From Neobacillus sp. FSL H8-0543 (GTDB lineage Bacteria > Bacillota > Bacilli > Bacillales > Cytobacillaceae), in the NCBI RefSeq assembly GCF_038592905.1, contig NZ_CP151943.1, forward strand, positions 1,026,001-1,090,000: 64,000 bases of DNA, in the 5' to 3' direction. Position numbers and translations under genes: made by a program. The stretch's first letter is position 1; every line of letters starts with the position of its first letter. The notes below the pieces were generated by a model. The model was not told the origin of the DNA. It saw only the letters and a list, made by a program, of their open reading frames with translations, and did no database searches. Shown piece by piece: positions 1-64,000 of this stretch.

Positions 1-348
1 AATTAGACCTGAGGAAAGCTTGCCTGCAATTCTTGGTGCAAGGTCCTTACCAAGCGCTGTATGGCCTAAAACTAAGCCTTCTGGACTTTCTTGGACAAGC
101 ACTGCAAGTAATGCTTGAGCATAACCATCTGATGTATATTGGTTTAACTTTGCGTCTTCCACCACAACTACACGGTCTGCACCGTATTTTATTAATTCTG
201 CTCCTAAAGCGTTTACAGCTTCGCCAATTAATACACCAACAACTTCTCCGCCTTCAGCAACTGCTTTAGCAGCTCCTATTGCTTCGAAAGATACATTACG
301 TAAAGATCCATCTCGAGTTTCCCCTAATACTACTACTTTTCTAGACAT
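1..348 (-). CDS. etfA: Electron transfer flavoprotein alpha subunit (partial, C-terminus outside window)
   Basis: The first 116 residues of the ETF alpha subunit are seen. ETF alpha pairs with ETF beta and passes electrons from acyl-CoA dehydrogenases to the respiratory chain. The visible part is the N-terminal domain, opening MSRKVVVLGE. The ATG at 348 is preceded by a clear GGAGGT-like site. It is the last gene of the lcfA-fadR-fadB-etfB-etfA operon, 40 bp after etfB. The FAD-binding C-terminal domain lies beyond position 1, so the family call rests on the N-terminal domain and the etfB neighbour. Confidence 0.93.
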   Translation of the reverse strand, partial: MSRKVVVLGETRDGSLRNVSFEAIGAAKAVAEGGEVVGVLIGEAVNALGAELIKYGADRVVVVEDAKLNQYTSDGYAQALLAVLVQESPEGLVLGHTALGKDLAPRIAGKLSSGLI

Positions 349-388
349 TCCTTATACCTCCTGCAACTCATTTTTGTTGGAATTATAA

Positions 389-1162
389 TTAGACTACTTT
401 TGCTTCCGTATGAAGAAGTTGAACAAGTTCTTTCACCTGGTCGTTAATCTCTCCTGATAACACTTTTCCTGCTTCTTTCGCAGGAGGCAGATAAATTTCA
501 AGTGTTTTAGTTTTTGCTTCAACATCGTCCTCTTCAAGATCTAAATCATCTAATTCAAGTTCATCAAGCGGTTTCTTCTTCGCTTTCATAATTCCTGGTA
601 GTGACGGATAACGAGGCTCGTTCAAGCCTTGTTGTGCTGTAACCAACAATGGAAGGCTTGTTTCAATCACTTCAGAATCTCCTTCAACATCACGGGTGAC
701 CGTTACAGTTGTTCCGTCAATTTCAAGCTTTGTAATCGTCGTAACATAAGGAATGTCAAGCAATTCAGCCACACGAGGTCCTACCTGGCCTGAACCGCCG
801 TCAATGGCAACATTACCGCCCAAAATCAAATCGGCATCTTTATCCTTTAAGTATTCAGCAAGCAATTTTGCTGTTGTAAATTGGTCACTATTTTCAATAT
901 CATCTTCTATGTTTATTAAAACAGCTTTATCTGCTCCCATTGCAAGTGCAGTCCGCAATTGTTTTTCTGTTTCTTCGTTGCCTACGGAAATAACCGTTAC
1001 TTCTCCACCGTTAGCATCACGGACTTGAATGGCTTCTTCCACCGCATATTCATCATATGGATTAATGATGAATTCAGCACCATCTTCATTGATTTTTCCA
1101 CCGGAAATGGAGATCTTCTCCTCAGTATCAAACGTTCTTTTTAGTAATACATAAATGTTCAT
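389..1162 (-). CDS. etfB: Electron transfer flavoprotein beta subunit
   Basis: The 257-residue product has the usual ETF-beta length. It carries the AMP-binding stretch GGNVAIDGGSGQ near residues 115-126 and the family signature (V-x2-Q-x2-L-x2-P-R-x-P-x-L, then IMKAKKKP) at about 174-198. It forms the heterodimer with EtfA that accepts electrons during fatty-acid beta-oxidation. The ATG follows a strong GGAGGG site. It is separated from fadB by 110 bp containing a perfect 11-bp hairpin, so its level could be set partly independently of the upstream genes. Confidence 0.97.
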   Translation of the reverse strand: MNIYVLLKRTFDTEEKISISGGKINEDGAEFIINPYDEYAVEEAIQVRDANGGEVTVISVGNEETEKQLRTALAMGADKAVLINIEDDIENSDQFTTAKLLAEYLKDKDADLILGGNVAIDGGSGQVGPRVAELLDIPYVTTITKLEIDGTTVTVTRDVEGDSEVIETSLPLLVTAQQGLNEPRYPSLPGIMKAKKKPLDELELDDLDLEEDDVEAKTKTLEIYLPPAKEAGKVLSGEINDQVKELVQLLHTEAKVV

Positions 1163-1242
1163 GGTTTCCCTCCTATACTATAATGCAAACATTTTTTCAG
1201 TTCTAAAGATTAAGATAATTCATTTGAAAAAAATTTATTAAC

Positions 1243-1270
1243 TTATTAACGGGTATAAACCCGTTAATAA
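1243..1270 (-). terminator. Hairpin between fadB and etfB, possible attenuator
   Basis: This is an 11-bp perfect inverted repeat (TTATTAACGGG / CCCGTTAATAA) with a 6-nt loop, starting 3 bp after the fadB stop. On the transcribed strand a T-rich stretch follows after an 8-nt gap, so it is a weak or partial terminator, or a processing/stability hairpin inside the operon. Confidence 0.55.
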
Positions 1271-1272
1271 AG

Positions 1273-2046
1273 TTATTCCCCTGTAAACTGCGGCTGACGT
1301 TTCTCAATAAAGGCTTGAATGCCTTCTTTGCCGTCCTTTGATGCAAATACCTCACCAAATAATTCTGCTTCTCTTTTTGTACCTTCATAAAATTCTTCAG
1401 TCTTCGCATAATTCAATAGTTCAATCGCTGCACCGAGTGCACCAGGGCTTTTCTTAGTGATTTTTCTTGCCAGCTTATACGCATTTTCCAGGACTTCCGT
1501 TTCTGGATAAGCATGGTTGGCCAAGCCATATTGGACTGCTTCTAAACCTGTAATCGGTTCAGATGTAAACATCATTTCAGCTGCCATCGAAACACCTACA
1601 TATTTTGGCAAGCGTTGTGTTCCTGCGAAACCTGGAATGATTCCAAGCTGAAGCTCTGGGAGGCCAAGCTTTGCCGTTTCACTAACAAGGCGAATGTGAC
1701 ATGCCATTGCTAATTCCAAGCCGCCGCCTAGAGCCGCGCCATGGATGGCAGCTATAATTGGCTTAGGGAATTTTTCCATTCGGTCAAACAAATCTTGTCC
1801 AAATTTGCCAAGATCAGAAAATTCCTCAGAAGAATCAACAGCAGTAAATTCTTTTATGTCTGCTCCTGCCGAGAAAAATCTTCCTTCACCGTGAATAACA
1901 ACCACTCTCACTTCACGATTCGCTTCAATTTCATCAAGTACGAATGAAAGCTCTTTCAATAATCCTTTTGAAAGGGCATTTGCGGGTGGCCGCTCAATAG
2001 TAATTGTAGCAATATTATCTTGATTAGACAATTTTAAATATTCCAA
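1273..2046 (-). CDS. fadB: Enoyl-CoA hydratase
   Basis: This crotonase-family protein hydrates trans-2-enoyl-CoA in beta-oxidation. The oxyanion-hole segments (AALGGGLELA near residue 105) and both expected catalytic glutamates, in GGGLE and in LPELQLGIIPG, are present. I place the start at the TTG at 2046 because GGAGGGGG lies 5-6 bp upstream and the resulting 257 residues match family length. The longer frame to 2100 adds 18 non-conserved residues overlapping the 3' end of fadR. It corresponds to B. subtilis fadB/ysiB by sequence type and position between fadR and etfB. Confidence 0.93.
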   Translation of the reverse strand: MEYLKLSNQDNIATITIERPPANALSKGLLKELSFVLDEIEANREVRVVVIHGEGRFFSAGADIKEFTAVDSSEEFSDLGKFGQDLFDRMEKFPKPIIAAIHGAALGGGLELAMACHIRLVSETAKLGLPELQLGIIPGFAGTQRLPKYVGVSMAAEMMFTSEPITGLEAVQYGLANHAYPETEVLENAYKLARKITKKSPGALGAAIELLNYAKTEEFYEGTKREAELFGEVFASKDGKEGIQAFIEKRQPQFTGE

Positions 2047-2075
2047 TAGGTCCCCCTCCTTCTTCTGTTGAAGCT

Positions 2076-2669
2076 CTATTCTCTCTCCTGATTGCCGCAC
2101 CCATTTATCATTAGCTGATGAACAGGACCTGCAAGTGCCACCAAATCATATTTTTCTTCATTCAACACCCAGGTTGTTACGGTTTCATCCATCGTCCCAA
2201 ATATCATTTGCCGGGCAAGACGAACATCGAGGTTGTTGGAAAACTCACCCGTTTCTTTTCCTTCAATTAAGATTTTATCTATCACATCTAAATAACCTTT
2301 AAGAACTTTATTTATCCGCATACGGAGTTCTTTATTAGATTGGCGTAATTCAAGTTGTGTCACGATCGCCATGTGATGATCATCAGAAAGATTACGAAAA
2401 TGAGCTTCAACCATCATTAATAACTTCTCTGTTGCCGTCTGTTTTCCTGCTATCATTTCATCTATTTTTTCAATAAAGCTTCCCATTTTTTCTTCAAAGA
2501 GTGAGATGAGAATGTCTTCTTTGTTTTTAAAATACAAATAAATGGTGCCATCGGCGACACCTGCTTGCTTTGCAATTTTTGAAACCTGTGCTTGATGATA
2601 GCCAACTTCAGCTATAGCAATAACAGCAGCATCGATAATTTGCATATATTTCGGCTTGTTTTTTTTCAT
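2076..2669 (-). CDS. fadR: TetR-family fatty acid degradation regulator FadR
   Basis: This is a 197-residue TetR-family repressor. The N-terminal helix-turn-helix spans roughly residues 22-50 and includes QAGVADGTIYLYFKNKEDI. The C-terminal half is the all-helical ligand domain. In B. subtilis FadR (YsiA) represses beta-oxidation genes and is released by long-chain acyl-CoA. The same function is inferred here from operon position and from the 18-bp palindrome at 2711-2728, just upstream of this gene, which matches the known FadR box form. Confidence 0.93.
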   Translation of the reverse strand: MKKNKPKYMQIIDAAVIAIAEVGYHQAQVSKIAKQAGVADGTIYLYFKNKEDILISLFEEKMGSFIEKIDEMIAGKQTATEKLLMMVEAHFRNLSDDHHMAIVTQLELRQSNKELRMRINKVLKGYLDVIDKILIEGKETGEFSNNLDVRLARQMIFGTMDETVTTWVLNEEKYDLVALAGPVHQLMINGCGNQERE

Positions 2670-2710
2670 TGATGTTCTCCCTCTTTTGAGAAAATTTCAA
2701 AAAGAAAATA

Positions 2711-2728
2711 TGAATGAATAATCATTCA
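2711..2728. promoter_or_regulatory. FadR operator
   Basis: TGAATGA-ATAA-TCATTCA is an interrupted palindrome with perfect 7-bp arms that fits the Bacillus FadR box (TGAATGA N4 TCATTCA). It lies between lcfA and fadR, 42 bp before the fadR ATG, so it should autoregulate fadR and the genes downstream of it. I found no equally good copy at the lcfA promoter. Confidence 0.85.
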
Positions 2729-2841
2729 TATTTTTATAATAGTTTTAAGTTGTATTTATGTCAAGAAATACAACGCATTTTTTATAATACCTTACTTAGA
2801 TGAAAGGGACAAGTAGTATTATTCAAAAAAAAGAGGTTACG

Positions 2842-4545
2842 CTAGGCATGTTTTTTGCTATCTTCTTCTATTTTTCTGATTTCTTCTTCTACAAGTGTCC
2901 TCCTTAGAATTTTTCCGACTGCTGTTTTTGGTAATTCGTCTCTAAATTCATATAATCTAGGAGCTTTATAGGCTGCAAGAGATTGTCTTGCAAACTTGTT
3001 CAATTCTTCTTCGGTAACTTTTGAGCCCTCTTTGAGGACAATATAAACTTTCACCGTTTCACCGCGATATGGATCTGGAATCCCTGCAGCAACAACCTCC
3101 AGAACATCCTCATGTTCATATAATACTTCTTCAATTTCCCTAGGATAAATGTTAAAACCACCGGCAATAATCATATCCTTCTTCCTGTCCACTACATAAA
3201 AATAGCCCTGTTCATCCATATAACCAAGGTCACCCGTGTATAACCATCCATCCTTTATTGTTTCTTCTGTGGCATCCGGACGATTCCAATATCCTTTCAT
3301 CACTTGTGGACCTTTAATAATGATTTCACCAATTTCACCCACCGGCATCAGTTCACCCGTGTCCATTGAGACAATACGTGCTTCCGTATCTGGCCATGGA
3401 ACTCCAATACTTCCTCTCACTCGCGGACGATCCCATAAGAAATTAGAATGTGTGACGGGAGAAGATTCTGTTAGTCCATACCCTTCCACGAGTTTTCCGC
3501 CTGTAAGCTCCTCAAATTCATCTTGAACTTCATTAGGAAGCGGAGCAGAACCGCTAATACAGGAATCAATTGACGACAAATCATATTTATTTAAATCAGG
3601 ATGGTTCAATAATCCTATATAAATCGTTGGTGCTCCAGGAAAAAGAGTTGGACGCTGTTTTTGAATGGTCTTTAAAGTTGTCAGTGCATCAAATTTAGGG
3701 AGGATGATCATCTTATTCGCCTGCATAACCGTTAAAATTAGGACGGTTGTCATTCCATATACATGGAAAAACGGTACAATTCCTAAGACAGATTCTTCCC
3801 CAGGCTTACATTTATAAAGCCAACTGCTACACATCGATGAATTTGCAACCAAATTCTTATGTGTAAGCATAACCCCTTTTGGCTGACCCGTCGTTCCGCC
3901 TGTATATTGAAGAAGTGCAATATCCTCTTCAAAATCCATATCGGGTATGACAAGCGTGTTAAGCTTTCTATTTACAATTTCTTTTAACAAATGGGTACTG
4001 CCTTCATGTTTTACATTCACGACAATTCCATATTGTTTTTTCTGGATAAATGGATAAACTAAGTTTTTTGGAAATGGTAGATAATCTTTGATAGCGGTTA
4101 CAATAATATGTTTGAGTTCTGTCTGCGGCATTACTTTTGATACACGTGGATAGAGTATATCAAGGGTAATAATCGCTTTAGCTCCAGAATCCTTCATTTG
4201 ATATTCAAGTTCACGTTCTGTATATAATGGGTTTGTTTGTACGACTATGCCTCCAGCCATTAATATACCAAAATAGCTTATGACTGCCTGTGGAGTATTC
4301 GCTAGCATGATTGCAACCCGGTCACCCTTTGAAATACCTATTTCCTGAAGATAACTGGCAAACGATAGTGTTTCTTCATAAAGCTCTCGGTATGACATTT
4401 CCTTTCCCATAAAATGTATCGCAATTTTTTCAGGGAACTTTCTAAATGCATTAATTAAATACTGCTGTACCGGTTCTTTGGAATATTCCAAAGAGGCTGG
4501 AATTTCCTCAGGGTAATGCTGGAGCCATGGTTTAGAATCGTACAT
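2842..4545 (-). CDS. lcfA: Long-chain-fatty-acid--CoA ligase
   Basis: This 567-residue adenylate-forming enzyme activates long-chain fatty acids to acyl-CoA using ATP. The P-loop YTGGTTGQPKG is at 214-224. The C-terminal hinge and lysine region are represented by GWLYTGDLGY, VVDRKKDMIIAGGFNIYP and PKTAVGKILRR, so all ten AMP-binding enzyme landmarks appear intact. It is the first gene of the degradation operon and supplies both the substrate of beta-oxidation and the acyl-CoA that induces FadR. The ATG is preceded by AAGGAGGG. Confidence 0.96.
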   Translation of the reverse strand: MYDSKPWLQHYPEEIPASLEYSKEPVQQYLINAFRKFPEKIAIHFMGKEMSYRELYEETLSFASYLQEIGISKGDRVAIMLANTPQAVISYFGILMAGGIVVQTNPLYTERELEYQMKDSGAKAIITLDILYPRVSKVMPQTELKHIIVTAIKDYLPFPKNLVYPFIQKKQYGIVVNVKHEGSTHLLKEIVNRKLNTLVIPDMDFEEDIALLQYTGGTTGQPKGVMLTHKNLVANSSMCSSWLYKCKPGEESVLGIVPFFHVYGMTTVLILTVMQANKMIILPKFDALTTLKTIQKQRPTLFPGAPTIYIGLLNHPDLNKYDLSSIDSCISGSAPLPNEVQDEFEELTGGKLVEGYGLTESSPVTHSNFLWDRPRVRGSIGVPWPDTEARIVSMDTGELMPVGEIGEIIIKGPQVMKGYWNRPDATEETIKDGWLYTGDLGYMDEQGYFYVVDRKKDMIIAGGFNIYPREIEEVLYEHEDVLEVVAAGIPDPYRGETVKVYIVLKEGSKVTEEELNKFARQSLAAYKAPRLYEFRDELPKTAVGKILRRTLVEEEIRKIEEDSKKHA

Positions 4546-4591
4546 ATTAACCCTCCTTTTTTACTATTGCAAAATTTTCCACTTCTCTCTT

Positions 4592-4620
4592 ATTATATTA
4601 TAGTCAGACTCTTTAAACAA
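4592..4620 (-). promoter_or_regulatory. Sigma-A promoter for lcfA operon
   Basis: On the minus strand the -35 TTGTTT (4615-4620) and -10 TATAAT (4592-4597) are separated by exactly 17 bp, 47 bp before the lcfA ATG. Confidence 0.7.
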
Positions 4621-4670
4621 TTGGATTAACAATATAATCCAAAAATTGTTCGTTCCTTCACAACTTCAAA

Positions 4671-4709
4671 AGATAAAATAAAAATCACCGCTGCACCAAC
4701 AGCGATGAT
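4671..4709 (-). terminator. Intrinsic terminator after the zapA-to-small-ORF operon
   Basis: The hairpin ATCATCGCTG / CAGCGGTGAT (one G-U or A-C mismatch, 6-nt loop) is followed on the minus strand by TTTTATTTTATC. It ends the upstream operon just before the lcfA promoter. Confidence 0.8.
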
Positions 4710-4716
4710 TCATTAT

Positions 4717-4800
4717 TCAAGCAAAAAATATCATATATATTAAACCAATTAGCAAAAACAAACCGCATAAACCAAGAAGTACTTTAGCTAATATCTCCAC
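4717..4800 (-). CDS. 27-residue single-pass membrane peptide
   Basis: This GTG-initiated frame encodes MEILAKVLLGLCGLFLLIGL followed by IYMIFFA and a TGA stop. It is a short charged N-terminus followed by about 20 hydrophobic residues, that is, one membrane segment. GGGGAG lies 8 bp upstream of the GTG. The gene begins 17 bp after the yshE stop and ends 8 bp before the operon terminator, so it sits as a proper last cistron. I know no family for it. The space between yshE and the terminator would otherwise be empty. Alternative: a chance open frame in AT-rich DNA. Confidence 0.55.
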   Translation of the reverse strand: MEILAKVLLGLCGLFLLIGLIYMIFFA

Positions 4801-4817
4801 TTTTTAATCTCCCCTTG

Positions 4818-5222
4818 TTAAATTCCCGCCCCAATAACATAGGATAACCCGATCGACAGGACCATCGAAATAAAACCGACAGCAAGATTTCTATTCTTTA
4901 TTTCGTCATCGATATTAAATTTAGGAGTTAAAAATTCAAAGATAAAGTATCCAATCAATAATAAGAAAAACCCAAAAACTCCCCAGCCAACCATCGTAAC
5001 CAATGAATCGTTGTGTTCTATTGAGAAACGAAAAATGTTAGCAATACCGAATATTTTCCCGCCTGTAGCCATCGCCACTGCCAGATTTCCCTTTTTGATT
5101 TCTTCCCAGTTTTTATATTTAGTTACCAATTCAAAAATTGTCAGAAACACAACCATACATAAAATAACTACACTATAATAGGCCGCCGTCTGAATATACT
5201 CGTTCTCCCAAAATTGGTCCAT
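4818..5222 (-). CDS. yshE: DUF350 membrane protein
   Basis: This is a 134-residue protein with four predicted membrane segments (about 13-33, 48-66, 78-96 and 115-133), typical of a DUF350 (UPF0719) unit. The polar stretch with KYKNWEEIKKGNLAVA and the later DDEIKNRNLAVGF form the internal repeat seen in this family. Biochemical function is unknown. It follows mutS2 by 18 bp in the zapA-cvpA-polX-mutS2 operon, the same place as B. subtilis yshE. Confidence 0.88.
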   Translation of the reverse strand: MDQFWENEYIQTAAYYSVVILCMVVFLTIFELVTKYKNWEEIKKGNLAVAMATGGKIFGIANIFRFSIEHNDSLVTMVGWGVFGFFLLLIGYFIFEFLTPKFNIDDEIKNRNLAVGFISMVLSIGLSYVIGAGI

Positions 5223-5240
5223 TCCGATTCTCCCTGAATA

Positions 5241-7598
5241 TTATTTAAATTCAACGATTGTGACACCTGAGCCGCCCTCGCCTGCTTCACCAAAGCGAAT
5301 TTTCTTAACGGAGCGGTGGTTTCGTAAATACTCTTGAACTCCCTGTCTTAATGCACCTGTTCCTTTTCCATGAATAATTGAAACACGAGGGTAATTTGAT
5401 AATAACGCATCATCAATATACTTTTCCACTCTGGAAAGTGCTGCCTCATATCTTTCACCGCGTAAGTCTAACTCAAGCTTAACGTCATTATCTCTGCCTT
5501 TAACGATTGCCATCGGTCTCGTTTCGACTTGTTTGGGGGCACCGATATACTCCATGTCCTTCTCTTTTACCTTCATTTTCATGATTCCAATTTGAACTTG
5601 CCATTCGCTGTCAGACACTCGTTCAAGAAGGGTCCCTTTTTGGTCAAAGGTTAAAACTTTTATTTCATCACCAGACATCAATGTCGGCTTTTTGGATTTT
5701 TTACTAATTTGTTTCGCTGATTTTGTAATTTCTGGTGTGGCCGCTTCGAGACGTCGCTTCGCATCAATTAATTCGTGCTCCTTGATATCAGCATGCTTTT
5801 CTATTCTCATTTTACGGAGATCACGAATCACACTTTCTGCTTCACTTTTTGCCTCATCAATGATCTTTTCTGCCTTTTCAGCAGCCTTTTCGAGCATGGA
5901 GTCTTTGTTCTCGTAAAATTCCTGCATTTGCTTTTGCATTTCTTGATGAAGTTTTTCAGCCTGTCTTAAATAATCACGGGCTTCTTGTTGCTCCACTTCT
6001 GCCTGACGCTTACTGTCTTCTAACGAAGCGATCATCTTATCGATTTGATTCGTATCCTCACTGACATGGGATCTGGCTGATTGAATAACCCGTTCGCTTA
6101 ATCCTAACCGTTTTGAAATTTCAAAGGCGTTACTTCGCCCTGGTACACCAAGCAAAAGCTTATATGTGGGGCTTAGTGACTCAACATCGAATTCTACACT
6201 AGCGTTTAATACACCTTCACGGTTATAGCCATATGCCTTCAATTCGGGATAATGGGTAGTGGCAATTACTCGGGCACCTCTTTTGTGCACCTCATCAAGG
6301 ATTGAAATTGCCAGTGCCGCCCCTTCCTGCGGATCGGTTCCAGCACCTAGTTCATCAAATAATACGAGGCTATTGAAACCGACATTTTCCAATATATCCA
6401 CGATATTTACCATATGTGAAGAAAATGTACTCAAGCTTTGTTCAATCGACTGTTCATCGCCGATATCTGCATAAATCGAATTAAAAACAGCCAGTTCCGA
6501 GCCATCATAAGCAGGAACCTGTAACCCGGCTTGCGCCATTAAAGAACATAAACCAAGGGTTTTTAACGTGACGGTTTTACCTCCGGTGTTTGGTCCGGTA
6601 ATGACAATTGTCGTATAATCTTTCCCGAGCATAATATCATTGGCAACGACTTCATCGCTCGGGATTAAAGGATGTCTAGCTTTATATAAAGCAATTCTTC
6701 CGTCATTATTCATAAGCGGCATTGATGCTTTGATTTGACGGCCATACCTTGCTTTTGCAAAAATAAAATCCAGATTTGTCAGGATTTCAACTATGATCTG
6801 CAGCTCAGCCTCATGTTCTGCTGTGTTAGACGAAAGCTCTGTTAGTATTCTTTCAATTTCAACCTGCTCTTTTACACGAATATCCTGCAATTGGTTGTTA
6901 AGTTGAACAATGACCTGCGGCTCGATAAATAACGTTTGTCCAGAAGCACTTTGATCATGGATAATACCGCCATAATGGCTCCTGTATTCCTGTTTAACAG
7001 GGATAACAAAGCGATCATTTCGAATAGTAACAATCGCATCCGATAACATTTTCTGGGCGTTTGATGAGCGAATCATACTCTCTAATTTTTCTCGAACTTT
7101 TGCTTCATTAGAGCGGAGCTGTTGTCTTAAGGTGCGTAGCAGCTGACTGGCACTATCGAGCACCTCACCACTTTCATCGATGGCCATTTTAATGGTTTGC
7201 TCTAAGTTTGTTAATGGGATAATCCGCTCCACTTGCTCCATTAAAATCGGAATTTCCGTTCTTTCTTCCGCGATTTCCTCAATAAAGCGTTTCATTTTTC
7301 TGCTTGCATGAATCGTACTGGCTACCTGAACCAATTCATGAGGACTTAGAACACCACCAATGACCGAGCGTTTAATATGAGCACGGATATCATATATTCC
7401 TGATAACGGAACATTTCCTTTTATCCTTAATACAGTTGCTGATTCATCCGTTTCTGCTTGAAGCCTGACTACTTCTTCAAAATCCGTTGATGGAATTAAT
7501 TGTTTTATTTTACCTTGACCAAGTGTAGAGGTGGCATGCGCTAGCAGCTGTTCTCTCACCTTTGTGAATTCTAATACTTTTAGTACTCTGTCTTGCAT
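5241..7598 (-). CDS. mutS2: Endonuclease MutS2 / ribosome collision factor
   Basis: The 785 residues comprise a MutS-like core, the ABC ATPase with Walker A GPNTGGKT at 335-342 and the signature region around LSTFSSHM, a long Lys/Glu-rich coiled coil (about 510-620), and a C-terminal Smr domain with [12 protein letters not shown] and the HGKGTGALR loop. Family members suppress recombination and in B. subtilis act on collided ribosomes. The DNA-mismatch domain I of MutS is absent, as expected for MutS2. It is 15 bp after polX. Confidence 0.96.
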
Positions 7599-7613
7599 GG
7601 AGTTAATCCTCCT

Positions 7614-9332
7614 TTAGTTTCGATTATGCAAAAATTCTAACAGATCATTCGTCTCAAGGGCATTAATAACAGATGATTTTTTTATCCAGCCCTTTTTAGC
7701 CGCAGACACTCCGATCTCCATATGTGCTAATGTGTCCACTTTATGTGCATCTGTATTGATGAGTATTTTAACACCTGCATCCTGAGCTTTTCTCAAACTC
7801 TCAGCTGCAAGGTCAAGTCTGTTTGGGTTTGCATTTAATTCTAAAGCCGTATTTGTTTCTTTGGCTAATTCAATCAGTAAATCGATATCAACATCATACC
7901 CCTCACGCCGACCAATCTTTCTGCCTGTTGGATGGGCAATTAAATCAACATGGGCATTCTTTAATGCCGTCCTCATTCGCTCCATGATTTTTTCCCTTGG
8001 CTGTGAAAAAGCAGAATGAATCGAGGCAATGACAAAGTCCATTTCAGCTAAAAAGTCGTCTTCGTAATCGAGTGACCCATCTGGCAAAATGTCCATTTCT
8101 ACACCTGAAAGGATAAGAATATCATCATATTTTTCATTTAATTTTTTAATTTCTTCTTTTTGCTGCAGTAAACGCTCTGCTGTCAGTCCATTCGCAACTT
8201 TTAAATACTTAGAATGATCGGTAATGGCCATGTACCTATATCCTCGCTCCCGACAGGCCAGCACCATCTCTTCAATTGAATGAGCCCCATCACTCCAAGT
8301 AGAGTGCATATGAAGGTCACCCTTAATATCTTCTAGTTCAATTAGCTCCTCGGTAGGAGAAAACTCTTCAACTTCTCTACCATCCTCTCTAATTTCTGGA
8401 GGTATAAAGGGAAGGTCAAAATGCTGGAAAAATTCCTCTTCAGAAGTGAACGTAAGAATTTCTCCTGTTTCAACATTTTCGACACCGTACTCGCTTATCT
8501 TTTCACCCCGTTCCTTCGCCAATTGTCTCATGCGGACATTATGGTCTTTTGAGCCTGTAAAATGGTGAAGCGTAGTCGTAAACTCTTCAGGTTTAACGAG
8601 ACGAAAATCAACAGAAACATCATAATCGTATGCTAATACGAGTGAAACCTTTGTATCTCCGGCACCGATTACCTCTTTTTTATCTGGCAGGTCGAGCAAA
8701 TGCTGTTTAACGATTTCGAGATGCTCGGTAGCAATAATGAAGTCTAAATCCTTTATTGTCTCGCGCATTCTCCGTAAACTTCCTGCTCGTGAGAATTGGT
8801 GAATCTCCGGGATTCCAGCAAGTATAGATTCTATTTTTTCAGCGATTGGAAGCATATAGGCAAGAGGAAGCCTGTCTGGTCTTGATCCCACATTTGCAAT
8901 CGCGCTTAGTATTTTTTCTTCAGTCTTTTTACCAAATCCTGCTAGTAACTGGACCTTCCCTGCCTTACATGCTTCTTCCAAGCTAGTAACATCTTCAATA
9001 CCGATTTCTTTATAGAGCTTCGCAATTTTCTTACCGCCTAGTCCCGGCAATTGTAATAACGGGATTAATCCGCGCGGGACTTCATTCTTAAGTTCATTTA
9101 AAACCGTAGATGAACCCTCTGTTATGTATTCCTCAATAACGGCAGCGGTGCCTTTGCCAATACCTGAAATGGCTGTAAAGTCCTCAATGTCAGATAAACT
9201 CCGATCATCAAACTCCAGTGCCGACGCCGCTTTGCGGAAGGCCGATACCTTGAAGGGATTTTCACCTTTTAACTCCAAGTAGACAGCAATTGTTTCTAAT
9301 AAGCGAATTAAATCCTTTTTATTTATCTCCAT
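7614..9332 (-). CDS. polX: DNA polymerase X family with PHP exonuclease
   Basis: The protein joins an N-terminal PolX module (helix-hairpin-helix motifs such as GLGGKKIAKLYKEIG, and the catalytic DLDFIIAT and VDFRLV acidic pairs) to a C-terminal PHP domain with DLHMHSTWSDG and further His/Asp metal ligands (DHSKY, HPTGR, NTDAH). It fills gaps in base excision repair and has 3'-5' exonuclease activity in B. subtilis. I choose the ATG at 9332 because AAGGAGGGTGG is 5 bp upstream. That gives 572 residues, close to the known 570, while nine extra residues to 9359 lack support. Confidence 0.95.
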   Translation of the reverse strand: MEINKKDLIRLLETIAVYLELKGENPFKVSAFRKAASALEFDDRSLSDIEDFTAISGIGKGTAAVIEEYITEGSSTVLNELKNEVPRGLIPLLQLPGLGGKKIAKLYKEIGIEDVTSLEEACKAGKVQLLAGFGKKTEEKILSAIANVGSRPDRLPLAYMLPIAEKIESILAGIPEIHQFSRAGSLRRMRETIKDLDFIIATEHLEIVKQHLLDLPDKKEVIGAGDTKVSLVLAYDYDVSVDFRLVKPEEFTTTLHHFTGSKDHNVRMRQLAKERGEKISEYGVENVETGEILTFTSEEEFFQHFDLPFIPPEIREDGREVEEFSPTEELIELEDIKGDLHMHSTWSDGAHSIEEMVLACRERGYRYMAITDHSKYLKVANGLTAERLLQQKEEIKKLNEKYDDILILSGVEMDILPDGSLDYEDDFLAEMDFVIASIHSAFSQPREKIMERMRTALKNAHVDLIAHPTGRKIGRREGYDVDIDLLIELAKETNTALELNANPNRLDLAAESLRKAQDAGVKILINTDAHKVDTLAHMEIGVSAAKKGWIKKSSVINALETNDLLEFLHNRN

Positions 9333-9402
9333 AGAATCCACCCTCCTTGGGATTAGCATTTTCTATTTAAGGATATTTAATATGAAAAGAAAAACTTCTC
9401 TG

Positions 9403-9957
9403 CTACAGAGAAGTTAACGCAGCTGAATATTCAATCCAAATACTGTTTATTTGCTGCGAAAGTATTGGTGTATGGTTAATAATCAGATTTGCCATAACCG
9501 AATGATCCAAAGGATTCTGTATAACTTCCATTGGAACTAACGCACCAATATATAATAAAATAAAGACAATTAAATAGACTTCTAAGAAACCTAAAATTCC
9601 GCCAGCCCAAACATTTAACTGCTTTAAAATTGGCAGGTGGGCAATAAAGTCCAGCATCGATCCGATAATTTGCAGCAATATTTTTACCGCAAAAAAGATG
9701 ATCACAAAAGCAATAGCCCGATAGAAGGCATCCTCCATGTTACTGCTATTGGTTAATAACTTTAGTGGTGAGGATGTCCCAAGATTAGGATAGGGAATCC
9801 AGAGTAAAAGTTTAGGAGCCAGTTCCTCATAGTATAAATTTGCCACTATGTATGCAATAATAAAACCTGTTAAATGAACTAATTGTAAAATAAAGCCTCT
9901 TTTTAATCCGATAAAAAAACCAAAAACTAATAATAAGATAATAGCTAAATCCAACAT
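9403..9957 (-). CDS. yshB: CvpA family membrane protein
   Basis: This 184-residue protein has four hydrophobic segments (about 2-20, 25-42, 80-105 and 120-145), starts MLDLAIILLLVFGFFIGLKR, and matches the CvpA/colicin V production family. Its role in Bacillus is not settled. The start lies 6 bp after zapA ends, consistent with translational coupling, and polX follows after 70 bp. A poorly conserved cytoplasmic or extracytoplasmic tail closes the protein. Confidence 0.9.
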   Translation of the reverse strand: MLDLAIILLLVFGFFIGLKRGFILQLVHLTGFIIAYIVANLYYEELAPKLLLWIPYPNLGTSSPLKLLTNSSNMEDAFYRAIAFVIIFFAVKILLQIIGSMLDFIAHLPILKQLNVWAGGILGFLEVYLIVFILLYIGALVPMEVIQNPLDHSVMANLIINHTPILSQQINSIWIEYSAALTSL

Positions 9958-9963
9958 GACTTT

Positions 9964-10224
9964 TCAGTCCTTTTCTTTTTGTAGTTCTAATTGAAGCCGC
10001 TCTACTTGTTCTTTCATTTTAATATAATCATTGACGGCATTCACCGCAGTTAATACAGCAAGCTTGCTAACATCTAGTGATGGATTCCTAGAACCGATTT
10101 CGCGCATTTTATTGTCAACTAATAATGCAACACTTCGAATATGACTTGGGCTTTCAGTACCTAATATAGTGTATTGCTGTCCGTATATATCTACGGTCGT
10201 TCTATTTTTTTGTATTTTTGACAA
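9964..10224 (-). CDS. zapA: Cell division protein ZapA
   Basis: This 86-residue protein binds FtsZ and promotes bundling at the Z-ring. The N-terminal globular part contains TTVDIYGQQYTILG, and a C-terminal amphipathic coiled coil runs from about residue 55 (NDYIKMKEQVERLQLELQKE). The start is TTG at 10224, preceded by TGGAGG with a 7-bp spacing. It is the first gene of the operon through yshE. Confidence 0.93.
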   Translation of the reverse strand: MSKIQKNRTTVDIYGQQYTILGTESPSHIRSVALLVDNKMREIGSRNPSLDVSKLAVLTAVNAVNDYIKMKEQVERLQLELQKEKD

Positions 10225-10262
10225 GTTAATGCCTCCATTCGAATCAGGAAATCCTATTCTAT

Positions 10263-10290
10263 ACTATAACACGAACGAATGTATGTCGAA
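10263..10290 (-). promoter_or_regulatory. Candidate promoter for zapA operon
   Basis: On the minus strand TTCGAC (10285-10290) and TATAGT (10263-10268) are 16 bp apart. An alternative pairing is TCGACA with TAGTAT at 17 bp. It is 38 bp before the zapA start. Confidence 0.5.
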
Positions 10291-10302
10291 AAGAGAAAAG
10301 AG

Positions 10303-10455
10303 TAAGCGCGTTGTTTATTGACGAAAAGGGCTGGAATGAGTCGAGTGAGATAAGGAGAGTCGAAAGACGGTGGGTTTTTAGTTTTTCGTTCTCGACTTAT
10401 CGTAACGAGGCGAGGGAAGCCCTCTAGTCGATAGGGAGCTGAAGGTAGACAAGTA
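10303..10455. repeat. Bacillaceae intergenic repeat, copy 1 (about 150 bp)
   Basis: The right half (CGACTTATCGTAACGAGGCG, then CTCTAGTCGATAGGGAGCTG) parallels the element at 15405-15553 (GACTTATCGTAAGGAGGAG, then CACTAGTCGCTGGGCGCTGG). Both also share GAGATAARG in the left half. It is a diverged member of a dispersed noncoding element and fills most of the gap between zapA and rnhC. Confidence 0.7.
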
Positions 10456-10524
10456 GAAGAGTTCAGTCTGGTGTATATTTCCTAATTTTAATAGAAATGA
10501 TTGTTTACGAGGGGTGTTCCTAAT

Positions 10525-11466
10525 TTGGGTAATGTTGTGCTAAATCGAAGTATGTCGGAAATTAGTAAAATGAAAAGTTATTACAGCGGACAGTTAAGCG
10601 ACAAACTTCCCCCAGGGAGTGTGTTTGCTGCTAAAACGGCAGGCTGCATGATAACAGCATATAAATCAGGGAAGGTTTTATTCCAAGGGAATGATTGTGT
10701 GGCAGAAGCAGGCAAATGGGGAGAGGCAGAAGCTAAAAAGCCCTCATCTTCTTCGAAGGCTGGAGCTCCAAAGGGGAATCTTCCTGATGGATTTAGTCAA
10801 CTATCGGTAATCGGCTCCGATGAAGTTGGTACCGGTGACTTTTTCGGCCCCATCACTGTTGTTGCAGCCTATGTAAGAAAAGAAGATATTCCGTTATTAA
10901 AAGAACTCGGCGTGAAAGATTCAAAGGATCTGAAGGATGAAAAAATCATAGCCATTGCCAAAGATATAAAAACTATAATTCCATTTAGTCTTTTAACATT
11001 AAAAAACGAGAAGTATAATCAGCTGCAGCAATCTGGTATGTCACAGGGAAAAATGAAAGCCATTTTGCATAATCAAGCGATTTTGAATGTATTGGAAAAA
11101 ATCGCTCCCGTTAAACCCGAGGCGATTTTAATTGATCAATTTGTTCAATCTAGCACCTATTATCAACATGTAAAAACCCAGAAAGCTGTTGCTCGGGAAA
11201 ATGTTTATTTTAGCACGAAAGCGGAAGGGGTTCATCTCGCAGTTGCCGCTGCTTCCATTCTCGCCCGCTATGCCTTTGTCCAATATATTGATCAGCTAGG
11301 TGAAAGTGCCGGCTTTAAGATACCAAAAGGGGCGGGGTCACAGGTGGATGAGGCTGCTGCGAAACTGATTTTGAAAAAGGGACGGGACGTCCTGCCTCAG
11401 TATGTAAAGCTTCATTTTGCTAACACCGATAAAGCTGTGGCGATTGTTAATAAGAAGCGGAAATGA
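10525..11466 (+). CDS. rnhC: Ribonuclease HIII
   Basis: This type 2 RNase H cleaves the RNA strand of RNA-DNA hybrids. The N-terminal TBP-like substrate-binding domain (about 1-80, with AAKTAGCMITAYKSGKVLFQG) marks it as HIII rather than HII. The catalytic domain starts at IGSDEVGTGDFFGP with D-E-x-G, and a later acidic residue lies in LIDQF. The start is set at TTG 10525, which has GAGGGG about 10 bp upstream and gives 313 residues, the B. subtilis length. The frame extends to 10501 with another TTG but no ribosome site. It is transcribed alone, facing pheT. Confidence 0.93.
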   Translation: MGNVVLNRSMSEISKMKSYYSGQLSDKLPPGSVFAAKTAGCMITAYKSGKVLFQGNDCVAEAGKWGEAEAKKPSSSSKAGAPKGNLPDGFSQLSVIGSDEVGTGDFFGPITVVAAYVRKEDIPLLKELGVKDSKDLKDEKIIAIAKDIKTIIPFSLLTLKNEKYNQLQQSGMSQGKMKAILHNQAILNVLEKIAPVKPEAILIDQFVQSSTYYQHVKTQKAVARENVYFSTKAEGVHLAVAAASILARYAFVQYIDQLGESAGFKIPKGAGSQVDEAAAKLILKKGRDVLPQYVKLHFANTDKAVAIVNKKRK

Positions 11467-11526
11467 TTATACCGTGGCGGTTCGTAGTATGGGCTTTCGT
11501 AACGGTTTCTGTGATTGAGAAGGGGT

Positions 11527-11838
11527 TCATGAGGACTATTTTTTCGATTTTCTCGGGTGAATCGACCTCATGAGCCCTTCATGAGGACTACTTTTCCGAT
11601 TTTCTCGGGTGACTCGACCTCATGAGCCCTTCATGAGTACTACTTTTCCGATTTTCTCGGATGAATCGACCTCATGAACCCTTCATGAGTACTACTTTTC
11701 CGATTTTCTCGGATGAATCGACCTCATCAGCCCTTCATGAGGTCCACTTTTCCGATTTCCCCGAATGAATCGACCTCATCAGCCCTTCATGAGGATCAAT
11801 TTGCTAATTTTTTCTATGTAGCCTGACTTCATAAACCA
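11527..11838. repeat. Tandem array A: 52-bp unit, five full copies plus a decayed sixth
   Basis: TTCATGAG recurs at 11527, 11579, 11631, 11683, 11735 and 11787, exactly 52 bp apart each time. The core of each unit reads ACTTTTCCGATTTTCTCGG followed by GTGAATCGACCTCATGA. At each junction CCTCATGA-GCCCT-TCATGAGG (or near variants) forms an 8-bp hairpin with a 5-nt loop, and CCGA...TCGG inside the linker forms a smaller one. No plausible protein is encoded. The array fills the gap between the convergent rnhC and pheT genes. Nothing else was seen in 11467-11526. Confidence 0.95.
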
Positions 11839-11841
11839 AAA

Positions 11842-11875
11842 AAAACACTTTGGACCCAATTGTCCAAAGTGTTTT
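11842..11875. terminator. Bidirectional terminator of pheT and rnhC side
   Basis: AAACACTTTGGAC / GTCCAAAGTGTTT has a 7-nt loop and A/T tracts on both sides, 10 bp after the pheT stop. Confidence 0.9.
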
Positions 11876-11885
11876 TCTATCTAAC

Positions 11886-14300
11886 TTATCCTCTTAAAAC
11901 AGCCCCAGCCTGTTCCTTCAAGGCTTCTAGTACTTGATTGTGAACCTTTGTTACTTCTTCATCTGTTAAGGTGCGCTCTGGATCAAGATATTTCAATGAG
12001 AATGCAATGGATTTTTTCCCTTCCTCCATACGATCTCCTTCGTATAAGTCAAAAACAGAGACTTCCTTAAGAAGCTTTCCACCAACGCTCTGAATGATAT
12101 CCTTCAATGCTCCGGAAACTGTTTCTTTATCAACAACAAGAGCAATATCTCTTGAAATCGATGGGAAACGAGGAATCGCTTCATATCTAAGTGGTTCAGT
12201 TCCTTCTTCAAGCACTGCTTGCAATGAAAGCTCGAACACATACGTGTCTTTTAAATCAAGTTCTTTTTGCATGGTTGGATGCACCTGACCAATGAACCCA
12301 ATTCGCTTACCGCTCAAGTGAATTTCGGCTGTTCTGCCAGGATGCAAGTGCTCCACCTTTGCCTGCACATATGTTACTTGATCGGCAAAACCTAACTTCG
12401 TAAACATGCCATCTAAAATACCTTTTAACACATAGAAATCTACAGCCTTTTTCTCACCTTGCCATGAATGGTTATGCCATAATCCTGTGATGGCACCTGC
12501 TAAATGTTCTTGTTCTTCTGGTAACACTTCATTACCATTTGCTAAAAATACTGCACCCGTTTCATAAACACCAATGCTGTCACTTTGACGGGCGCTATTG
12601 TATTTTAAAACTTCCAGCAATTGCGGCAGGATGCTTAAGCGGAGAATGCTGCGGTCTTCACTCATCGGCATTGCCAGACGGATGAAATCGCCCTTCTCTA
12701 ATGCAAATTGTGCAGCTTTTTCTTCATTTGTTAATGAATAGGTTACAGCTTGGTAAAGACCTGCACCTTCTAAGTACTGGCGAACAACACGACGTTTTTC
12801 TTGGTATGCCGATAACTTACCAGGTGTTGTTGAACCGATTGGCAGGGTTTTTGGAATGTTGTCGTAGCCATAAATACGCGCAACTTCTTCAATCAAGTCT
12901 TCTTCGATTTTGATGTCACCACGTCGTGTTGGTGCTGTCACAGTGATTACATCCTCCTCAATGCTAGTCTTAAATTGAAGACGATCAAAAATATCCTTTA
13001 CATCCTGAACCGCTAATTCCGTACCGATTACACGATTAATTTTTTCCAAGCTGATTGAGACAACCGCTGGTTCGATGGTAAGTGTATCGACTTCAGCTGT
13101 ACCCTCAAGAACTTCACCATTTGCATACATTGCCATTAGATAAGCTGCGCGCTCACCTGCAACACGTACACGATTAGGATCGACTCCCTTTTCAAAACGG
13201 GCACTTGCTTCACTTCTTAATCCATGGTCTTTAGAGGCAGTTCTCACAGTACCGCCGTTGAAATAGGCAGCTTCTAACAGAACAGTAGTTGTGTCTGAGT
13301 TTACTTCTGAATTAGCACCACCCATTACACCCGCTAACGCAACCGGCTCGGTTCCATTTGTAATCACGAGATGGGAAGACTTTAACGTACGTTCCGCATC
13401 GTCCAATGTGGTGAATTTTTCTCCATCCTGTGCACGGCGGACAAGGATTTCTTTTGACCCTAAGCGATTGTAATCAAATGCATGGAGCGGTTGACCATAT
13501 TCTAATAAAATGTAGTTCGTAATATCAACGACATTATTATGCGGACGAATGCCAGCAGCCATAAGACGTGTTTGCATCCACATCGGTGCAGGCCCGATTT
13601 TTACATTTTTAATCACTTTGGCAGCGTATAGAGGATTATCCTCATTTGCCTCAACTTTGATAGTGATATAATCTGTTGCTTTTTCAGTAGTAGGCTGCAG
13701 GTTGATTTCCGGAAGCTTTACGTCTCTGCCAAGAATGGCAGCCACTTCATAGGCCACACCAAGCATGCTTAAGCAATCTGCACGATTAGGTGTCAAACTT
13801 AATTCTAGAACTTCATCGTCTCTATTTAACAGTTCAAGGGCATTTACGCCGACTTCTGCATCTTGCGGGTAAACAAATATTCCTTCTGAATACTCCTTTG
13901 GAACAATTTTAGCTTCCATACCTAACTCTGTAAGCGAGCAAATCATTCCATTTGACTCTTCCCCACGAAGCTTTGCGCGTTTAATTTTAAAATTGCCTGG
14001 TAGAACGGCACCAACTGTAGCTACGGCAACTTTCTGTCCTTGGGCCACATTAGGCGCACCGCAAATGATTTGAACCGGTGCTTCTTGACCGATATCAACA
14101 AGACATTTGCTTAACTTATCAGCATTTGGATGCTGCTCACGTTCAAGAACATGGCCGACAACCACTCCTTTAATACCTTCGTTAAGGACTTCTACACCCT
14201 CAACTTCTATTCCACTTTTCGTAATTTTTTCTGCTAGTTCAGTTGCAGTTACTCCGGATAAATCTATATAATCCTGGAGCCATTTATATGAAACAAACAT
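11886..14300 (-). CDS. pheT: Phenylalanyl-tRNA synthetase beta subunit
   Basis: The 804-residue beta chain of the alpha2-beta2 enzyme has the same length as in B. subtilis. Domains in order are the EMAP-like tRNA-binding fold (about 40-155), B1/B5 helical modules, the B3/4 editing domain ([12 protein letters not shown] region), B5, a catalytic-like core, and the C-terminal FDX-ACB anticodon-binding domain (from about 710, [15 protein letters not shown]). It lies 15 bp after pheS and is under the same T-box leader. Confidence 0.97.
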
Positions 14301-14315
14301 GATATGCTCCTCCTC

Positions 14316-15353
14316 TTATTCGTGTTTAGAAAATTGTTTTAAGAAACGTACATCATTTGTATAGAAATGACGGATATCATCGACACCGTATTTCAACATC
14401 GCAATCCGCTCTGGTCCCATTCCGAATGCAAAACCGGTATATTTTTTCGAGTCATATCCAGCCATTTCAAGAACATTTGGATGTACCATACCTGCTCCAA
14501 GAATTTCAATCCAGCCTGTCTTTTTACAAACGCTGCAGCCTTTTCCACCGCAAACTTTACAAGAAATATCCATTTCGACAGAAGGCTCTGTGAATGGGAA
14601 AAAGCTTGGGCGTAAACGGATTTCCCGGTCTTCACCAAACATCTTCTTGGCAAACAAATCTAATGTCCCTTTAAGGTCACTCATACGAATGTTTTCGCCA
14701 ACAACAAGGCCTTCAATTTGCATGAACTGGTGAGAGTGTGTTGCATCATCATTATCACGTCGATACACTTTACCTGGGCAAATGATCTTGATCGGCCCTT
14801 TGCCTTGGTTTTTCTCCATTGTCCGAGCCTGTACTGGCGAGGTATGAGTACGAAGAAGGATATCTTCAGTAATATAGAAGGAGTCCTGCATATCTCTTGC
14901 CGGATGTCCCTTCGGTAAATTCAGCGCTTCAAAGTTATAGTAATCCTGTTCTACTTCAGGACCTTCGGCAACTTGATAGCCCATGCCAATAAATAAATCT
15001 TCAATTTCCTCAATGATCCTTGTGAGGGGATGATGGTTGCCCACTTTTACCGGTCGTCCCGGGAGAGTTACATCAATCGATTCAGATGCTAATTTTTCTA
15101 AAACAACGGCTTCTTCAAGCTCACTTTGTTTTGTTTCGATTACCATGGCAATGGATTCTCGAACTTCATTTGCCAGAGCTCCCATGATCGGGCGCTCTTC
15201 TGCTGAAAGCTTGCCCATACCGCGCAGCACTTCGGTGATTGGACCCTTTTTGCCTAAATAAGCAACGCGAATGTCATTCAATTCTTTTAAGCTGGAAGAC
15301 TGGTCAACTTTTTGAAGAGCTTCCTGCTGCAATTCTTTTAATCTTTCTTGCAT
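14316..15353 (-). CDS. pheS: Phenylalanyl-tRNA synthetase alpha subunit
   Basis: This class II catalytic subunit (345 residues) charges tRNA-Phe. The N-terminal coiled coil (1-85) is followed by the class II core, with motif 2 around [10 protein letters not shown] and [19 protein letters not shown], and motif 3 [17 protein letters not shown] near the C-terminus. A Cys cluster ([17 protein letters not shown]) is present as usual in Bacillus PheS. The ATG at 15353 has AGGAGG upstream. Expression is expected to respond to uncharged tRNA-Phe through the T-box at 15608-15890. Confidence 0.97.
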
Positions 15354-15404
15354 TACATTTCCTCCTTAAATTCAAATCATTATAAAAATCAATCGAATGA
15401 AACT

Positions 15405-15553
15405 AAAAGGCGGAAGCGCCCGTTTAGCGACGTATGGACTGGAGCGCTCCGCATGAGATAAAGGAAACACGAAGAGCGTTAGCGATTCGATGTTGACTTA
15501 TCGTAAGGAGGAGAGCGAAGTCCACTAGTCGCTGGGCGCTGGAGCTGGATTCA
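15405..15553. repeat. Bacillaceae intergenic repeat, copy 2 (about 150 bp)
   Basis: It begins AAAAGGCGGAAGCGCCC and ends GGGCGCTGGAGCTGGA. The GCGCC/GGCGC ends are imperfectly inverted. It lies between pheS and its T-box, inside the transcribed leader region. It is related to the copy at 10303-10455 and to end fragments at 20447, 34323 and 41366. Confidence 0.8.
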
Positions 15554-15607
15554 GATAACTATTAAGTAATCCATACTAAATTTTTTTTAGTTTCCTAAAC
15601 CACAAAA

Positions 15608-15890
15608 AAACCCCATCCCTGGAAAGGGACGAGGTTTATAGTCGCGGTACCACCCTTGTAAACACTATGTTAAAACACAAATGTTCGCTTCATTCGGATA
15701 ACGGCATATGCCGATGCATCTTTACACACGAAAAAGGTCATCTTTTTTCTTTGTGGTCCCGATGCCAACTCAGGAGGTGAACTTCTCATGTCTGGATCCA
15801 TAAAAGTGCTTTCAGTCGCGGCACTTTCTCCCTAAATGGTATTTGACAGGATACTTTTCTCCATCATCGTTTTTGATTTTATTAATATTG
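15608..15890 (-). ncRNA. T-box leader of pheST
   Basis: The minus strand has the T-box core AGGGTGGTACCGCG (15641-15656 region) followed by a GC-rich terminator (AAACCTCGTCCC / GGGATGGGGTTT, 15608-15637) and a T run. The competing antiterminator pairs with the T-box. Uncharged tRNA-Phe is expected to relieve termination. A TTC triplet at 15779-15781 in the 5' stem region is a candidate specifier codon for Phe. An unusual feature is that a 150-bp repeat sits between the terminator and pheS. Confidence 0.92.
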
Positions 15891-15896
15891 TTAGTA

Positions 15897-15925
15897 ATTA
15901 TATAATAATTTTCTTGTGGTTTCAA
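15897..15925 (-). promoter_or_regulatory. Sigma-A promoter of the pheST T-box leader
   Basis: TTGAAA (15920-15925) and TATAAT (15897-15902) are separated by 17 bp on the minus strand, just downstream of the ysgA stop. Confidence 0.8.
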
Positions 15926-15937
15926 ATTAAGTATCGC

Positions 15938-16687
15938 CTATTTTTTAAAATAATATAATAGGATCCCGGTTGCAACTGCAACATTTAATGATTCACTTTT
16001 CCCATAAATCGGAATATAAAGGTTTCTAGTGGTCTTGGCAAGGATATCCTTACTAACGCCATTTCCCTCGTTCCCCACGATTAATCCAAACGCATCCGAA
16101 GGCTGTGTTTCTGTATAGATTATGCCATTTTCAAGCGCTGTTCCATAGACAGGAATGTTTTTATCCTTTAGTTTTTCCACCCAATCATTTAGGTCCCCTC
16201 TAATGATTGGAAGGTGAAAATGACTCCCCTGTGCAGATCTGAGTACTTTTGAGTTGAAAATATCGACACTGCCGCGGCCGACAATGACAGCATCAATTCC
16301 GGCAGCATCAGCTGTCCGAATCATCGTTCCTAAGTTTCCTGGATCCTGTACGGCATCAAGGAGCAGATAGGTTTTTGCATCCGTTACTTCGCTTTCTAGT
16401 TGACGGCACACAGCATATATCCCCTGAGGTGTTTCTGTATCTGACAATGCGTTGGCTATTTCTTCGGTAACAATCGTTACCGAAGAAACCCCGGTATCCC
16501 AGCGGGGCGGCAAACCAACTTGCTCTGAGACGATAATTTCTACAATTTGCTCACCCTGTCTTATTGCTTCTTCAACTAAATGAAAACCCTCAACCAAAAA
16601 CGTACCCGACCGATCGCGTTCTTTTTTTGTTAAAAGTTTTTTCCATTGCTTAACCTGCGGATTATTTATTGACTGAATATGCTTCAA
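15938..16687 (-). CDS. ysgA: TrmH/SpoU-family RNA 2'-O-methyltransferase
   Basis: This 249-residue SPOUT methyltransferase has an N-terminal substrate-binding domain with KKERDRSGTFLVEG, and the knotted catalytic domain has motif 1 LDAVQDPGNLGTMIRTADA, motif 2 LIVGNEGNGVS and motif 3 SLNVAVATGILLYY. The exact rRNA or tRNA target is not evident. The TTG start at 16687 follows AAAGGAG by 7 bp. It lies between sspI (divergent) and pheS, the same order as in B. subtilis. Confidence 0.9.
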   Translation of the reverse strand: MKHIQSINNPQVKQWKKLLTKKERDRSGTFLVEGFHLVEEAIRQGEQIVEIIVSEQVGLPPRWDTGVSSVTIVTEEIANALSDTETPQGIYAVCRQLESEVTDAKTYLLLDAVQDPGNLGTMIRTADAAGIDAVIVGRGSVDIFNSKVLRSAQGSHFHLPIIRGDLNDWVEKLKDKNIPVYGTALENGIIYTETQPSDAFGLIVGNEGNGVSKDILAKTTRNLYIPIYGKSESLNVAVATGILLYYFKK

Positions 16688-16799
16688 ATTTTTTCTCCTT
16701 TAATTGCTATGTATTTTCTAATTATAGCCCAATTTTAATACATAATAAAACTTAAAATAGAAATGATAATAAGGAAAAGCTGACAAAAAGGAGTGTGTG

Positions 16800-17009
16800 A
16801 TGATGAACTTGAATTTGCGCAATGCTGTCATTCACAATGTTTCAGGCAATACACAGGAACAATTAGAAGATACAATTGTTGATGCCATTCAAAATGGTGA
16901 GGAAAAAATGCTCCCTGGTCTTGGTGTTTTATTTGAGGTTATTTGGAAAAACTCATCAGAGCAAGAGAAAAAGGAAATGCTTGAAGCTCTTGAAAATGGA
17001 CTAAAGTAA
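16800..17009 (+). CDS. sspI: Small acid-soluble spore protein I
   Basis: This protein of about 69 residues matches the SspI family throughout: [20 protein letters not shown], then [20 protein letters not shown] and FEVIW. SspI is a minor spore-core protein, sigma-G dependent in B. subtilis. Two adjacent ATG codons at 16800 and 16803 both sit well with GGAG at about 16790, and the conserved N-terminus (M-x-LNLR) fits the second. CATAATA upstream resembles a sigma-G -10, but the matching -35 is weak. Confidence 0.95.
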
Positions 17010-17022
17010 AGAACCCGCTAGC

Positions 17023-17049
17023 GCTGCTGACTAACCAGCAGCTTTTTTT
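17023..17049 (+). terminator. Intrinsic terminator of sspI
   Basis: GCTGCTG-ACTAAC-CAGCAGC is followed by TTTTTTT, 14 bp after the sspI stop. Confidence 0.9.
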
Positions 17050-17055
17050 CATTGG

Positions 17056-17252
17056 TCTGTTGATTGGAGCTCCAGTCACTTCGCTTTCCGCGGGCAGTCC
17101 GGGAGCCTCCTCGTCGCTTCGCTCCTGCGGGGTCTCCCGTGACTTGCTCTTCCCGCAGGACATTGAATATGCTTCCTTGAATATGCACCGCACGAAGGAA
17201 ATGCGGTAGCATTTTCGAGGAGTTCTACGTGCCTTCCGCTCCAATCAACAGA
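17056..17252. mobile_element. MITE-like element with 15-bp terminal inverted repeats
   Basis: The ends TCTGTTGATTGGAGC (17056-17070) and GCTCCAATCAACAGA (17238-17252) are perfect inverted repeats around a GC-rich interior (TTCGCTTTCCGCGGGCAG, TCGTCGCTTCGCTCCTGCGG). The 197-bp unit has no coding capacity. I recognise this type as a dispersed Bacillaceae intergenic element, but its mobilising enzyme is unknown to me. It fills the sspI to ysdC gap. A very short relic is at 40204-40225. Confidence 0.8.
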
Positions 17253-17294
17253 ATATACTTAATAAACAATGTCCTTTAACATATTTTCATTAAA

Positions 17295-17328
17295 AAACCT
17301 CGGCAAGTGATTGCACACGCCGAGGTTT
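17295..17328. terminator. Terminator of the M42 aminopeptidase gene
   Basis: AAACCTCGGC / GCCGAGGTTT is flanked by A and T tracts, just after the minus-strand stop at 17334. It could also work on the plus strand. Confidence 0.9.
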
Positions 17329-17333
17329 TTGCC

Positions 17334-18419
17334 TTATTCAAATGTTATTTTATCAACGGTTTCACGGTCCAAGCGCTTGATGACCTCGACGATTAATTTT
17401 ACTGCATTTTCATAATCATCACGGTGAAGCATTGCCGCGTGTGAATGAATATAGCGAGTTGCAATGGTAATAGCCAAGGAAGGAACACCATCATGCGCCA
17501 AATGCATAGGACCCGCGTCTGTGCCGCCGCCAGGGATCACATCGAATTGATAAGGAATACCCAATTCATCTGCAAGGTTAGTGATATAATCACGTAAGCC
17601 TTTATGCGCCACAAGCGTTGCATCATAGAGAATGATTTGTGGACCTTTCCCCATTTTACTCATCGCTTCTTTTTCAGAAATACCAGGAGTATCACCAGCG
17701 ATACCTACATCGACTGCAAAACCGATATCCGGATTAATTTTACTGGCTGAGGTTTGAGCACCGCGAGAGCCAATTTCCTCTTGGATTGTTCCCACCCCGT
17801 AAACCTCGTTCGGATGATCGGCACCCTTTAATTGTTTCATAACATCAATAGCAATCGCGCAGCCTATCCTGTTATCCCATGCTTTAGCCAACAGCATTTT
17901 CTCATTGTTCATAACAGTGAACTCAAAATATGGTACAGCCATATCACCAGGGAGGACGCCCCACTCCATTGCTTCCTCACGGCTTGATGCGCCAATATCA
18001 ATAAACATATCTTTAATTTCTACTGGTTTCTTACGGGCCTCAGCCGATAGGATGTGTGGCGGTTTAGAACCGATAACCCCAATTAGATCACCTTTTTTCG
18101 TTACCACTGTTACTCGTTGGGCAAGCAAAACCTGTGACCACCAGCCGCCAACGGGCTGAAAACGGAGGAAGCCCTTTTCATCAATTTGAGTAATCATAAA
18201 GCCCACTTCATCCAGGTGACCGGCAATCATAATTCTTGGTCCGCCTTCTTTACCTGTCTTCTTAGCAATTAAACTGCCAAGTCCATCTGTTGTTACTTCA
18301 TCCGCATAGGGTGCTATGTATTTTGTCATGACCTCTCGTACTTCTCGTTCGTTGCCGGGAATCCCTTTGGCATCGGTTAAATCCTTTAACATCGTTAACG
18401 TTTCATCTAATTTCGCCAT
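17334..18419 (-). CDS. ysdC: M42-family glutamyl/leucyl aminopeptidase
   Basis: This 361-residue dinuclear-metal peptidase shows metal ligands and catalytic residues in [10 protein letters not shown] (His, Asp), [13 protein letters not shown] (bridging Asp), [12 protein letters not shown] (catalytic Glu and ligand Glu), [12 protein letters not shown] and the C-terminal [14 protein letters not shown]. Family members form large tetrahedral particles that trim peptides in the cytoplasm. It corresponds to B. subtilis ysdC by family and neighbourhood (near ysdA and ysdB). A 67-bp gap separates it from the dUTPase gene upstream. Confidence 0.92.
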
Positions 18420-18486
18420 TGCTTTGCCCCCAATTATGTATGTACGGTTTGAGTCTTATTATACTGAAAATAATCATATTTTTCAG

Positions 18487-18978
18487 CTAATAATTATTTT
18501 GTTGTCTCTGATAATTTACTTCATTTTTATCAAAATATGCCTGTTCCATTTCTTCGTACGTTATTCCAAGCAGCATTGCAAGCTGTAAATACCCCTCAAA
18601 TAACGCAATATAATCCGTTTCACTCCTCGTCATTTGAAAACGAAGCACACGTTCATTTATCAAAAGGAATTGGTCAGTCACACTTAATGGCGTTGGAGCC
18701 GCGTTAATCAAAAACTTGCGCTTGTGAAAATCACATTCGATTCCTAACGATAGGATAAAGTGGACACCATCTACAAATTCTTCTAGAATCACTTGTTTTT
18801 CAGAAGGCGGCTTGACACTCCAAAATTTAAAACAGCGAGTTTCATTTGCAAGTTCACCCATTTCAACTAACAGTGCAAGCACCTTACGATTAAATAAATC
18901 TTCTTCCTGTAACCCATGTTTTTTTTCAATATGCTGATCCAAGGCTAGTTGCATGGTAAATAGTTTTTCAAGCTGCAT
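18487..18978 (-). CDS. Dimeric all-alpha dUTP diphosphatase
   Basis: This 163-residue protein belongs to the MazG/dUTPase-2 superfamily, which hydrolyses dUTP to dUMP and keeps uracil out of DNA. The metal-binding ExxE (EMGELANETRCFKFW) and ExxD (EEFVDGVHF) helices are intact, with the aromatic-rich segment between them typical of dimeric dUTPases. It starts at ATG 18978 after a GGGAG site. It lies upstream of ysdC on the same strand and divergent from ysdB. It is not the trimeric beta-type dUTPase. Confidence 0.85.
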   Translation of the reverse strand: MQLEKLFTMQLALDQHIEKKHGLQEEDLFNRKVLALLVEMGELANETRCFKFWSVKPPSEKQVILEEFVDGVHFILSLGIECDFHKRKFLINAAPTPLSVTDQFLLINERVLRFQMTRSETDYIALFEGYLQLAMLLGITYEEMEQAYFDKNEVNYQRQQNNY

Positions 18979-19025
18979 TTATTGATCACTCCCTTGATTA
19001 AAATTATATCAAATCAGCAAAAGGA

Positions 19026-19051
19026 TGAAACCTTTTTCGAACTGTATCGTA
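19026..19051 (+). promoter_or_regulatory. Sigma-W promoter of ysdB
   Basis: TGAAAC (19026-19031), a 16-bp spacer, then CGTA (19048-19051) is a perfect match to the B. subtilis ECF sigma-W consensus, 33 bp before the ysdB start. Confidence 0.88.
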
Positions 19052-19083
19052 TATAAGGAAAATAGCTAAATGGAGGTAGAACC

Positions 19084-19464
19084 ATGGTTTGGCTTCTCCG
19101 CATAGTAATATTATTTATGATTTTCTTCATTCTTTATTTAGTTATTCGAACGATTTTTACTCCAAATCGAAAAATTGAAACAGCAAGAAAACATAAACGT
19201 TTTCTACTTCTAGATAACGATGATGTAGTAAAGAATTTTCAACTCACTTACAATGGTGCTGTGTTTACAGGAGAAAAATATTTAGGGACAGCACACAACA
19301 CCATAGATGTTGTATCAATTACGATTTGGCCACAATCTACCACATCCCTAAAAGGACTAAGTAAGGATGACTTTTACTTCATTGAGAAAAAGATACTTGA
19401 GAAATATCCAGTTGCGGAAATCAATTGGAAAAGCCCGATACACGAATTTTTGCAACAAAAATAG
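19084..19464 (+). CDS. ysdB: Sigma-W pathway protein YsdB
   Basis: This 126-residue protein has one N-terminal membrane helix (about 3-23) and a soluble domain starting with the basic KIETARKHKRFLLLDNDD. Homologues are described as members of the envelope-stress sigma-W regulon, and the perfect sigma-W promoter upstream supports that here. Molecular function is unknown. It is a single-gene unit ending in a bidirectional terminator shared with the convergent TVP38-family gene. Confidence 0.85.
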   Translation: MVWLLRIVILFMIFFILYLVIRTIFTPNRKIETARKHKRFLLLDNDDVVKNFQLTYNGAVFTGEKYLGTAHNTIDVVSITIWPQSTTSLKGLSKDDFYFIEKKILEKYPVAEINWKSPIHEFLQQK

Positions 19465-19481
19465 CCGCTTGATGAGCGGCT
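19463..19481. terminator. Bidirectional terminator between ysdB and the TVP38 gene
   Basis: AGCCGCT-TGATG-AGCGGCT is flanked by AAAAA and TTTTT. Confidence 0.85.
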
Positions 19482-19484
19482 TTT

Positions 19485-20054
19485 TCATGTGGCTTTAAAA
19501 AACTCTCTCCACTTAATGGTATTATGTTTTTCCCTCAGCAGGTAAACCAGAGCGGTTAATACCAGCAGGAAAAGGATTACTATCGATGGAGTAAAATAGC
19601 TAATATATTCTCCGAAGCCAGTGTAGAATATAGCAATTGGCATATTTGTCAGCAGCGAAGCTTTCATGTAGTCTTTAAAAAGCGGAGTTTTTTGCTTGAG
19701 GCAAAAACTCAATAAATGATAATGTACAAAAGGTATAAGTCTAAGAATAGCAATCTGACCTACCGCAAGATTTCGATACTCTCCAAACCAGCGAACCTTA
19801 ATCTTAACCAAACGCTCCTGGGTTTTCGGCATGCGGTCAATAAAGACATAGAAAAAAAGGCTAACCCCCATTAAACCCACGACAGAGTATAACGTTCCCC
19901 ACAAGGTCCCAAACAGAACCCCACCTGAAATCAAGACAACTGGTACAGGAATAAATAAAAACGACCGAAGCAAGTGAAAGAGGATGAACGCCAGCGGAGC
20001 AAAAACACCTCCTGCTTCCATAAGCACCAACAGCAACGACATATCCTCATTCAT
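19485..20054 (-). CDS. TVP38/TMEM64 (VTT) family membrane protein
   Basis: This 189-residue integral membrane protein has about five hydrophobic segments. The N-terminal half has the VTT/SNARE-assoc pattern: FIPVPVVLISGGVLFGTLWG, a Gly/Pro-rich re-entrant loop. The second half contains RLIPFVHYHLLSFCLKQ, where R-x-x-P is the usual landmark. Related proteins act as lipid scramblases or undecaprenyl-phosphate flippases in other bacteria, and no substrate can be assigned here. It is the downstream gene of the ysdA pair on the minus strand. Confidence 0.8.
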   Translation of the reverse strand: MNEDMSLLLVLMEAGGVFAPLAFILFHLLRSFLFIPVPVVLISGGVLFGTLWGTLYSVVGLMGVSLFFYVFIDRMPKTQERLVKIKVRWFGEYRNLAVGQIAILRLIPFVHYHLLSFCLKQKTPLFKDYMKASLLTNMPIAIFYTGFGEYISYFTPSIVILFLLVLTALVYLLREKHNTIKWREFFKAT

Positions 20055-20116
20055 TTAACAAACCTCCTGGATGTTAAACTACTTTGTTAGTTAAGCATAT
20101 AAATCAAGCCAAGCTG

Positions 20117-20392
20117 TTATGCCAACTCGACTAAAAAATAGCTAAAAAGAACGATTTCTGCGATTGCAAGTAATGGAAATCCTACTTTAAACGAAAAGTG
20201 TTTTGTTTTGTGGCGATAAAGCCTCATTCCTGCGGTTGTACCCACAGCTCCGCCAAATAAAGCTACTAGCCACAAAGTCCTTTCACTAATTCGATACTGG
20301 CGCTTTATTGCTCGACTTTTATCTACCTTCATAACCAATAGGCCAATAATGTTCATTATTAAATAAAATACTGCTAAAGTCTGAATATCCAT
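20117..20392 (-). CDS. ysdA: DUF1294 membrane protein
   Basis: This 91-residue protein has two or three membrane helices and the DUF1294 core: M-x-VDKSRAIKRQYRISE, then ERTLWLVALFGGAVGT and MRLYRHKTKHFSFKVGFP. Function unknown. It lies just downstream of rplT, the same position as B. subtilis ysdA, but a terminator-like hairpin (20411-20440) separates them. Confidence 0.88.
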   Translation of the reverse strand: MDIQTLAVFYLIMNIIGLLVMKVDKSRAIKRQYRISERTLWLVALFGGAVGTTAGMRLYRHKTKHFSFKVGFPLLAIAEIVLFSYFLVELA

Positions 20393-20410
20393 TTTAAAAT
20401 CCCCTTAAGA

Positions 20411-20440
20411 AAAGCCATTCTCGATTGTGAGAATGGCTTT
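20411..20440 (-). terminator. Terminator of infC-rpmI-rplT
   Basis: AAAGCCATTCTC / GAGAATGGCTTT is a perfect 12-bp stem with a 6-nt loop followed on the minus strand by a short T stretch. Confidence 0.75.
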
Positions 20441-20446
20441 TAGTAA

Positions 20447-20476
20447 ATGTCCAGCTTCAGCGCCTATGCGCTTTGC
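20447..20476. repeat. End fragment of the ~150-bp intergenic repeat
   Basis: TGTCCAGCTTCAGCGCC followed by TATGCGCTTTGC is the two ends of the element family fused together, abutting the rplT stop codon. Confidence 0.55.
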
Positions 20477-20478
20477 TA

Positions 20479-20838
20479 TTAATTGTTGTTTTGTTGTTTT
20501 GCAACGTTTGCTAATTCAGCAAATGCGTTTGCATCACTTACTGCTAATTCAGCAAGCATTTTGCGGTTTACTTCGATACCAGCAAGCTTTAATCCGTGCA
20601 TTAAACGGCTATAAGAAAGACCATTCATACGAGCTGCTGCGTTAATACGAGTAATCCAAAGTTTACGGAAGTCGCGCTTTTTCTGGCGACGATCGCGGTA
20701 TGAGTACATTAATGATTTCATAACCTGTTGGTTAGCTACTTTGTATAATGTATGTTTTGAACCATAATAACCTTTTGCTAATTTAAGAACCTTTTTACGA
20801 CGCTTGCGCGTAACTGTACCGCCTTTAACACGTGGCAT
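20479..20838 (-). CDS. rplT: 50S ribosomal protein L20
   Basis: This 119-residue L20 has the basic N-terminal extension ([20 protein letters not shown]) and a globular C-terminal domain. It is essential for early 50S assembly. In B. subtilis L20 also binds the infC leader and represses the operon, and an equivalent leader is present upstream at 21714-21865. Confidence 0.98.
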
Positions 20839-20869
20839 AAATTTTTCCTCCTATATCAATCGTTAACGA

Positions 20870-21070
20870 TTATTTAAGATTTGTTAATAAGAAACGGATG
20901 CGCTTGAAATCTCCTTTAGAAACAAGAGATGCTTTACGATGCTTACGCTTTGCTTTTGTAGATTTGTTTGCAAATAAGTGGCTAGTATAAGCGTGAGAAC
21001 GCTTCAGCTTACCAGAACCAGTCTTTTTGAAACGCTTTGCAGCGCCGCGGTGAGTTTTCATTTTTGGCAT
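20870..21070 (-). CDS. rpmI: 50S ribosomal protein L35
   Basis: This 66-residue, very basic protein has the L35 signature [20 protein letters not shown] and [16 protein letters not shown]. It is the middle gene of infC-rpmI-rplT, 17 bp after infC and 31 bp before rplT, with a strong AGGAGG site. Confidence 0.98.
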
Positions 21071-21087
21071 TGGGATAGTCCTCCTTA

Positions 21088-21606
21088 TTACTTTTCAGTT
21101 TTAGGTGCTAGAACGAGGAACATACTCCGTCCATCCATTTTTGGATAAGACTCGATAGTCGAAACTTCCTTGCACTCTAGAGCAAAACGGTCTAACACTC
21201 GTTGACCGATTTCTTTATGGGTAATCGCCCGACCCTTAAAACGGATTGAAGCTTTTACTTTGTCGCCTTTTTCCAAGAACTTAATAGCATTACGAAGTTT
21301 TGTATTAAAGTCATGCTCATCGATCGTTGGGCTTAGACGAACTTCTTTAGTAGTAATGATTTTTTGATTCTTGCGAGCCTCTTTTTCTTTCTTTTGAGCC
21401 TCGAATTTATATTTGCCATAGTCCATAATTCGGGCTACCGGAGGCTTTGCATTTGGTGCTACTAGTACCACATCAAGATTCACTCTTCCGGCAATCTCAA
21501 GCGCTTCAAATTTGGTTTTGATCCCCAATTGTTCGCCGTTTTGATCAATCAGGCGAAGTTCGCGTGCGCGAATGCCCTCATTTAACAACATGTCTTTGCT
21601 AATAAT
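21088..21606 (-). CDS. infC: Translation initiation factor IF-3
   Basis: IF-3 prevents subunit joining and checks the start codon. The N-domain ([20 protein letters not shown]), the linker rich in K/E and the C-domain ([28 protein letters not shown]) are all present. The conserved N-terminus [14 protein letters not shown] extends upstream of the first ATG, into two consecutive ATT codons at 21606 and 21603. GGAGG lies 6 bp before the first. An AUU start is a known autoregulatory device of infC. The ATG at 21591 has no ribosome site. I chose 21606, and 21603 is the alternative. Confidence 0.93.
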
Positions 21607-21713
21607 TAGCCACCTCCAAGGATTTTCACGAATACAACCTCCGGGTCAAGATACACTTACTAATTGACACATATGTTGAATCGGCAAGTATTGAAAACTT
21701 TGTTTTTACAAAT

Positions 21714-21865
21714 AAAAAAAGTGCGGATGCATACACCCACACTTTACAGAACATAAGTAATAAAACAAAAAGTTCACGTAAACCTGCCAACTGCCAATCG
21801 CGTCAATCAGGTGAGAAGCGGGTGCTTCTTCTTTTCCCTTGTATTTTGTATTCAGTTTTCACTTA
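21714..21865 (-). ncRNA. L20-type leader of infC-rpmI-rplT
   Basis: The long infC 5' UTR contains an intrinsic terminator (AAAGTGTGGGTG / CATCCGCACTTT, 21718-21745, followed by seven T on the minus strand) preceded by pairing segments (for example AAGCACCCGCTTCTCACC and CGATTGGCAGTTGGCAGG). The arrangement matches the Bacillus L20 autoregulatory leader, where L20 binding favours premature termination. The remaining 100 bp between the terminator and infC hold only the ribosome site. Confidence 0.82.
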
Positions 21866-21869
21866 AGTA

Positions 21870-21899
21870 ACTATACCATAAGGTAAGACATGATGTCAA
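21870..21899 (-). promoter_or_regulatory. Sigma-A promoter of the infC operon
   Basis: TTGACA (21894-21899) and an extended -10, TGG-TATAGT (21870-21875), are separated by 18 bp on the minus strand. Confidence 0.75.
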
Positions 21900-22014
21900 A
21901 CAGCTATTTTCTTTGACAACGAAGATTAGTTTACCAAGAATTTATCAATAATTCAATAGTAATTTTTTTCTTTTCAAAAAAATAAAAAGGGAGGAGATCC
22001 TCCCTCTATTGAAA

Positions 22015-23949
22015 TTAGCCTTTTTCTACTTCTGCTTTAATTGCAGATAGAAACTTTGAAAATGGCTCTGTTACTGACTTTTGCTCACCATATTTACGTA
22101 CGTTTACGGCCATATCTTCCACTTCCTTGTCACCGACAACAAGCATATATGGAATTTTTTGCATTTGTGCTTCTCTTATTTTATAACCGATTTTTTCATC
22201 ACGGCTATCAATATCAACACGGAAGCCCTCATTTTGAAGCTGTTCCTTCACTTGTAGCGCATAGTCTAAATGGGCTCCAGGTGAAACAGGAATGACCTGA
22301 ACCTGAACTGGAGCAAGCCATGTTGGAAATGCCCCTTTGTATTCTTCAATTAAGAAGGCCACAAAGCGTTCCATAGTAGAAACAACGCCACGGTGAATAA
22401 CGACTGGACGGTGTTGTTTTCCATCTTCACCGACATATGTTAAATCAAATCTTTCCGGCAGCAAGAAGTCTAATTGAACAGTAGAAAGAGTTTCTTCCTT
22501 GCCTAAAGCTGTTTTCACTTGAACATCCAGCTTAGGACCGTAGAAAGCTGCTTCACCTTCTGCCTCGTAATAATCGAGGCCTAGGTCATCCATCGCATCC
22601 TTCAACATAGCCTGCGCTTTTTCCCACATGGCGTCATCGTCAAAATACTTTTCTGTATCTTGCGGATCACGGTAAGAAAGACGGAAACTATAGTCATTAA
22701 GATTAAAGTCTTTATATACAGCTAACACAAGGTTAACAACCCGCTTGAATTCATCTTTAATTTGGTCAGGACGAACAAAGATATGAGCGTCATTTAATGT
22801 CATTCCGCGAACACGCTGCAGTCCTGATAGCGCACCGGACATCTCATAACGGTGCTGATTACCAAGCTCTGCAATTCGTATTGGAAGCTCGCGATAGCTA
22901 TGAATACTGTTCTTATAAATCATCATATGATGCGGGCAGTTCATTGGACGTAATACCAGTTGTTCATTATCCAAATCCATTATCGGGAACATATCATCTT
23001 TATAGTGATCCCAGTGACCAGATGTTTTATATAAATCAACACTGCCCATGATTGGTGTGTATACATGGTCATAACCAAGACGCTGTTCTTTGTCAACGAT
23101 ATAACGCTCAATCACGCGCCGGATTGTTGCCCCTTTTGGAAGCCATAACGGTAATCCTTGTCCTACTAATTGGTTAGTAGTAAAGAGGCTCAATTCTTTA
23201 CCAATTTTTCGATGGTCACGCTCTTTCGCCTCTTCAAGCAAGCGTAGATGCTCTGCCAAATCCTCTTTTTTGAAGAAAGCAGTTCCATAGATACGCTGGA
23301 GCATTTTATTTTTGCTATCTCCACGCCAGTATGCACCAGCAATGCTCAACAGTTTAAATTCTTTAATCTTTCCAGTTGATGGTACATGAACACCACGGCA
23401 AAGATCGAAAAATTCCCCTTGCTCATAAATTGTTACTGTTTCTTCATCTGGAATCGCTTCAATTAGTTCAAGTTTATAAGGGTCTCCAGCCTCTTTAAAT
23501 AGCTGTACTGCTTCCGCACGGCTTACTTCCTTGCGTACAATCTCAAGGTTTTCATTAACGACTTTCGCCATTTCTTTTTCAATTTTTACTAGGTCATCTG
23601 GGGAAATTGATTCATCCAGGTCGATGTCGTAGTAAAAGCCGCCTTCGATGACAGGACCCACACCAAGATTCACATTTGGATAAAGTCTTTTGACTGCCTG
23701 TGCCATTAAATGTGCTGTGCTATGACGCAGGATTTCTAATGCATCCTTTGAATCAGGGACGACAATTTCTATTGATCCGTCTTCAAGGATTGGACGGCGA
23801 AGATCATATTGTTGACCGTTCCATTTACCAGCAATTGCCTTTTTCTTTAAGCCTGGGCTAATGGATGCGGCAATATCTTCCGTTGTTGTTCCAACTGGGA
23901 ACTCCTTCACTGCTCCATCTGGAAACGAAATTTTAACAACCTCTGACAT
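22015..23949 (-). CDS. thrS: Threonyl-tRNA synthetase
   Basis: This class II synthetase (644 residues) has an N-terminal TGS domain (1-63), the HxxxH editing domain ([11 protein letters not shown] and, further on, the Cys/His of [12 protein letters not shown]), a catalytic core with the zinc Cys in [13 protein letters not shown] and motif 2 [16 protein letters not shown], and a C-terminal anticodon-binding domain (from about 535). It ligates Thr to tRNA-Thr and clears mischarged Ser. Under its own T-box leader. Confidence 0.98.
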
Positions 23950-24007
23950 GGCAATTCCTCCTTTTAGTTAAGCGTTTTTGTAAAAATCGCTTTTTAAAAA
24001 ATAAAAA

Positions 24008-24277
24008 AACCCGTCCCTGGAAAAGGGACGAGTTTGATAAACACGTGGTTCCACCCAATTTTTCATTTTTATATAAATTAAAAATGACTTTAGGACATGG
24101 TAACGGTTGTAGCCGTCAGCAATTACTTACTACATAAATGTAGCGTTCACTACCGAAGTTTAAAGGTGGTAAGTAAATGTCCGTGCTAGGAGGCTTTCAG
24201 CCAGGTCCTCCCTCTCTGGTAACCGTAACAATGTACTGTTGTCCTTATCATTACTGCTGCAAAATATATTATTATAT
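24008..24277 (-). ncRNA. T-box leader of thrS
   Basis: The minus strand carries the T-box core GGGTGGAACCACG (24044-24056), a terminator stem AACTCGTCCC / GGGACGGGTT (24008-24034) with a T run, and an upstream stem I region with GTTACGGTTACC and its complement. It responds to uncharged tRNA-Thr by analogy with known thrS leaders. I could not assign the specifier triplet with confidence. Confidence 0.92.
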
Positions 24278-24283
24278 GTAGGT

Positions 24284-24312
24284 ATTATAAAAGCTATATT
24301 TTGAAAAATCAA
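24284..24312 (-). promoter_or_regulatory. Sigma-A promoter of the thrS T-box leader
   Basis: TTGATT (24307-24312) and TATAAT (24284-24289) are 17 bp apart on the minus strand. Confidence 0.75.
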
Positions 24313-24349
24313 GGGACATTTACTCCATAATAATAATTAATTCAAGAAT

Positions 24350-25231
24350 TTAGGCCCCGTTTTCATTTGCAGCAGTTTTCTGTTGTACTTCTGCCTGTGT
24401 ATTACGCAATCCTTCATAAGCTTTAATTGTCACTCTCTCTTCGAAAATATTTTTTATCGTTCGAACGAGCGGCGCTTCACGATCATTTGTATAAAGAAGG
24501 ATGGATGTTGGTGCAATCGATAACAATGGAGCAATTGAGGCAGAATCGACATATATTGGATGATTAAATAATAACCTTCGGTCAATCATCTTTGTTAACT
24601 CACCACGCTTTATTTCATCAAATTGTTCATTATAAAAAGTAATTTCCTCATCAAATAATAAATGGAGAGTTTCTATTTTAGGCTCACGGTTCGTTAAAAA
24701 CTCCCGAAGTGTTTGGACAAACATTTGGTACTCCTGCTCCATTTTATATTCATCAATCGAAATCTCCACATAGCTTTCAAGCATTTGCAGATAGGGACGG
24801 AGGCGAAATTTATAAAATGAATCAAAAGAAAACGTCACATGATTAAGAAAGACTTCGTCAACTGCCTGTTTTATTTTTGGCTCTTCATTATTTTCCTTTA
24901 AAAATATTGCAAGTTCCTCTCTCTGGCCTTCAAGAACGGAATAGATAATCTCAATGATTTGTTGTTGTTCTTCTGGATCCTCATAAAAATAACGCTCTTT
25001 CAACATCTCTCGAAACCAATCATCACGCTTAATTTTAATGATAAACTCATAAAATGCCGTTTTTACATTATCAAATGCTGCAACAGTTAAACCGTTATCA
25101 ATAATTTTTACTATATGTCGATCTTCTATAAGAAGAATATCTTGATCATTCGGATTTTCTCGCAAACACTCCAGCAAGTGGGAATAAAACCGTTTCGCAT
25201 CCAGCTTGCTTTGGAAGATGATTTCTGCCAA
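24350..25231 (-). CDS. ytxC: Sporulation-associated protein YtxC
   Basis: This 293-residue protein matches the YtxC family by its position between dnaI and thrS and its overall composition: acidic, helical, with no membrane segment. Conserved-looking stretches include ERYFYEDPEEQQQI, DEVFLNHVTFSFDSFYKFRL and the C-terminal APLLSIAPTSILLYTND. Function unknown. The family is confined to spore formers. The start is TTG at 25231 preceded by GGGGGG. It is separated from dnaI by a strong terminator. Confidence 0.8.
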   Translation of the reverse strand: MAEIIFQSKLDAKRFYSHLLECLRENPNDQDILLIEDRHIVKIIDNGLTVAAFDNVKTAFYEFIIKIKRDDWFREMLKERYFYEDPEEQQQIIEIIYSVLEGQREELAIFLKENNEEPKIKQAVDEVFLNHVTFSFDSFYKFRLRPYLQMLESYVEISIDEYKMEQEYQMFVQTLREFLTNREPKIETLHLLFDEEITFYNEQFDEIKRGELTKMIDRRLLFNHPIYVDSASIAPLLSIAPTSILLYTNDREAPLVRTIKNIFEERVTIKAYEGLRNTQAEVQQKTAANENGA

Positions 25232-25339
25232 CCAAATCCCCCCTATCAGCCAATTTCTCTGTTTTACTATTTATATGGGGGACTTGGCCAAAATAGAAGT
25301 TAAGCTATGCTTGCTTTTTCATTATTGCGAAAAAAAATA

Positions 25340-25371
25340 CGAGGACTACCGAAAATAATCGGTAGTCCTCG
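25340..25371 (-). terminator. Terminator of nrdR-dnaB-dnaI
   Basis: CGAGGACTACCGA / TCGGTAGTCCTCG is a perfect 13-bp stem with a 6-nt loop. An ATTTTTTTT run follows on the minus strand. Confidence 0.93.
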
Positions 25372-25385
25372 CTTTTCAATATTGG

Positions 25386-26315
25386 TTAGTGTCGGCGGTT
25401 TGGCCCATCTACTTTGACAGGCTCACTTAAACTCCTAATTCTTTCCATGATTCTGCGGGCTTTCATTTTTTCTTCTTCTCCACGCTGGCTATATGTTAAG
25501 TGATGCTCCAACCCCTGAAAGTCAAAATTCGATGTAAAAAAGGTGGGCAGCTTTTCGAGCATCCGGAACTGGAGTACAGGTCCCAAAATTTCATCCCTTG
25601 TCCAGCTTGAAACAGCTTCTGCACCGATATCATCCAGCATTAATATCTGTTCTTTCTTTAAGGCTTCCAGTTTGTCATTTAATGTAGAGTCGCCAATTGC
25701 ACTTTTCATTTCACGGAGAAGCTCCGGAACATAGACAATCATCGATGAGATTTGCTTTTTTGCTAACTCATTTGCAATCGCACCTAGCAGGTATGACTTT
25801 CCAACACCAAATTTACCATAAAGGTATAAACCTTTTGGCTTTAAGCCTGCCTCATAATTCATTAGAAATGTGGCAGCCTGATCTCCCGCTTCAAGTCTTC
25901 CAGTATCACCCTCGAAGTCCTCAAAGGTTGCTTCAAGGATATCTCTAGGAACGTAAAGGCTTTTAATCAGCTTTTGGTTCTTTTTCTTTTCATCAGCCAT
26001 GATTTTTTTAGGGCAGCGTTTATAAACCAAATCAATCGAGTTTCGGGTTAATACCAATTCGGGGTGATATCCCTTCATGTAATTAATGCATTCCTCAAGA
26101 CTTGGACAGCGGTCACAATTCTTGCTTTGCTGGGTATATTCATAAAGCTTAGTCATACTTTTATCAATTAAAGCTTGGTTCACCTCGTCCTGGTGTTTTG
26201 CTAAAAAGGCGATAATATCAGGATGCTTTAATATATCAGCACGCTGTTGCTGATACCGTTTCTGAAAGTCCTCACTTGAGGCTAACCGCTTTAAGGTTCT
26301 GTTTATTTTTTCCAA
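25386..26315 (-). CDS. dnaI: Primosomal helicase loader DnaI
   Basis: This AAA+ loader places the replicative helicase (DnaC in Bacillus) on DNA. The N-terminal helicase-binding domain contains a Cys cluster (CDRCPSLEEC, later KRCPKK) likely binding zinc. The ATPase has Walker A GKFGVGKSYLL and Walker B ILMLDDIGAE. I set the start at TTG 26315 (MEKINRTLKRL), which aligns with the known N-terminus and has AGGTGGTG upstream, giving 309 residues. The frame continues to a GTG at 26327 that abuts the dnaB stop. Confidence 0.94.
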   Translation of the reverse strand: MEKINRTLKRLASSEDFQKRYQQQRADILKHPDIIAFLAKHQDEVNQALIDKSMTKLYEYTQQSKNCDRCPSLEECINYMKGYHPELVLTRNSIDLVYKRCPKKIMADEKKKNQKLIKSLYVPRDILEATFEDFEGDTGRLEAGDQAATFLMNYEAGLKPKGLYLYGKFGVGKSYLLGAIANELAKKQISSMIVYVPELLREMKSAIGDSTLNDKLEALKKEQILMLDDIGAEAVSSWTRDEILGPVLQFRMLEKLPTFFTSNFDFQGLEHHLTYSQRGEEEKMKARRIMERIRSLSEPVKVDGPNRRH

Positions 26316-26327
26316 TCTGATCACCAC

Positions 26328-27725
26328 CTATTTTCTAAAGGCCTTTAACTTTTCTTCCATCGCACGCTTTTTTTCTTCAACCGCTGTGTTGTTTTTATTA
26401 GAAACATCTTTAACTACTTCCTTAGAATTATCTTCAAACCAATCAGGTAAAACCTCTGTTCGAATCGGCTTGCCTTTAGAAGTTCTTCCGGATGTTTTTC
26501 TAGATTCGACGCTAGCGCTGGTACGAACTTCTTCCCTGGCGAGTTCCATTGCCGCTTTCACTGTCTTAATTTCCTTCCGGGCCCAATGACTAGCAATTTT
26601 CTCAACAAATCCTTTTGTAAATTTCATATTATTTTTTTTCATTACAAAATCAACCAATACATTTACTACACCGGGTAATAGCTTATACTTTATCATGACT
26701 TCTTCTAATATCTTCAAGTCGGATTCAGCAGCTTCTGCGCCTCCCGATAGGCTTTTAAATACTTCAAGCGGAGAAGTAGTTTCATAATACCTGATTAACT
26801 CTTCTTCCTGAGTTTTAGGCTCAGAAAATTGCACCTGATGAATTACTGGCTGTGTACGGGTAATGAGGCTTGGAAGCTGATCATAATTCACAAATTGATA
26901 CCAATCACGCGCACCTTTTCTCAGGTCTTCAATGTTAATTTCATCATTCTCATCAAGTGCGCCGAGAATGAAATTTTTCATTTCTATCGGATTAATATTA
27001 TAAAGAAAGGCAAGATTGCTAATAATTTCTTTTACCCTTTTGGTTAATGCCTTTTTAGGGACTAACGATTCGTTTAACCCGCTCATTAACAAATCAAAAT
27101 CAAAGGTATCAGGATTGACTTGAATTAGTTTTTGTTCCTGCCTGCCGATAAACTGCAGATTCTCTTCCGTATCTAAATCTCCAGAATTGTCATGCATATA
27201 CTGAAGACTGCCAGGTGTTGCAGATTCAAACACATCCTGAAAGGCTCTTGTGACATCACGGTAATCCTCTTCCTTCGGCCTCTCCTGGTCACTAAAAAAT
27301 CGTTTTAGTCTGGCAAAGTGACTTTTTCCAACTTTTCGATAAAGATAAATATTTAACATTCCATCTAGGAAAAATTGCTGTGGATTTAATGGGGGGTGGA
27401 GCTCATAAATAAATGACCTCCCCCCTTCCTCTGTCTTCACATAGGTTTTTAATAAACCAATGCCTTCAAGCTTTAATCGGGCTTCATGGATATCTTTTAA
27501 ATTGATCCCTAACAAATTCATTAAGATATGATGGGAGGAAGATTCAGACCAAAGTCTATTCTCCTCGAGCTCTGCCCAGAGTGTCATATACAAACTAAAA
27601 CAGGCTGAGCCAATCAAGGGCTGATATAAAAACGTCAGCACTTTGCGATCGTACTCATGCAGCAATCCACTTGCCGAAACCGTATAACGGTCAATTGGAA
27701 TCAATTCTTGCCAATGCTGCGCCAT
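26328..27725 (-). CDS. dnaB: Replication initiation and membrane attachment protein DnaB
   Basis: This 465-residue protein is the Firmicutes DnaB (not the helicase). With DnaD and DnaI it loads the helicase at oriC and restart sites. The N-terminal winged-helix domain (about 1-110) and the C-terminal DnaB_2/DDBH domain (about 300-400, with FTKGFVEKIASHWAR) are visible. A basic, Ser/Lys-rich linker and tail follow. It overlaps or abuts dnaI, with translational coupling likely. Confidence 0.93.
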   Translation of the reverse strand: MAQHWQELIPIDRYTVSASGLLHEYDRKVLTFLYQPLIGSACFSLYMTLWAELEENRLWSESSSHHILMNLLGINLKDIHEARLKLEGIGLLKTYVKTEEGGRSFIYELHPPLNPQQFFLDGMLNIYLYRKVGKSHFARLKRFFSDQERPKEEDYRDVTRAFQDVFESATPGSLQYMHDNSGDLDTEENLQFIGRQEQKLIQVNPDTFDFDLLMSGLNESLVPKKALTKRVKEIISNLAFLYNINPIEMKNFILGALDENDEINIEDLRKGARDWYQFVNYDQLPSLITRTQPVIHQVQFSEPKTQEEELIRYYETTSPLEVFKSLSGGAEAAESDLKILEEVMIKYKLLPGVVNVLVDFVMKKNNMKFTKGFVEKIASHWARKEIKTVKAAMELAREEVRTSASVESRKTSGRTSKGKPIRTEVLPDWFEDNSKEVVKDVSNKNNTAVEEKKRAMEEKLKAFRK

Positions 27726-27758
27726 ATACCATTCAGTCCCCTTTCAATTAAGAAAAAT

Positions 27759-27784
27759 AAGAGCCAAAGATTGCTTTAGCTCTT
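27759..27784 (-). terminator. Hairpin overlapping the nrdR stop, partial terminator
   Basis: AAGAGCTAAAG / CTTTGGCTCTT has a 4-nt loop and is followed by ATTTTTC on the minus strand, 34 bp before the dnaB start. It may reduce readthrough from nrdR into dnaB. Confidence 0.6.
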
Positions 27785-28243
27785 AAGATTTTCCTTCTTT
27801 ATCAGTTCCTTTAATTCATCGATAAATACATTTATATCTTTAAATTGACGGTAAACAGAAGCAAAGCGTACATAGGCGACTTCATCTACATGCGCAAGCC
27901 TGTCCATCACCATTTCACCCACCAATTCACTTTTTATCTCAGAGATTCCCTGACTTCGAAGTTCCTTTTCTACTCCTTGAGTAATATCTTCAAGCTCCTT
28001 TAAAGCTACCGGGCGTTTTTCACAGGCTTTAATTAAGCCCCGCAGTATTTTGTCGCGGCTGAATTCTTCCCTGGTACCTTCCTTTTTTACGACAATGAGA
28101 GGGATTTCTTCAATCTTTTCAAAAGTCGTAAAGCGATATCCGCATTCTTCGCATTCCCGCCTTCTGCGAGTAGCCCGCCCCTCATCTACAGGTCGGGAAT
28201 CTAGCACACGGGTACCATAATTTTGACAAGAAGGGCATTTCAC
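27776..28243 (-). CDS. nrdR: Transcriptional repressor NrdR
   Basis: NrdR senses ATP/dATP and represses ribonucleotide reductase genes. The 155-residue protein has the N-terminal zinc ribbon (C3, C6, C31, C34: MKCPSC and [12 protein letters not shown]) followed by the ATP-cone domain ([20 protein letters not shown]). It starts at GTG 28243 with AGGAG 10 bp upstream. No NrdR box was noticed in the window, so its targets lie elsewhere. Confidence 0.96.
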
Positions 28244-28334
28244 GGCTGATCAGCTCCTAATATCCATAAAAACAATTAGCTTATGTATTCTAATAATATC
28301 TTATTAAAAAGAACGCGGTAACACAAGAGAACAA

Positions 28335-28733
28335 TCACATGTTTTTAATTGGCTTAACAAGAGTATGCAATTGATCAATACGCTCATAGAGAGAGAGAAT
28401 TCTCTTTCTTAACGTTGGATAAATACCAACTGGCGAAAATTTATCAGAAGAAATAGTAAAGTCAACAGCCGTTTCCATTGCTCTTACAGAAACAATCGTT
28501 ACAATGACAAAACAAGGGAATGGTTTATTCATTTCAACAGCGATTTCACCGCGTTCTTTTGAAATAGTCGTGATACGGCAGTCCGCATCCTGTCTGAGCA
28601 ACTCCTCAACAGATTGAAATAATTTGTCAAATGTTGCCTTATAATAATGTGTTTTCAGTGAATTATCCTTATGTCGATCAGTTGTCTCTAGATGTTTATT
28701 AAAACGGATAAATAAATCTCCTAAGATAGCCAT
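28335..28733 (-). CDS. Uncharacterised cytosolic protein
   Basis: I recognise this only as a small conserved Bacillaceae protein found near speD and nrdR. It has 132 residues, no signal or membrane segment, a helical N-terminus (FIRFNKHLETTDRHKDNS), a beta-rich middle (CRITTISKERGEIAVEMNKP) and a C-terminal helix (RKRILSLYERIDQLHTLVK). It has a good AGGAAAG site and its own terminator-bounded position between speD and nrdR. No function can be assigned. Confidence 0.75.
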   Translation of the reverse strand: MAILGDLFIRFNKHLETTDRHKDNSLKTHYYKATFDKLFQSVEELLRQDADCRITTISKERGEIAVEMNKPFPCFVIVTIVSVRAMETAVDFTISSDKFSPVGIYPTLRKRILSLYERIDQLHTLVKPIKNM

Positions 28734-28792
28734 GATGTTCTTTCCTCCTACGATTTCATTACAATTAGTTTACTTCTTTTCGTTGAGAATAT

Positions 28793-28824
28793 TAAAAAGA
28801 GGTGTATATTAATTATACACCTCT
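28793..28824 (-). terminator. Terminator of speD
   Basis: AGAGGTGTATA / TATACACCTCT is a perfect 11-bp stem with a 5-nt loop followed by TTTTTAATA on the minus strand. Confidence 0.92.
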
Positions 28825-28852
28825 GGCCTAGTCATTTTTCAATTTTTTATGA

Positions 28853-29233
28853 TTAAAGAACTTTTGCTTGTTTAACGTGAACTGGACCCATTCCACGCGG
28901 AATTTCAATATTTTCACGTGTTTGTGCATTTAAGGCTTCTGCAATGTAATCCGCTGCGACATTAGGATTTAAATCTCCGCATGTATACACGTCGATACTC
29001 GCATATCCATGTTCAGGAAAGCTATGAATGGTTAAGTGTGATTCAGAAATAATTACAACACCGCTAACGCCCTGTGGTGCAAATTTATGAAATGCTACCT
29101 CGCGAATCTCCGCACCTGATTTTAATGCTGCCTCTACAAACGTTTGCTCAATAAAGTTCATATCATTTAATTTTTCAAAGTCGCATCCCCATAATTCTGA
29201 GATTACATGACGTCCCATTGTTTCCATATTCAT
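28853..29233 (-). CDS. speD: S-adenosylmethionine decarboxylase proenzyme
   Basis: This 126-residue prokaryotic class 1B SAMDC makes decarboxylated SAM for spermidine synthesis. Self-cleavage between Glu64 and Ser65 (VVIISE / [13 protein letters not shown]) creates the pyruvoyl cofactor on the alpha chain. His70 and the Cys in YTCGD (proton donor) are present. The start is ATG 29233 with GGGGG 4 bp upstream. A second ATG two codons later is possible. It is served by its own promoter and a structured 140-nt leader. Confidence 0.97.
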
Positions 29234-29374
29234 TTTTCCCCCTTTAACCTTTTAGTTTCATTCTTGAAATCTGAGTTATTGACGGTACCTGGTAATTACC
29301 ACGGGGGAAAGTTAGTCCAAAGAGGTCCTAACCCTTTAAGTAATTAATCGCTACCTAATTTCAAGAAGTTCACG
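29234..29374 (-). ncRNA. Structured 5' leader of speD (candidate cis-regulatory RNA)
   Basis: About 140 nt of leader precede speD. A perfect 10-bp long-range stem (TTCTTGAAAT at 29358-29367 with ATTTCAAGAA at 29261-29270 on the minus strand) closes a domain containing a GTTAG...CTAAC hairpin (with an inner CC/GG pair) and the TGGT-AATT-ACCA hairpin. The purine-rich ribosome site lies just 3' of the closing stem. It matches no riboswitch class I can recall. Confidence 0.55.
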
Positions 29375-29380
29375 ATGACT

Positions 29381-29409
29381 AGTATACTTTGTTTATATTT
29401 TTTTTGCAA
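29381..29409 (-). promoter_or_regulatory. Sigma-A promoter of speD
   Basis: TTGCAA (29404-29409) and TATACT (29381-29386) are 17 bp apart on the minus strand. The rest of the interval to the gapB terminator (29410-29544) holds nothing I can identify. Confidence 0.75.
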
Positions 29410-29544
29410 CCTATCAATATAAAATTTTTTTACTAACTTTGCTATCAAAATATTGGGAGGAAGATTTTTTCAGCTTCCCGCAGAAATTACTCGCAAATTT
29501 CAAGTTATTTTATGCTCAAGAGTCGGACTTGCTACTTTTTCAAG

Positions 29545-29574
29545 CAAAAAAAAGAGCTGCTTTTGACAGCTCTT
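29545..29574 (-). terminator. Terminator of gapB
   Basis: AAGAGCTG / CAGCTCTT is followed by TTTTTTTT on the minus strand, just after the gapB stop. Confidence 0.93.
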
Positions 29575-29580
29575 CCTGAC

Positions 29581-30612
29581 CTAGCTAACTTTTACCTGAT
29601 TAGACTTTCCCAAGGCATGCGCCACATATAACGTGAGATTGACCACACGAGAGGAGTAGCCCCACTCATTATCATACCAAGCTAGTACTTTTACTTTTCT
29701 ATTCCCCATTACCATCGTGGAAAGACCATCGATAATGGCAGAATGCGGATTGGTGTTAAAATCTACTGATACAAGAGGTTCCATTGTGAAATCCATAATC
29801 CCTTTTAATGGCCCATTCTTTGCATCGATAAAGGCTTGGTTAATATCATCCACTGTTACGTCCTGGTTTAAATCCACCACCAAATCCACCAAGGATACAT
29901 TTGGTGTCGGTACACGCAGTGACATCCCATGCAATTTACCCTTTAAATGCGGTAAAACAAGCGAGAGTGCCTTCGCAGCCCCAGTTGTTGTTGGAATGAT
30001 AGATTGTCCACAGGCACGTGCTCTGCGCAGATCTTTATGCGGATTATCAATATTATTTTGATCATTTGTATAGGAATGAATCGTTGTCATTAACCCGTTA
30101 TCAATTCCGAACTTTTCATCCAGCACTTTTGCCACAGGAGCAAGACAATTAGTCGTGCATGATGCATTTGAAATCACATCATGTTTTGTAATATCGAGCA
30201 TTTCCTCATTCACGCCCATCACAATTGTTACATCTTCATTTTTGCCTGGAGCTGATAAAATAACCTTCCTTGCACCTGCATCTAAGTGAAGACTCGCTTT
30301 ATCACGAGAGTTGAATTTTCCTGTCGCTTCAATCACGACATCAATATTTAACTCTTTCCAAGGAAGTTGTTCTGGATTTCGATTATTTAATAGTTTTACC
30401 CTTTTCCCGTTTACAATTAACTCATGGTCTAAAGCAATGACATCTCCTTTAAACGGCCCATGACTTGTATCATATTTTATTAAGTGGGCTAATGTTTCCG
30501 CAGGATAGCTTGCATTTATAGCAACAATCTCTAATTTATTTTCAAGGATTGCCTGTCTAAAAACCATCCTACCAATTCTCCCAAAACCATTAATTGCAAT
30601 TCTCGCTTTCAT
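29581..30612 (-). CDS. gapB: NADP-preferring glyceraldehyde-3-phosphate dehydrogenase (gluconeogenic)
   Basis: This 343-residue GAPDH has the catalytic Cys in NASCTTNCLAP and the Rossmann start INGFGRIGRMVFRQ. The position after the second beta strand reads INASYPAETLAHL instead of the Asp-containing form of NAD-specific GapA, which indicates NADP use as in B. subtilis GapB. It works in the gluconeogenic direction. It is next to speD as in B. subtilis, but here a terminator and a separate speD promoter intervene. An upstream inverted repeat could be a repressor site. Confidence 0.95.
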   Translation of the reverse strand: MKARIAINGFGRIGRMVFRQAILENKLEIVAINASYPAETLAHLIKYDTSHGPFKGDVIALDHELIVNGKRVKLLNNRNPEQLPWKELNIDVVIEATGKFNSRDKASLHLDAGARKVILSAPGKNEDVTIVMGVNEEMLDITKHDVISNASCTTNCLAPVAKVLDEKFGIDNGLMTTIHSYTNDQNNIDNPHKDLRRARACGQSIIPTTTGAAKALSLVLPHLKGKLHGMSLRVPTPNVSLVDLVVDLNQDVTVDDINQAFIDAKNGPLKGIMDFTMEPLVSVDFNTNPHSAIIDGLSTMVMGNRKVKVLAWYDNEWGYSSRVVNLTLYVAHALGKSNQVKVS

Positions 30613-30635
30613 TTCACGGCCCCTTCCGTATAAAC

Positions 30636-30673
30636 GTTATACTGTTTAACAGATTAATTGTAATTAGTATAAC
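30636..30673. promoter_or_regulatory. Inverted repeat upstream of gapB, possible repressor site
   Basis: GTTATACT (30636-30643) and AGTATAAC (30666-30673) are 8-bp inverted arms 22 bp apart. The right arm read on the minus strand contains a TATACT -10-like sequence. In B. subtilis gapB is repressed by CcpN. Whether this is a CcpN site is inference. Confidence 0.4.
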
Positions 30674-30815
30674 ATAATTACCGAAAAATGCGATAAATAA
30701 TATGCGGATTTTTTTAATGTTTTATAATTTTATGTAATGTAACAAACTATTCATCTTATTCATTAAAAAACCTATGCATTTTATATAAAATTATAACTAA
30801 GAAGGGAAGTGGAAT

Positions 30816-31721
30816 ATGATAATTAGACCTCGCAAGGAATCAGAAGAATTATTAATTTTAAGAATTTTAAACACAAGAAGGTGTTTAGGTGAAGATGACA
30901 AGAGACACTACTTGGTATGTGAGAAAGGTTTTGAAGGGGAAGAGAAGTTTGACTTACTTTTAGAAAAACTTCAAAATGAAAATTTGACTTTAAACGCTTT
31001 ATTATTAGAATTTAATAAATCACATTTCCAAATTGACACCCTGATTATTTTTCAAAGGACGATTTATCTTATTGATGTCAAAAATTATGAGGGTGAATAC
31101 TTTTTTAAGACTGATGGTTTCTATTACGCTAATGGAAAACCTATGAAGGACAGTCTAGCGCAGTTAAAAAGGTGTGAACTATTGCTCAGCCAATTAATTC
31201 AAAAATATGGATTTAACTACCCAATTGAATCTTATCTGATTTTCATTAACCCCGAATTTACTCTTTATCATGCGCCCGAAAATCCACAAATTATTTTACC
31301 AACACAGATTAACCGCTTTATGAACAAATTAAATATGATTCCATCAAAGTTAACTGATAGACATTTAAAACTTGCTAAACTTTTAGATTCATTACACCAG
31401 GACAAAAATCCTTTTGCAGCGAATCTAGCTTACGATTTTGATTATCTCCAAAAATGGTTTAATTGTGTTTCATGTAACTCATTTAAACTTATTGCTGGCA
31501 GGACCAAGTTAATTTGCGACACATGTGGCTGTGAGGAAGAAATTGAATTAGCTATTTTGCGGTGTGTGGAGGAAATAAAGCTATTGTTTCCTGATAAAAG
31601 AATTACAACAAGTTGCGTCTTTGACTGGTGCGGGGGTATAGTGTCAGAAAAGACGATTAGAAGGGTCCTGAATAGTAGTTTTGAAATGATTAATAAAAAA
31701 AGGTTTGCACACTATAAATAA
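30816..31721 (+). CDS. NERD-domain protein with C-terminal zinc ribbon
   Basis: This 301-residue protein has a NERD (nuclease-related) domain at roughly 40-165, with the D...D-x-K core in FQIDTLIIFQRTIYLIDVKN followed by YEGEYFF and a conserved Gln/Leu helix (SLAQLKRCELLLSQLI). A zinc-ribbon CVSC / CDTCGC follows (about 222-245), then a helical tail with another Cys pair. The domain fold predicts a restriction-endonuclease-like nuclease. Its target is unknown. It is very AT-rich and stands alone between gapB and coaE, with AGAAGGGAAG as ribosome site. Confidence 0.82.
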   Translation: MIIRPRKESEELLILRILNTRRCLGEDDKRHYLVCEKGFEGEEKFDLLLEKLQNENLTLNALLLEFNKSHFQIDTLIIFQRTIYLIDVKNYEGEYFFKTDGFYYANGKPMKDSLAQLKRCELLLSQLIQKYGFNYPIESYLIFINPEFTLYHAPENPQIILPTQINRFMNKLNMIPSKLTDRHLKLAKLLDSLHQDKNPFAANLAYDFDYLQKWFNCVSCNSFKLIAGRTKLICDTCGCEEEIELAILRCVEEIKLLFPDKRITTSCVFDWCGGIVSEKTIRRVLNSSFEMINKKRFAHYK

Positions 31722-31762
31722 TCCCATTTATCACGCACCTGTTTAGTCAATGGTTGGGCTCT

Positions 31763-32068
31763 ATTTGACCGTAGAGTTCCTTTTTTCTTTTTTGGGGCAA
31801 ATGGGACACCCCCATTTGACCGTAAATTCCCTTTTTTCTTTTTTGAGGCAAATGGGACACTCCCATTTGACCGTAAATTCCCTTTTTTCTTTTTTGGGGC
31901 AAATGGGACACCTCCATTTGACCGTAAATTCCCTTTTTTCTTTTTTGGGGCAAATGGGACACCTCCATTTGACCGTAAATTCCCTTTTTTCTTTTTTGGG
32001 GTAAATGGGACACCTCCATTTGACCGTAATATTCCTTTTTTCTTTTTTGGGGTAAATGGGACCAGTCC
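31763..32068. repeat. Tandem array B: 51-bp unit, six copies
   Basis: ATTTGACCGTA recurs at 31763, 31814, 31865, 31916, 31967 and 32018, exactly 51 bp apart. Each unit has CCATTTGACCGTAAATTCCC, a run TTTTTTCTTTTTTGGGG, then CAAATGGGACACC. CAAATGGG-ACACC-CCCATTTG and variants form 7-8 bp hairpins at the junctions. All three minus-strand frames stay open because 51 is a multiple of 3 and the unit lacks stops, but none has a ribosome site. It lies between the convergent NERD gene and coaE. Confidence 0.95.
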
Positions 32069-32095
32069 GCCGCCATTCCCACTGTAGAGTTTTTT

Positions 32096-32123
32096 CAAAA
32101 AAAAGAAGAGGCATCCCTCTTCT
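32096..32123 (-). terminator. Terminator of coaE
   Basis: AGAAGAGG / CCTCTTCT is followed by a T run on the minus strand, immediately after coaE. Confidence 0.92.
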
Positions 32124-32127
32124 CAAA

Positions 32128-32727
32128 TTAATTAATTCCCCAACTTGCTAATAATTCGTTGAGTTGTCTTTTTGTTTCCTCGATTGACCCATTATTATCA
32201 ATAACGGCATCAGCTAACGCTACTTTTTCGGAGAGGGGCATTTGCGAGTTCACTCTTGCCACTGCATCAGCCATCGATAATTCATTTCTATCCATTAATC
32301 GCTGCAGTTGAACCTGTTTATCTACATAAACAAGGATTGTTTTTTCCACCATTGAGGTTAATTTACTTTCAAAGAGCAAAGGAATATCGAGAATAACAAC
32401 CTTTTCTTCGTTCTTAATGGCTGTATCAATTTTTTTGAACATCCTCGCCCTAACGTCTGGATGTACAATTCCATTCAATATCTGTCTTTTATCGGCATTA
32501 TGGAAAATGATCGAACCTAATTTTTGCCTGTCAATGCCCTCGTCAGCTAATAAAATTTCATCGCCAAATTCAGCCACAATCTTTTGATAAGCAGGTTCTC
32601 CTTTTTCGACTGCAAGGCGTGCTTCTACATCTGCATCAACCACAGTAATATCCATTTCCTTTAACATATTTGAAACTGTACTTTTTCCACTGGCAATACC
32701 GCCTGTTAATCCAATTACTAATGCCAT
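32128..32727 (-). CDS. coaE: Dephospho-CoA kinase
   Basis: This P-loop kinase (199 residues) catalyses the last step of CoA synthesis. Walker [10 protein letters not shown] is at residues 9-17. The DxD-like VVDADVEA, the CoA-domain HPDVR and [10 protein letters not shown] are in place. It follows ytaF by 20 bp in the polA-mutM-ytaF-coaE order of B. subtilis. Confidence 0.96.
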
Positions 32728-32747
32728 AATTATCCCTTTCTACACCA

Positions 32748-33383
32748 TCAGATCTTCCAGATTCCAATGATGATTAATAAGATCCCTGGTATAAAGGTAA
32801 ACTTTTGAACCCATTCAAATCGGTGAAAATATGTCCCGCTTTTTATCCCTAATAAAACAAATAAGGAACTCATCACAGCTACACAAATGGCCAAATAAAT
32901 GGGAGAGAAGCCAAGCATTGCTGCACCTATACCTGCGCCAAATGCGTCAAGGGACAGGGCAAAGCCAAGCATAAAGGCTTCGATCCCCGTAATTGTACCC
33001 GAACGGTCAAAGTCAGCTGACATTGGTGTTCTCAATATATTAATAGCTATGCCTAGCGATTGAATTTCAAAGTTTACAATCGTCTTTTCTTGATTAACTA
33101 TCGCTTTCTCTTTTTCTGGTCTAAAAAATTGGTACAACACCCAGGCACCCAGACAAATCATTATAACTCCTCCGAGTCTGGCGGTAACAGCAGGTGGCAG
33201 GACTTTTTCTAAGCCATGTCCGATTGACACAGCAATTATTAACGAAATAGCTGAGCATGTTGCAATAATAAGCACTGATTTAATCGGCATGACCATTTTT
33301 CTCAATCCATAAGTAAATCCAACGCTAAAACTATCAAGACTGAGAGCAAAAGCCAGCAAGAGAAGTGAGAACAATTGAACCAT
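32748..33383 (-). CDS. ytaF: Sporulation membrane protein YtaF (MntP-like)
   Basis: This protein of about 211 residues has six hydrophobic segments and two copies of the MntP/LysE-superfamily motif: ALSLDSFSVGFTYGLR near the N-terminus and ALSLDAFGAGIGAAML in the second half. The conserved Asp residues suggest a cation transporter fold, but the substrate is unknown. I set the start at ATG 33383 with GGAAGGAG 10 bp upstream. Nine further codons to 33410 lack a ribosome site and the length then departs from the family. Confidence 0.9.
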   Translation of the reverse strand: MVQLFSLLLLAFALSLDSFSVGFTYGLRKMVMPIKSVLIIATCSAISLIIAVSIGHGLEKVLPPAVTARLGGVIMICLGAWVLYQFFRPEKEKAIVNQEKTIVNFEIQSLGIAINILRTPMSADFDRSGTITGIEAFMLGFALSLDAFGAGIGAAMLGFSPIYLAICVAVMSSLFVLLGIKSGTYFHRFEWVQKFTFIPGILLIIIGIWKI

Positions 33384-33477
33384 GTTGGTAGGGCTCCTTC
33401 CATCAATCAATATGATAGTATATGGCAGGAGCCTATCCTTGGTTATAGAAATTGTTCACCGAACTTAATCCACCAAT

Positions 33478-34305
33478 TTAAAGCTTTTGGCAATTTGGGC
33501 AGAAATGAGTACCTCTTCCTCCGACAGTTGTTTTTTCTAACGGGGTATCACATTTTTTACATGCCTCCCCTTTTCTTCCGTAAGCAAATAATTCAAGTTG
33601 GAACATCCCGATTTCACCCTGAGAATTCACGTAAGAGCGAATCGTGCTCCCGCCTTTTTTAACCGCTTCACTTAAGGTATCCACTATTTCTTGATGAAGA
33701 ATAGCGATCTCATCCATACTAAGTGAGTTGGCTAGCCTCTCAGGGTGTATCCCGGAGCGAAATAAGGCTTCATCTACATAGATATTCCCAAGCCCCACAA
33801 AGAGCTTTTGATCCAATAACGCAGGTTTCACTTTTCTCGTCGTTTTTTTAAGCTTAATGGCCAAGTATTCCTTCGTAAATTCTTCCGAAAATGGTTCAGG
33901 TCCAAGGTCAATTAATGGAGCCTTTTCAAATTCCTCACCCTTACGATACAGATGCATCGTTCCAAATTTTCGAACATCACGGTATCTTAATTCAGTTCCA
34001 TCTGTAAAATGAAAAATGACATGGGTATGTTTATCAAATGGTTCTTCGTTTGGATATAGCCCATATTTCCCTTCCATTCTTAGATGGGAAACCAGTGCAT
34101 ACGTTTGAGTATATATAATTAAAAACTTGCCCCGCCGGCCAACATCCTCAATTTTCTCCCCTTTTAGGGCATCAATAAATTGCTCCACCTCTACTGGGTT
34201 TTTGATGATTTTTGGCCAATACACCGTTATATTTTCAATTTGTTTGTTAGATACAAGCTTTTTTAACGTCTTTCTTACCGTTTCGACTTCAGGTAATTCA
34301 GGCAA
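33478..34305 (-). CDS. mutM: Formamidopyrimidine-DNA glycosylase
   Basis: This base-excision enzyme removes 8-oxoguanine and formamidopyrimidines. It has the N-terminal MPELPEVETV with catalytic Pro2/Glu3 (after Met removal Pro1), the H2TH region (NIYVDEALFRSGIHP) and the C-terminal zinc finger CKKCDTPLEKTTVGGRGTHF followed by CPNC. Length 275 is normal. It lies between polA (51 bp upstream, with a repeat fragment in the gap) and ytaF. Confidence 0.97.
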   Translation of the reverse strand: MPELPEVETVRKTLKKLVSNKQIENITVYWPKIIKNPVEVEQFIDALKGEKIEDVGRRGKFLIIYTQTYALVSHLRMEGKYGLYPNEEPFDKHTHVIFHFTDGTELRYRDVRKFGTMHLYRKGEEFEKAPLIDLGPEPFSEEFTKEYLAIKLKKTTRKVKPALLDQKLFVGLGNIYVDEALFRSGIHPERLANSLSMDEIAILHQEIVDTLSEAVKKGGSTIRSYVNSQGEIGMFQLELFAYGRKGEACKKCDTPLEKTTVGGRGTHFCPNCQKL

Positions 34306-34322
34306 AAGATTACCCCCTTATT

Positions 34323-34350
34323 TGTCTAGCTTCAGGGCCTAGTGGCCTTA
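34323..34350. repeat. End fragment of the ~150-bp intergenic repeat
   Basis: TGTCTAGCTTCAGGGCC followed by TAGTGGCCTTAG matches the outer end of the dispersed element. It occupies nearly the whole polA to mutM gap. Confidence 0.55.
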
Positions 34351-34356
34351 GCTTTT

Positions 34357-36990
34357 CTACTTCGCATCAAACCATGTAGGACCGTAGGCGTAGTCTACTT
34401 TTAAAGGTACTGTTAATTCAAGTGCGTTTTCCATGACGTCTGGCACCAATTTCTTTAGCGTTTCAATTTCTTCCTCTGGTGCTTCAAAAATCAGTTCATC
34501 GTGCACCTGAAGTAATAGGCGAGTTTTTAATCCTAGGTCCTTCAAGGCATCCGCCATATCGATCATCGCCTTTTTAATGATATCGGCTGCACTTCCTTGA
34601 ATAGGAGTGTTCATTGCTGTTCTTTCTGCAAAGCTTCTTATATTAAAGTTCCGGCTGGTAATCTCAGGGAGATACCTTCTGCGTTGCATCACTGTAGTCA
34701 CATAGCCCTTTTGTTTGGCTGAATGAATAATGTCCTCCATATAATCTTTTACTCCAGGATAGGTTGCTAGATAGCGGTCAATAAATTGACCTGCTTCCTT
34801 TCTTGTAATCCCTAAGCTCTGTGATAGGCCATAATCGCTAATTCCATAGACAATACCAAAGTTAACGGCTTTTGCCTGCCTGCGCATATTGGAAGTTACC
34901 TCATCCTTATCGACATGGAATACCTCCATCGCTGTCTTTGTATGGATATCAAGGTCATCTTTAAATGCCTGGATTAATTTTTCATCACCGGCAATATCAG
35001 CAAGAACGCGGAGCTCAATTTGTGAGTAATCAGCAGCAAAGATCAGCCATCCAGGTTCAGACGGAACAAAGGCTTGGCGGATCTTCCTCCCTTCTTCTAA
35101 ACGAATCGGGATATTTTGTAGGTTCGGATCAATCGAACTTAATCTTCCTGTAGATGTTAAGGTTTGTTGATACCTTGTATGGACTTTTTCTGTATTCGGA
35201 TTGATTACTTTTAGGAGACCTTCAATATAGGTCGATTGAAGCTTTCCTAATTGTCTGTAGTGAAGGATATACTCAATAATCTCGTGATCCTCCGCTAATT
35301 TTTCCAAAACATCTGCAGAGGTGGAATAGCCTGTCTTCGTTTTTTTGTAGGGCGGCAGGTTTAGTTTTTCAAATAAAATGACCCCTAGCTGCTTGGGAGA
35401 ATTTATATTGAATTTCTCACCGGCCATTTCATAAATTGTCGCCTCAATGTCTATTAGTCTGTCGTGAATTTCTCCGCCCATTTTCTGCAGCCGTTCCCGG
35501 TCAACTTTAATACCGCATGATTCCATATCAGCTAAAATCAATGAAAGAGGCATTTCAAGCTCTGTAAATAATTCATATTGCTCATTTTTAATCAGTTCAT
35601 TTTCCAGAGTTTCCTTCAAATCAGACATGGCGAGGCTCTTCCGAACTAAATGTTCGGCCAGCATCCCAGTTTCTGGGATGCTGCGCTTAGCGCCTTTTCC
35701 ATAAAAGGATTCATCCGATTGTATACGAACCCCAAAGTTTTTCCCAATGGTGGAAAGATCATCAATCGTTTCCGATGGATTAATGATATAGGCAGCCATT
35801 AATGTATCAAAATTTACCCCTTTTAAATGAATATCATTTCTTCTTAATGAAACCTCTGAACGCTTCGCGTCATAAACGGTTTTCTTTTTCGTGTCATCTT
35901 CCGCCCACTTCTTAAAACTTGCAGATTGTAGAGCAAGCTCAGTAGGCAAATAATAGTAGCCTGTTTCATTGACAAGTGCCATACCAATAATTGTTGCATT
36001 ATGATAATTATCATCAAGCATTTCAACATAAAAATAATTATCATCTGCAAATATTTCTTCAGTAATCACATCCGGTGTTTGAAACTCGATTTCTTCGAGT
36101 ACAAGCTCTTCAGATACAATTGGATCTTCTCCTAACTTTTCCAACAACGTAGTAAAACCAAGCTCCTTATATAAGGCGACAACTCTTTCTCTTTCATATC
36201 CCTCGTATAAGAAATTGTCTATTTCCACTTCGACAGGCGCTTGTCTTTCAATCGTGGCCAGCTCTTTACTCATGATTGCCTGATTCTTAAATTCTTCCAG
36301 CTTTTCTTTTAACTTATTTCCAGTTACTTTATCTATAGACTCTAATAAGTTTTCAAGCGTTGAAAATTCCTTTAGGAGCTTAATAGCCGTTTTTTCTCCA
36401 ACACCCGGGACACCGGGAATATTATCAGAAGGATCGCCCATTAGCCCTTTCATATCAATAATTTGCTCTGGTATTAGACCATACTTTTCCATCACATGTG
36501 ATGGAGTATATTCTTCGATATCGGTTATCCCTTTTCTCGTAATCCCAACTGTCGTCTTAGTTGATGAAAGCTGTGTTAAGTCTTTATCACCAGAAATAAC
36601 TTTTATTTCATAACCATCTTTCTCGGCAGTTAACGAGACCGTTCCGATAATGTCATCCGCTTCATAATTTTCTAATTCATATCGTTTAATTCCATACGAA
36701 TCAAGGAGTTCGCGAATATATGGAAATTGCTCCGATAGTTCTGGTGGTGTCTTTTGCCTCCCGCCTTTATATTCACTAAATGTCTTGTGTCTAAAGGTTG
36801 TTTTTCCTGCATCAAAAGCCACAAGTATATGAGTTGGCTTTTCATCTTCAATTATTTTCATCAGCATCATTGTAAAACCATAGACAGCATTCGTGTGCAT
36901 ACCTTTATCGTTATTTAGTAAAGGTAGCGCAAAGAATGCCCTGTAGGCTATACTATTTCCATCAATTAAGACTAATTTCTTATTTCCCAT
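34357..36990 (-). CDS. polA: DNA polymerase I
   Basis: This 877-residue family A polymerase has an N-terminal 5'-3' exonuclease (1-290, with LLIDGNS-type start KLVLIDGNSIAYRAFFALP and the Asp-rich AFDAGKTTFRHK and NYEADDIIGT), a central 3'-5' exonuclease fold, and a C-terminal polymerase with motif A AADYSQIELRVLA, motif B RRQAKAVNFGIVYG and motif C LLLQVHDELIFEAP. The central domain lacks the D-x-E and other carboxylates (YFYVEMLDDN), so proofreading is predicted absent, as in other Bacillus PolA. Its ATG directly follows phoR. Confidence 0.97.
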   Translation of the reverse strand: MGNKKLVLIDGNSIAYRAFFALPLLNNDKGMHTNAVYGFTMMLMKIIEDEKPTHILVAFDAGKTTFRHKTFSEYKGGRQKTPPELSEQFPYIRELLDSYGIKRYELENYEADDIIGTVSLTAEKDGYEIKVISGDKDLTQLSSTKTTVGITRKGITDIEEYTPSHVMEKYGLIPEQIIDMKGLMGDPSDNIPGVPGVGEKTAIKLLKEFSTLENLLESIDKVTGNKLKEKLEEFKNQAIMSKELATIERQAPVEVEIDNFLYEGYERERVVALYKELGFTTLLEKLGEDPIVSEELVLEEIEFQTPDVITEEIFADDNYFYVEMLDDNYHNATIIGMALVNETGYYYLPTELALQSASFKKWAEDDTKKKTVYDAKRSEVSLRRNDIHLKGVNFDTLMAAYIINPSETIDDLSTIGKNFGVRIQSDESFYGKGAKRSIPETGMLAEHLVRKSLAMSDLKETLENELIKNEQYELFTELEMPLSLILADMESCGIKVDRERLQKMGGEIHDRLIDIEATIYEMAGEKFNINSPKQLGVILFEKLNLPPYKKTKTGYSTSADVLEKLAEDHEIIEYILHYRQLGKLQSTYIEGLLKVINPNTEKVHTRYQQTLTSTGRLSSIDPNLQNIPIRLEEGRKIRQAFVPSEPGWLIFAADYSQIELRVLADIAGDEKLIQAFKDDLDIHTKTAMEVFHVDKDEVTSNMRRQAKAVNFGIVYGISDYGLSQSLGITRKEAGQFIDRYLATYPGVKDYMEDIIHSAKQKGYVTTVMQRRRYLPEITSRNFNIRSFAERTAMNTPIQGSAADIIKKAMIDMADALKDLGLKTRLLLQVHDELIFEAPEEEIETLKKLVPDVMENALELTVPLKVDYAYGPTWFDAK

Positions 36991-38772
36991 CTATTTTCCC
37001 CTTCCAGGTTCGTTCACATATTTAGGAAGTTCAATGATAAACTCACTGCCTTCACCAACATTACTTCTGACCACGATATTACCATGATGTGCTTCTACTA
37101 AGTGCTTAACAATGGCTAGTCCAAGCCCTGTTCCGCCCGATTCGCGGCTTCTTGCCCGATCCACACGGTAAAATCTTTCAAAGATACGAGGAATCTCTTC
37201 CTTTTTTATCCCCACCCCAGAATCTGTTACGTGAATTCTAGCGTATTTCTCATGATCAAAAAGAGAGACTTTTACTTGTCCTTTTGGCGGCGTATATAAA
37301 ATAGCATTACCAATTAAATTGATAAACACTTGTTTTAAACGGTCAAAATCCCCCTGAATAAAAAATTGTTCTCTGCTAAACTCAAATTCAAAGCTAATTT
37401 CCTTTGCTTCCGCCTTTCCATCGAGCAAAGTAAATACTTCCCTTAGTAATAAAACTAAATCAAAATCCTGGATATGCAGTTTAAATTCATGCTGCTCTAT
37501 TTTTGAAAAGTCGAGTAAGTCCTGTATTAATGACTGGAGCCGATCACTTTCTTTTAAGATGATCGAAAGAAAATACTCTAATGTTTCTTTGTTATTCATC
37601 GCTCCATCAAGTAAGGTTTCCGAAAATCCTTTAATAGAAGTAATCGGTGTCTTTAATTCGTGAGAAACATTCGCAACAAAATCTTTCCTCATTTTCTCAA
37701 GGTTCTTTATTTCCGTGATATCGTGGAAAACAATTAAAACACCCTTCCAAACATTATTAGAACCAATAATTGGAATCCCATAAACAATAAAATACTTACG
37801 TTCAATTGATAAAGGCAGGAGTAGCTGCTTGCTAACCTTTCGCTCTGTTCGAAAAACCTCAACAATTAAATCGCAAACATCCTCATGTTCGATTGACTCG
37901 TAATAAAGATTGTCTAAGTAATCCGCTGCATCCACATGAAAGATATCGATATAGCCCTTATTAACCAAATTTATGTAGCCTCGACTATCGATTAAGAGCA
38001 AGCCTGCCCCCATATTTTCAATCAAAGCTGTTAATCTGTCCTGCTGCATTTCTTGAGCCTTCGCCATTTGCTGAAGATTCTGTGCTAACACATTAATAGA
38101 TGTACTTAATGCACTGGTCTCGTTCAGTTCATCTGCTTTGGTTCTTGCTCGATAATTCCCTTTTGCCAGTTCTATTGCGACATTTGTAGCCGCTTCAATC
38201 GGTTTCGTATACCTGGCGGTTATTCTAATTCCTAGAAAAAGTATCGCAATTAAAGCGATGCCGAGACTTATCGACAATATCCACCATATTTGCCCATAGG
38301 CCTTTTTAAGTTCGGACGTTTTTGTGATGACAAAAATATAGCCTTCCCGTTGCCCGTCTTTCATAATTGGTTTCCAGGAATAATGGAGATCGTATTCATC
38401 ATGCTCTACAAGCTTCGTTTCTTTTTTCAATTTTTCCTTTATGACTTCATTAATATTTTCTTTTAGGCCATTTAAACCAGACTGATTCAACCCATCACTG
38501 TCTTGGACAATGAAACCTTGGTCATTTGTAATTGCCAATCTTACATTTAAGCTCTGGCTGATTGACATGACATCTTCACTTTTGATAGAGCCTACTCCAC
38601 CGCTATTTTCAATATAAATGGTTAATAGATTTAACTCCTTTTGGAGGCGTCCATCGTATGTATCTATGTAATAACTCTTAAAAAGTTGACCGAGTAATAT
38701 TCCCAATCCGACTAATACGGTAATGATTAGCGTAAGTAGTCCAATTAGGAGTCTTGTTCGGAATTTAATCAT
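36991..38772 (-). CDS. phoR: Phosphate sensor histidine kinase PhoR
   Basis: This 593-residue kinase has membrane helices at about 8-30 and 163-182 flanking an extracytoplasmic PDC-like sensor, HAMP (183-235), PAS (about 245-350), DHp with the phospho-acceptor His371 in NVSHELKTPITS, and HATPase_c with N-box NLIGNAILYT and G boxes DSGVGIKKEE and GGTGLGLAIVKH. It senses phosphate limitation with PhoP. Its ATG overlaps the phoP stop (ATGA), so translation is coupled. Confidence 0.94.
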   Translation of the reverse strand: MIKFRTRLLIGLLTLIITVLVGLGILLGQLFKSYYIDTYDGRLQKELNLLTIYIENSGGVGSIKSEDVMSISQSLNVRLAITNDQGFIVQDSDGLNQSGLNGLKENINEVIKEKLKKETKLVEHDEYDLHYSWKPIMKDGQREGYIFVITKTSELKKAYGQIWWILSISLGIALIAILFLGIRITARYTKPIEAATNVAIELAKGNYRARTKADELNETSALSTSINVLAQNLQQMAKAQEMQQDRLTALIENMGAGLLLIDSRGYINLVNKGYIDIFHVDAADYLDNLYYESIEHEDVCDLIVEVFRTERKVSKQLLLPLSIERKYFIVYGIPIIGSNNVWKGVLIVFHDITEIKNLEKMRKDFVANVSHELKTPITSIKGFSETLLDGAMNNKETLEYFLSIILKESDRLQSLIQDLLDFSKIEQHEFKLHIQDFDLVLLLREVFTLLDGKAEAKEISFEFEFSREQFFIQGDFDRLKQVFINLIGNAILYTPPKGQVKVSLFDHEKYARIHVTDSGVGIKKEEIPRIFERFYRVDRARSRESGGTGLGLAIVKHLVEAHHGNIVVRSNVGEGSEFIIELPKYVNEPGRGK

Positions 38773-39482
38773 TCGCCCTTCGGCTCCTCAAGTTTGTACC
38801 CTAGCCCACGAACTGTTTTAATATAAACTGGCTTTTTCGTATCTTCTTCAATTTTTTCACGCAGATGGGATATATGGACGTCAACAATACGAGTATCACC
38901 AGCAAATTCGTAATTCCAAACTGCACTCAATAATTGATCTCTGGTTAATACACGATTTTTATTCTGTGCTAGGTAAAGCAGCAATTCATATTCCTTTAAG
39001 GTTAATTCCAGAAGCTCATTTTTATAGTGGGCCTCATATTTTTCAGGTGATAATAGTAAGTTTCCAATAGAAATTTGCAGATGCTCTGTAGATTCCACAT
39101 CATTCTTACCTACTTGAAGTTGTATCCTTCTAAGGATTGCTTTTACCCTGGCAATCACTTCTCTTGGGCTAAAGGGCTTTATCATATAATCATCTGCCCC
39201 AAGCTCGAGTCCCAAAATTTTGTCGAATTCATCATCTTTAGCAGTTAGCATAAGGATCGGTGTCATTATTTTTTGTTGCCTTAGCTGCTTGCATACTTCG
39301 ATACCATCCATTTTAGGCAGCATTAAATCTAATACAATGATATCCGGTGACATGGTCTCTGCTAATTGTTTTCCCTGAAAACCATCTGCTGCAGTAATCA
39401 CCTCAAATCCAGCCTGTTCTAAATTGTATTGAAGTAAAGTTACAATTGACGGTTCATCATCAACAACAAGTACTCTATTCAT
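38769..39482 (-). CDS. phoP: Phosphate response regulator PhoP
   Basis: This OmpR/PhoB-family regulator has the receiver domain (MNRVLVVDDEPSI, phospho-acceptor Asp52 in VLDLMLPKMDG, Lys in MIKPFSP) and a winged-helix DNA-binding domain (LTLKEYELLLYLAQNKNRVL, VDVHISHLREKI). I set the start at ATG 39482 with GGGGG 7 bp upstream. That gives 237 residues, near the family length. A longer frame to 39506 is unsupported. A TATAAT box is present about 45 bp upstream, but the -35 is poor. Confidence 0.95.
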   Translation of the reverse strand: MNRVLVVDDEPSIVTLLQYNLEQAGFEVITAADGFQGKQLAETMSPDIIVLDLMLPKMDGIEVCKQLRQQKIMTPILMLTAKDDEFDKILGLELGADDYMIKPFSPREVIARVKAILRRIQLQVGKNDVESTEHLQISIGNLLLSPEKYEAHYKNELLELTLKEYELLLYLAQNKNRVLTRDQLLSAVWNYEFAGDTRIVDVHISHLREKIEEDTKKPVYIKTVRGLGYKLEEPKGE

Positions 39483-39581
39483 TTTTGTACCCCCTGGTTT
39501 TCTCATATTTCACATTCTTTCTCCATTATAATATAGAACGCAAAAGAATACCTTTTATCAGCCACTCTACTTTTCCCAAAT

Positions 39582-39609
39582 AAAAAAAGGAATGCAAAAG
39601 CACATTCCT
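39582..39609 (-). terminator. Terminator of the MaoC-like gene
   Basis: AGGAATG / CATTCCT with a short loop is followed by TTTTTTT on the minus strand, ahead of phoP. Confidence 0.9.
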
Positions 39610-39623
39610 CGTCATAATAACAG

Positions 39624-40100
39624 TTAAAAATTATCTAGTGCATTCCCTTCCATTGCTTCCAATCTATAGGGAGGGCATACCTTTAACTTTCCTTGAATAA
39701 CCGTGTCGCCTTTTTCATTGGTTGCTAGAACACTAATCATTATTGTATGGTCATCATCATTTACCTCAATTACTGTCAATAATAACTGAACCTTTCCATA
39801 ATGGTAAACGGGATTTGGAAATTCAAGCTCTTGTCTTAAAATATGACTCCCCGGTCCAGGTAAATATTTCGAGACTGCTGAGGTTATCATTCCGGTGAGC
39901 ATGATGCTAGGAACAATTGGTTTTTTATATGGTGTTTGTGATGCATAATCATGCTGAATAAATAAGGGATTTGCATCGTCTGTTAAACCTAAAAAGAGAA
40001 GGATGTCCTTATCTTCAATTTTTTCTGTTAAGGATAATTTTTCTCCAACTGTTATTTCTCTAATTTCTCTGCCTAGCTTTCTTTTTTTTCCTAGAAGCAT
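39624..40100 (-). CDS. MaoC-like hotdog protein
   Basis: This protein of about 158 residues is a single hotdog domain of the MaoC/R-specific enoyl-CoA hydratase type. The catalytic signature D-x-N-P-x4-H is present as TDDANPLFIQHDYAS, followed by PIVPSIMLTGM, the expected substrate helix. Substrate is unknown; hydration of an enoyl-CoA is inferred. The ATG at 40100 has GGGTGGGTG upstream and removes ten unsupported codons. It sits between mdh and phoP on the minus strand, ending in its own terminator. Confidence 0.8.
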   Translation of the reverse strand: MLLGKKRKLGREIREITVGEKLSLTEKIEDKDILLFLGLTDDANPLFIQHDYASQTPYKKPIVPSIMLTGMITSAVSKYLPGPGSHILRQELEFPNPVYHYGKVQLLLTVIEVNDDDHTIMISVLATNEKGDTVIQGKLKVCPPYRLEAMEGNALDNF

Positions 40101-40203
40101 TATACACCCACCCTTTGTAAACGATTTCATAACTTAATCTATTATGGCACATTTCAGTGCTTGATAAACACTTTAATAGTTTGGCTGTGTGTTAAACTCG
40201 GTT

Positions 40204-40225
40204 GTTGATTTGCGCTCCAATCAAC
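40204..40225. repeat. Relic of the MITE-like element
   Basis: GTTGATT-TGCGCTCC-AATCAAC keeps both terminal repeats of the element at 17056-17252 with almost no interior. It could be an excision footprint or a deletion derivative. Confidence 0.5.
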
Positions 40226-40285
40226 ATTGTTATAACATCAACAATATCCTTTTACACAACCAATAATTTAATAATTCTGTTATTT

Positions 40286-40324
40286 TTTTCAAAAAAAATT
40301 CGGGAAGTTATCCCCCCGAATTTT
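40286..40324 (-). terminator. Terminator of mdh
   Basis: AAAATTCGGG / CCCGAATTTT with a 9-10 nt loop is followed by TTTTT on the minus strand, just after the mdh stop. Confidence 0.92.
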
Positions 40325-40334
40325 CAATATTATT

Positions 40335-41273
40335 TTACACTAGTACCTGCATTACATTACGAACAGAGTCAACTGATTTGTCTAAGGCTGCTTTTTCTTC
40401 TGCAGTTAGTTCAAGTTCAATAATTTTTTCAATTCCGTTGGCACCAAGGATTGTTGGTACTCCAAGATAAATTCCGTCATAACCAAATTCACCTTCAAGA
40501 TAGGCGATTGAAGGTAAAACACGACGTTGGTCTTTTAGGATTGCTTCACACATCTCAACTAATGATGCTGCAGGTGCATAATAGGCACTGCCGTTACCTA
40601 AAAGGTTAACGATTTCACCGCCGCCTTTTCTAGTACGTTCAACAATCGCATCTAAACGATCTTTTGCTATTAACGTTTCAAGCGGAATACCACCAGCATA
40701 TGAATAACGAACAAGCGGAACCATGTCATCACCGTGTCCACCTAATACAAAGCCAGTGATGTCTTTCACAGAAAGGTTTAATTCTTGAGCTACAAAGGTA
40801 CGGAAACGAGCTGTATCAAGGACACCCGATTGTCCAATTACACGGTTTTTCGGAAAACCTGAAGCTTTGTACACTGTATACGTCATTGCATCGACTGGGT
40901 TTGTTAAAACAAGGATTATAGAGTTTGGTGAATATTTAACAATCTGTTCTGTGACACTCTTCATTACTTTCTGGTTGGTTTGCACTAAATCATCACGGCT
41001 CATACCTGGTTTACGTGCAATACCTGCTGTAATAACTACGATATCCGAATCACGAGTATCTTCGTAGTTAGCTGTGCCTGTAATATTTGCATCAAATCCT
41101 TGGACAGGACTCGCCTCAAGCATGTCTAGAGCTTTCCCTTTTGTAGGATTTTCTGCTTGCGGGATATCAACTAAAACGACATCACCAAGTTCCTTTTGTG
41201 CAAGTAAAAATGCTGTTGTAGCCCCTGTAAAACCGCCGCCAATAACTGAAATCTTTTTACGTTTTAATGACAT
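40335..41273 (-). CDS. mdh: Malate dehydrogenase
   Basis: This 312-residue LDH-type MDH has the NAD fold [14 protein letters not shown], the Asp in VVLVDIP for NAD, catalytic His in [12 protein letters not shown], and substrate Arg residues in [14 protein letters not shown], where Arg rather than Gln confers malate/oxaloacetate specificity. It oxidises malate to oxaloacetate in the TCA cycle. It is the third gene of citZ-icd-mdh, after a 168-bp spacer with an inverted repeat and an element relic. Confidence 0.97.
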
Positions 41274-41308
41274 TGTAACTCTCCCCCTTGAAAGTATTCA
41301 TTCATTTA

Positions 41309-41332
41309 AAGGGCTGTTCGAAAACAGCCCTT
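41309..41332. terminator. Inverted repeat between icd and mdh
   Basis: AAGGGCTGTT / AACAGCCCTT is a 10-bp stem with a 4-nt loop. No T tract follows on the minus strand, so it may stabilise mRNA or attenuate rather than terminate. Confidence 0.5.
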
Positions 41333-41365
41333 ACTTTTGTAAAAATTTTCGCTTCCACTTTTCTG

Positions 41366-41438
41366 GCTGTCTAGCTCAATCAAGCCCCTAGGAAAAAATG
41401 AACCTCTTTTTCCCTGGACAAGGCGCTTTCGCTTTTCT
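41366..41438. repeat. Degraded copy of the ~150-bp intergenic repeat
   Basis: Its ends are TGTCTAGCTC...AAGCCCCTAGG and ACAAGGCGCTTTCGCTTTTC, with the middle deleted. It lies in the icd to mdh spacer. Confidence 0.6.
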
Positions 41439-41441
41439 TTT

Positions 41442-42710
41442 TTATTCCATATTTTTGATTAGTTCATCTGCAAACTCTGAAGTTTTCACTTCAGTAGCAC
41501 CTTCCATTAAACGGGCAAAGTCATACGTAACAACCTTAGACGCAATGGTATTTTCTACTGATTTAACAACCATCGTAGCTGCTTCATTCCAGCCTAAGTG
41601 CTCAAGCAATAAAACGCCTGACAAAATAACTGATGAAGGATTTACTTTATCTAGACCTGCATATTTAGGAGCAGTTCCGTGTGTTGCTTCAAAGATTGCA
41701 TGTCCAGTTTCATAATTAATGTTCGCACCAGGCGCGATACCGATACCGCCTACTTGTGCTGCAAGTGCATCTGAAATGAAGTCACCGTTCAAGTTCATTG
41801 TTGCCACAACATCAAACTCACGCGGACGTGTCAGAATTTGCTGTAAGAAGATATCTGCAATCGCATCCTTAACGATAATCTTGCCTGTAGCTTCTGCATC
41901 GGCTTGCGCCTTGTTCGCAGCATCAGCACCCTGTTCATCCTTAATGCGGTCATATTGAGCCCATGTAAAGACTTTATCTCCAAATTCCTTTTCAGCTAAC
42001 TCATAACCCCAGTTTTTAAATGCACCCTCAGTAAACTTCATGATATTACCTTTGTGCACAAGTGTAACGGATTTACGGCCTTCTTTAATTGCATAATTAA
42101 TCGCAGCGCGGACTAGACGAGTTGTTCCTTGTTCAGAAACTGGTTTAATTCCGATACCTGAAGTTTCAGGGAATCGAATTTTATTAACTCCCATTTCGTT
42201 TTGCAGGAAGTCGATTACTTTTTTAACTGCCTCCGTACCTTTTTCATACTCGATTCCAGCATAAATATCCTCTGTATTTTCACGGAAGATAACCATATCT
42301 GTATCCTGAGGACGCTTAACTGGTGATGGCACACCTTCGAACCATCTTACCGGACGTAAGCAAACGAACAAATCCAGCTCTTGACGAAGTGCAACGTTTA
42401 ATGAACGAATTCCGCCGCCAACTGGTGTAGTTAATGGACCTTTAATGGCAATTAAATACTCATTAATTACATCTAGAGTTTCTTTTGGCAACCATTCTCC
42501 TGTTTGGTTAAAGGCCTTCTCTCCAGCCAAAACTTCTTTCCATACTAATTTACGTTCACCTTTGTAGGCTTTTTCTACCGCAGCATTTAACACTCTTTCA
42601 GAAGCTGCCCAAATATCAGGACCAATACCGTCTCCTTCAATAAATGGGATTACTGGATTGTTTGGTACATTTAATACTCCATCTTTAACCGTAATTTTTT
42701 CACCTAGCAT
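41442..42710 (-). CDS. icd: NADP-dependent isocitrate dehydrogenase
   Basis: This 422-residue enzyme oxidatively decarboxylates isocitrate to 2-oxoglutarate. The substrate-binding [20 protein letters not shown], the NADP/Ile region and [19 protein letters not shown] are intact. The Ser in [10 protein letters not shown] is the phosphorylatable position in E. coli. It lies 125 bp after citZ. No promoter is obvious in that gap, but an independent icd promoter is known in B. subtilis. Confidence 0.97.
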
Positions 42711-42835
42711 TGTTGTTTTTCCCCCTTCAATTATGTATCAAAGCTGAATGAATGGGTTCGCGCCATTTATCCAGCAAGAATAAGAAAGCTCTTCATACCC
42801 TTTAATTAGAACAATTTTCTAAGTAAAAGTAAAAC

Positions 42836-43954
42836 TTAACCCCTTTGGTTAATTGGAACATATGTCTGCATACCAGGACCAGTATACTCCGCACGCGGAC
42901 GAATCAAACGATTATTTTCATATTGTTCGAGAATATGAGCAAGCCACCCTGAGACTCTACTTACCGCAAAGATAGGTGTAAATAAGTCATGGTCGATTCC
43001 TAAGCTATGGTACATTGACGCTGAATAAAAATCAACGTTAGGCGGCAATTTCTTCTGTCCAGTTACAATGCTTTCAATAGCAACTGACATGTCAAACCAG
43101 TGCGGTTCGCCAGTTAAGTCCGTTAATTTCTTAGACATCGCCCTTAAATGTTTAGCACGCGGATCACCTAAACGATATACGCGATGGCCAAATCCCATGA
43201 TTTTTTCCTTTTTCTCAAGCTTTGTTAGAATGTAAGGTTCAACATTTTCAACTGTTCCAATTTCTTTAAGCATCTTCATTACCGCTTCATTTGCACCACC
43301 GTGAAGTGGTCCTTTCAACGCTCCAATTGCCGCAGTCACACCAGAATAAACATCCGATAATGTAGCTACACACACACGTGCAGTAAATGTTGATGCATTC
43401 AATTCATGGTCAGCATGTAAAACAAGGGCCTTGTCTAAAGCCTCAACCGCAATCTGATCTGGCTCATTACCTGTTAACATATAAAGGAAATTCGCCGCAA
43501 AGTTTAAATCTTTTCTTGGAGCGACAGGCTCTAAACCTTTTCTAATACGTGCAAAGGTTGTAACAATGGCAGGCATTTTGGCTTGAAGACGAACCGCCTT
43601 CTTGTAATTTGATTCTTCATCCATTAAATCTGCTTCATCATCATACAATCCCAATAGTGAAACAGCTGACCTTAAAGCTGCCATCGGATGTACCTTATTA
43701 ATATCATACATTTTGAAGTGTTCGATTACTTCCTGCGGTAATGCCGCATTTTCCGAGAGCTGCTTTTTTAATTCAGCCAGTTGAGGTTCTGTAGGCAATT
43801 TACGGTGCCATAATAAGTAAATTACTTCCTCAAAGCTGGCATTATCAGCTAAATCATCGATATTATAGCCAACATATGTTAGCGTATCATCAATAATTGA
43901 ACTGATGGAAGATGTCGTTGCCACTACCCCTTCAAGACCACGTGTTACTGTCAT
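42836..43954 (-). CDS. citZ: Citrate synthase
   Basis: This type II (short, 372-residue) bacterial citrate synthase condenses acetyl-CoA and oxaloacetate. Catalytic His residues are in HADHELNASTF and MGFGHRVYR, and the catalytic Asp is in the segment leading into DFYSASMYHSLGI. It is the first gene of citZ-icd-mdh. The 370-bp upstream region contains several GCGCTTTC motifs resembling cre sites, consistent with catabolite control. Confidence 0.96.
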   Translation of the reverse strand: MTVTRGLEGVVATTSSISSIIDDTLTYVGYNIDDLADNASFEEVIYLLWHRKLPTEPQLAELKKQLSENAALPQEVIEHFKMYDINKVHPMAALRSAVSLLGLYDDEADLMDEESNYKKAVRLQAKMPAIVTTFARIRKGLEPVAPRKDLNFAANFLYMLTGNEPDQIAVEALDKALVLHADHELNASTFTARVCVATLSDVYSGVTAAIGALKGPLHGGANEAVMKMLKEIGTVENVEPYILTKLEKKEKIMGFGHRVYRLGDPRAKHLRAMSKKLTDLTGEPHWFDMSVAIESIVTGQKKLPPNVDFYSASMYHSLGIDHDLFTPIFAVSRVSGWLAHILEQYENNRLIRPRAEYTGPGMQTYVPINQRG

Positions 43955-44096
43955 AGAAATCTCTCCTTCATCAAATATTCCCCATTACCCATTTGTATAC
44001 AAAGTATTTTATTAGCAAAAACCTTACTGCTGGTTTAAGCTAGGTTAAAAATAGTATCACCCAATACAATGTTAAGATGTTTCCTATTACTATCTA

Positions 44097-44244
44097 GCGC
44101 TTTCTCCGTTACTATTGTGTGATTGAGCGCTTGCTCGGGTTAGAACCAATAAGCAACGCTGCAGTTTTTACACAATAGAAAAATGTATCCTACATGTAAT
44201 CTAGCATATTCATGTGATTTATGTAAAAAAGGATGCGCTTTCAA
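44097..44244. promoter_or_regulatory. citZ upstream region with cre-like motifs
   Basis: In the 370-bp gap before citZ, TTGAAAGCGCATCC on the minus strand (44231-44244) fits the CcpA cre pattern with about one mismatch. Two further GCGCTT cores occur at 44097-44104 and 44127-44134. Catabolite repression of citZ by CcpA is established in B. subtilis. I could not place the promoter reliably, and the rest of 43955-44324 shows no gene. Confidence 0.5.
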
Positions 44245-44324
44245 GTCCTATTATAAACAATTATCAGATTTTTGTGAATGAAAAGACGTCGAAAAGTCCA
44301 AAAAAATATTATTTTACAAAAAAT

Positions 44325-44795
44325 CTAACCAAAGAAATCAATTATTTTCATTGCTGTATAGGCAATACCCGCACCAATGAGCGGCCCGACGGCAACTCCC
44401 TTGAATAGGGCAACAGATAAAATCGTCCCCAAAACTAGCGCCGTTGTTATTTGCGGGTCATTTGCTAATAAGGAAACACCGTTTTTTGCTAGTAAAGCCA
44501 CGAGCATCCCCGAGATCAAAGCCACCCATGCAATTGGTGATTTCATCGCACTTGTTAAATCCTTGAAACCAATTTCTCCACTGGCAATAGGTGCTAAAAC
44601 CGCAATTGTAATAATGATGACTCCCCAGTTAATACCTTTACTTTGCAGGAAGGCAAAGGATTTAGTATCAAATCCACTTATTTTTAAAACAAGTAACACG
44701 CCAATGGCTATTAGCAAGGAATTGTTTTTGGCGATAATACCAATGACCAATAGGAGTAGGAGGAATAATAGTGACTCACTGAATATCAACTTCAT
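44325..44795 (-). CDS. ytwI: DUF441 membrane protein
   Basis: This protein of about 156 residues has five hydrophobic segments. The DUF441 core is plain: KGINWGVIIITIAVLAPIASGEIGF, and later PQITTALVLGTILSVALFKGVAVGPL. Function unknown. I choose ATG 44795 (MKLIFSESLLF) with AAAAGGA upstream. The longer frame to 44855 adds 20 polar residues not expected in the family. It lies between citZ and the divergent ytvI as in B. subtilis. Confidence 0.88.
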   Translation of the reverse strand: MKLIFSESLLFLLLLLVIGIIAKNNSLLIAIGVLLVLKISGFDTKSFAFLQSKGINWGVIIITIAVLAPIASGEIGFKDLTSAMKSPIAWVALISGMLVALLAKNGVSLLANDPQITTALVLGTILSVALFKGVAVGPLIGAGIAYTAMKIIDFFG

Positions 44796-44992
44796 CAATC
44801 CTTTTCTTAAATTATCGTACCATAACTTCTCCTTGGAATCATAAAAATAGAACATTGCTGGAGAAAAGTAAATACTTTACTGACAATGGAAATCAGCTAA
44901 AGAAACCTTTATAATGCTGGTAAATCATGCGTATTTTCACAAAAAGTGTTAAAATAAATTTAGCTATAAATTATGTCGGAAGGAGTCCTGCT

Positions 44993-46108
44993 TTGAATCA
45001 TAAGTACTTACACCGGACTTTAAGGTTCCTTTTAGTCGTTGCTATTGTCGTATTAACTGCTTTATCCTTTTATTATTTGTCAAAGGTGACATATCCATTT
45101 CTTATTGCATTAGTTATTGCATTATTAATCAACCCACTAGTGAATATTTTTCAAAAAAAGGGTAGAATGCCCCGAGGCTTGGCTGTTTTTCTGGCACTAA
45201 TCATTATTTTCGCATTTGCTGCAGGTTTAGTGACACTCTTAATCGCGGAAATTGTCTCAGGAGCGAACTACTTAGCTCAAGTGGTACCCCAGCATCTTGA
45301 TACATTAATCAAATATATTGAGGAGTATATTACTGCACAAATTATTCCTCTTTATAATCAATTAGCGGGTATGTTTAATCGGCTGGATGTCGGACAAAAA
45401 GATACAATCATCGATAATATTCAAAATGTAGGTACAACCATTGGTTCGACTGTTGGTTCATTCATTCAAAACCTTTTTGGGAATATCCCAGTTATTCTTT
45501 CATGGTTTCCGAATGCTGCAACTGTATTAATCTTTTCCCTTTTGGCAACGTTTTTTATTAGTAAGGATTGGGATCGGTTTTCTGCAATCGGCAGTAGGTT
45601 AGTACCAGAGAAAGCGAAAACAAGCGGCAAAACGGTATTTGTAGATTTGAAGAAGGCTTTGTTTGGTTTTCTTAAGGCGCAATTAACGCTCATTTCAATA
45701 ACAACTGTTATTATTCTTATTGGTTTACTTATTCTCCGTGTTGATTATGCGATCACCATTGCACTAATAACAGGTATTGTTGATATCATTCCCTACTTAG
45801 GGACAGGATTAATTTTTGTACCATGGATTATATATCAAGTAATTGCTGGTGATATGGCCTTAGCGATTGGGTTAGGTATCCTATATATTTTAGTGTTGGT
45901 TCAAAGACAAGTTATGGAGCCAAAAATACTTTCATCCAATATCGGAATTGATCCACTAGCAACATTAATTGCTTTGTTTGTTGGTTTTAAGTTAATTGGT
46001 TTTATAGGGTTAATTGTTGGCCCTGTTACCCTAGTTATTATTAGCACGCTTTATCGCGCCAATGTATTCCATGACTTATGGGCATTTATTAAAGGGCCTG
46101 AAGCCTAG
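44993..46108 (+). CDS. ytvI: Sporulation integral membrane protein YtvI (AI-2E transporter family)
   Basis: This 371-residue protein has about eight membrane helices: a pair near the N-terminus, a soluble helical segment (90-160, with YITAQIIPLYNQLAGMF), then six helices with DIIPYLGTGLIFVPW and VMEPKILSSNIGI typical of the AI-2E/UPF0118 family. I set the start at TTG 44993, since GGAAGGAG is 7 bp upstream and the length equals that of B. subtilis YtvI. 22 further codons to 44927 are unsupported. It is implicated in sporulation by family, with molecular role unknown. Confidence 0.88.
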   Translation: MNHKYLHRTLRFLLVVAIVVLTALSFYYLSKVTYPFLIALVIALLINPLVNIFQKKGRMPRGLAVFLALIIIFAFAAGLVTLLIAEIVSGANYLAQVVPQHLDTLIKYIEEYITAQIIPLYNQLAGMFNRLDVGQKDTIIDNIQNVGTTIGSTVGSFIQNLFGNIPVILSWFPNAATVLIFSLLATFFISKDWDRFSAIGSRLVPEKAKTSGKTVFVDLKKALFGFLKAQLTLISITTVIILIGLLILRVDYAITIALITGIVDIIPYLGTGLIFVPWIIYQVIAGDMALAIGLGILYILVLVQRQVMEPKILSSNIGIDPLATLIALFVGFKLIGFIGLIVGPVTLVIISTLYRANVFHDLWAFIKGPEA

Positions 46109-46129
46109 CTGAATTTTTAGATTCCCCCA

Positions 46130-46165
46130 AAAAACGTCAACCTCCAATTGGAAGTTGACGTTTTT
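46130..46165. terminator. Bidirectional terminator between ytvI and fxsA
   Basis: AAAAACGTCAAC / GTTGACGTTTTT, a perfect 12-bp stem with an inner TCCAATTGGA palindrome, serves both convergent genes. Confidence 0.92.
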
Positions 46166-46550
46166 ATTTAATTATTTTTATATTTCCTTTTTGAATTCTT
46201 CTAAATAGAAAGTTCTTTATTAAAAGTTTAAAAGGAGTCCTGGATGGCGGGAAAAGCAAGAGAAAACCAAACAAATCGGTAATAAATCCAGGTGTTAACA
46301 AAAGGGTTCCGCCAATAATGACACATATGCCATCCAAAATAGATTCTCCCGGTACCTGCCCAGTGGCCATCTGTTCCTGAGCCTTGCGGATAGTTTGCAG
46401 ACCTTCTTTTTTCGCTAAATAAGCTCCAACTACTCCTGTAATAATAATAATAGCAATCGTGGGCAGGACACCTATTGTTTTACCAGAAAACAGCAGGAAT
46501 CCAATATCTATGGCAGGAATGATAATGATCAATAAAGCCAAATAGCGCAT
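46164..46550 (-). CDS. fxsA: FxsA family membrane protein
   Basis: This protein of about 128 residues has the FxsA fold: two N-terminal membrane helices (MRYLALLIIIIPAIDIGFLL and TIAIIIITGVVGAYLAKKEG), a cytoplasmic QMATGQVPGESILDG and two more hydrophobic stretches. E. coli FxsA relieves phage exclusion by PifA; its role in Bacillus is unknown. I set the start at ATG 46550 after GAGGAG. Eleven codons further upstream are not family-like. It lies downstream of pyk. Confidence 0.87.
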   Translation of the reverse strand: MRYLALLIIIIPAIDIGFLLFSGKTIGVLPTIAIIIITGVVGAYLAKKEGLQTIRKAQEQMATGQVPGESILDGICVIIGGTLLLTPGFITDLFGFLLLFPPSRTPFKLLIKNFLFRRIQKGNIKIIK

Positions 46551-46623
46551 CTCTTTCTCCTCTCTAACAAAGCATAATTTCATTATATACCGAGAAGGAT
46601 GTCATTCATGTTTTTTTGTAAAG

Positions 46624-46652
46624 AAAAAAGAAGGGAGAATCCCTTCTTTTTT
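46624..46652. terminator. Terminator of pyk
   Basis: GAAGGGA-GAA-TCCCTTC is flanked by A and T runs, just after the pyk stop. Confidence 0.9.
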
Positions 46653-48414
46653 ACAAAACGCTTGCGTGTCCGTTATAAATAACTCCCCGAGAGGCATCAA
46701 CTGTTATTTCCTGACCATCTTTAAATAACTCCAAGGCGTTTTCAACACCAACAATTACTGGAATACTAAGATTCAAGCCAACAACCGCTGCATGGCTAGT
46801 TAATCCGCCTTCTTGGGTAATAAGTGCTGCACACTTTTCAATGGCAGGAACCATATCACGATCAGATCCCAGCGTTACTAAAATTGAGCCAGGCTTAACC
46901 TTTTCCAATGCTTCCTTCGCATCATGGGCAATTACAACTTTGCCAAATGCAGACTTACGGCCAATTCCTTGAGCTTTTGTGATAATATCACCAACAACAT
47001 GTATTTTCATTAAGTTTGTTGTGCCGGCTTCACCGACTGGAACCCCCGCAGTTATGACAACTAAATCACCATGCTTAACAATACCGCTATTTACACTTTC
47101 TTCAACTGCTAAATCGAGCATTTCGTCAGTTGTTGTTGCCACCCTTCCATGCAGTGGATATACACCCCATACTAACGATAGGCGTCGGCAAATTTGATCA
47201 TTAGCCGTAACAGCAACAATAGATGCCTTTGGACGATATTTAGAGATCATCCTTGCTGTATGTCCGCTCTCCGTTGGGGTAATAATTGAATGCACATCTA
47301 AATTCAAGGCAGTATGGGCAACAGATTGTCCAATGGCGTCAGTAAGATTATGTTCTGTATCTTTACTGCGGCTTGATAGGATTCTTTTATGATCTAAAGC
47401 AGACTCGGCTCTAGAAGCAATATTGTGCATCGTTTGAACAGCCTCGACTGGATAAATTCCTGCAGCCGTTTCACCTGAAAGCATGATGGCATCTGTACCG
47501 TCAAAAATGGCATTTGCAACATCACTTGCTTCTGCACGTGTAGGTCTTGGATTTCTCTGCATAGAATCTAGCATTTGAGTGGCCGTGATTACAGGTTTAC
47601 CAAAAAAGTTACATTTCTTTATTAACATCTTTTGAACTAGCGGCACTTCCTCAGCAGGAATTTCAACACCAAGGTCTCCACGGGCTACCATTAAACCATC
47701 AGAAACTTCAAGAATTTCATCGATATTATCGACACCTTCCTGATTTTCAATCTTAGGGATGATATGGATATGTGTTGCCCTTTTCTCTTCTAGTAATTGG
47801 CGAATTTCTAACACATCGCTAGCCCGGCGTACGAATGATGCTGCGATAAAATCTACTTCTTGTTCAATTCCAAAAATAATATCTTGAGTATCTTTTTCAG
47901 TAATCCCTGGAAGATTCACAGAAACTCCGGGAACATTGACACCTTTTTTATTTTTTAAGGTACCACTGTTTAATATTTTCGTTTGAATTTCATTAGCTGC
48001 CTTGTCAATGTTAAGAACTTCCAGACCAATAAGCCCATCATCCAAAAGGATTCTTGATCCAACCTGTACATCATCAATAAGCCCTGGATATGTAATCGAA
48101 AATTTCTCGGTTGTACCTTCTACTTCGGTCATAGAAACAATAATATTTTGTCCAGCGGTTAGTTCCAAAACTCCATTTTGCATATTATTAGTACGAATTT
48201 CAGGGCCTTTTGTATCAAGTAAGATAGCAACCGTTTTACCGGTATTCTTTGCTGCTTCACGAATATTTTGGATTCTTTGACCATGCTCTTGAAAATCCCC
48301 ATGGGAAAAATTTAATCTAGCTACATTCATACCTGCTTCAATTAACTGGGTTAATTTTTCTACGCTTTCACTTGCAGGGCCAATCGTACAAACGATTTTT
48401 GTTTTACGCAACAT
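46651..48414 (-). CDS. pyk: Pyruvate kinase with C-terminal PEP-utilising domain
   Basis: This 587-residue enzyme converts PEP and ADP to pyruvate and ATP. The catalytic core includes the N-terminal [14 protein letters not shown], the substrate Lys/Glu motif [16 protein letters not shown] and [12 protein letters not shown], plus an allosteric C-domain. An extra C-terminal domain of about 110 residues carries [11 protein letters not shown], the swivelling-His motif of PEP synthase, seen in Bacillus and related Pyk. It lies 30 bp downstream of pfkA in one operon. Confidence 0.97.
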
Positions 48415-48444
48415 CTGTATAACCTCCTAATTATTTACCTAATC

Positions 48445-49416
<972 letters not shown>

Positions 49417-49597
49417 TCATTATTTTTATGAAAAATAATTATGTATATTAAACTAAAAATGATTAGTTCCGTTTTCATGTTATCACTTCATTTTATTATT
49501 AGCATAAAAGGTTGGAATATTAATAAAATACCATGAAGAAAATGCTATAACAACTTAATCACATTAGTAAATCAAATAGGCGGAATTATTCGTTAAC

Positions 49598-49632
49598 TGT
49601 AAGCGCTTAAAGGTGGTTTGAAAGCGTCCCCA
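49598..49632. promoter_or_regulatory. Two cre-like motifs upstream of pfkA
   Basis: TGTAAGCGCTTAAA (49598-49611) and TGAAAGCGTCCCCA (49619-49632) each differ by about one position from the CcpA cre pattern. They are about 200 bp from pfkA and close to the accA 3' end, so their use is uncertain. Nothing else is evident in the gap besides the accA terminator. Confidence 0.4.
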
Positions 49633-49660
49633 TTCACTTTTTTGTGAAATCTTTGTGAAT

Positions 49661-49689
49661 GTAAAAAAACGTACTCAAAAGAGCACGTT
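49661..49689 (-). terminator. Terminator of accDA
   Basis: AACGTGCTC-TTTT-GAGTACGTT (one G-U) is followed by TTTTTAC on the minus strand. Confidence 0.88.
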
Positions 49690-49690
49690 A

Positions 49691-50668
49691 TTATTGAACC
49701 CCTATATAATCTTTAATAAAAGAGTATTCGCCAATCGTTCTAAATCTATTATAGCGATCCTCAATTAATTCTTCCTCAGAAAGCATCAGAAGCTCTTTCA
49801 ACGCCTTTTTTAGAATTGAATCAATTTCTTCTGCTTGTTTTTTTACATCCTTATGTGCCCCACCCTTAATTTCAGGAATGATATCATCTATAATACCAAG
49901 TTCCTTTAGATCTGGAGCAGTGATTTTCATCGATTCGGCTGCTTGCTTGGCATACGCTGAGTCTTTCCACAAAATGGCCGCTGCACCTTCAGGTGAAATT
50001 ACGGAGTAAGTAGAATTTTCCAGCATATAAATCCGGTTGCCAACGCCTAATGCTAAGGCACCGCCACTTCCGCCCTCACCAATAACAATACAAATAACAG
50101 GTACCTTAAGTCCGGCCATTTCGAACAAATTACGGGCAATAGCTTCACTTTGCCCTCGTTCCTCAGCCGCTTTTCCTGGATAAGCACCCTTCGTATCAAT
50201 GAAGCAGATTATCGGTCGATTAAATTTATCTGCTTGCTTCATTAAGCGCAGTGCTTTTCTATTGCCTTCAGGATGGGGCATACCGAAATTCCTACGAATG
50301 TTTTCCTTCGTGTCTTTTCCGCGCTGATGTCCGATTATCGTTATCGGTAACCCTCTAAATTTCGCCACACCACCAACTATTGCTTCGTCGTCACCAAATG
50401 CCCTATCACCATGACATTCAAAGAAATCATCAAAAACGTTAGCAATATAATCTAGTGTTGTTGGCCGATTTGGATGGCGGGCAATTTGTACTCGATCCCA
50501 TGGTTTTATATGTTCATAAATGTCTTTTTCTAATTTTTCAAGTCGAACCTCTAATTTTTCAATTTCAGCTGACAAATCAACATCTGCTGATTTTGTAAAC
50601 TCTTTTAATTCGACGATTTTATTTCTTAATTGTACAATTGGGCGCTCAAATTCTAATTCCCCTACCAA
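49691..50668 (-). CDS. accA: Acetyl-CoA carboxylase carboxyltransferase alpha subunit
   Basis: With AccD this 325-residue subunit transfers the carboxyl group from biotin to acetyl-CoA, the first step of fatty-acid synthesis. It has the N-terminal coiled coil ([11 protein letters not shown]), [18 protein letters not shown] and the crotonase-like core with oxyanion-hole glycines ([20 protein letters not shown]). The start overlaps the accD end by 7 bp, and translation is coupled. Confidence 0.97.
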
Positions 50669-51540
50669 TTAAGCTCACCTCCTGGTTGATGAATTTCAAG
50701 GATGACAGTGATTTTATCTACTAAGTCCAGTCTGGAAATAATTGCATCAAGCTGACCATGTTTTAAAAGAAACTCTGCTGTTTGGAAGTCTTCAGGAAGC
50801 TTTTCCCGGATAGATTGTTCAATAACTCTGCGTCCGGCAAAACCGATTAAGGCTCCTGGTTCAGCAAAGTTGTAGTCTCCTAAAGATGCAAAGCTTGCAG
50901 ATACACCGCCTGTGGTTGGGTGGGTCATAATTGATATGATTAACCCTTTATTATTACTGAATCTCTTTAATGCTACGCTAGTCTTTGCCATTTGCATTAA
51001 ACTTAGTGCACCTTCTTGCATCCTTGCTCCACCTGATGCAGTAAAAATAATAAACGGGACGGACCTTTCGTCTGCAATTTCAATTGCACGTGTAATTTTT
51101 TCTCCGACAACAGACCCCATGCTTCCCATTCGAAATGTAGAATCCATAATCGCAACAATAACCTTGTTTCCATTAACGCTGCCGCTGCCAGTGACAACTG
51201 CCTCATTAATTTTACTTTTCAGACGATCTTTCTCTATCTTTTCTAGATAATCCGGGAAGTTTAATGGGTTTTCTGAAACCATATACTCATCAAATTCTTC
51301 AAAGCTTCCTTCATCAAGGAAAGCTGAAAGTCTTTCCTTCGAATTCATTGAAAGGTGATAACCGCAATGTAAACAGACTTTTAGATTCTTTTTAAGCTCT
51401 TTTGTATACATAATAGTCTTACATGACGGACACTTAGTCATTATTCCTTCGGGTACATCATTTTTCGCAGCCTCTGTAGGTATCGTCGCGTATTTTCTCT
51501 TTTTATGGTGATTGTTTTTTGTAAAAAGTTCTTTAAGCAA
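50662..51540 (-). CDS. accD: Acetyl-CoA carboxylase carboxyltransferase beta subunit
   Basis: This 292-residue subunit has an N-terminal zinc ribbon (Cys37, 40, 56, 59) and the crotonase fold with [19 protein letters not shown] and [16 protein letters not shown]. It forms the transcarboxylase with AccA. The upstream 200 bp contain the gntR terminator and a 13-bp palindrome nearly identical to the one before the malic enzyme gene, suggesting shared regulation. Confidence 0.97.
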
Positions 51541-51650
51541 GTGGTTTAAACCTCCCTCATTAGAAAAAATCTACCAAATGGATATTTTTTCTTTTAATTT
51601 CTAAAGTCTTTCCTAAATCACTATCTCTTCAAACCTATATCCTTTTCCAG

Positions 51651-51663
51651 GTGGCCAGACCAC
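51651..51663. promoter_or_regulatory. GntR-type operator upstream of accDA
   Basis: GTGGCCAGACCAC differs by one base from the palindrome at 53678-53690. It carries the T-G-G-[TC]-C-N-G-A-C-C-A form typical of FadR-subfamily GntR operators, 111 bp before accD. Confidence 0.65.
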
Positions 51664-51664
51664 C

Positions 51665-51696
51665 AAAAAATAAAAATTGCCCACATTGAATTGGGC
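51665..51696 (-). terminator. Terminator of malic enzyme-gntR operon
   Basis: GCCCA / TGGGC with an 8-nt loop is followed by ATTTTTATTTTTT on the minus strand. It is short but has a good T tract. Confidence 0.65.
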
Positions 51697-51743
51697 TCTA
51701 ACGGCTTGTCTTCCACTATATAGGAATATGCATACAAAATTTG

Positions 51744-52367
51744 TTAGTATTTGTCGCTTGAAACAGACAAATTTCTTAGCTTTCGGTAGGTCAAAAGGGT
51801 CTTTACCTCATCCTTTTCAGCTAACGCATCAAGTAATAAAAGGAAATCATTCCTAATTAAATCAGCTTTCTTTATATGAAGAGAGTAATAATAATCCTTT
51901 AGGATTAGCCAAATTCTTGAGATCAGATGATTATCTGCTATCTCGATAATTCGACTAAAAAATTCATCATCATCTAAAGTATTTGATTGCACCCATTCTT
52001 TTAAGCTTTCTAACTGTATATCATTGATTCGATATAATGCTAATCGGAGGCAGTCCATCTCGATAAGATTTTTCGTTTCAATTACATCTAGTTTGGCCTT
52101 TTCATCCTGAAGAATAAATGTCCCGAGAAGTTGGACAAGCTGATTTCCGCGGAAGTCTCTAATAAATGTTCCTTCCCCTCGCCTTGTTTCAATTAACCCC
52201 AGTAATTCCAGTGCCCTTAGCGCTTCGCGAACAGAAGAGCGCCCGACATTTAGGCGCTCAGATAATTCACGTTCTGAAGGGATTTTATCTCCAGATATTA
52301 ATCCATCTGCGGTGATCATTTCTCTTAGTTTTTTAACTATCTCTAAATATACTTTTGTATTCGCCAA
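51744..52367 (-). CDS. GntR/FadR-subfamily transcriptional regulator
   Basis: This 207-residue regulator has an N-terminal winged HTH with the classic GntR recognition pattern GDKIPSERELSERLNVGRSS followed by VREALRALELLGLIETRRGEGTFI. A helical FCD-like effector domain follows (about 90-200). It is encoded 8 bp after the malic enzyme gene. The palindromes before that gene and before accD are the likely operators. Effector unknown; a metabolite of malate, pyruvate or malonyl-CoA is plausible inference. It is distinct from the TetR-type FadR at 2076-2669. Confidence 0.88.
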   Translation of the reverse strand: MANTKVYLEIVKKLREMITADGLISGDKIPSERELSERLNVGRSSVREALRALELLGLIETRRGEGTFIRDFRGNQLVQLLGTFILQDEKAKLDVIETKNLIEMDCLRLALYRINDIQLESLKEWVQSNTLDDDEFFSRIIEIADNHLISRIWLILKDYYYSLHIKKADLIRNDFLLLLDALAEKDEVKTLLTYRKLRNLSVSSDKY

Positions 52368-52375
52368 CTACATAA

Positions 52376-53614
52376 TCACTCACTTTTACCTATAATGGCG
52401 AGCCTCATCGTCTTTTCTTTCACATCTTCAGGATCAACCTTTAGGCGTGCAACACCTGTTTCCATTGCAGCCTTTGCTACCGCAGCAGCCACTTCCGGAG
52501 CAACTCTTGGGTCAAATGGTGCAGGTATGACATAATCTTCATTTAGCTCATTTTCATTTATTAAATTGGCAATTGCATTAACAGCAGCCACTTTCATTTT
52601 TTCATTAATATGTGTGGCGCGAACATCAAGTGCACCTCGGAATATCCCCGGGAATGCAAGGACATTATTTACTTGGTTTGGAAAATCAGATCTTCCTGTG
52701 CCCACAACTCTTGCTCCAGCTTCTTTTGCTATATCAGGCATAATTTCAGGATTCGGATTAGCCATCGCAAAAATGATAGCATCTGAATTCATGGTTGAAA
52801 CCATTTCTTTCGTTAGCGCGCCAGCAACTGAAACGCCAATAAAGACATCCGCACCTTTTATAACATCCTCAAGGCTGCCTGTCAAGTTGTCACGATTTGT
52901 AAACTTCGCTACTTCTGCCTTGACTACATTCATCCCCTGCGGGCGTCCTTCATAAATTGCCCCTTTTGTATCACACATAATGATGTCCCTGACACCAAAG
53001 GCATGTAAAAGCTTAATAATGGCAATCCCTGCGGCTCCAGCACCATTAGCAACAACCCTTATTTCGGACATTTTTTTTCCGATTAGCTTTAAGGCATTTA
53101 CAAGGCCAGCTGCAGTAACAATGGCTGTTCCATGCTGATCATCATGAAAAACAGGAATATTTGCTTCCTTTTTTAATCTTTCTTCAATAACGAAACAATT
53201 TGGTGCAGCAATATCCTCTAGATTCACTCCGCCAAAAGTAGGTTCAAGTAACTTTACGGTTTCAATAATTTTTTCAACATCAGTTGTGTTAAGACAAATT
53301 GGAAATGCATCCACACCTGCAAAGCTCTTAAATAAGACTGCCTTACCTTCCATAACCGGCAATGCTGCTTCAGGACCAATATTACCAAGTCCCAATACGG
53401 CAGTTCCATCCGTTACGACAGCTACCATATTGCCTTTCATCGTGTAGTCATAAACAGTTTCCGGTTTTTCATAAATTTCCTTACACGGTTCAGCTACTCC
53501 CGGTGAATAGGCTAAACTTAAATCTTTTGCATTTCGGACCGGTACCTTTGACTTAGACTCCAGCTTCCCTTTATTAATACGATGCATATGTAATGCTTCT
53601 TCCCGTAAAGTCAA
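52376..53614 (-). CDS. ytsJ: NAD(P)-dependent malic enzyme
   Basis: This 412-residue enzyme decarboxylates malate to pyruvate, in B. subtilis YtsJ with NADP. It has VVTDGTAVLGLGNIGPEAAL, the metal-binding LEDIAAPNCFVIE, HDDQHGTAIV and the NAD(P) Rossmann motif VANGAGAAGIAI. Its pyruvate and NADPH outputs feed fatty-acid synthesis, matching the neighbouring accDA. It is the first gene of a two-gene operon with the GntR regulator. Confidence 0.95.
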   Translation of the reverse strand: MTLREEALHMHRINKGKLESKSKVPVRNAKDLSLAYSPGVAEPCKEIYEKPETVYDYTMKGNMVAVVTDGTAVLGLGNIGPEAALPVMEGKAVLFKSFAGVDAFPICLNTTDVEKIIETVKLLEPTFGGVNLEDIAAPNCFVIEERLKKEANIPVFHDDQHGTAIVTAAGLVNALKLIGKKMSEIRVVANGAGAAGIAIIKLLHAFGVRDIIMCDTKGAIYEGRPQGMNVVKAEVAKFTNRDNLTGSLEDVIKGADVFIGVSVAGALTKEMVSTMNSDAIIFAMANPNPEIMPDIAKEAGARVVGTGRSDFPNQVNNVLAFPGIFRGALDVRATHINEKMKVAAVNAIANLINENELNEDYVIPAPFDPRVAPEVAAAVAKAAMETGVARLKVDPEDVKEKTMRLAIIGKSE

Positions 53615-53677
53615 GTTCTTTCACCCCTTAAGTTTTTACAATAAGAAAACAATCGATTAGTATTTATAGTTTATCTA

Positions 53678-53690
53678 GTGGTCAGACCAC
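53678..53690. promoter_or_regulatory. GntR-type operator at the malic enzyme promoter
   Basis: GTGGTCWGACCAC (perfect 6-bp arms around one base) lies 64 bp before the malic enzyme start. On the minus strand it falls between TAGACA and TAGATA, spaced 16 bp, a plausible weak promoter, so binding there would repress. Confidence 0.7.
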
Positions 53691-53736
53691 ATTTGTCTAA
53701 TTATCATAATATCATATCTTCGAAAGTTGTAAAGAA

Positions 53737-56700
53737 TTATTCCTTCAATACCACATTATTCGGACCAAGAAAATCTTGCAGTAAATCCAGTAATTGTTGG
53801 CTGGGATGGATGTTGAATTCGTTCCCTAATCTGATTGTTTTTCGACTTTTTTCATAGTGGAGAACAACACCCGTCTTTCCTTTTTTACCCTTAAACAAAT
53901 CCTTTAATTGCTTTAAAGATGTTTCATCCTGCCTATCCTCTACTATTTTTAAATAGAGAACTGATTGTTCTATTGTCTTCTCAGCTATCCATATCTCTAT
54001 GTCAGAAACATATTGAATGATAAACTGAAGTTTTTCTTCACGTTCTTCCGTTTTCCCTTCAATTACTGCAAAATCCCCTTGTCGTAAAAGATGCGAAAAC
54101 CGTTTAAATACCTGTGGAAATACCACTGCCTCCATCTCACCGCTTGAATCACTGACATTTAAAAAGGCCATCGAGTCCCCTTTTTTTGTGCGTATGGTTT
54201 TTATGGTTGTGATGTAAACACCTGAAACAGCGCGTTTTTGATCTTTTACTAACTCAAATAATAGATGTGCACCAGCTTTTGTTAGCCTTTTTTCATATAT
54301 TGATACAGGATGATCTGAAAGATAAAAGCCAAGGGCGTCTTTTTCAAAGGCTAACTTATCCTCCTGCCTGATTGGATCAACATGAACATATTTTGGTTTG
54401 AGCTGCATTTCTTCCTCAGAAAAAAGTCCAAATTGATTTGTATCATCTGGTTTAAACAAACCAGCATGTTCTAATGCCACATCTAAGCTAGCTAGTAATA
54501 TAGCACGATCCTCACCGAATTCGTCAAAGCTTCCTGAATGAACTAGCACCTCGAGGGTTTTACGGTTGATTGCTTTTGACGAAATTCTTATACAAAAATC
54601 AAAGAGATCATCAAATTTTTTCGTTTTCCTAGCCTGAAAAACCTCTCTTAATGCCACTGCACCAACACTTTTAATGGCGGCTAAACTATAGCGAATGCCA
54701 CCTTGTTCTGCGTGAAAGCTGTAACCGCTATAGTTGATGGAGGGCGGTAAGATAGTAATATCCTTCTGTTTTGATTCCATAATATATTGGGAAATTTTGG
54801 ATTCATTTCCGATTGCCGAGGTGAGCAATCCTGCCATAAAATACAGCGGGTAATTTGCTTTTAAATAAGCGAGCTGGTATGAAATAATACTGTATGCAAC
54901 TGCATGACTGCGGTTAAACCCATAATTCGCAAAGCGGACGATTAAATCGTAAATATCATTTGCGAGTTTTTGATTATAGCCTTTGTTCAGGGCACCTTTG
55001 ACAAAATGATGTCTCTCTCGATCAAGAATATCCTTTTGCTTTTTTCCAACTGCCCTACGCAGCAGGTCAGCTTCACCGAGAGAAAAACCTGCCATTCTCG
55101 AAGCAATCTGCATGATTTGTTCCTGATACACGATGACTCCATAGGTATTTTCCAGGATTGACTTCAAGTCTGGATGCGGATATTCCACAGGCTGTCTGCC
55201 ATGTTTTCTGTCGATAAAAAGAGGGATATTCTCCATTGGACCTGGGCGATATAGAGCATTAACTGCAACGATATCTTCAAAACGTGATGGTATTAATCTC
55301 ATTAATACCTTTCTCATACCTTCTGACTCAAGCTGAAAAACACCCGTGGTTTCTCCCTTTGCCAGCAATTCGAACGTTTTTTGGTCATTTAAGGGGATGG
55401 ACCGGATGTCTACCTTCCTACCAGCTTTCCAATTGATTGCATCCACTATCGATTCAATTAACGATAAATTCCTCAACCCAAGAAAGTCCATTTTCAGTAA
55501 GCCTATCTCTTCAAGATGCTCCATTGAATATTGTGTTAAATATATATTGTTATGTCCCTGTTGAATGGGTACTAATTCAATCAGTTGTTTATCGCTTAAG
55601 ACGACACCCGCTGCATGTGTCGATGTATGACGAGGCAATCCTTCCAGCTTTAAAGCTGTCTCATACAGTCTCAGGTTTAACGAATTTTCTTCTGTAAACG
55701 CTCTTAGCGGTTTCGATTCTTTATAGGCGTTCATTAAGCTAATCCCTGGTTGAGCAGGTATTAGTCTTGAAAGCTGATCCAATTCTTTTGTATTTAATCC
55801 AAAGACTCTTCCCACATCTCTTAATGCTGCTTTTGCTGCGAGTGTTCCAAAAGTTACAATTTGCGCGACATGTAATTCACCATATTTCTTTGCCACGTAT
55901 TCAATCACTTCTTCGCGGCGATGGTCTGGAAAATCAATATCAATATCCGGCATTGAAATACGCTCTGGATTTAAAAAACGCTCAAATAATAAATTATGTT
56001 CAATTGGGTCCACATCTGTTATATACAACACATAGGCTACTAACGACCCAGCCGCTGATCCTCTTCCAGGACCTGTCAATATACCCTTTTCACGTGCGTA
56101 TCTCATAAAATCCCAAACAATTAAAAAGTAGTTGCTAAATTTCATTCGATTAATTACTGCTAATTCAAAATGTAACCGATCTAAGTATTCTTGTGGCGGT
56201 GAATCCAGGCGCTCACTTAATCCTTTTTTGCATAACTTTTCTAAATATTCCTCAGCGGATTGTCCATTGTCTGTCGGAAAAGTAGGCAAGTAGGTTTTAT
56301 TCAATTCGATATTTACATTACATCTATTAGCAATAAGAACTGTATTTTCCAATGCTTCAGGTATGTCAGCAAATGTTTCAATTATTTCTTCAGCCGTTTT
56401 TAAATAATATTGATTACCTTCTAACTTTTGTCGCTGATCATCCTGTAATTTTTCACCATTTTTTATTGCTAATAAACATTCATGCGCAAACATATCATCC
56501 ATTTCTAAGTAATGAACCCGATTTGTCGCTGCCAATGGTACATCAAATTCTCTTGCAAGCTTTTGTATTTGCTTTATTTGAACAACCTCTTGTTCAAGTT
56601 GATGATTTTGAATGGCGAGATAGAAGTTTTCTTTACCGAAGATGAATTGAAGTTTTTGTACTAACTCACTAGCTTGTGTATACAATTCAGCTGAAAGACA

Positions 56701-57102
56701 ATATTCTATTTCTCCTTCCATTCCAGGGGTAATAGCAATGAGACCTTCAGCATAATGCTTTAACCATTTAAAGGGGATTCCATTAGCAGCCTTGGTTTGT
56801 ACTGCACTAGAAATTTTCAACAGGTTTTTAAAACCTTGGTCGTTTTCAGCAAGAAGAACGAGCGGGTAGGCCTCTCCCTTTGTTCGATCACTTTCAATAT
56901 CGACTGTCAATCCAATGATTGGTTTAATATTGTTTTTCTTGCATAGCTTATAGAATTCAATTGTTCCATGCATTACATTCCTATCCGTTAATGCAAGGGC
57001 GGTAAAACCTTTCTTTTGAGCATTGCCGACCAATTCAGGAACGGAAGCCGTGCTTGTTAACAGACTATATGCACTATATACATGCAAGTGAATAAAAGAC
57101 AT
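53737..57102 (-). CDS. dnaE: DNA polymerase III alpha subunit, DnaE type
   Basis: This family C polymerase (1121 residues) extends RNA primers before PolC in Firmicutes. It has an N-terminal PHP domain (SFIHLHVYSAYSLLTS, LTDRNVMHG), the palm with catalytic aspartates MPDIDIDFPDHRRE, fingers, the tandem HhH, and a C-terminal OB fold (GVYITTIKTIRTKKGDSMAF). I set the start at ATG 57102 with GGAAGGGG about 8 bp upstream. 18 codons further upstream lack support. The PHP metal set appears incomplete, as usual in this subgroup, so proofreading is doubtful. Confidence 0.95.
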   Translation of the reverse strand: MSFIHLHVYSAYSLLTSTASVPELVGNAQKKGFTALALTDRNVMHGTIEFYKLCKKNNIKPIIGLTVDIESDRTKGEAYPLVLLAENDQGFKNLLKISSAVQTKAANGIPFKWLKHYAEGLIAITPGMEGEIEYCLSAELYTQASELVQKLQFIFGKENFYLAIQNHQLEQEVVQIKQIQKLAREFDVPLAATNRVHYLEMDDMFAHECLLAIKNGEKLQDDQRQKLEGNQYYLKTAEEIIETFADIPEALENTVLIANRCNVNIELNKTYLPTFPTDNGQSAEEYLEKLCKKGLSERLDSPPQEYLDRLHFELAVINRMKFSNYFLIVWDFMRYAREKGILTGPGRGSAAGSLVAYVLYITDVDPIEHNLLFERFLNPERISMPDIDIDFPDHRREEVIEYVAKKYGELHVAQIVTFGTLAAKAALRDVGRVFGLNTKELDQLSRLIPAQPGISLMNAYKESKPLRAFTEENSLNLRLYETALKLEGLPRHTSTHAAGVVLSDKQLIELVPIQQGHNNIYLTQYSMEHLEEIGLLKMDFLGLRNLSLIESIVDAINWKAGRKVDIRSIPLNDQKTFELLAKGETTGVFQLESEGMRKVLMRLIPSRFEDIVAVNALYRPGPMENIPLFIDRKHGRQPVEYPHPDLKSILENTYGVIVYQEQIMQIASRMAGFSLGEADLLRRAVGKKQKDILDRERHHFVKGALNKGYNQKLANDIYDLIVRFANYGFNRSHAVAYSIISYQLAYLKANYPLYFMAGLLTSAIGNESKISQYIMESKQKDITILPPSINYSGYSFHAEQGGIRYSLAAIKSVGAVALREVFQARKTKKFDDLFDFCIRISSKAINRKTLEVLVHSGSFDEFGEDRAILLASLDVALEHAGLFKPDDTNQFGLFSEEEMQLKPKYVHVDPIRQEDKLAFEKDALGFYLSDHPVSIYEKRLTKAGAHLLFELVKDQKRAVSGVYITTIKTIRTKKGDSMAFLNVSDSSGEMEAVVFPQVFKRFSHLLRQGDFAVIEGKTEEREEKLQFIIQYVSDIEIWIAEKTIEQSVLYLKIVEDRQDETSLKQLKDLFKGKKGKTGVVLHYEKSRKTIRLGNEFNIHPSQQLLDLLQDFLGPNNVVLKE

Positions 57103-57198
57103 TTTGTCACCCCTTCCAACCGAGTCTCTTCCTTTCATTATAAATCCAAAAGCCAAAAAAGGAAAATATGTTCTATTTTTATTTCATTTAGCAAAAAA

Positions 57199-57227
57199 CA
57201 TATTTATTACGGTTTGTCCATATAAAT
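57199..57227 (+). promoter_or_regulatory. Sigma-E-type promoter of ytrHI
   Basis: CATATT (57199-57204), a 14-bp spacer and CATATAAAT (57219-57227) fit the mother-cell sigma-E pattern (ATATT N14 CATACAAT). It is 43 bp before ytrH, which is sigma-E dependent in B. subtilis. Confidence 0.65.
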
Positions 57228-57269
57228 GGTAGAGAGAGAAATTGACTTTTCATAAGGGCGGTTGAGGAA

Positions 57270-57608
57270 ATGAAAGAAATAGGCTTTTTCCCTTCTTTTA
57301 TTGAAAGCTATTTTATTGCATTAGGGGTTATCCTGGGCGGAGCGTTAATTGGGGGGATTGCAGCCTTCCTAACTGGACAACCCCCGCTAACGGCTGTTAC
57401 CCGATTGTCGTCTTCTTTAAGAATTTGGGCAATTGTTGCAGCAATAGGAGGAACCTTTGATGCAGTATACAGTTTTGAAAGAGGGCTATTTAACGCTGAG
57501 ACCAAGGATGTCTTCAAACAAATTTTATTAATTCTTTCCGCCCTTGGAGGCGCACAGACTGGCGCCCTGTTAATAAGCTGGTTAACCCAGGAGCAAATAA
57601 CATCATGA
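57270..57608 (+). CDS. ytrH: Sporulation protein YtrH
   Basis: This 112-residue protein has three hydrophobic segments (about 10-33, 44-64 and 88-105) and the family-typical FIESYFIALGVILGGALIGG and SSLRIWAIVAAIGGTFDAVY. In B. subtilis YtrH and YtrI are mother-cell proteins needed for efficient sporulation. It overlaps ytrI by 4 bp and is under a sigma-E-like promoter. Confidence 0.92.
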   Translation: MKEIGFFPSFIESYFIALGVILGGALIGGIAAFLTGQPPLTAVTRLSSSLRIWAIVAAIGGTFDAVYSFERGLFNAETKDVFKQILLILSALGGAQTGALLISWLTQEQITS

Positions 57609-58108
57609 GGATACCCCCTCTATATCGTAGTCCTTCGTGGCAGCGCTTTTTTGCCGGCACAGCTGTTGGCGGTGTAATTAGTTGGTGTATCTTTATCTAT
57701 ATTTACGGAGTATGGCTGGAAGAGCACACGGCATTAATTAAGTCACAAACACAGAATATCGTTGATTTAAGAGAAGAAAAAAAAATTTGGCAGGAAGAAT
57801 ATAAAGAAATGAATAAACGGAGTATAGAACAACTGACTGTTCAGAAAATTAATGTAAAGATTGCAAATGCTGAAAAATATCGCCTAGATTCTTTAAGTGT
57901 TCTGGAAACAGAAGACTCAGTTAAAGACGACATTAGCATGATGTTAGCCAAGGATATGGACACCGTCTACAAAAGTAAGGAACTTCTAAAAAAAATCATT
58001 CACAATAAAACAGTAAAGATTAACGATAAGAGGTACAAGCTTCAAGTGAAAGAAATAGTTATCTACACAACGTTGACGATTCAATTAGAAATAAGTTTTG
58101 ATAAATAA
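57605..58108 (+). CDS. ytrI: Sporulation membrane protein YtrI
   Basis: This 167-residue protein has one N-terminal membrane anchor (about 15-37) followed by a coiled coil (QTQNIVDLREEKKIWQEEYK) and a small soluble domain with alternating beta segments. Position and features match YtrI, the partner of YtrH in sporulation. The start codon overlaps the ytrH stop (ATGA), so translation is coupled. A bidirectional terminator follows. Confidence 0.88.
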   Translation: MRIPPLYRSPSWQRFFAGTAVGGVISWCIFIYIYGVWLEEHTALIKSQTQNIVDLREEKKIWQEEYKEMNKRSIEQLTVQKINVKIANAEKYRLDSLSVLETEDSVKDDISMMLAKDMDTVYKSKELLKKIIHNKTVKINDKRYKLQVKEIVIYTTLTIQLEISFDK

Positions 58109-58109
58109 A

Positions 58110-58140
58110 AATCGGCCTCACCGTGGGGCCGATTCCTTTT
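58110..58140. terminator. Bidirectional terminator between ytrI and nrnA
   Basis: AATCGGCC / GGCCGATT with a 9-nt loop has A and T tracts at the two sides. Confidence 0.88.
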
Positions 58141-59082
58141 TTATGCGTAGTTCTTACATACTTCGCTTAGTTCCTTTAATACATTCTCCACTTCGTCCCA
58201 TGAATAAATAGATGCTCCTGAGGCAAGCGGATGGCCTCCACCATTGAACTTTTTGGCAATTCCATTAATTACCGGACCTTTTGAACGTAAACGAACCCTT
58301 ATTTGGTCTTCTTCCTCTATAAAGAAGACCCAGGCCTTGATTCCCTTTACATTGCCTAACGTTCCAACAAGCAGAGAGGCATCAGGCGCATTTGCACCAA
58401 ATTCCTCCAAGAGTTCTTTTGTAAGCATAACGGAAGCCACACCGCTGCTCTGTAACTCAAAGTTTTGCAGAATATAACCGTTTAACTTGATGATATTTGG
58501 TTCAAGATCGTACATACCATCATAAAGTTCGGTCCGTGAAAATTTGTAATGGATTAATTCTCCAGCATAAGCAAAGGTTTTGTCGGTTGTACTCGGAAAT
58601 AGGAATCTGCCTGTATCACCAACAATCCCACCATAAAGGAGCCTAGCCGCCTCATCATTTATCTTAAGGCCCTGATCTTTACCAAATAAATAAAATTCAT
58701 AAATCATCTCACTGACCGAACTTGCCGTCGTATCCACCCAAAGTAAATCACCATATGGATCCTCATTAGGATGGTGATCAATTTTTATCAGTTTATTCCC
58801 TAATGAATACCGGGTATCACAGATTCTAGCTGCATTGGCTGTATCACAAATAATCACTAAAGCCCCTTTATAAACCTCATCATCAATTACATCAAGCCTA
58901 CGCATAAAATGGAGCGATTTTTCTTCCCTTCCTACCGCATATACCTTTTTTTCAGGATAGGAGGCTTTTAATATCTCCACTAACCCGCACTGAGAGCCAT
59001 ATGCATCTGGGTCCGGACGAACGTGACGATGGACAATAATTGTTTCATATTGTTGAATGGCTGCTAAAATTTCTGCTTTCAA
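58141..59082 (-). CDS. nrnA: Oligoribonuclease / pAp phosphatase NrnA
   Basis: This DHH-family phosphoesterase (313 residues) degrades nano-RNA and 3',5'-pAp. Metal ligands lie in HRHVRPDPDAYGSQ, ICDTANAARI and the DHHPNED triad. The C-terminal DHHA1 domain ends with NGGGHPLASGA. I set the start at TTG 59082, 5 bp after AAGGTGA, which yields exactly the B. subtilis length. The frame continues to 59124 without a ribosome site. Confidence 0.94.
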   Translation of the reverse strand: MKAEILAAIQQYETIIVHRHVRPDPDAYGSQCGLVEILKASYPEKKVYAVGREEKSLHFMRRLDVIDDEVYKGALVIICDTANAARICDTRYSLGNKLIKIDHHPNEDPYGDLLWVDTTASSVSEMIYEFYLFGKDQGLKINDEAARLLYGGIVGDTGRFLFPSTTDKTFAYAGELIHYKFSRTELYDGMYDLEPNIIKLNGYILQNFELQSSGVASVMLTKELLEEFGANAPDASLLVGTLGNVKGIKAWVFFIEEEDQIRVRLRSKGPVINGIAKKFNGGGHPLASGASIYSWDEVENVLKELSEVCKNYA

Positions 59083-59181
59083 TAAAATCACCTTATCTAT
59101 TGTTTTTTTAACCAATTGTAGCATTTTGCTATAAATAACGTTACAATAATAAAAGATTTTTGATATTTGGAGGAAGAAAAA

Positions 59182-59490
59182 ATGTCTTTTCTTGTTGTTC
59201 TGATTGTAATATTTTTTGCCTTCTATTTATTTTATAAAACAAAATACTTCAGAAGTAATCGGCCTGTCGAAAAGAAATGGCTTTCGGCAAAATCGAACAT
59301 CGCACTTGGTCTATTTGTTGCCTTCTTTGGTATTAATCATTTATTTTTCATATCCCAAACAACTGTAACAGTCATCGTGGCTGTCATATTTATTGTTTAT
59401 GGAGCGGTATTTGCATGGATAGGGTTTAAAAAATATAAACATTACCTGCCCTTCGCTATTACCGAAGCTGAAAGCATTAAATCTCATTAA
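59182..59490 (+). CDS. ytpI: YtpI-like membrane protein
   Basis: This 102-residue protein has three hydrophobic helices (about 3-20, 41-60 and 63-84) and a short charged loop KTKYFRSNRPVEKKWLSAKS. Family and position (between nrnA and ytoI) match YtpI, of unknown function. ATG 59182 is preceded by GGAGG. Five extra codons upstream would place the start inside that ribosome site. Confidence 0.85.
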   Translation: MSFLVVLIVIFFAFYLFYKTKYFRSNRPVEKKWLSAKSNIALGLFVAFFGINHLFFISQTTVTVIVAVIFIVYGAVFAWIGFKKYKHYLPFAITEAESIKSH

Positions 59491-59528
59491 AAATTCATTG
59501 CTTTGTTTTTCCATAAATCAAAGAGGAG

Positions 59529-59552
59529 AGCCGCTCAAAAATTTGAGCGGCT
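59529..59552. terminator. Bidirectional terminator between ytpI and ytoI
   Basis: AGCCGCTCAAA / TTTGAGCGGCT, an 11-bp stem, is followed by TTTTTG on the plus strand. Confidence 0.9.
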
Positions 59553-59562
59553 TTTTGTTTCG

Positions 59563-60882
59563 TTAATTCCTGTCAATTAACTGACACATCATCATTGCTT
59601 TACCTACAAGAATACCTTCTTTGAAAACTTCCACATCAACCTTGCCAAATTTCCGCCCAACTTCTAAAACCTTGGGAAATACTTCTAAAATACTCTCCAT
59701 TTGTACCGGCTTCATAAAGTAGATTGTCATGTTTTCTACAACTAAGTCACCTTTTTTATAGCTTCTTAATATACGGTTTGCCGCCTCAGTAACGATGGTT
59801 GTAAATACACCGTATGAAATGGTTCCAAGATGGTTTGTCATTTGTGGGCTTACTTCAATGGTGTAGACTTCCTCCCCTTTTTCTTTCTCACGCCTTAAGA
59901 TCAGCTGATTGGTGACAATATCGTCAATCGTTTCTCCTACTTGAGGCTGGCGCTGGTTCATTTGCAGTGCTTTTAATACATCCTGTCTGCTAATAATTCC
60001 TTCTAATCGATTCGAGTCATCGGCAACAGGAAGAACCTCTATTCCTTCCCAGACCATCATATGTGCAGTCGAAGCAACACTGGTTTTCCCGCTAACGCTC
60101 ATTGGATTCTTCGTCATGATTTTGTCAATCGACAGGTCAAAATTCTGACCCATGATATCCTTCGCTGTCACTATACCTTGAATCTTCATGTTTTGATCAA
60201 CAACAGGATAACGGCTATGCGTCGTTTCTTTATTAAAATCATGCCACTTTGAAACCTTATCAGTAGTTCTTAGAAAAAAAGTATCTTCTAGCGTGGTTAA
60301 TATATCTTCAACAAGAATGATTTCCTTTTTTATTAATTGGTCATAGATGGCACGGTTAATCATGGTTGCAACCGTAAAAGTATCATAGCTAGTTGAAATG
60401 ATTGGCATTTCGAGCTTATCTGCCAGCTTTTTCACGGTATCCTCAGTATCAAACCCTCCGGTCACTAAGACCGCAGCACCTGCCTTTAATGCAAGTTCAT
60501 GTGCCTGGTCACGATTCCCGACGATAAGCAGGTTATTAGGACCTGTGTATCGCATCATTGCCTCTAATTTCATGGCACCAATGACAAATTTATTAAGTGT
60601 TTTATGCAGGCCCGCTTTTCCGCCTAACACCTGTCCATCCACGATATTTACTACTTCAGCAAAGGTCAGTTTCTCAATATTTTCTTTTTTCTTCCGTTCA
60701 ATTCTAATCGTTCCGACTCGTTCAATTGTGCTAACATAGCCCTTATTTTCCGCTTCCTTGATGGCTCTATATGCCGTACCCTCACTTACTGACATCGCCT
60801 TAGCGATTTGACGCACTGATATTTTCTCTCCAACAGGGAGCCTATCAATGTATTGCAATATTTGTTCATGCTTTGTTGCCAA
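59563..60882 (-). CDS. ytoI: HTH-DRTGG-CBS-hotdog regulatory protein YtoI
   Basis: This is a four-part 439-residue protein. An N-terminal winged HTH (VRQIAKAMSVSEGTAYRAIK) is followed by a DRTGG domain (about 75-180), two CBS domains (about 195-310, SRYPVVDQNMKIQGIVTAKD and MSVSGKTSVASTAHMMVWEG) and a C-terminal hotdog thioesterase-like domain (about 320-435). The layout matches YtoI. It probably senses a nucleotide or acyl-CoA, but its targets are unknown. It is encoded alone, and the protein has the same HTH-CBS logic as CcpN without being that protein. Confidence 0.88.
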   Translation of the reverse strand: MATKHEQILQYIDRLPVGEKISVRQIAKAMSVSEGTAYRAIKEAENKGYVSTIERVGTIRIERKKKENIEKLTFAEVVNIVDGQVLGGKAGLHKTLNKFVIGAMKLEAMMRYTGPNNLLIVGNRDQAHELALKAGAAVLVTGGFDTEDTVKKLADKLEMPIISTSYDTFTVATMINRAIYDQLIKKEIILVEDILTTLEDTFFLRTTDKVSKWHDFNKETTHSRYPVVDQNMKIQGIVTAKDIMGQNFDLSIDKIMTKNPMSVSGKTSVASTAHMMVWEGIEVLPVADDSNRLEGIISRQDVLKALQMNQRQPQVGETIDDIVTNQLILRREKEKGEEVYTIEVSPQMTNHLGTISYGVFTTIVTEAANRILRSYKKGDLVVENMTIYFMKPVQMESILEVFPKVLEVGRKFGKVDVEVFKEGILVGKAMMMCQLIDRN

Positions 60883-61010
60883 GAACTTTCACCCTTTATA
60901 TTCATATTCCAATACCGCGAAAGTCACATCTCTTTTACGATTCTGATAATCTTATTATAAAGTGAAAAAAGCCTTGATTCAATGAGGTCTGTGATTTATT
61001 TGCATGAACA

Positions 61011-61247
61011 TCAGTAAAAAGAACGTGACTTTTTCTTAATTCTTACTGACTGTTGCTTATTCAATGCACGCTTTGGACTATAAAGCATACCAGTTAAGTT
61101 ACCCGCTATGACAATAAGTGCAAAACTAAGCCATACAAGTGAAAATGTCCCCTGTAGCCCTTCAGAAAATACGGATAACTTCGGAACAGCGAAGTAAAGC
61201 ATCAATCCACAGAGTAACAAGCAAAGCAAATATCTGTTCTTTTTCAT
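61011..61247 (-). CDS. Small two-helix membrane protein
   Basis: I do not recognise a family. The 78 residues have a signal-anchor-like helix (about 5-22, RYLLCLLLCGLMLYFAV), a short loop and a second helix (about 36-56, LVWLSFALIVIAGNLTGMLY), then a very basic tail (SPKRALNKQQSVRIKKKSRS). It has a good AGGAGG site. It lies between ytoI and ytkL, and its length and position suggest a real but uncharacterised Bacillaceae gene. Confidence 0.7.
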   Translation of the reverse strand: MKKNRYLLCLLLCGLMLYFAVPKLSVFSEGLQGTFSLVWLSFALIVIAGNLTGMLYSPKRALNKQQSVRIKKKSRSFY

Positions 61248-61326
61248 TTTCCTTTTCCTCCTTAATAAGCTTGTTTTATCTTTATGCTTAAAACAGGAAA
61301 AAAAGTAGATGAAAATGAATATAGGA

Positions 61327-62010
61327 TTACAAATCTATTGATTCTCCAGGCAGCAGCACTTTACCATTTTTATTATCAAGCATTTCGATAAATTGGTTTG
61401 GATCTTGTTTTATCGGCGGAAATGTATTGAAATGGATTGGTACAATCGTTTTTGCCCCTAACAGCTTAGCAGCATATGCTGCATCCTCTGGTCCCATCGT
61501 AAAATTATCACCGATAGGCAGGAACGCCAGATCAATAGGGTGTCGTTCACCAATCAGTTTCATATCGGAAAATAGTGCGGTGTCACCTGCATGGTAGATT
61601 GTTTTTCCTTCATTCGTAAACAATATCCCTGCTGGCATACCGCAATAAATAATTTCTTCTTTATCATCCTTAATAAAACTGGAACCATGAAAGGCCTGTG
61701 TCAGTTTCACCTTACCAAAATCAAATTGATAGGCTCCACCTATATGCATAGCATGGGTTTTTACGCCTTGCCAACTTAAATAGGTAGCAAGCTCATGATT
61801 CGCAATTACAAGGGCATCATGTTTTTTTGCTAACTCGACAGTATCACCAACATGATCACCATGACCGTGGGTTAGGATAATCACATCTGGTTTTACCTCT
61901 TCCGCCTTAAGGTCTGTTAATTGGTTACCCCTAATAAATGGATCAATAAAGATTATTTTTCCATTACTATTTATTTGTACAACCGAATGTCCATGATAAG
62001 AGACTCTCAT
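61327..62010 (-). CDS. ytkL: UPF0173 metallo-beta-lactamase-fold hydrolase
   Basis: This 227-residue MBL-fold protein has the dinuclear zinc motif [10 protein letters not shown], a further His in MHIGGAYQF, Asp in [11 protein letters not shown] and a C-terminal His ([10 protein letters not shown]). Substrate unknown. YtkL is the B. subtilis counterpart by family and position. Its start diverges from the M24 peptidase gene. The ATG at 62010 has GAGAG upstream. Confidence 0.9.
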
Positions 62011-62208
62011 CCTACACTCTCCCTTCTTATGTATTAATTATTATACTTCCATACAAATTAAGTAAATCCTTCTTCAACATATCCAAAAATTGGTGAACTT
62101 AGCACAAAATACGATGGTAAATATAGATAAAATGGCTGTAATGTTTACAATTTGCCTTCTAATTGTTACTCTCAAACTAGATTTTTAATTTTTGAGGAGG
62201 ATAAAAAA

Positions 62209-63306
62209 ATGAATCAACGATTACAAAAGCTACAGACATGGATGAAGGAAAATGAAATTGATGTAACCTTTGTCACTTCTTCTGAAAACGTATTTTATTT
62301 AAGCGGATATTATACAAACCCACATGAACGATTACTTGCTCTAGCCGTATTCCAAGAAATGGAGCCGTTCCTTGTTTGTCCAGGAATGGAGGTCCATGAT
62401 GCGAAGCGAACTGGCTGGGAGCATGAAATTATTGGCTATAGCGATATCGTTAATCCGTGGGAATTAATACATAAGTCCATAAACAAACGATTAAACAGCA
62501 TTCAAAAAGTAGCGATTGAAAAGGAACATATGAATGTTGAACGCTACGAGCAGCTGTCACTATTATTCCCTAAGGCAGCCTTTGTTTCAGCTGAAGAAAA
62601 ATTAAGAAGATTACGGATGATTAAAGATGCAAAGGAATTAAAGATTATGGAAGAAGCCTGCTCCCTTGCAGATTATGCCATTGAAGTGGGCTGCAGTGAA
62701 ATTCGTGAAGGTAAAACGGAGTTAGAAGTTCTATCGGCTATCGAATTTGCCTTAAAGAAAAAAGGCGTAAAAGAAATGTCCTTTTCAACCATGGTGCTAA
62801 CGGGGGCAAATGCTGCTTCGCCACATGGAAACCCAGGGGAAACAAAAATTCAAAAGGGTGATTTAGTTCTATTCGATTTGGGTGTAGTTGTCGATAGGTA
62901 CTGTTCTGATATCACAAGAACGGTCGCATATGGTGATATTAATGATAAGCAAAAGGAAATCTATGATACCGTATTAAAAGCTCAATTAGCGGCAGTTGAG
63001 GCAAGTAAACCTGGTGCTACTGCTGCAGAGGTGGACTTAACCGCAAGGAGAATTATTGCTGATGCAGGCTATGGGGAGTATTTTCCGCATCGTCTTGGAC
63101 ATGGACTTGGAATTAGCGTACACGAATATCCTTCAATGACCGAAACCAATCCTTTAATAATTGAAGAAGGAATGGTCTATACGATTGAACCTGGAATCTA
63201 CGTCCCTAGTGTAGCAGGTGTCCGCATTGAGGATGATCTATATATTACTGCTGATGGTCCAAAAGTATTAACCAATTTCCCGAAAGAGCTGCAAATTATT
63301 AGATAA
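62209..63306 (+). CDS. M24-family Xaa-Pro dipeptidase/aminopeptidase
   Basis: This protein of about 365 residues has an N-terminal creatinase-like domain (MNQRLQKLQTWMKEN, then SSENVFYLSGYYTNPHERLL) and a C-terminal pita-bread metallopeptidase. Its dinuclear-metal ligands are in FDLGVVVDRYCSDITRTVA (two Asp), RLGHGLGISVHEYP (His), TIEPGIYVP (Glu) and GVRIEDDLYI (Glu). It cleaves Xaa-Pro dipeptides by family. I set the start at ATG 62209 after GAGGAGG. An earlier frame start at 62152 is unsupported. Confidence 0.92.
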   Translation: MNQRLQKLQTWMKENEIDVTFVTSSENVFYLSGYYTNPHERLLALAVFQEMEPFLVCPGMEVHDAKRTGWEHEIIGYSDIVNPWELIHKSINKRLNSIQKVAIEKEHMNVERYEQLSLLFPKAAFVSAEEKLRRLRMIKDAKELKIMEEACSLADYAIEVGCSEIREGKTELEVLSAIEFALKKKGVKEMSFSTMVLTGANAASPHGNPGETKIQKGDLVLFDLGVVVDRYCSDITRTVAYGDINDKQKEIYDTVLKAQLAAVEASKPGATAAEVDLTARRIIADAGYGEYFPHRLGHGLGISVHEYPSMTETNPLIIEEGMVYTIEPGIYVPSVAGVRIEDDLYITADGPKVLTNFPKELQIIR

Positions 63307-63323
63307 GGTGGATTTTTTTACTA

Positions 63324-63352
63324 TTGAACTAATGAAGTAATTGGAGTAATAT
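63324..63352 (+). promoter_or_regulatory. Sigma-A promoter of the RNA unit at 63.36 kb
   Basis: TTGAAC (63324-63329) and TAATAT (63347-63352) are exactly 17 bp apart, just after the peptidase stop. Confidence 0.7.
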
Positions 63353-63358
63353 ACAACT

Positions 63359-63600
63359 ACAGGCTGCGTTGTACGTATTGTTAATTAAGTTTTAACCTTT
63401 AAGCTGTAATAGGGAGTTTTATATTCGGAGTCAAAATGACAAGCCTCTGTCTATATGACATGGGGGACAGGCAGGAGTCTTCGCGCGAACACCCACTTTG
63501 AGGAGTGGTGGTTTAAAACTTTCTTATGTGTAATACGGCAAAGGCGGCTCTACTATTTATTATTCCTAACCAGCTTCCTTTTGGAGCTGGTTTTATTTTG
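63359..63600 (+). ncRNA. Candidate structured noncoding RNA (about 240 nt)
   Basis: From a good promoter to an intrinsic terminator there is no plausible frame but clear paired structure: GTATT (63375-63379) with AATAC (63532-63536), GTTTTAACC (63389-63397) with GGTTTAAAAC (63510-63519), CTGTC / GACAG, and a CCACT-TTGAGG-AGTGG hairpin at 63493-63508. The long closed rod with an unpaired middle recalls 6S RNA, but I cannot confirm a family. Confidence 0.5.
63568..63600 (+). terminator. Terminator of the candidate noncoding RNA
   Basis: AACCAGCT / AGCTGGTT with a 7-9 nt loop is followed by TTATTTT. Confidence 0.88.
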
Positions 63601-63614
63601 GTTCAAATAAAGAA

Positions 63615-64000
63615 TTAAAGACATTTGGGCTGATTTCATTGGTGGTTTTGTCCTTAAGACAGCTCTTTAAAGACATATCACCGGCTTCCTTGTTGAGTTT
63701 TGTCCTTAAGACAGCTCATTAAAGACATTTCACTGCCTTCCTTGTTGAGTTTTGTCTTTAAGACAGCTCATTAAAGACATTTCACTGCCTTCCTTGTTGA
63801 GTTTTGTCCTTAAGACAGCTCATTAAAGACATATCACCGGCTTCCTTGTTGAGTTTTGTCCTTAAGACAGCTCTTTAAAGACATATCACCGGCTTCCTTG
63901 TTGAGTTTTGTCCTTAGACAGCTCTTTAAAGACATATCACCGGCTTCCTTGTTGAGTTTTGTCCTTAAGACAGCTCATTAAAGACATATCACCGGCTTCC
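63615..64000. repeat. Tandem array C: 52-bp unit, at least seven copies, cut by window end
   Basis: TTAAAGACA recurs at 63615, 63667, 63719, 63771, 63823, 63875, 63926 and 63978. The spacing is 52 bp except one of 51, where CTTAAGACA has lost an A. The linker holds TATCACCGGCTTCCTTGTTG and AGTTT. TGTCCTTAA (or TGTCTTTAA) and TTAAAGACA form a 9-bp hairpin, with a 9-nt loop, at each junction. The first unit is diverged. The array continues past 64000. Confidence 0.95.

Follow-up and report, generated by a model that had tools for sequence, protein, structure and literature searches.

Tandem repeats with a constant length of 52 nt and without sequence conservation were described in Bacillus by Subirana and Messeguer (Int J Mol Sci 2021, PMC8161180), and B. 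mesonae (NZ_KV440949.1, Neobacillus mesonae) was among those rich in them. A minimum of four repeats was set for their search, and short characteristic sequences were noted whose reverse was often present within the same repeat. A second article reports from RNA-seq that the 52-nt repeats of B. coagulans are transcribed (PMC8625621). In this study, we analyzed a window of 64,000 nt from Neobacillus sp. FSL H8-0543 (NZ_CP151943.1, positions 1,026,001 to 1,090,000), whose three arrays, A, B, and C, are almost certainly members of the published class. They contain 5.2, 6.0, and 8.6 copies, respectively, above the four-repeat minimum, and share with that class a period of 51–53, several families per genome, a non-coding location and partial conservation between strains. 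The initial annotation of this DNA had proposed an undescribed class of element, a suggestion that this publication contradicts. Its statement of no conservation describes the class and is not a condition of membership, and arrays A–C remain members. While the article claims no conservation between families, we found a shared plan and shared palindrome ends, also in part of its own consensus repeats, and some of these (e.g., TGTCCTTCAT...) carry a palindrome of the A–C type. Its text, as available, contains none of the terms palindrom, hairpin, convergent and orientation. What is new here is the 27+25 plan, the covariation, the recurring ends, the direction relative to replication, the enrichment between convergent genes and a covariance model.

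CRISPR arrays consist of repeats separated by unique spacers. The 52-bp arrays resemble them in that a 27-bp palindromic part alternates with a 25-bp part, but here the 25-bp linker is itself repeated (mean divergence of 8.5%) and there are dozens of loci per genome. SRS/KOPS and Chi are chromosome motifs with a direction set by replication, a feature shared by the 52-bp arrays, which differ in being long and structured. SRS was absent from the arrays and Chi was not enriched in them (present in 4 of 55 arrays on one strand and in 5 on the other), nor was any of the DnaA box, parS core, Noc site or CcpA-like site. REP, BIME, and REPIN elements with their RAYT transposases are likewise extragenic palindromes of several families with a conserved tag at the palindrome foot; unlike them, the 52-bp arrays run head-to-tail instead of alternating, keep a fixed period and include almost no single copies.

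The tandem arrays with a period of 51–52 bp claimed in the initial annotation were recovered by TRF, which gave 52, 51, and 52 bp for A, B, and C, besides four rows with periods of 12–21 in the whole window. Array A (11526–11795 of the window, plus strand in the orientation of our covariance model R1, 5.2 copies) has as its tail a degenerate final unit reaching 11822. Its unit, phased on the palindrome, consists of CGACCTCATG-agccctt-CATGAGGACT followed by a 25-bp pyrimidine-rich linker. R1 matched it on the plus strand at 11563–11614, 11615–11666, and 11667–11718 (E<0.001) and more weakly at 11719–11770 (E 1.1) and 11771–11822 (E 6.8). On its left lies rnhC (ribonuclease HIII; 10522–11466, plus strand; NCBIfam TIGR00716, 332 bits vs. 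a cut-off of 161), which is transcribed against the inferred replication fork, and on its right the convergent pheT (11886–14300, minus strand; NCBIfam TIGR00472). Array B (31759–32062, plus strand in R1 orientation, 51 bp × 6.0 by TRF) has, in the same phasing, the palindrome GGGCAAATGG-gacacct-CCATTTGACC followed by a 24-bp T-rich linker, with plus-strand R1 matches at 31795–31846, 31897–31946, and 31948–31999 (E 0.03–0.12). It separates a called ORF (30816–31721, plus strand) without NCBIfam match at E≤1e-5 from the convergent dephospho-CoA kinase gene (32128–32727, minus strand; NCBIfam TIGR00152). Array C (63645–64000, plus strand in R1 orientation, 52 bp × 6.9 within the window by TRF) passes the end of the window and reaches genome position 1090091, with a total of 8.6 copies. 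Its unit, phased likewise, is TGTCCTTAAG-acagctc-TTTAAAGACA plus a 25-bp linker, and seven R1 matches, all on the plus strand, span 63649–63998. Directly upstream lies the gene of 6S RNA (63358–63554, plus strand; Rfam RF00013, 60.4 bits vs. a cut-off of 46.4), and the gene order is an M24-type peptidase gene (plus), 6S RNA, array C and an ORF on the minus strand from 1090190. The convergent context initially assigned to A and B was thus correct, and that of C, described as downstream of a plus-strand gene, is convergent too, its second gene lying beyond the window.

The predicted hairpin per unit was also present, as CCTCATGA-5-TCATGAGG in A, CAAATGG-7-CCATTTG in B and TGTCCTTAA-9-TTAAAGACA with one mismatch in C (p=0.01, 0.02, and 0.07, respectively, vs. 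shuffles of each unit). The mutual dissimilarity of the three arrays did not hold once the units were phased on their palindromes: B and C carry the recurring ends described below, A carries them partially (CGAC...GACT), and a single covariance model covers all three, with best scores of 33.1, 25.3, and 36.0 bits for A, B, and C, respectively.

The genome scan proposed in the initial annotation, performed on a 24% sample of the genome, revealed a sharp period of 52. Along 1.264 Mb, self-matching stretches numbered 22 for a lag of 52 and 8 for a lag of 51. Every other lag between 15 and 102 gave at most five, with a floor of two that came from two masked N-runs. Among 82 arrays, a set gathered with periods of 50–54 or multiples, the period was 52 in 73, 51 in 7, and 53 in 2. 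They form 45 unit clusters, 27 of which include a representative from the own genome; 4 of the 82 arrays were excluded before clustering due to badly placed centers, and the AT-rich array 1329594 (1.9 copies) was left out of the final array counts. Some of the counted arrays other than A–C have 2–4 copies. The 52-bp repeat is almost absent as a lone copy.

Most families follow a common plan, in which a 27-bp palindrome (10-7-10) is followed by a 25-bp pyrimidine-rich linker. The palindrome ends recur, mostly as GGTC, GGGC or TGTC at one side and GACC or GACA at the other, in 54 of the 82 arrays, while 50 shuffles gave a mean of 0.58 and a maximum of 2. Base pairing is 0.79 at 13 positions from the center and falls to 0.27 one position further out, and the inner arms vary in sequence but retain complementarity. 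In the alignment of 37 distinct units, which leaves out the row of array 1234220 beside a masked stretch, doubly changed cells numbered 116 vs. 41 when shuffled. Of these cells, 86% were paired, compared with 36–47% after sliding by 1–3 columns, a percentage biased upward given that unit centers were chosen to maximize pairing; the shuffled-unit runs, the palindrome ends and the divergence within arrays are fairer controls. No excess was found in the number of pairs with a double change (9 vs. 8.6 shuffled) or in further pair types (28 vs. 25.0, with 55 of 500 shuffles equally high). It must be noted that the shuffles preserve base composition only and that seven cluster representatives, with lengths of 51 or 53, are not part of alignment A2. 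Within arrays, the arms diverge by 3.6 and 2.5% and the linker by a mean of 8.5%, the arms being the less divergent in 45 of 54 arrays (p=3e-8). Taken singly, 48 of the 82 units had a best hairpin above shuffles at p≤0.05. Of 27 repeats published for other species, 12 fit the plan with a score of at least 8 of 10 (shuffles: mean 0.1, maximum 2) and 15 scored below 8. The recurring ends, the covariation and the lower divergence of arms than of linkers agree with the initial suggestion of selection for form, in the sense that the form is constrained.

With respect to placement, none of the 22 sample arrays was intragenic according to our own gene caller, used without annotation and excluding ORFs with more than 30% of their length inside an array. 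In the 24% sample, the enrichment between convergent genes anticipated in the initial annotation was observed: 11 of the 22 arrays occupied convergent gaps compared with 112 of 1038 array-free gaps (10.8%; p=5e-6), and it was also found after weighting by gap length (p=7e-4). When the flanks of arrays, not their units, were scored, intrinsic-terminator-like sites (dG≤-7) were present in 15 of 28 on the side of the lagging gene and in 17 of 28 on that of the leading gene. Given this near equality, some arrays sit beyond units already terminated. The same figures lend no support to the bidirectional transcription stop initially suggested, and the replacement of the terminator of the head-on gene by the array was rejected for want of asymmetry.

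The arrays have a direction relative to replication. Their pyrimidine-rich strand runs mostly against the fork, in 48 of 55 own-genome arrays with seven exceptions (p=1.3e-8); read mostly from linker composition, this direction could in part be a skew effect. Three units had been turned by hand to agree with the orientation of their own family, which made one an exception and two consistent; without turning the count would be 47 of 55. The rule held in 27 of 28 arrays within convergent gaps and in 12 of 17 along genes co-directional with the fork, and where both flanking genes were head-on the direction followed the fork and not the gene in 5 of 5. With loci merged and counted by hand among the matches listed, the model strand followed the fork in 31 of 32 loci of genome G141, which belongs to another family, in 32 of 37 of G000 and in 13 of 14 of G012, whose locus 2638134 is near the expected terminus. 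The fork was deduced from dnaA and GC skew, the terminus being placed at the contig ends, and this assignment is supported by SRS, whose frequency in the sample is about tenfold higher on the leading strand than on the other. Against a skew effect as the source of the direction, AT skew on the leading strand was 0.010 in the intergenic background vs. 0.171 in arrays; GC skew was similar in both (0.097 and 0.105). Hairpin stability showed no strand preference relative to the fork (33 of 55, p=0.18), and strand-specific stability was rejected as the cause of the direction.

Arrays also come and go among close relatives. One locus (L141) holds an entire array in a gap that is array-free in the window and in the six relatives whose gap was read, which argues against an essential role. 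In a class-wide sample, 5 of 299 genomes gave a match at E≤5e-4, one of them from outside the order (G350, two separate hits). A further array, D (L080:5237-5943), had no match in phages or plasmids, and one of its palindrome patterns was found zero times in viral contigs.

We favor, with a probability of about 0.4, a structural repeat acting at the DNA level, whose maintenance or amplification would depend on a process linked to the replication fork. Palindromes spaced by about five helical turns would be recognized as a structure, whether hairpin, cruciform or paired half-sites, by a putative reader that would move with the fork or be loaded by it. Such an agent would fix both the 52-bp ruler and the direction of the arrays, and might either build them or put them to use in the nucleoid, in supercoiling or in handling the fork where convergent genes end; host use and pure self-amplification are rated not far apart. 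Somewhat more tentatively, the 52-bp satellites of Bacillaceae may constitute one ancient superfamily of structured DNA, a direction-bearing palindromic signal on a five-turn ruler, read as structure and not as sequence by a fork-coupled machine at convergent gene ends.

Possible, if rather doubtful, is a selfish satellite without host function, in which hairpins at the fork drive copying in 52-bp steps, the surviving orientation is kept, and arrays gather where they do least harm. The turnover at L141, the near-exclusive occurrence as arrays and the fork-following direction fit such an element, as do the convergent gaps, which are likely the least constrained; on its own it leaves unaccounted for a ruler of 51–53 over 45 unit clusters and the recurring palindrome ends. 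If coupled to arm-to-arm correction it predicts that paired double changes are common inside arrays, and only 2 of 9 double changes were paired. Such correction was rejected, given these nine double changes against 178 single ones, with 3.5 doubles expected by chance.

An element acting as RNA is unlikely. A transcribed chain of 10-bp hairpins could serve as a head-on terminator (CU-rich, Rho-like), in 3′-end protection or as an RNA sponge; the stems covary, the pyrimidine-rich strand is the sequence carried by RNAs transcribed against the fork, and an RNA role may apply given the transcription in B. coagulans (PMC8625621), a topic that Subirana and Messeguer (PMC8161180) also discuss. Against it, folding gave no strand-specific advantage (33/55), terminator-like sites were nearly equal at both array sides (15 and 17 of 28), and no Rfam family was found on arrays A–C at the gathering threshold.

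Still less probable is a REP-like element, a mobile palindrome that a Y1 (RAYT-type) transposase would spread by acting on lagging-strand single-stranded DNA. The palindromes are extragenic and replication-oriented, with recurring end tetranucleotides, and, of 40 genomes comprising the own one and those of relatives, 34 had Y1_Tnp matches, but the sole Y1 gene of the own genome (L330) had, in the 5 kb around it, neither a 52-bp array nor a 10-7-10 palindrome of at least nine pairs, and so was not flanked by cognate repeats as in REP/RAYT systems. Moreover, one relative (G020) combined 11 array-like matches with zero Y1 matches, and another (G032) had five Y1 matches and zero 52-bp arrays in the 0.2 Mb sampled. 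Neither were dispersed single or paired copies found, lone ones being almost absent: R1 at E≤0.1 gave one match off the known arrays in 1.264 Mb (L069:6443-6494), although it recovers 20 of the 22 sample arrays and diverged single copies could escape it. Finally, chance independent tandem duplications with a coincidental period have a negligible probability, being refuted by the period spike, the recurring ends, the covariation and the orientation.

What had been puzzling in the published repeats is that so many different sequences keep to exactly 52 bases. The 27+25 plan and the direction relative to replication make the question of function testable, in terms of what sees the palindrome and what the inversion of an array does, and R1 detects these repeats independently of their period. 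If a fork-coupled reader exists, it would represent a new layer of chromosome organization in a large bacterial order, and the superfamily reading, if true, would mean a previously undescribed type of chromosome-organizing code.

TRF placed array A at 11526-11795 (period 52, 5.2 copies), array B at 31759-32062 (period 51, 6.0 copies) and array C at 63645-64000 (period 52, 6.9 copies), the last lying partly inside the window, which covers 1026001-1090000 of a single 5.296 Mb contig, and running past its end to genome position 1090091. Array A is flanked by rnhC and pheT, array B by an unassigned ORF and the dephospho-CoA kinase gene, and array C by a plus-strand peptidase gene plus 6S RNA and by a minus-strand ORF; therefore, all three lie in convergent gaps, as the initial annotation had recognized for A and B. 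The 6S RNA gene is located at 63358-63554, directly upstream of array C, and the window also carries two T-box leaders and one L20 leader. The nearest named records at the rnhC locus were from Neobacillus, the best being a Neobacillus MAG with 90% RnhC identity.

The proposal that such arrays form an undescribed class did not hold, since the 52-bp class is already published (Subirana and Messeguer, 2021; PMC8161180). In the accessible part of that article, repeats of 51-53 nt outnumber every other class of tandem repeat in Bacillus (1886 of 4029); their sequences vary and are not conserved, and their function is unknown according to the authors. These repeats contain short characteristic sequences whose reverse often occurs within the unit itself. 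Nowhere in that text do the terms palindrom, hairpin, convergent or orientation appear.

Sampling of the genome covered the window and 60 evenly spaced stretches, together 1.264 Mb or 24% of its length. Self-matching stretches numbered 22 at lag 52, 8 at lag 51 and at most 5 at other lags of 15-102, over a floor of 2 due to two masked stretches, while TRF with overlaps merged gave 18 arrays at period 52, 2 at 51 and at most 4 at any other single period; the narrow period first noticed in A, B and C is thus confirmed in this sample. The masked N runs (L064, ~5.5-10.5 kb; L080, ~10-15 kb) were inferred from self-matches at every lag. Longer-unit repeats unrelated to the 52-bp class were located at L073:17235-17594 (180 bp), L087:4269-4770 (171 bp) and L089:13814-14105 (59/119 bp). 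Within arrays, the distance to the next unit was 52 in 371 of 402 cases. In G012, of the same genus, 0.4 Mb contained seven arrays at exactly 52 and one at 104; G028, of another family, had three of period 52 in a biased sample of mostly consecutive stretches, some at known matches, and 0.2 Mb each of G029 and G032 had no 52-bp array.

Eleven of the 22 arrays in the unbiased sample were convergent, nine co-directional, two divergent and none intragenic, the setting of three at stretch ends being settled using other loci. Convergent gaps represent 112 of 1038 array-free gaps (p=5e-6) or, weighted by length, 18% (p=7e-4), and the enrichment for which the initial annotation had proposed a genome scan is present in this sample. 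Convergent gaps also hold 28 arrays of the whole set of 55, which is biased because its members were retrieved through their resemblance to A, B, C and array D (L080:5237-5943).

To define the common plan, each of 82 array consensus units was aligned to its best 10-7-10 palindrome (arms 10, loop 7); 55 units came from the source genome and the remainder from G012, G028 and named loci. Pairing lay at 0.63-0.94 for positions 4-13 counted from the centre and at 0.27 for position 14, and the mean score was 8.13/10 vs. 5.70 in shuffles (maximum 5.89, 50 runs); considered singly, 48 of the 82 units had a best hairpin that outscored shuffled versions of the unit (p<=0.05). The outer ends [GT]G[GT][CA]...[GT][AC]C[AC] were found in 54 of the 82 (shuffles: mean 0.58, maximum 2), as in array B (GGGCAAATGG-gacacct-CCATTTGACC), array C (TGTCCTTAAG-acagctc-TTTAAAGACA) and a Mesobacillus family (GGGCACCAAG-agacctt-ATTGGTGACC); array A (CGACCTCATG-agccctt-CATGAGGACT) has the geometry without the full end pattern. 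The sample's largest array (L066:15521-16885, genome 1423521-1424885, 26 units) has a palindrome, reading GGTAACCAA...TGCCC on one strand, similar to that of the Mesobacillus rnhC-pheT family. Among 37 distinct units, whose rows are families akin to one another and hence not independent events, doubly changed cells numbered 116 vs. 41 shuffled and 86% vs. 54% of cells paired, a signal lost on sliding columns by one to three; coarser measures gave no excess (pairs with any double change, 9 vs. 8.6; further pair types, 28 vs. 25.0). Divergence from the consensus in 54 arrays (456 units) was 3.6 and 2.5% in the arms and 8.5% in both loop and linker, arms being below linker in 45 arrays (p=3e-8) and below loop in 39.

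As an independent set, we scored the 27 consensus repeats of other species printed in the accessible part of PMC8161180. Their mean was 7.0 vs. 5.10 shuffled (maximum 5.63 of 300); 12 scored at least 8 (shuffled mean 0.11, maximum 2) and seven had the recurring ends (0.20, maximum 2). The 15 below 8 indicate that part of the class, as printed there, is diverged or different. R1, a covariance model of the 52-bp units, matched 53-bp Mesobacillus arrays absent from the model at E 0.005-0.07. It recovered 20 of 22 sample arrays at E<=0.1 (1234220 and 3264035 were missed), a figure that is no blind sensitivity test because many were training units, with one match outside known arrays (L069:6443). 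Of 199 genomes sampled within the order, 42 had matches at E<=1e-3, representing 25 of 97 genera; in several of them (e.g., G088 and G141) there were runs at exact 52-base steps. At E<=5e-4, matches occurred in 5 of 299 genomes of a class-level draw, one of them outside the order.

Fork direction was taken from GC skew, which changes sign near 2.5 Mb, and from dnaA (2487080). On this basis, 48 of the 55 arrays had their pyrimidine-rich strand running opposite to the fork (p=1.3e-8): 27/28 convergent, 17/22 co-directional and 4/5 divergent. Where both flanking genes were head-on to the fork, array direction followed the fork, not the gene, in 5/5; where they ran with it, the rule held in 12/17. 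By model strand, counted by hand among the matches listed, loci following the fork were 32/37 in G000, 31/32 in G141 (another family, dnaA at 745), 13/14 in G012 and 3/3 in G138. All 23 R1 matches at named rnhC-pheT gaps (8 loci) had one orientation. A second published class, of 20-21 nt with core TGTAGTAAG, also looks oriented in the source genome (forward/reverse 0/10 at L065:7364-7773, fork minus; 12/0 at L082:14079-14456 and 29/0 at L089:9033-10224, fork plus).

Taken together, the fixed ruler, the recurring ends, the changing but complementary interior, the low arm variation and the fork-set direction point to a DNA-level structure that would be handled by a fork-coupled process with a putative acting agent. 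We assign this reading, with host use or mixed use of the arrays, a probability of about 0.42. That they are purely selfish satellites amplifying themselves is somewhat less probable. An RNA-level element is less supported; transcription of 52-nt repeats is reported for B. coagulans in the accessible part of PMC8625621. Spread of the palindromes by RAYT is also less supported, given that the single Y1 transposase (RAYT-like) match (G000:C1:1660043-1660372) had no matching palindromes in the 5 kb around it.

The orthologous rnhC-pheT gap was compared across 80 named loci, a few of which lie on contigs that stop short of pheT. Ten carried 51-53 bp arrays there (L141, L142, L144-L147, L151, L152, L191, and L192), whose unit families differed; several other Neobacillus gaps had a 21-bp periodicity or nothing, and this periodicity sits in the same convergent gap of other species. 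L141, from a Neobacillus MAG, has a B-like array of six units at 3948-4271. Comparison of gap sequences shows that the window and six relatives lack this array there, and it was therefore probably gained. L141:3948-4271 thus offers a clean site for the study of array gain.
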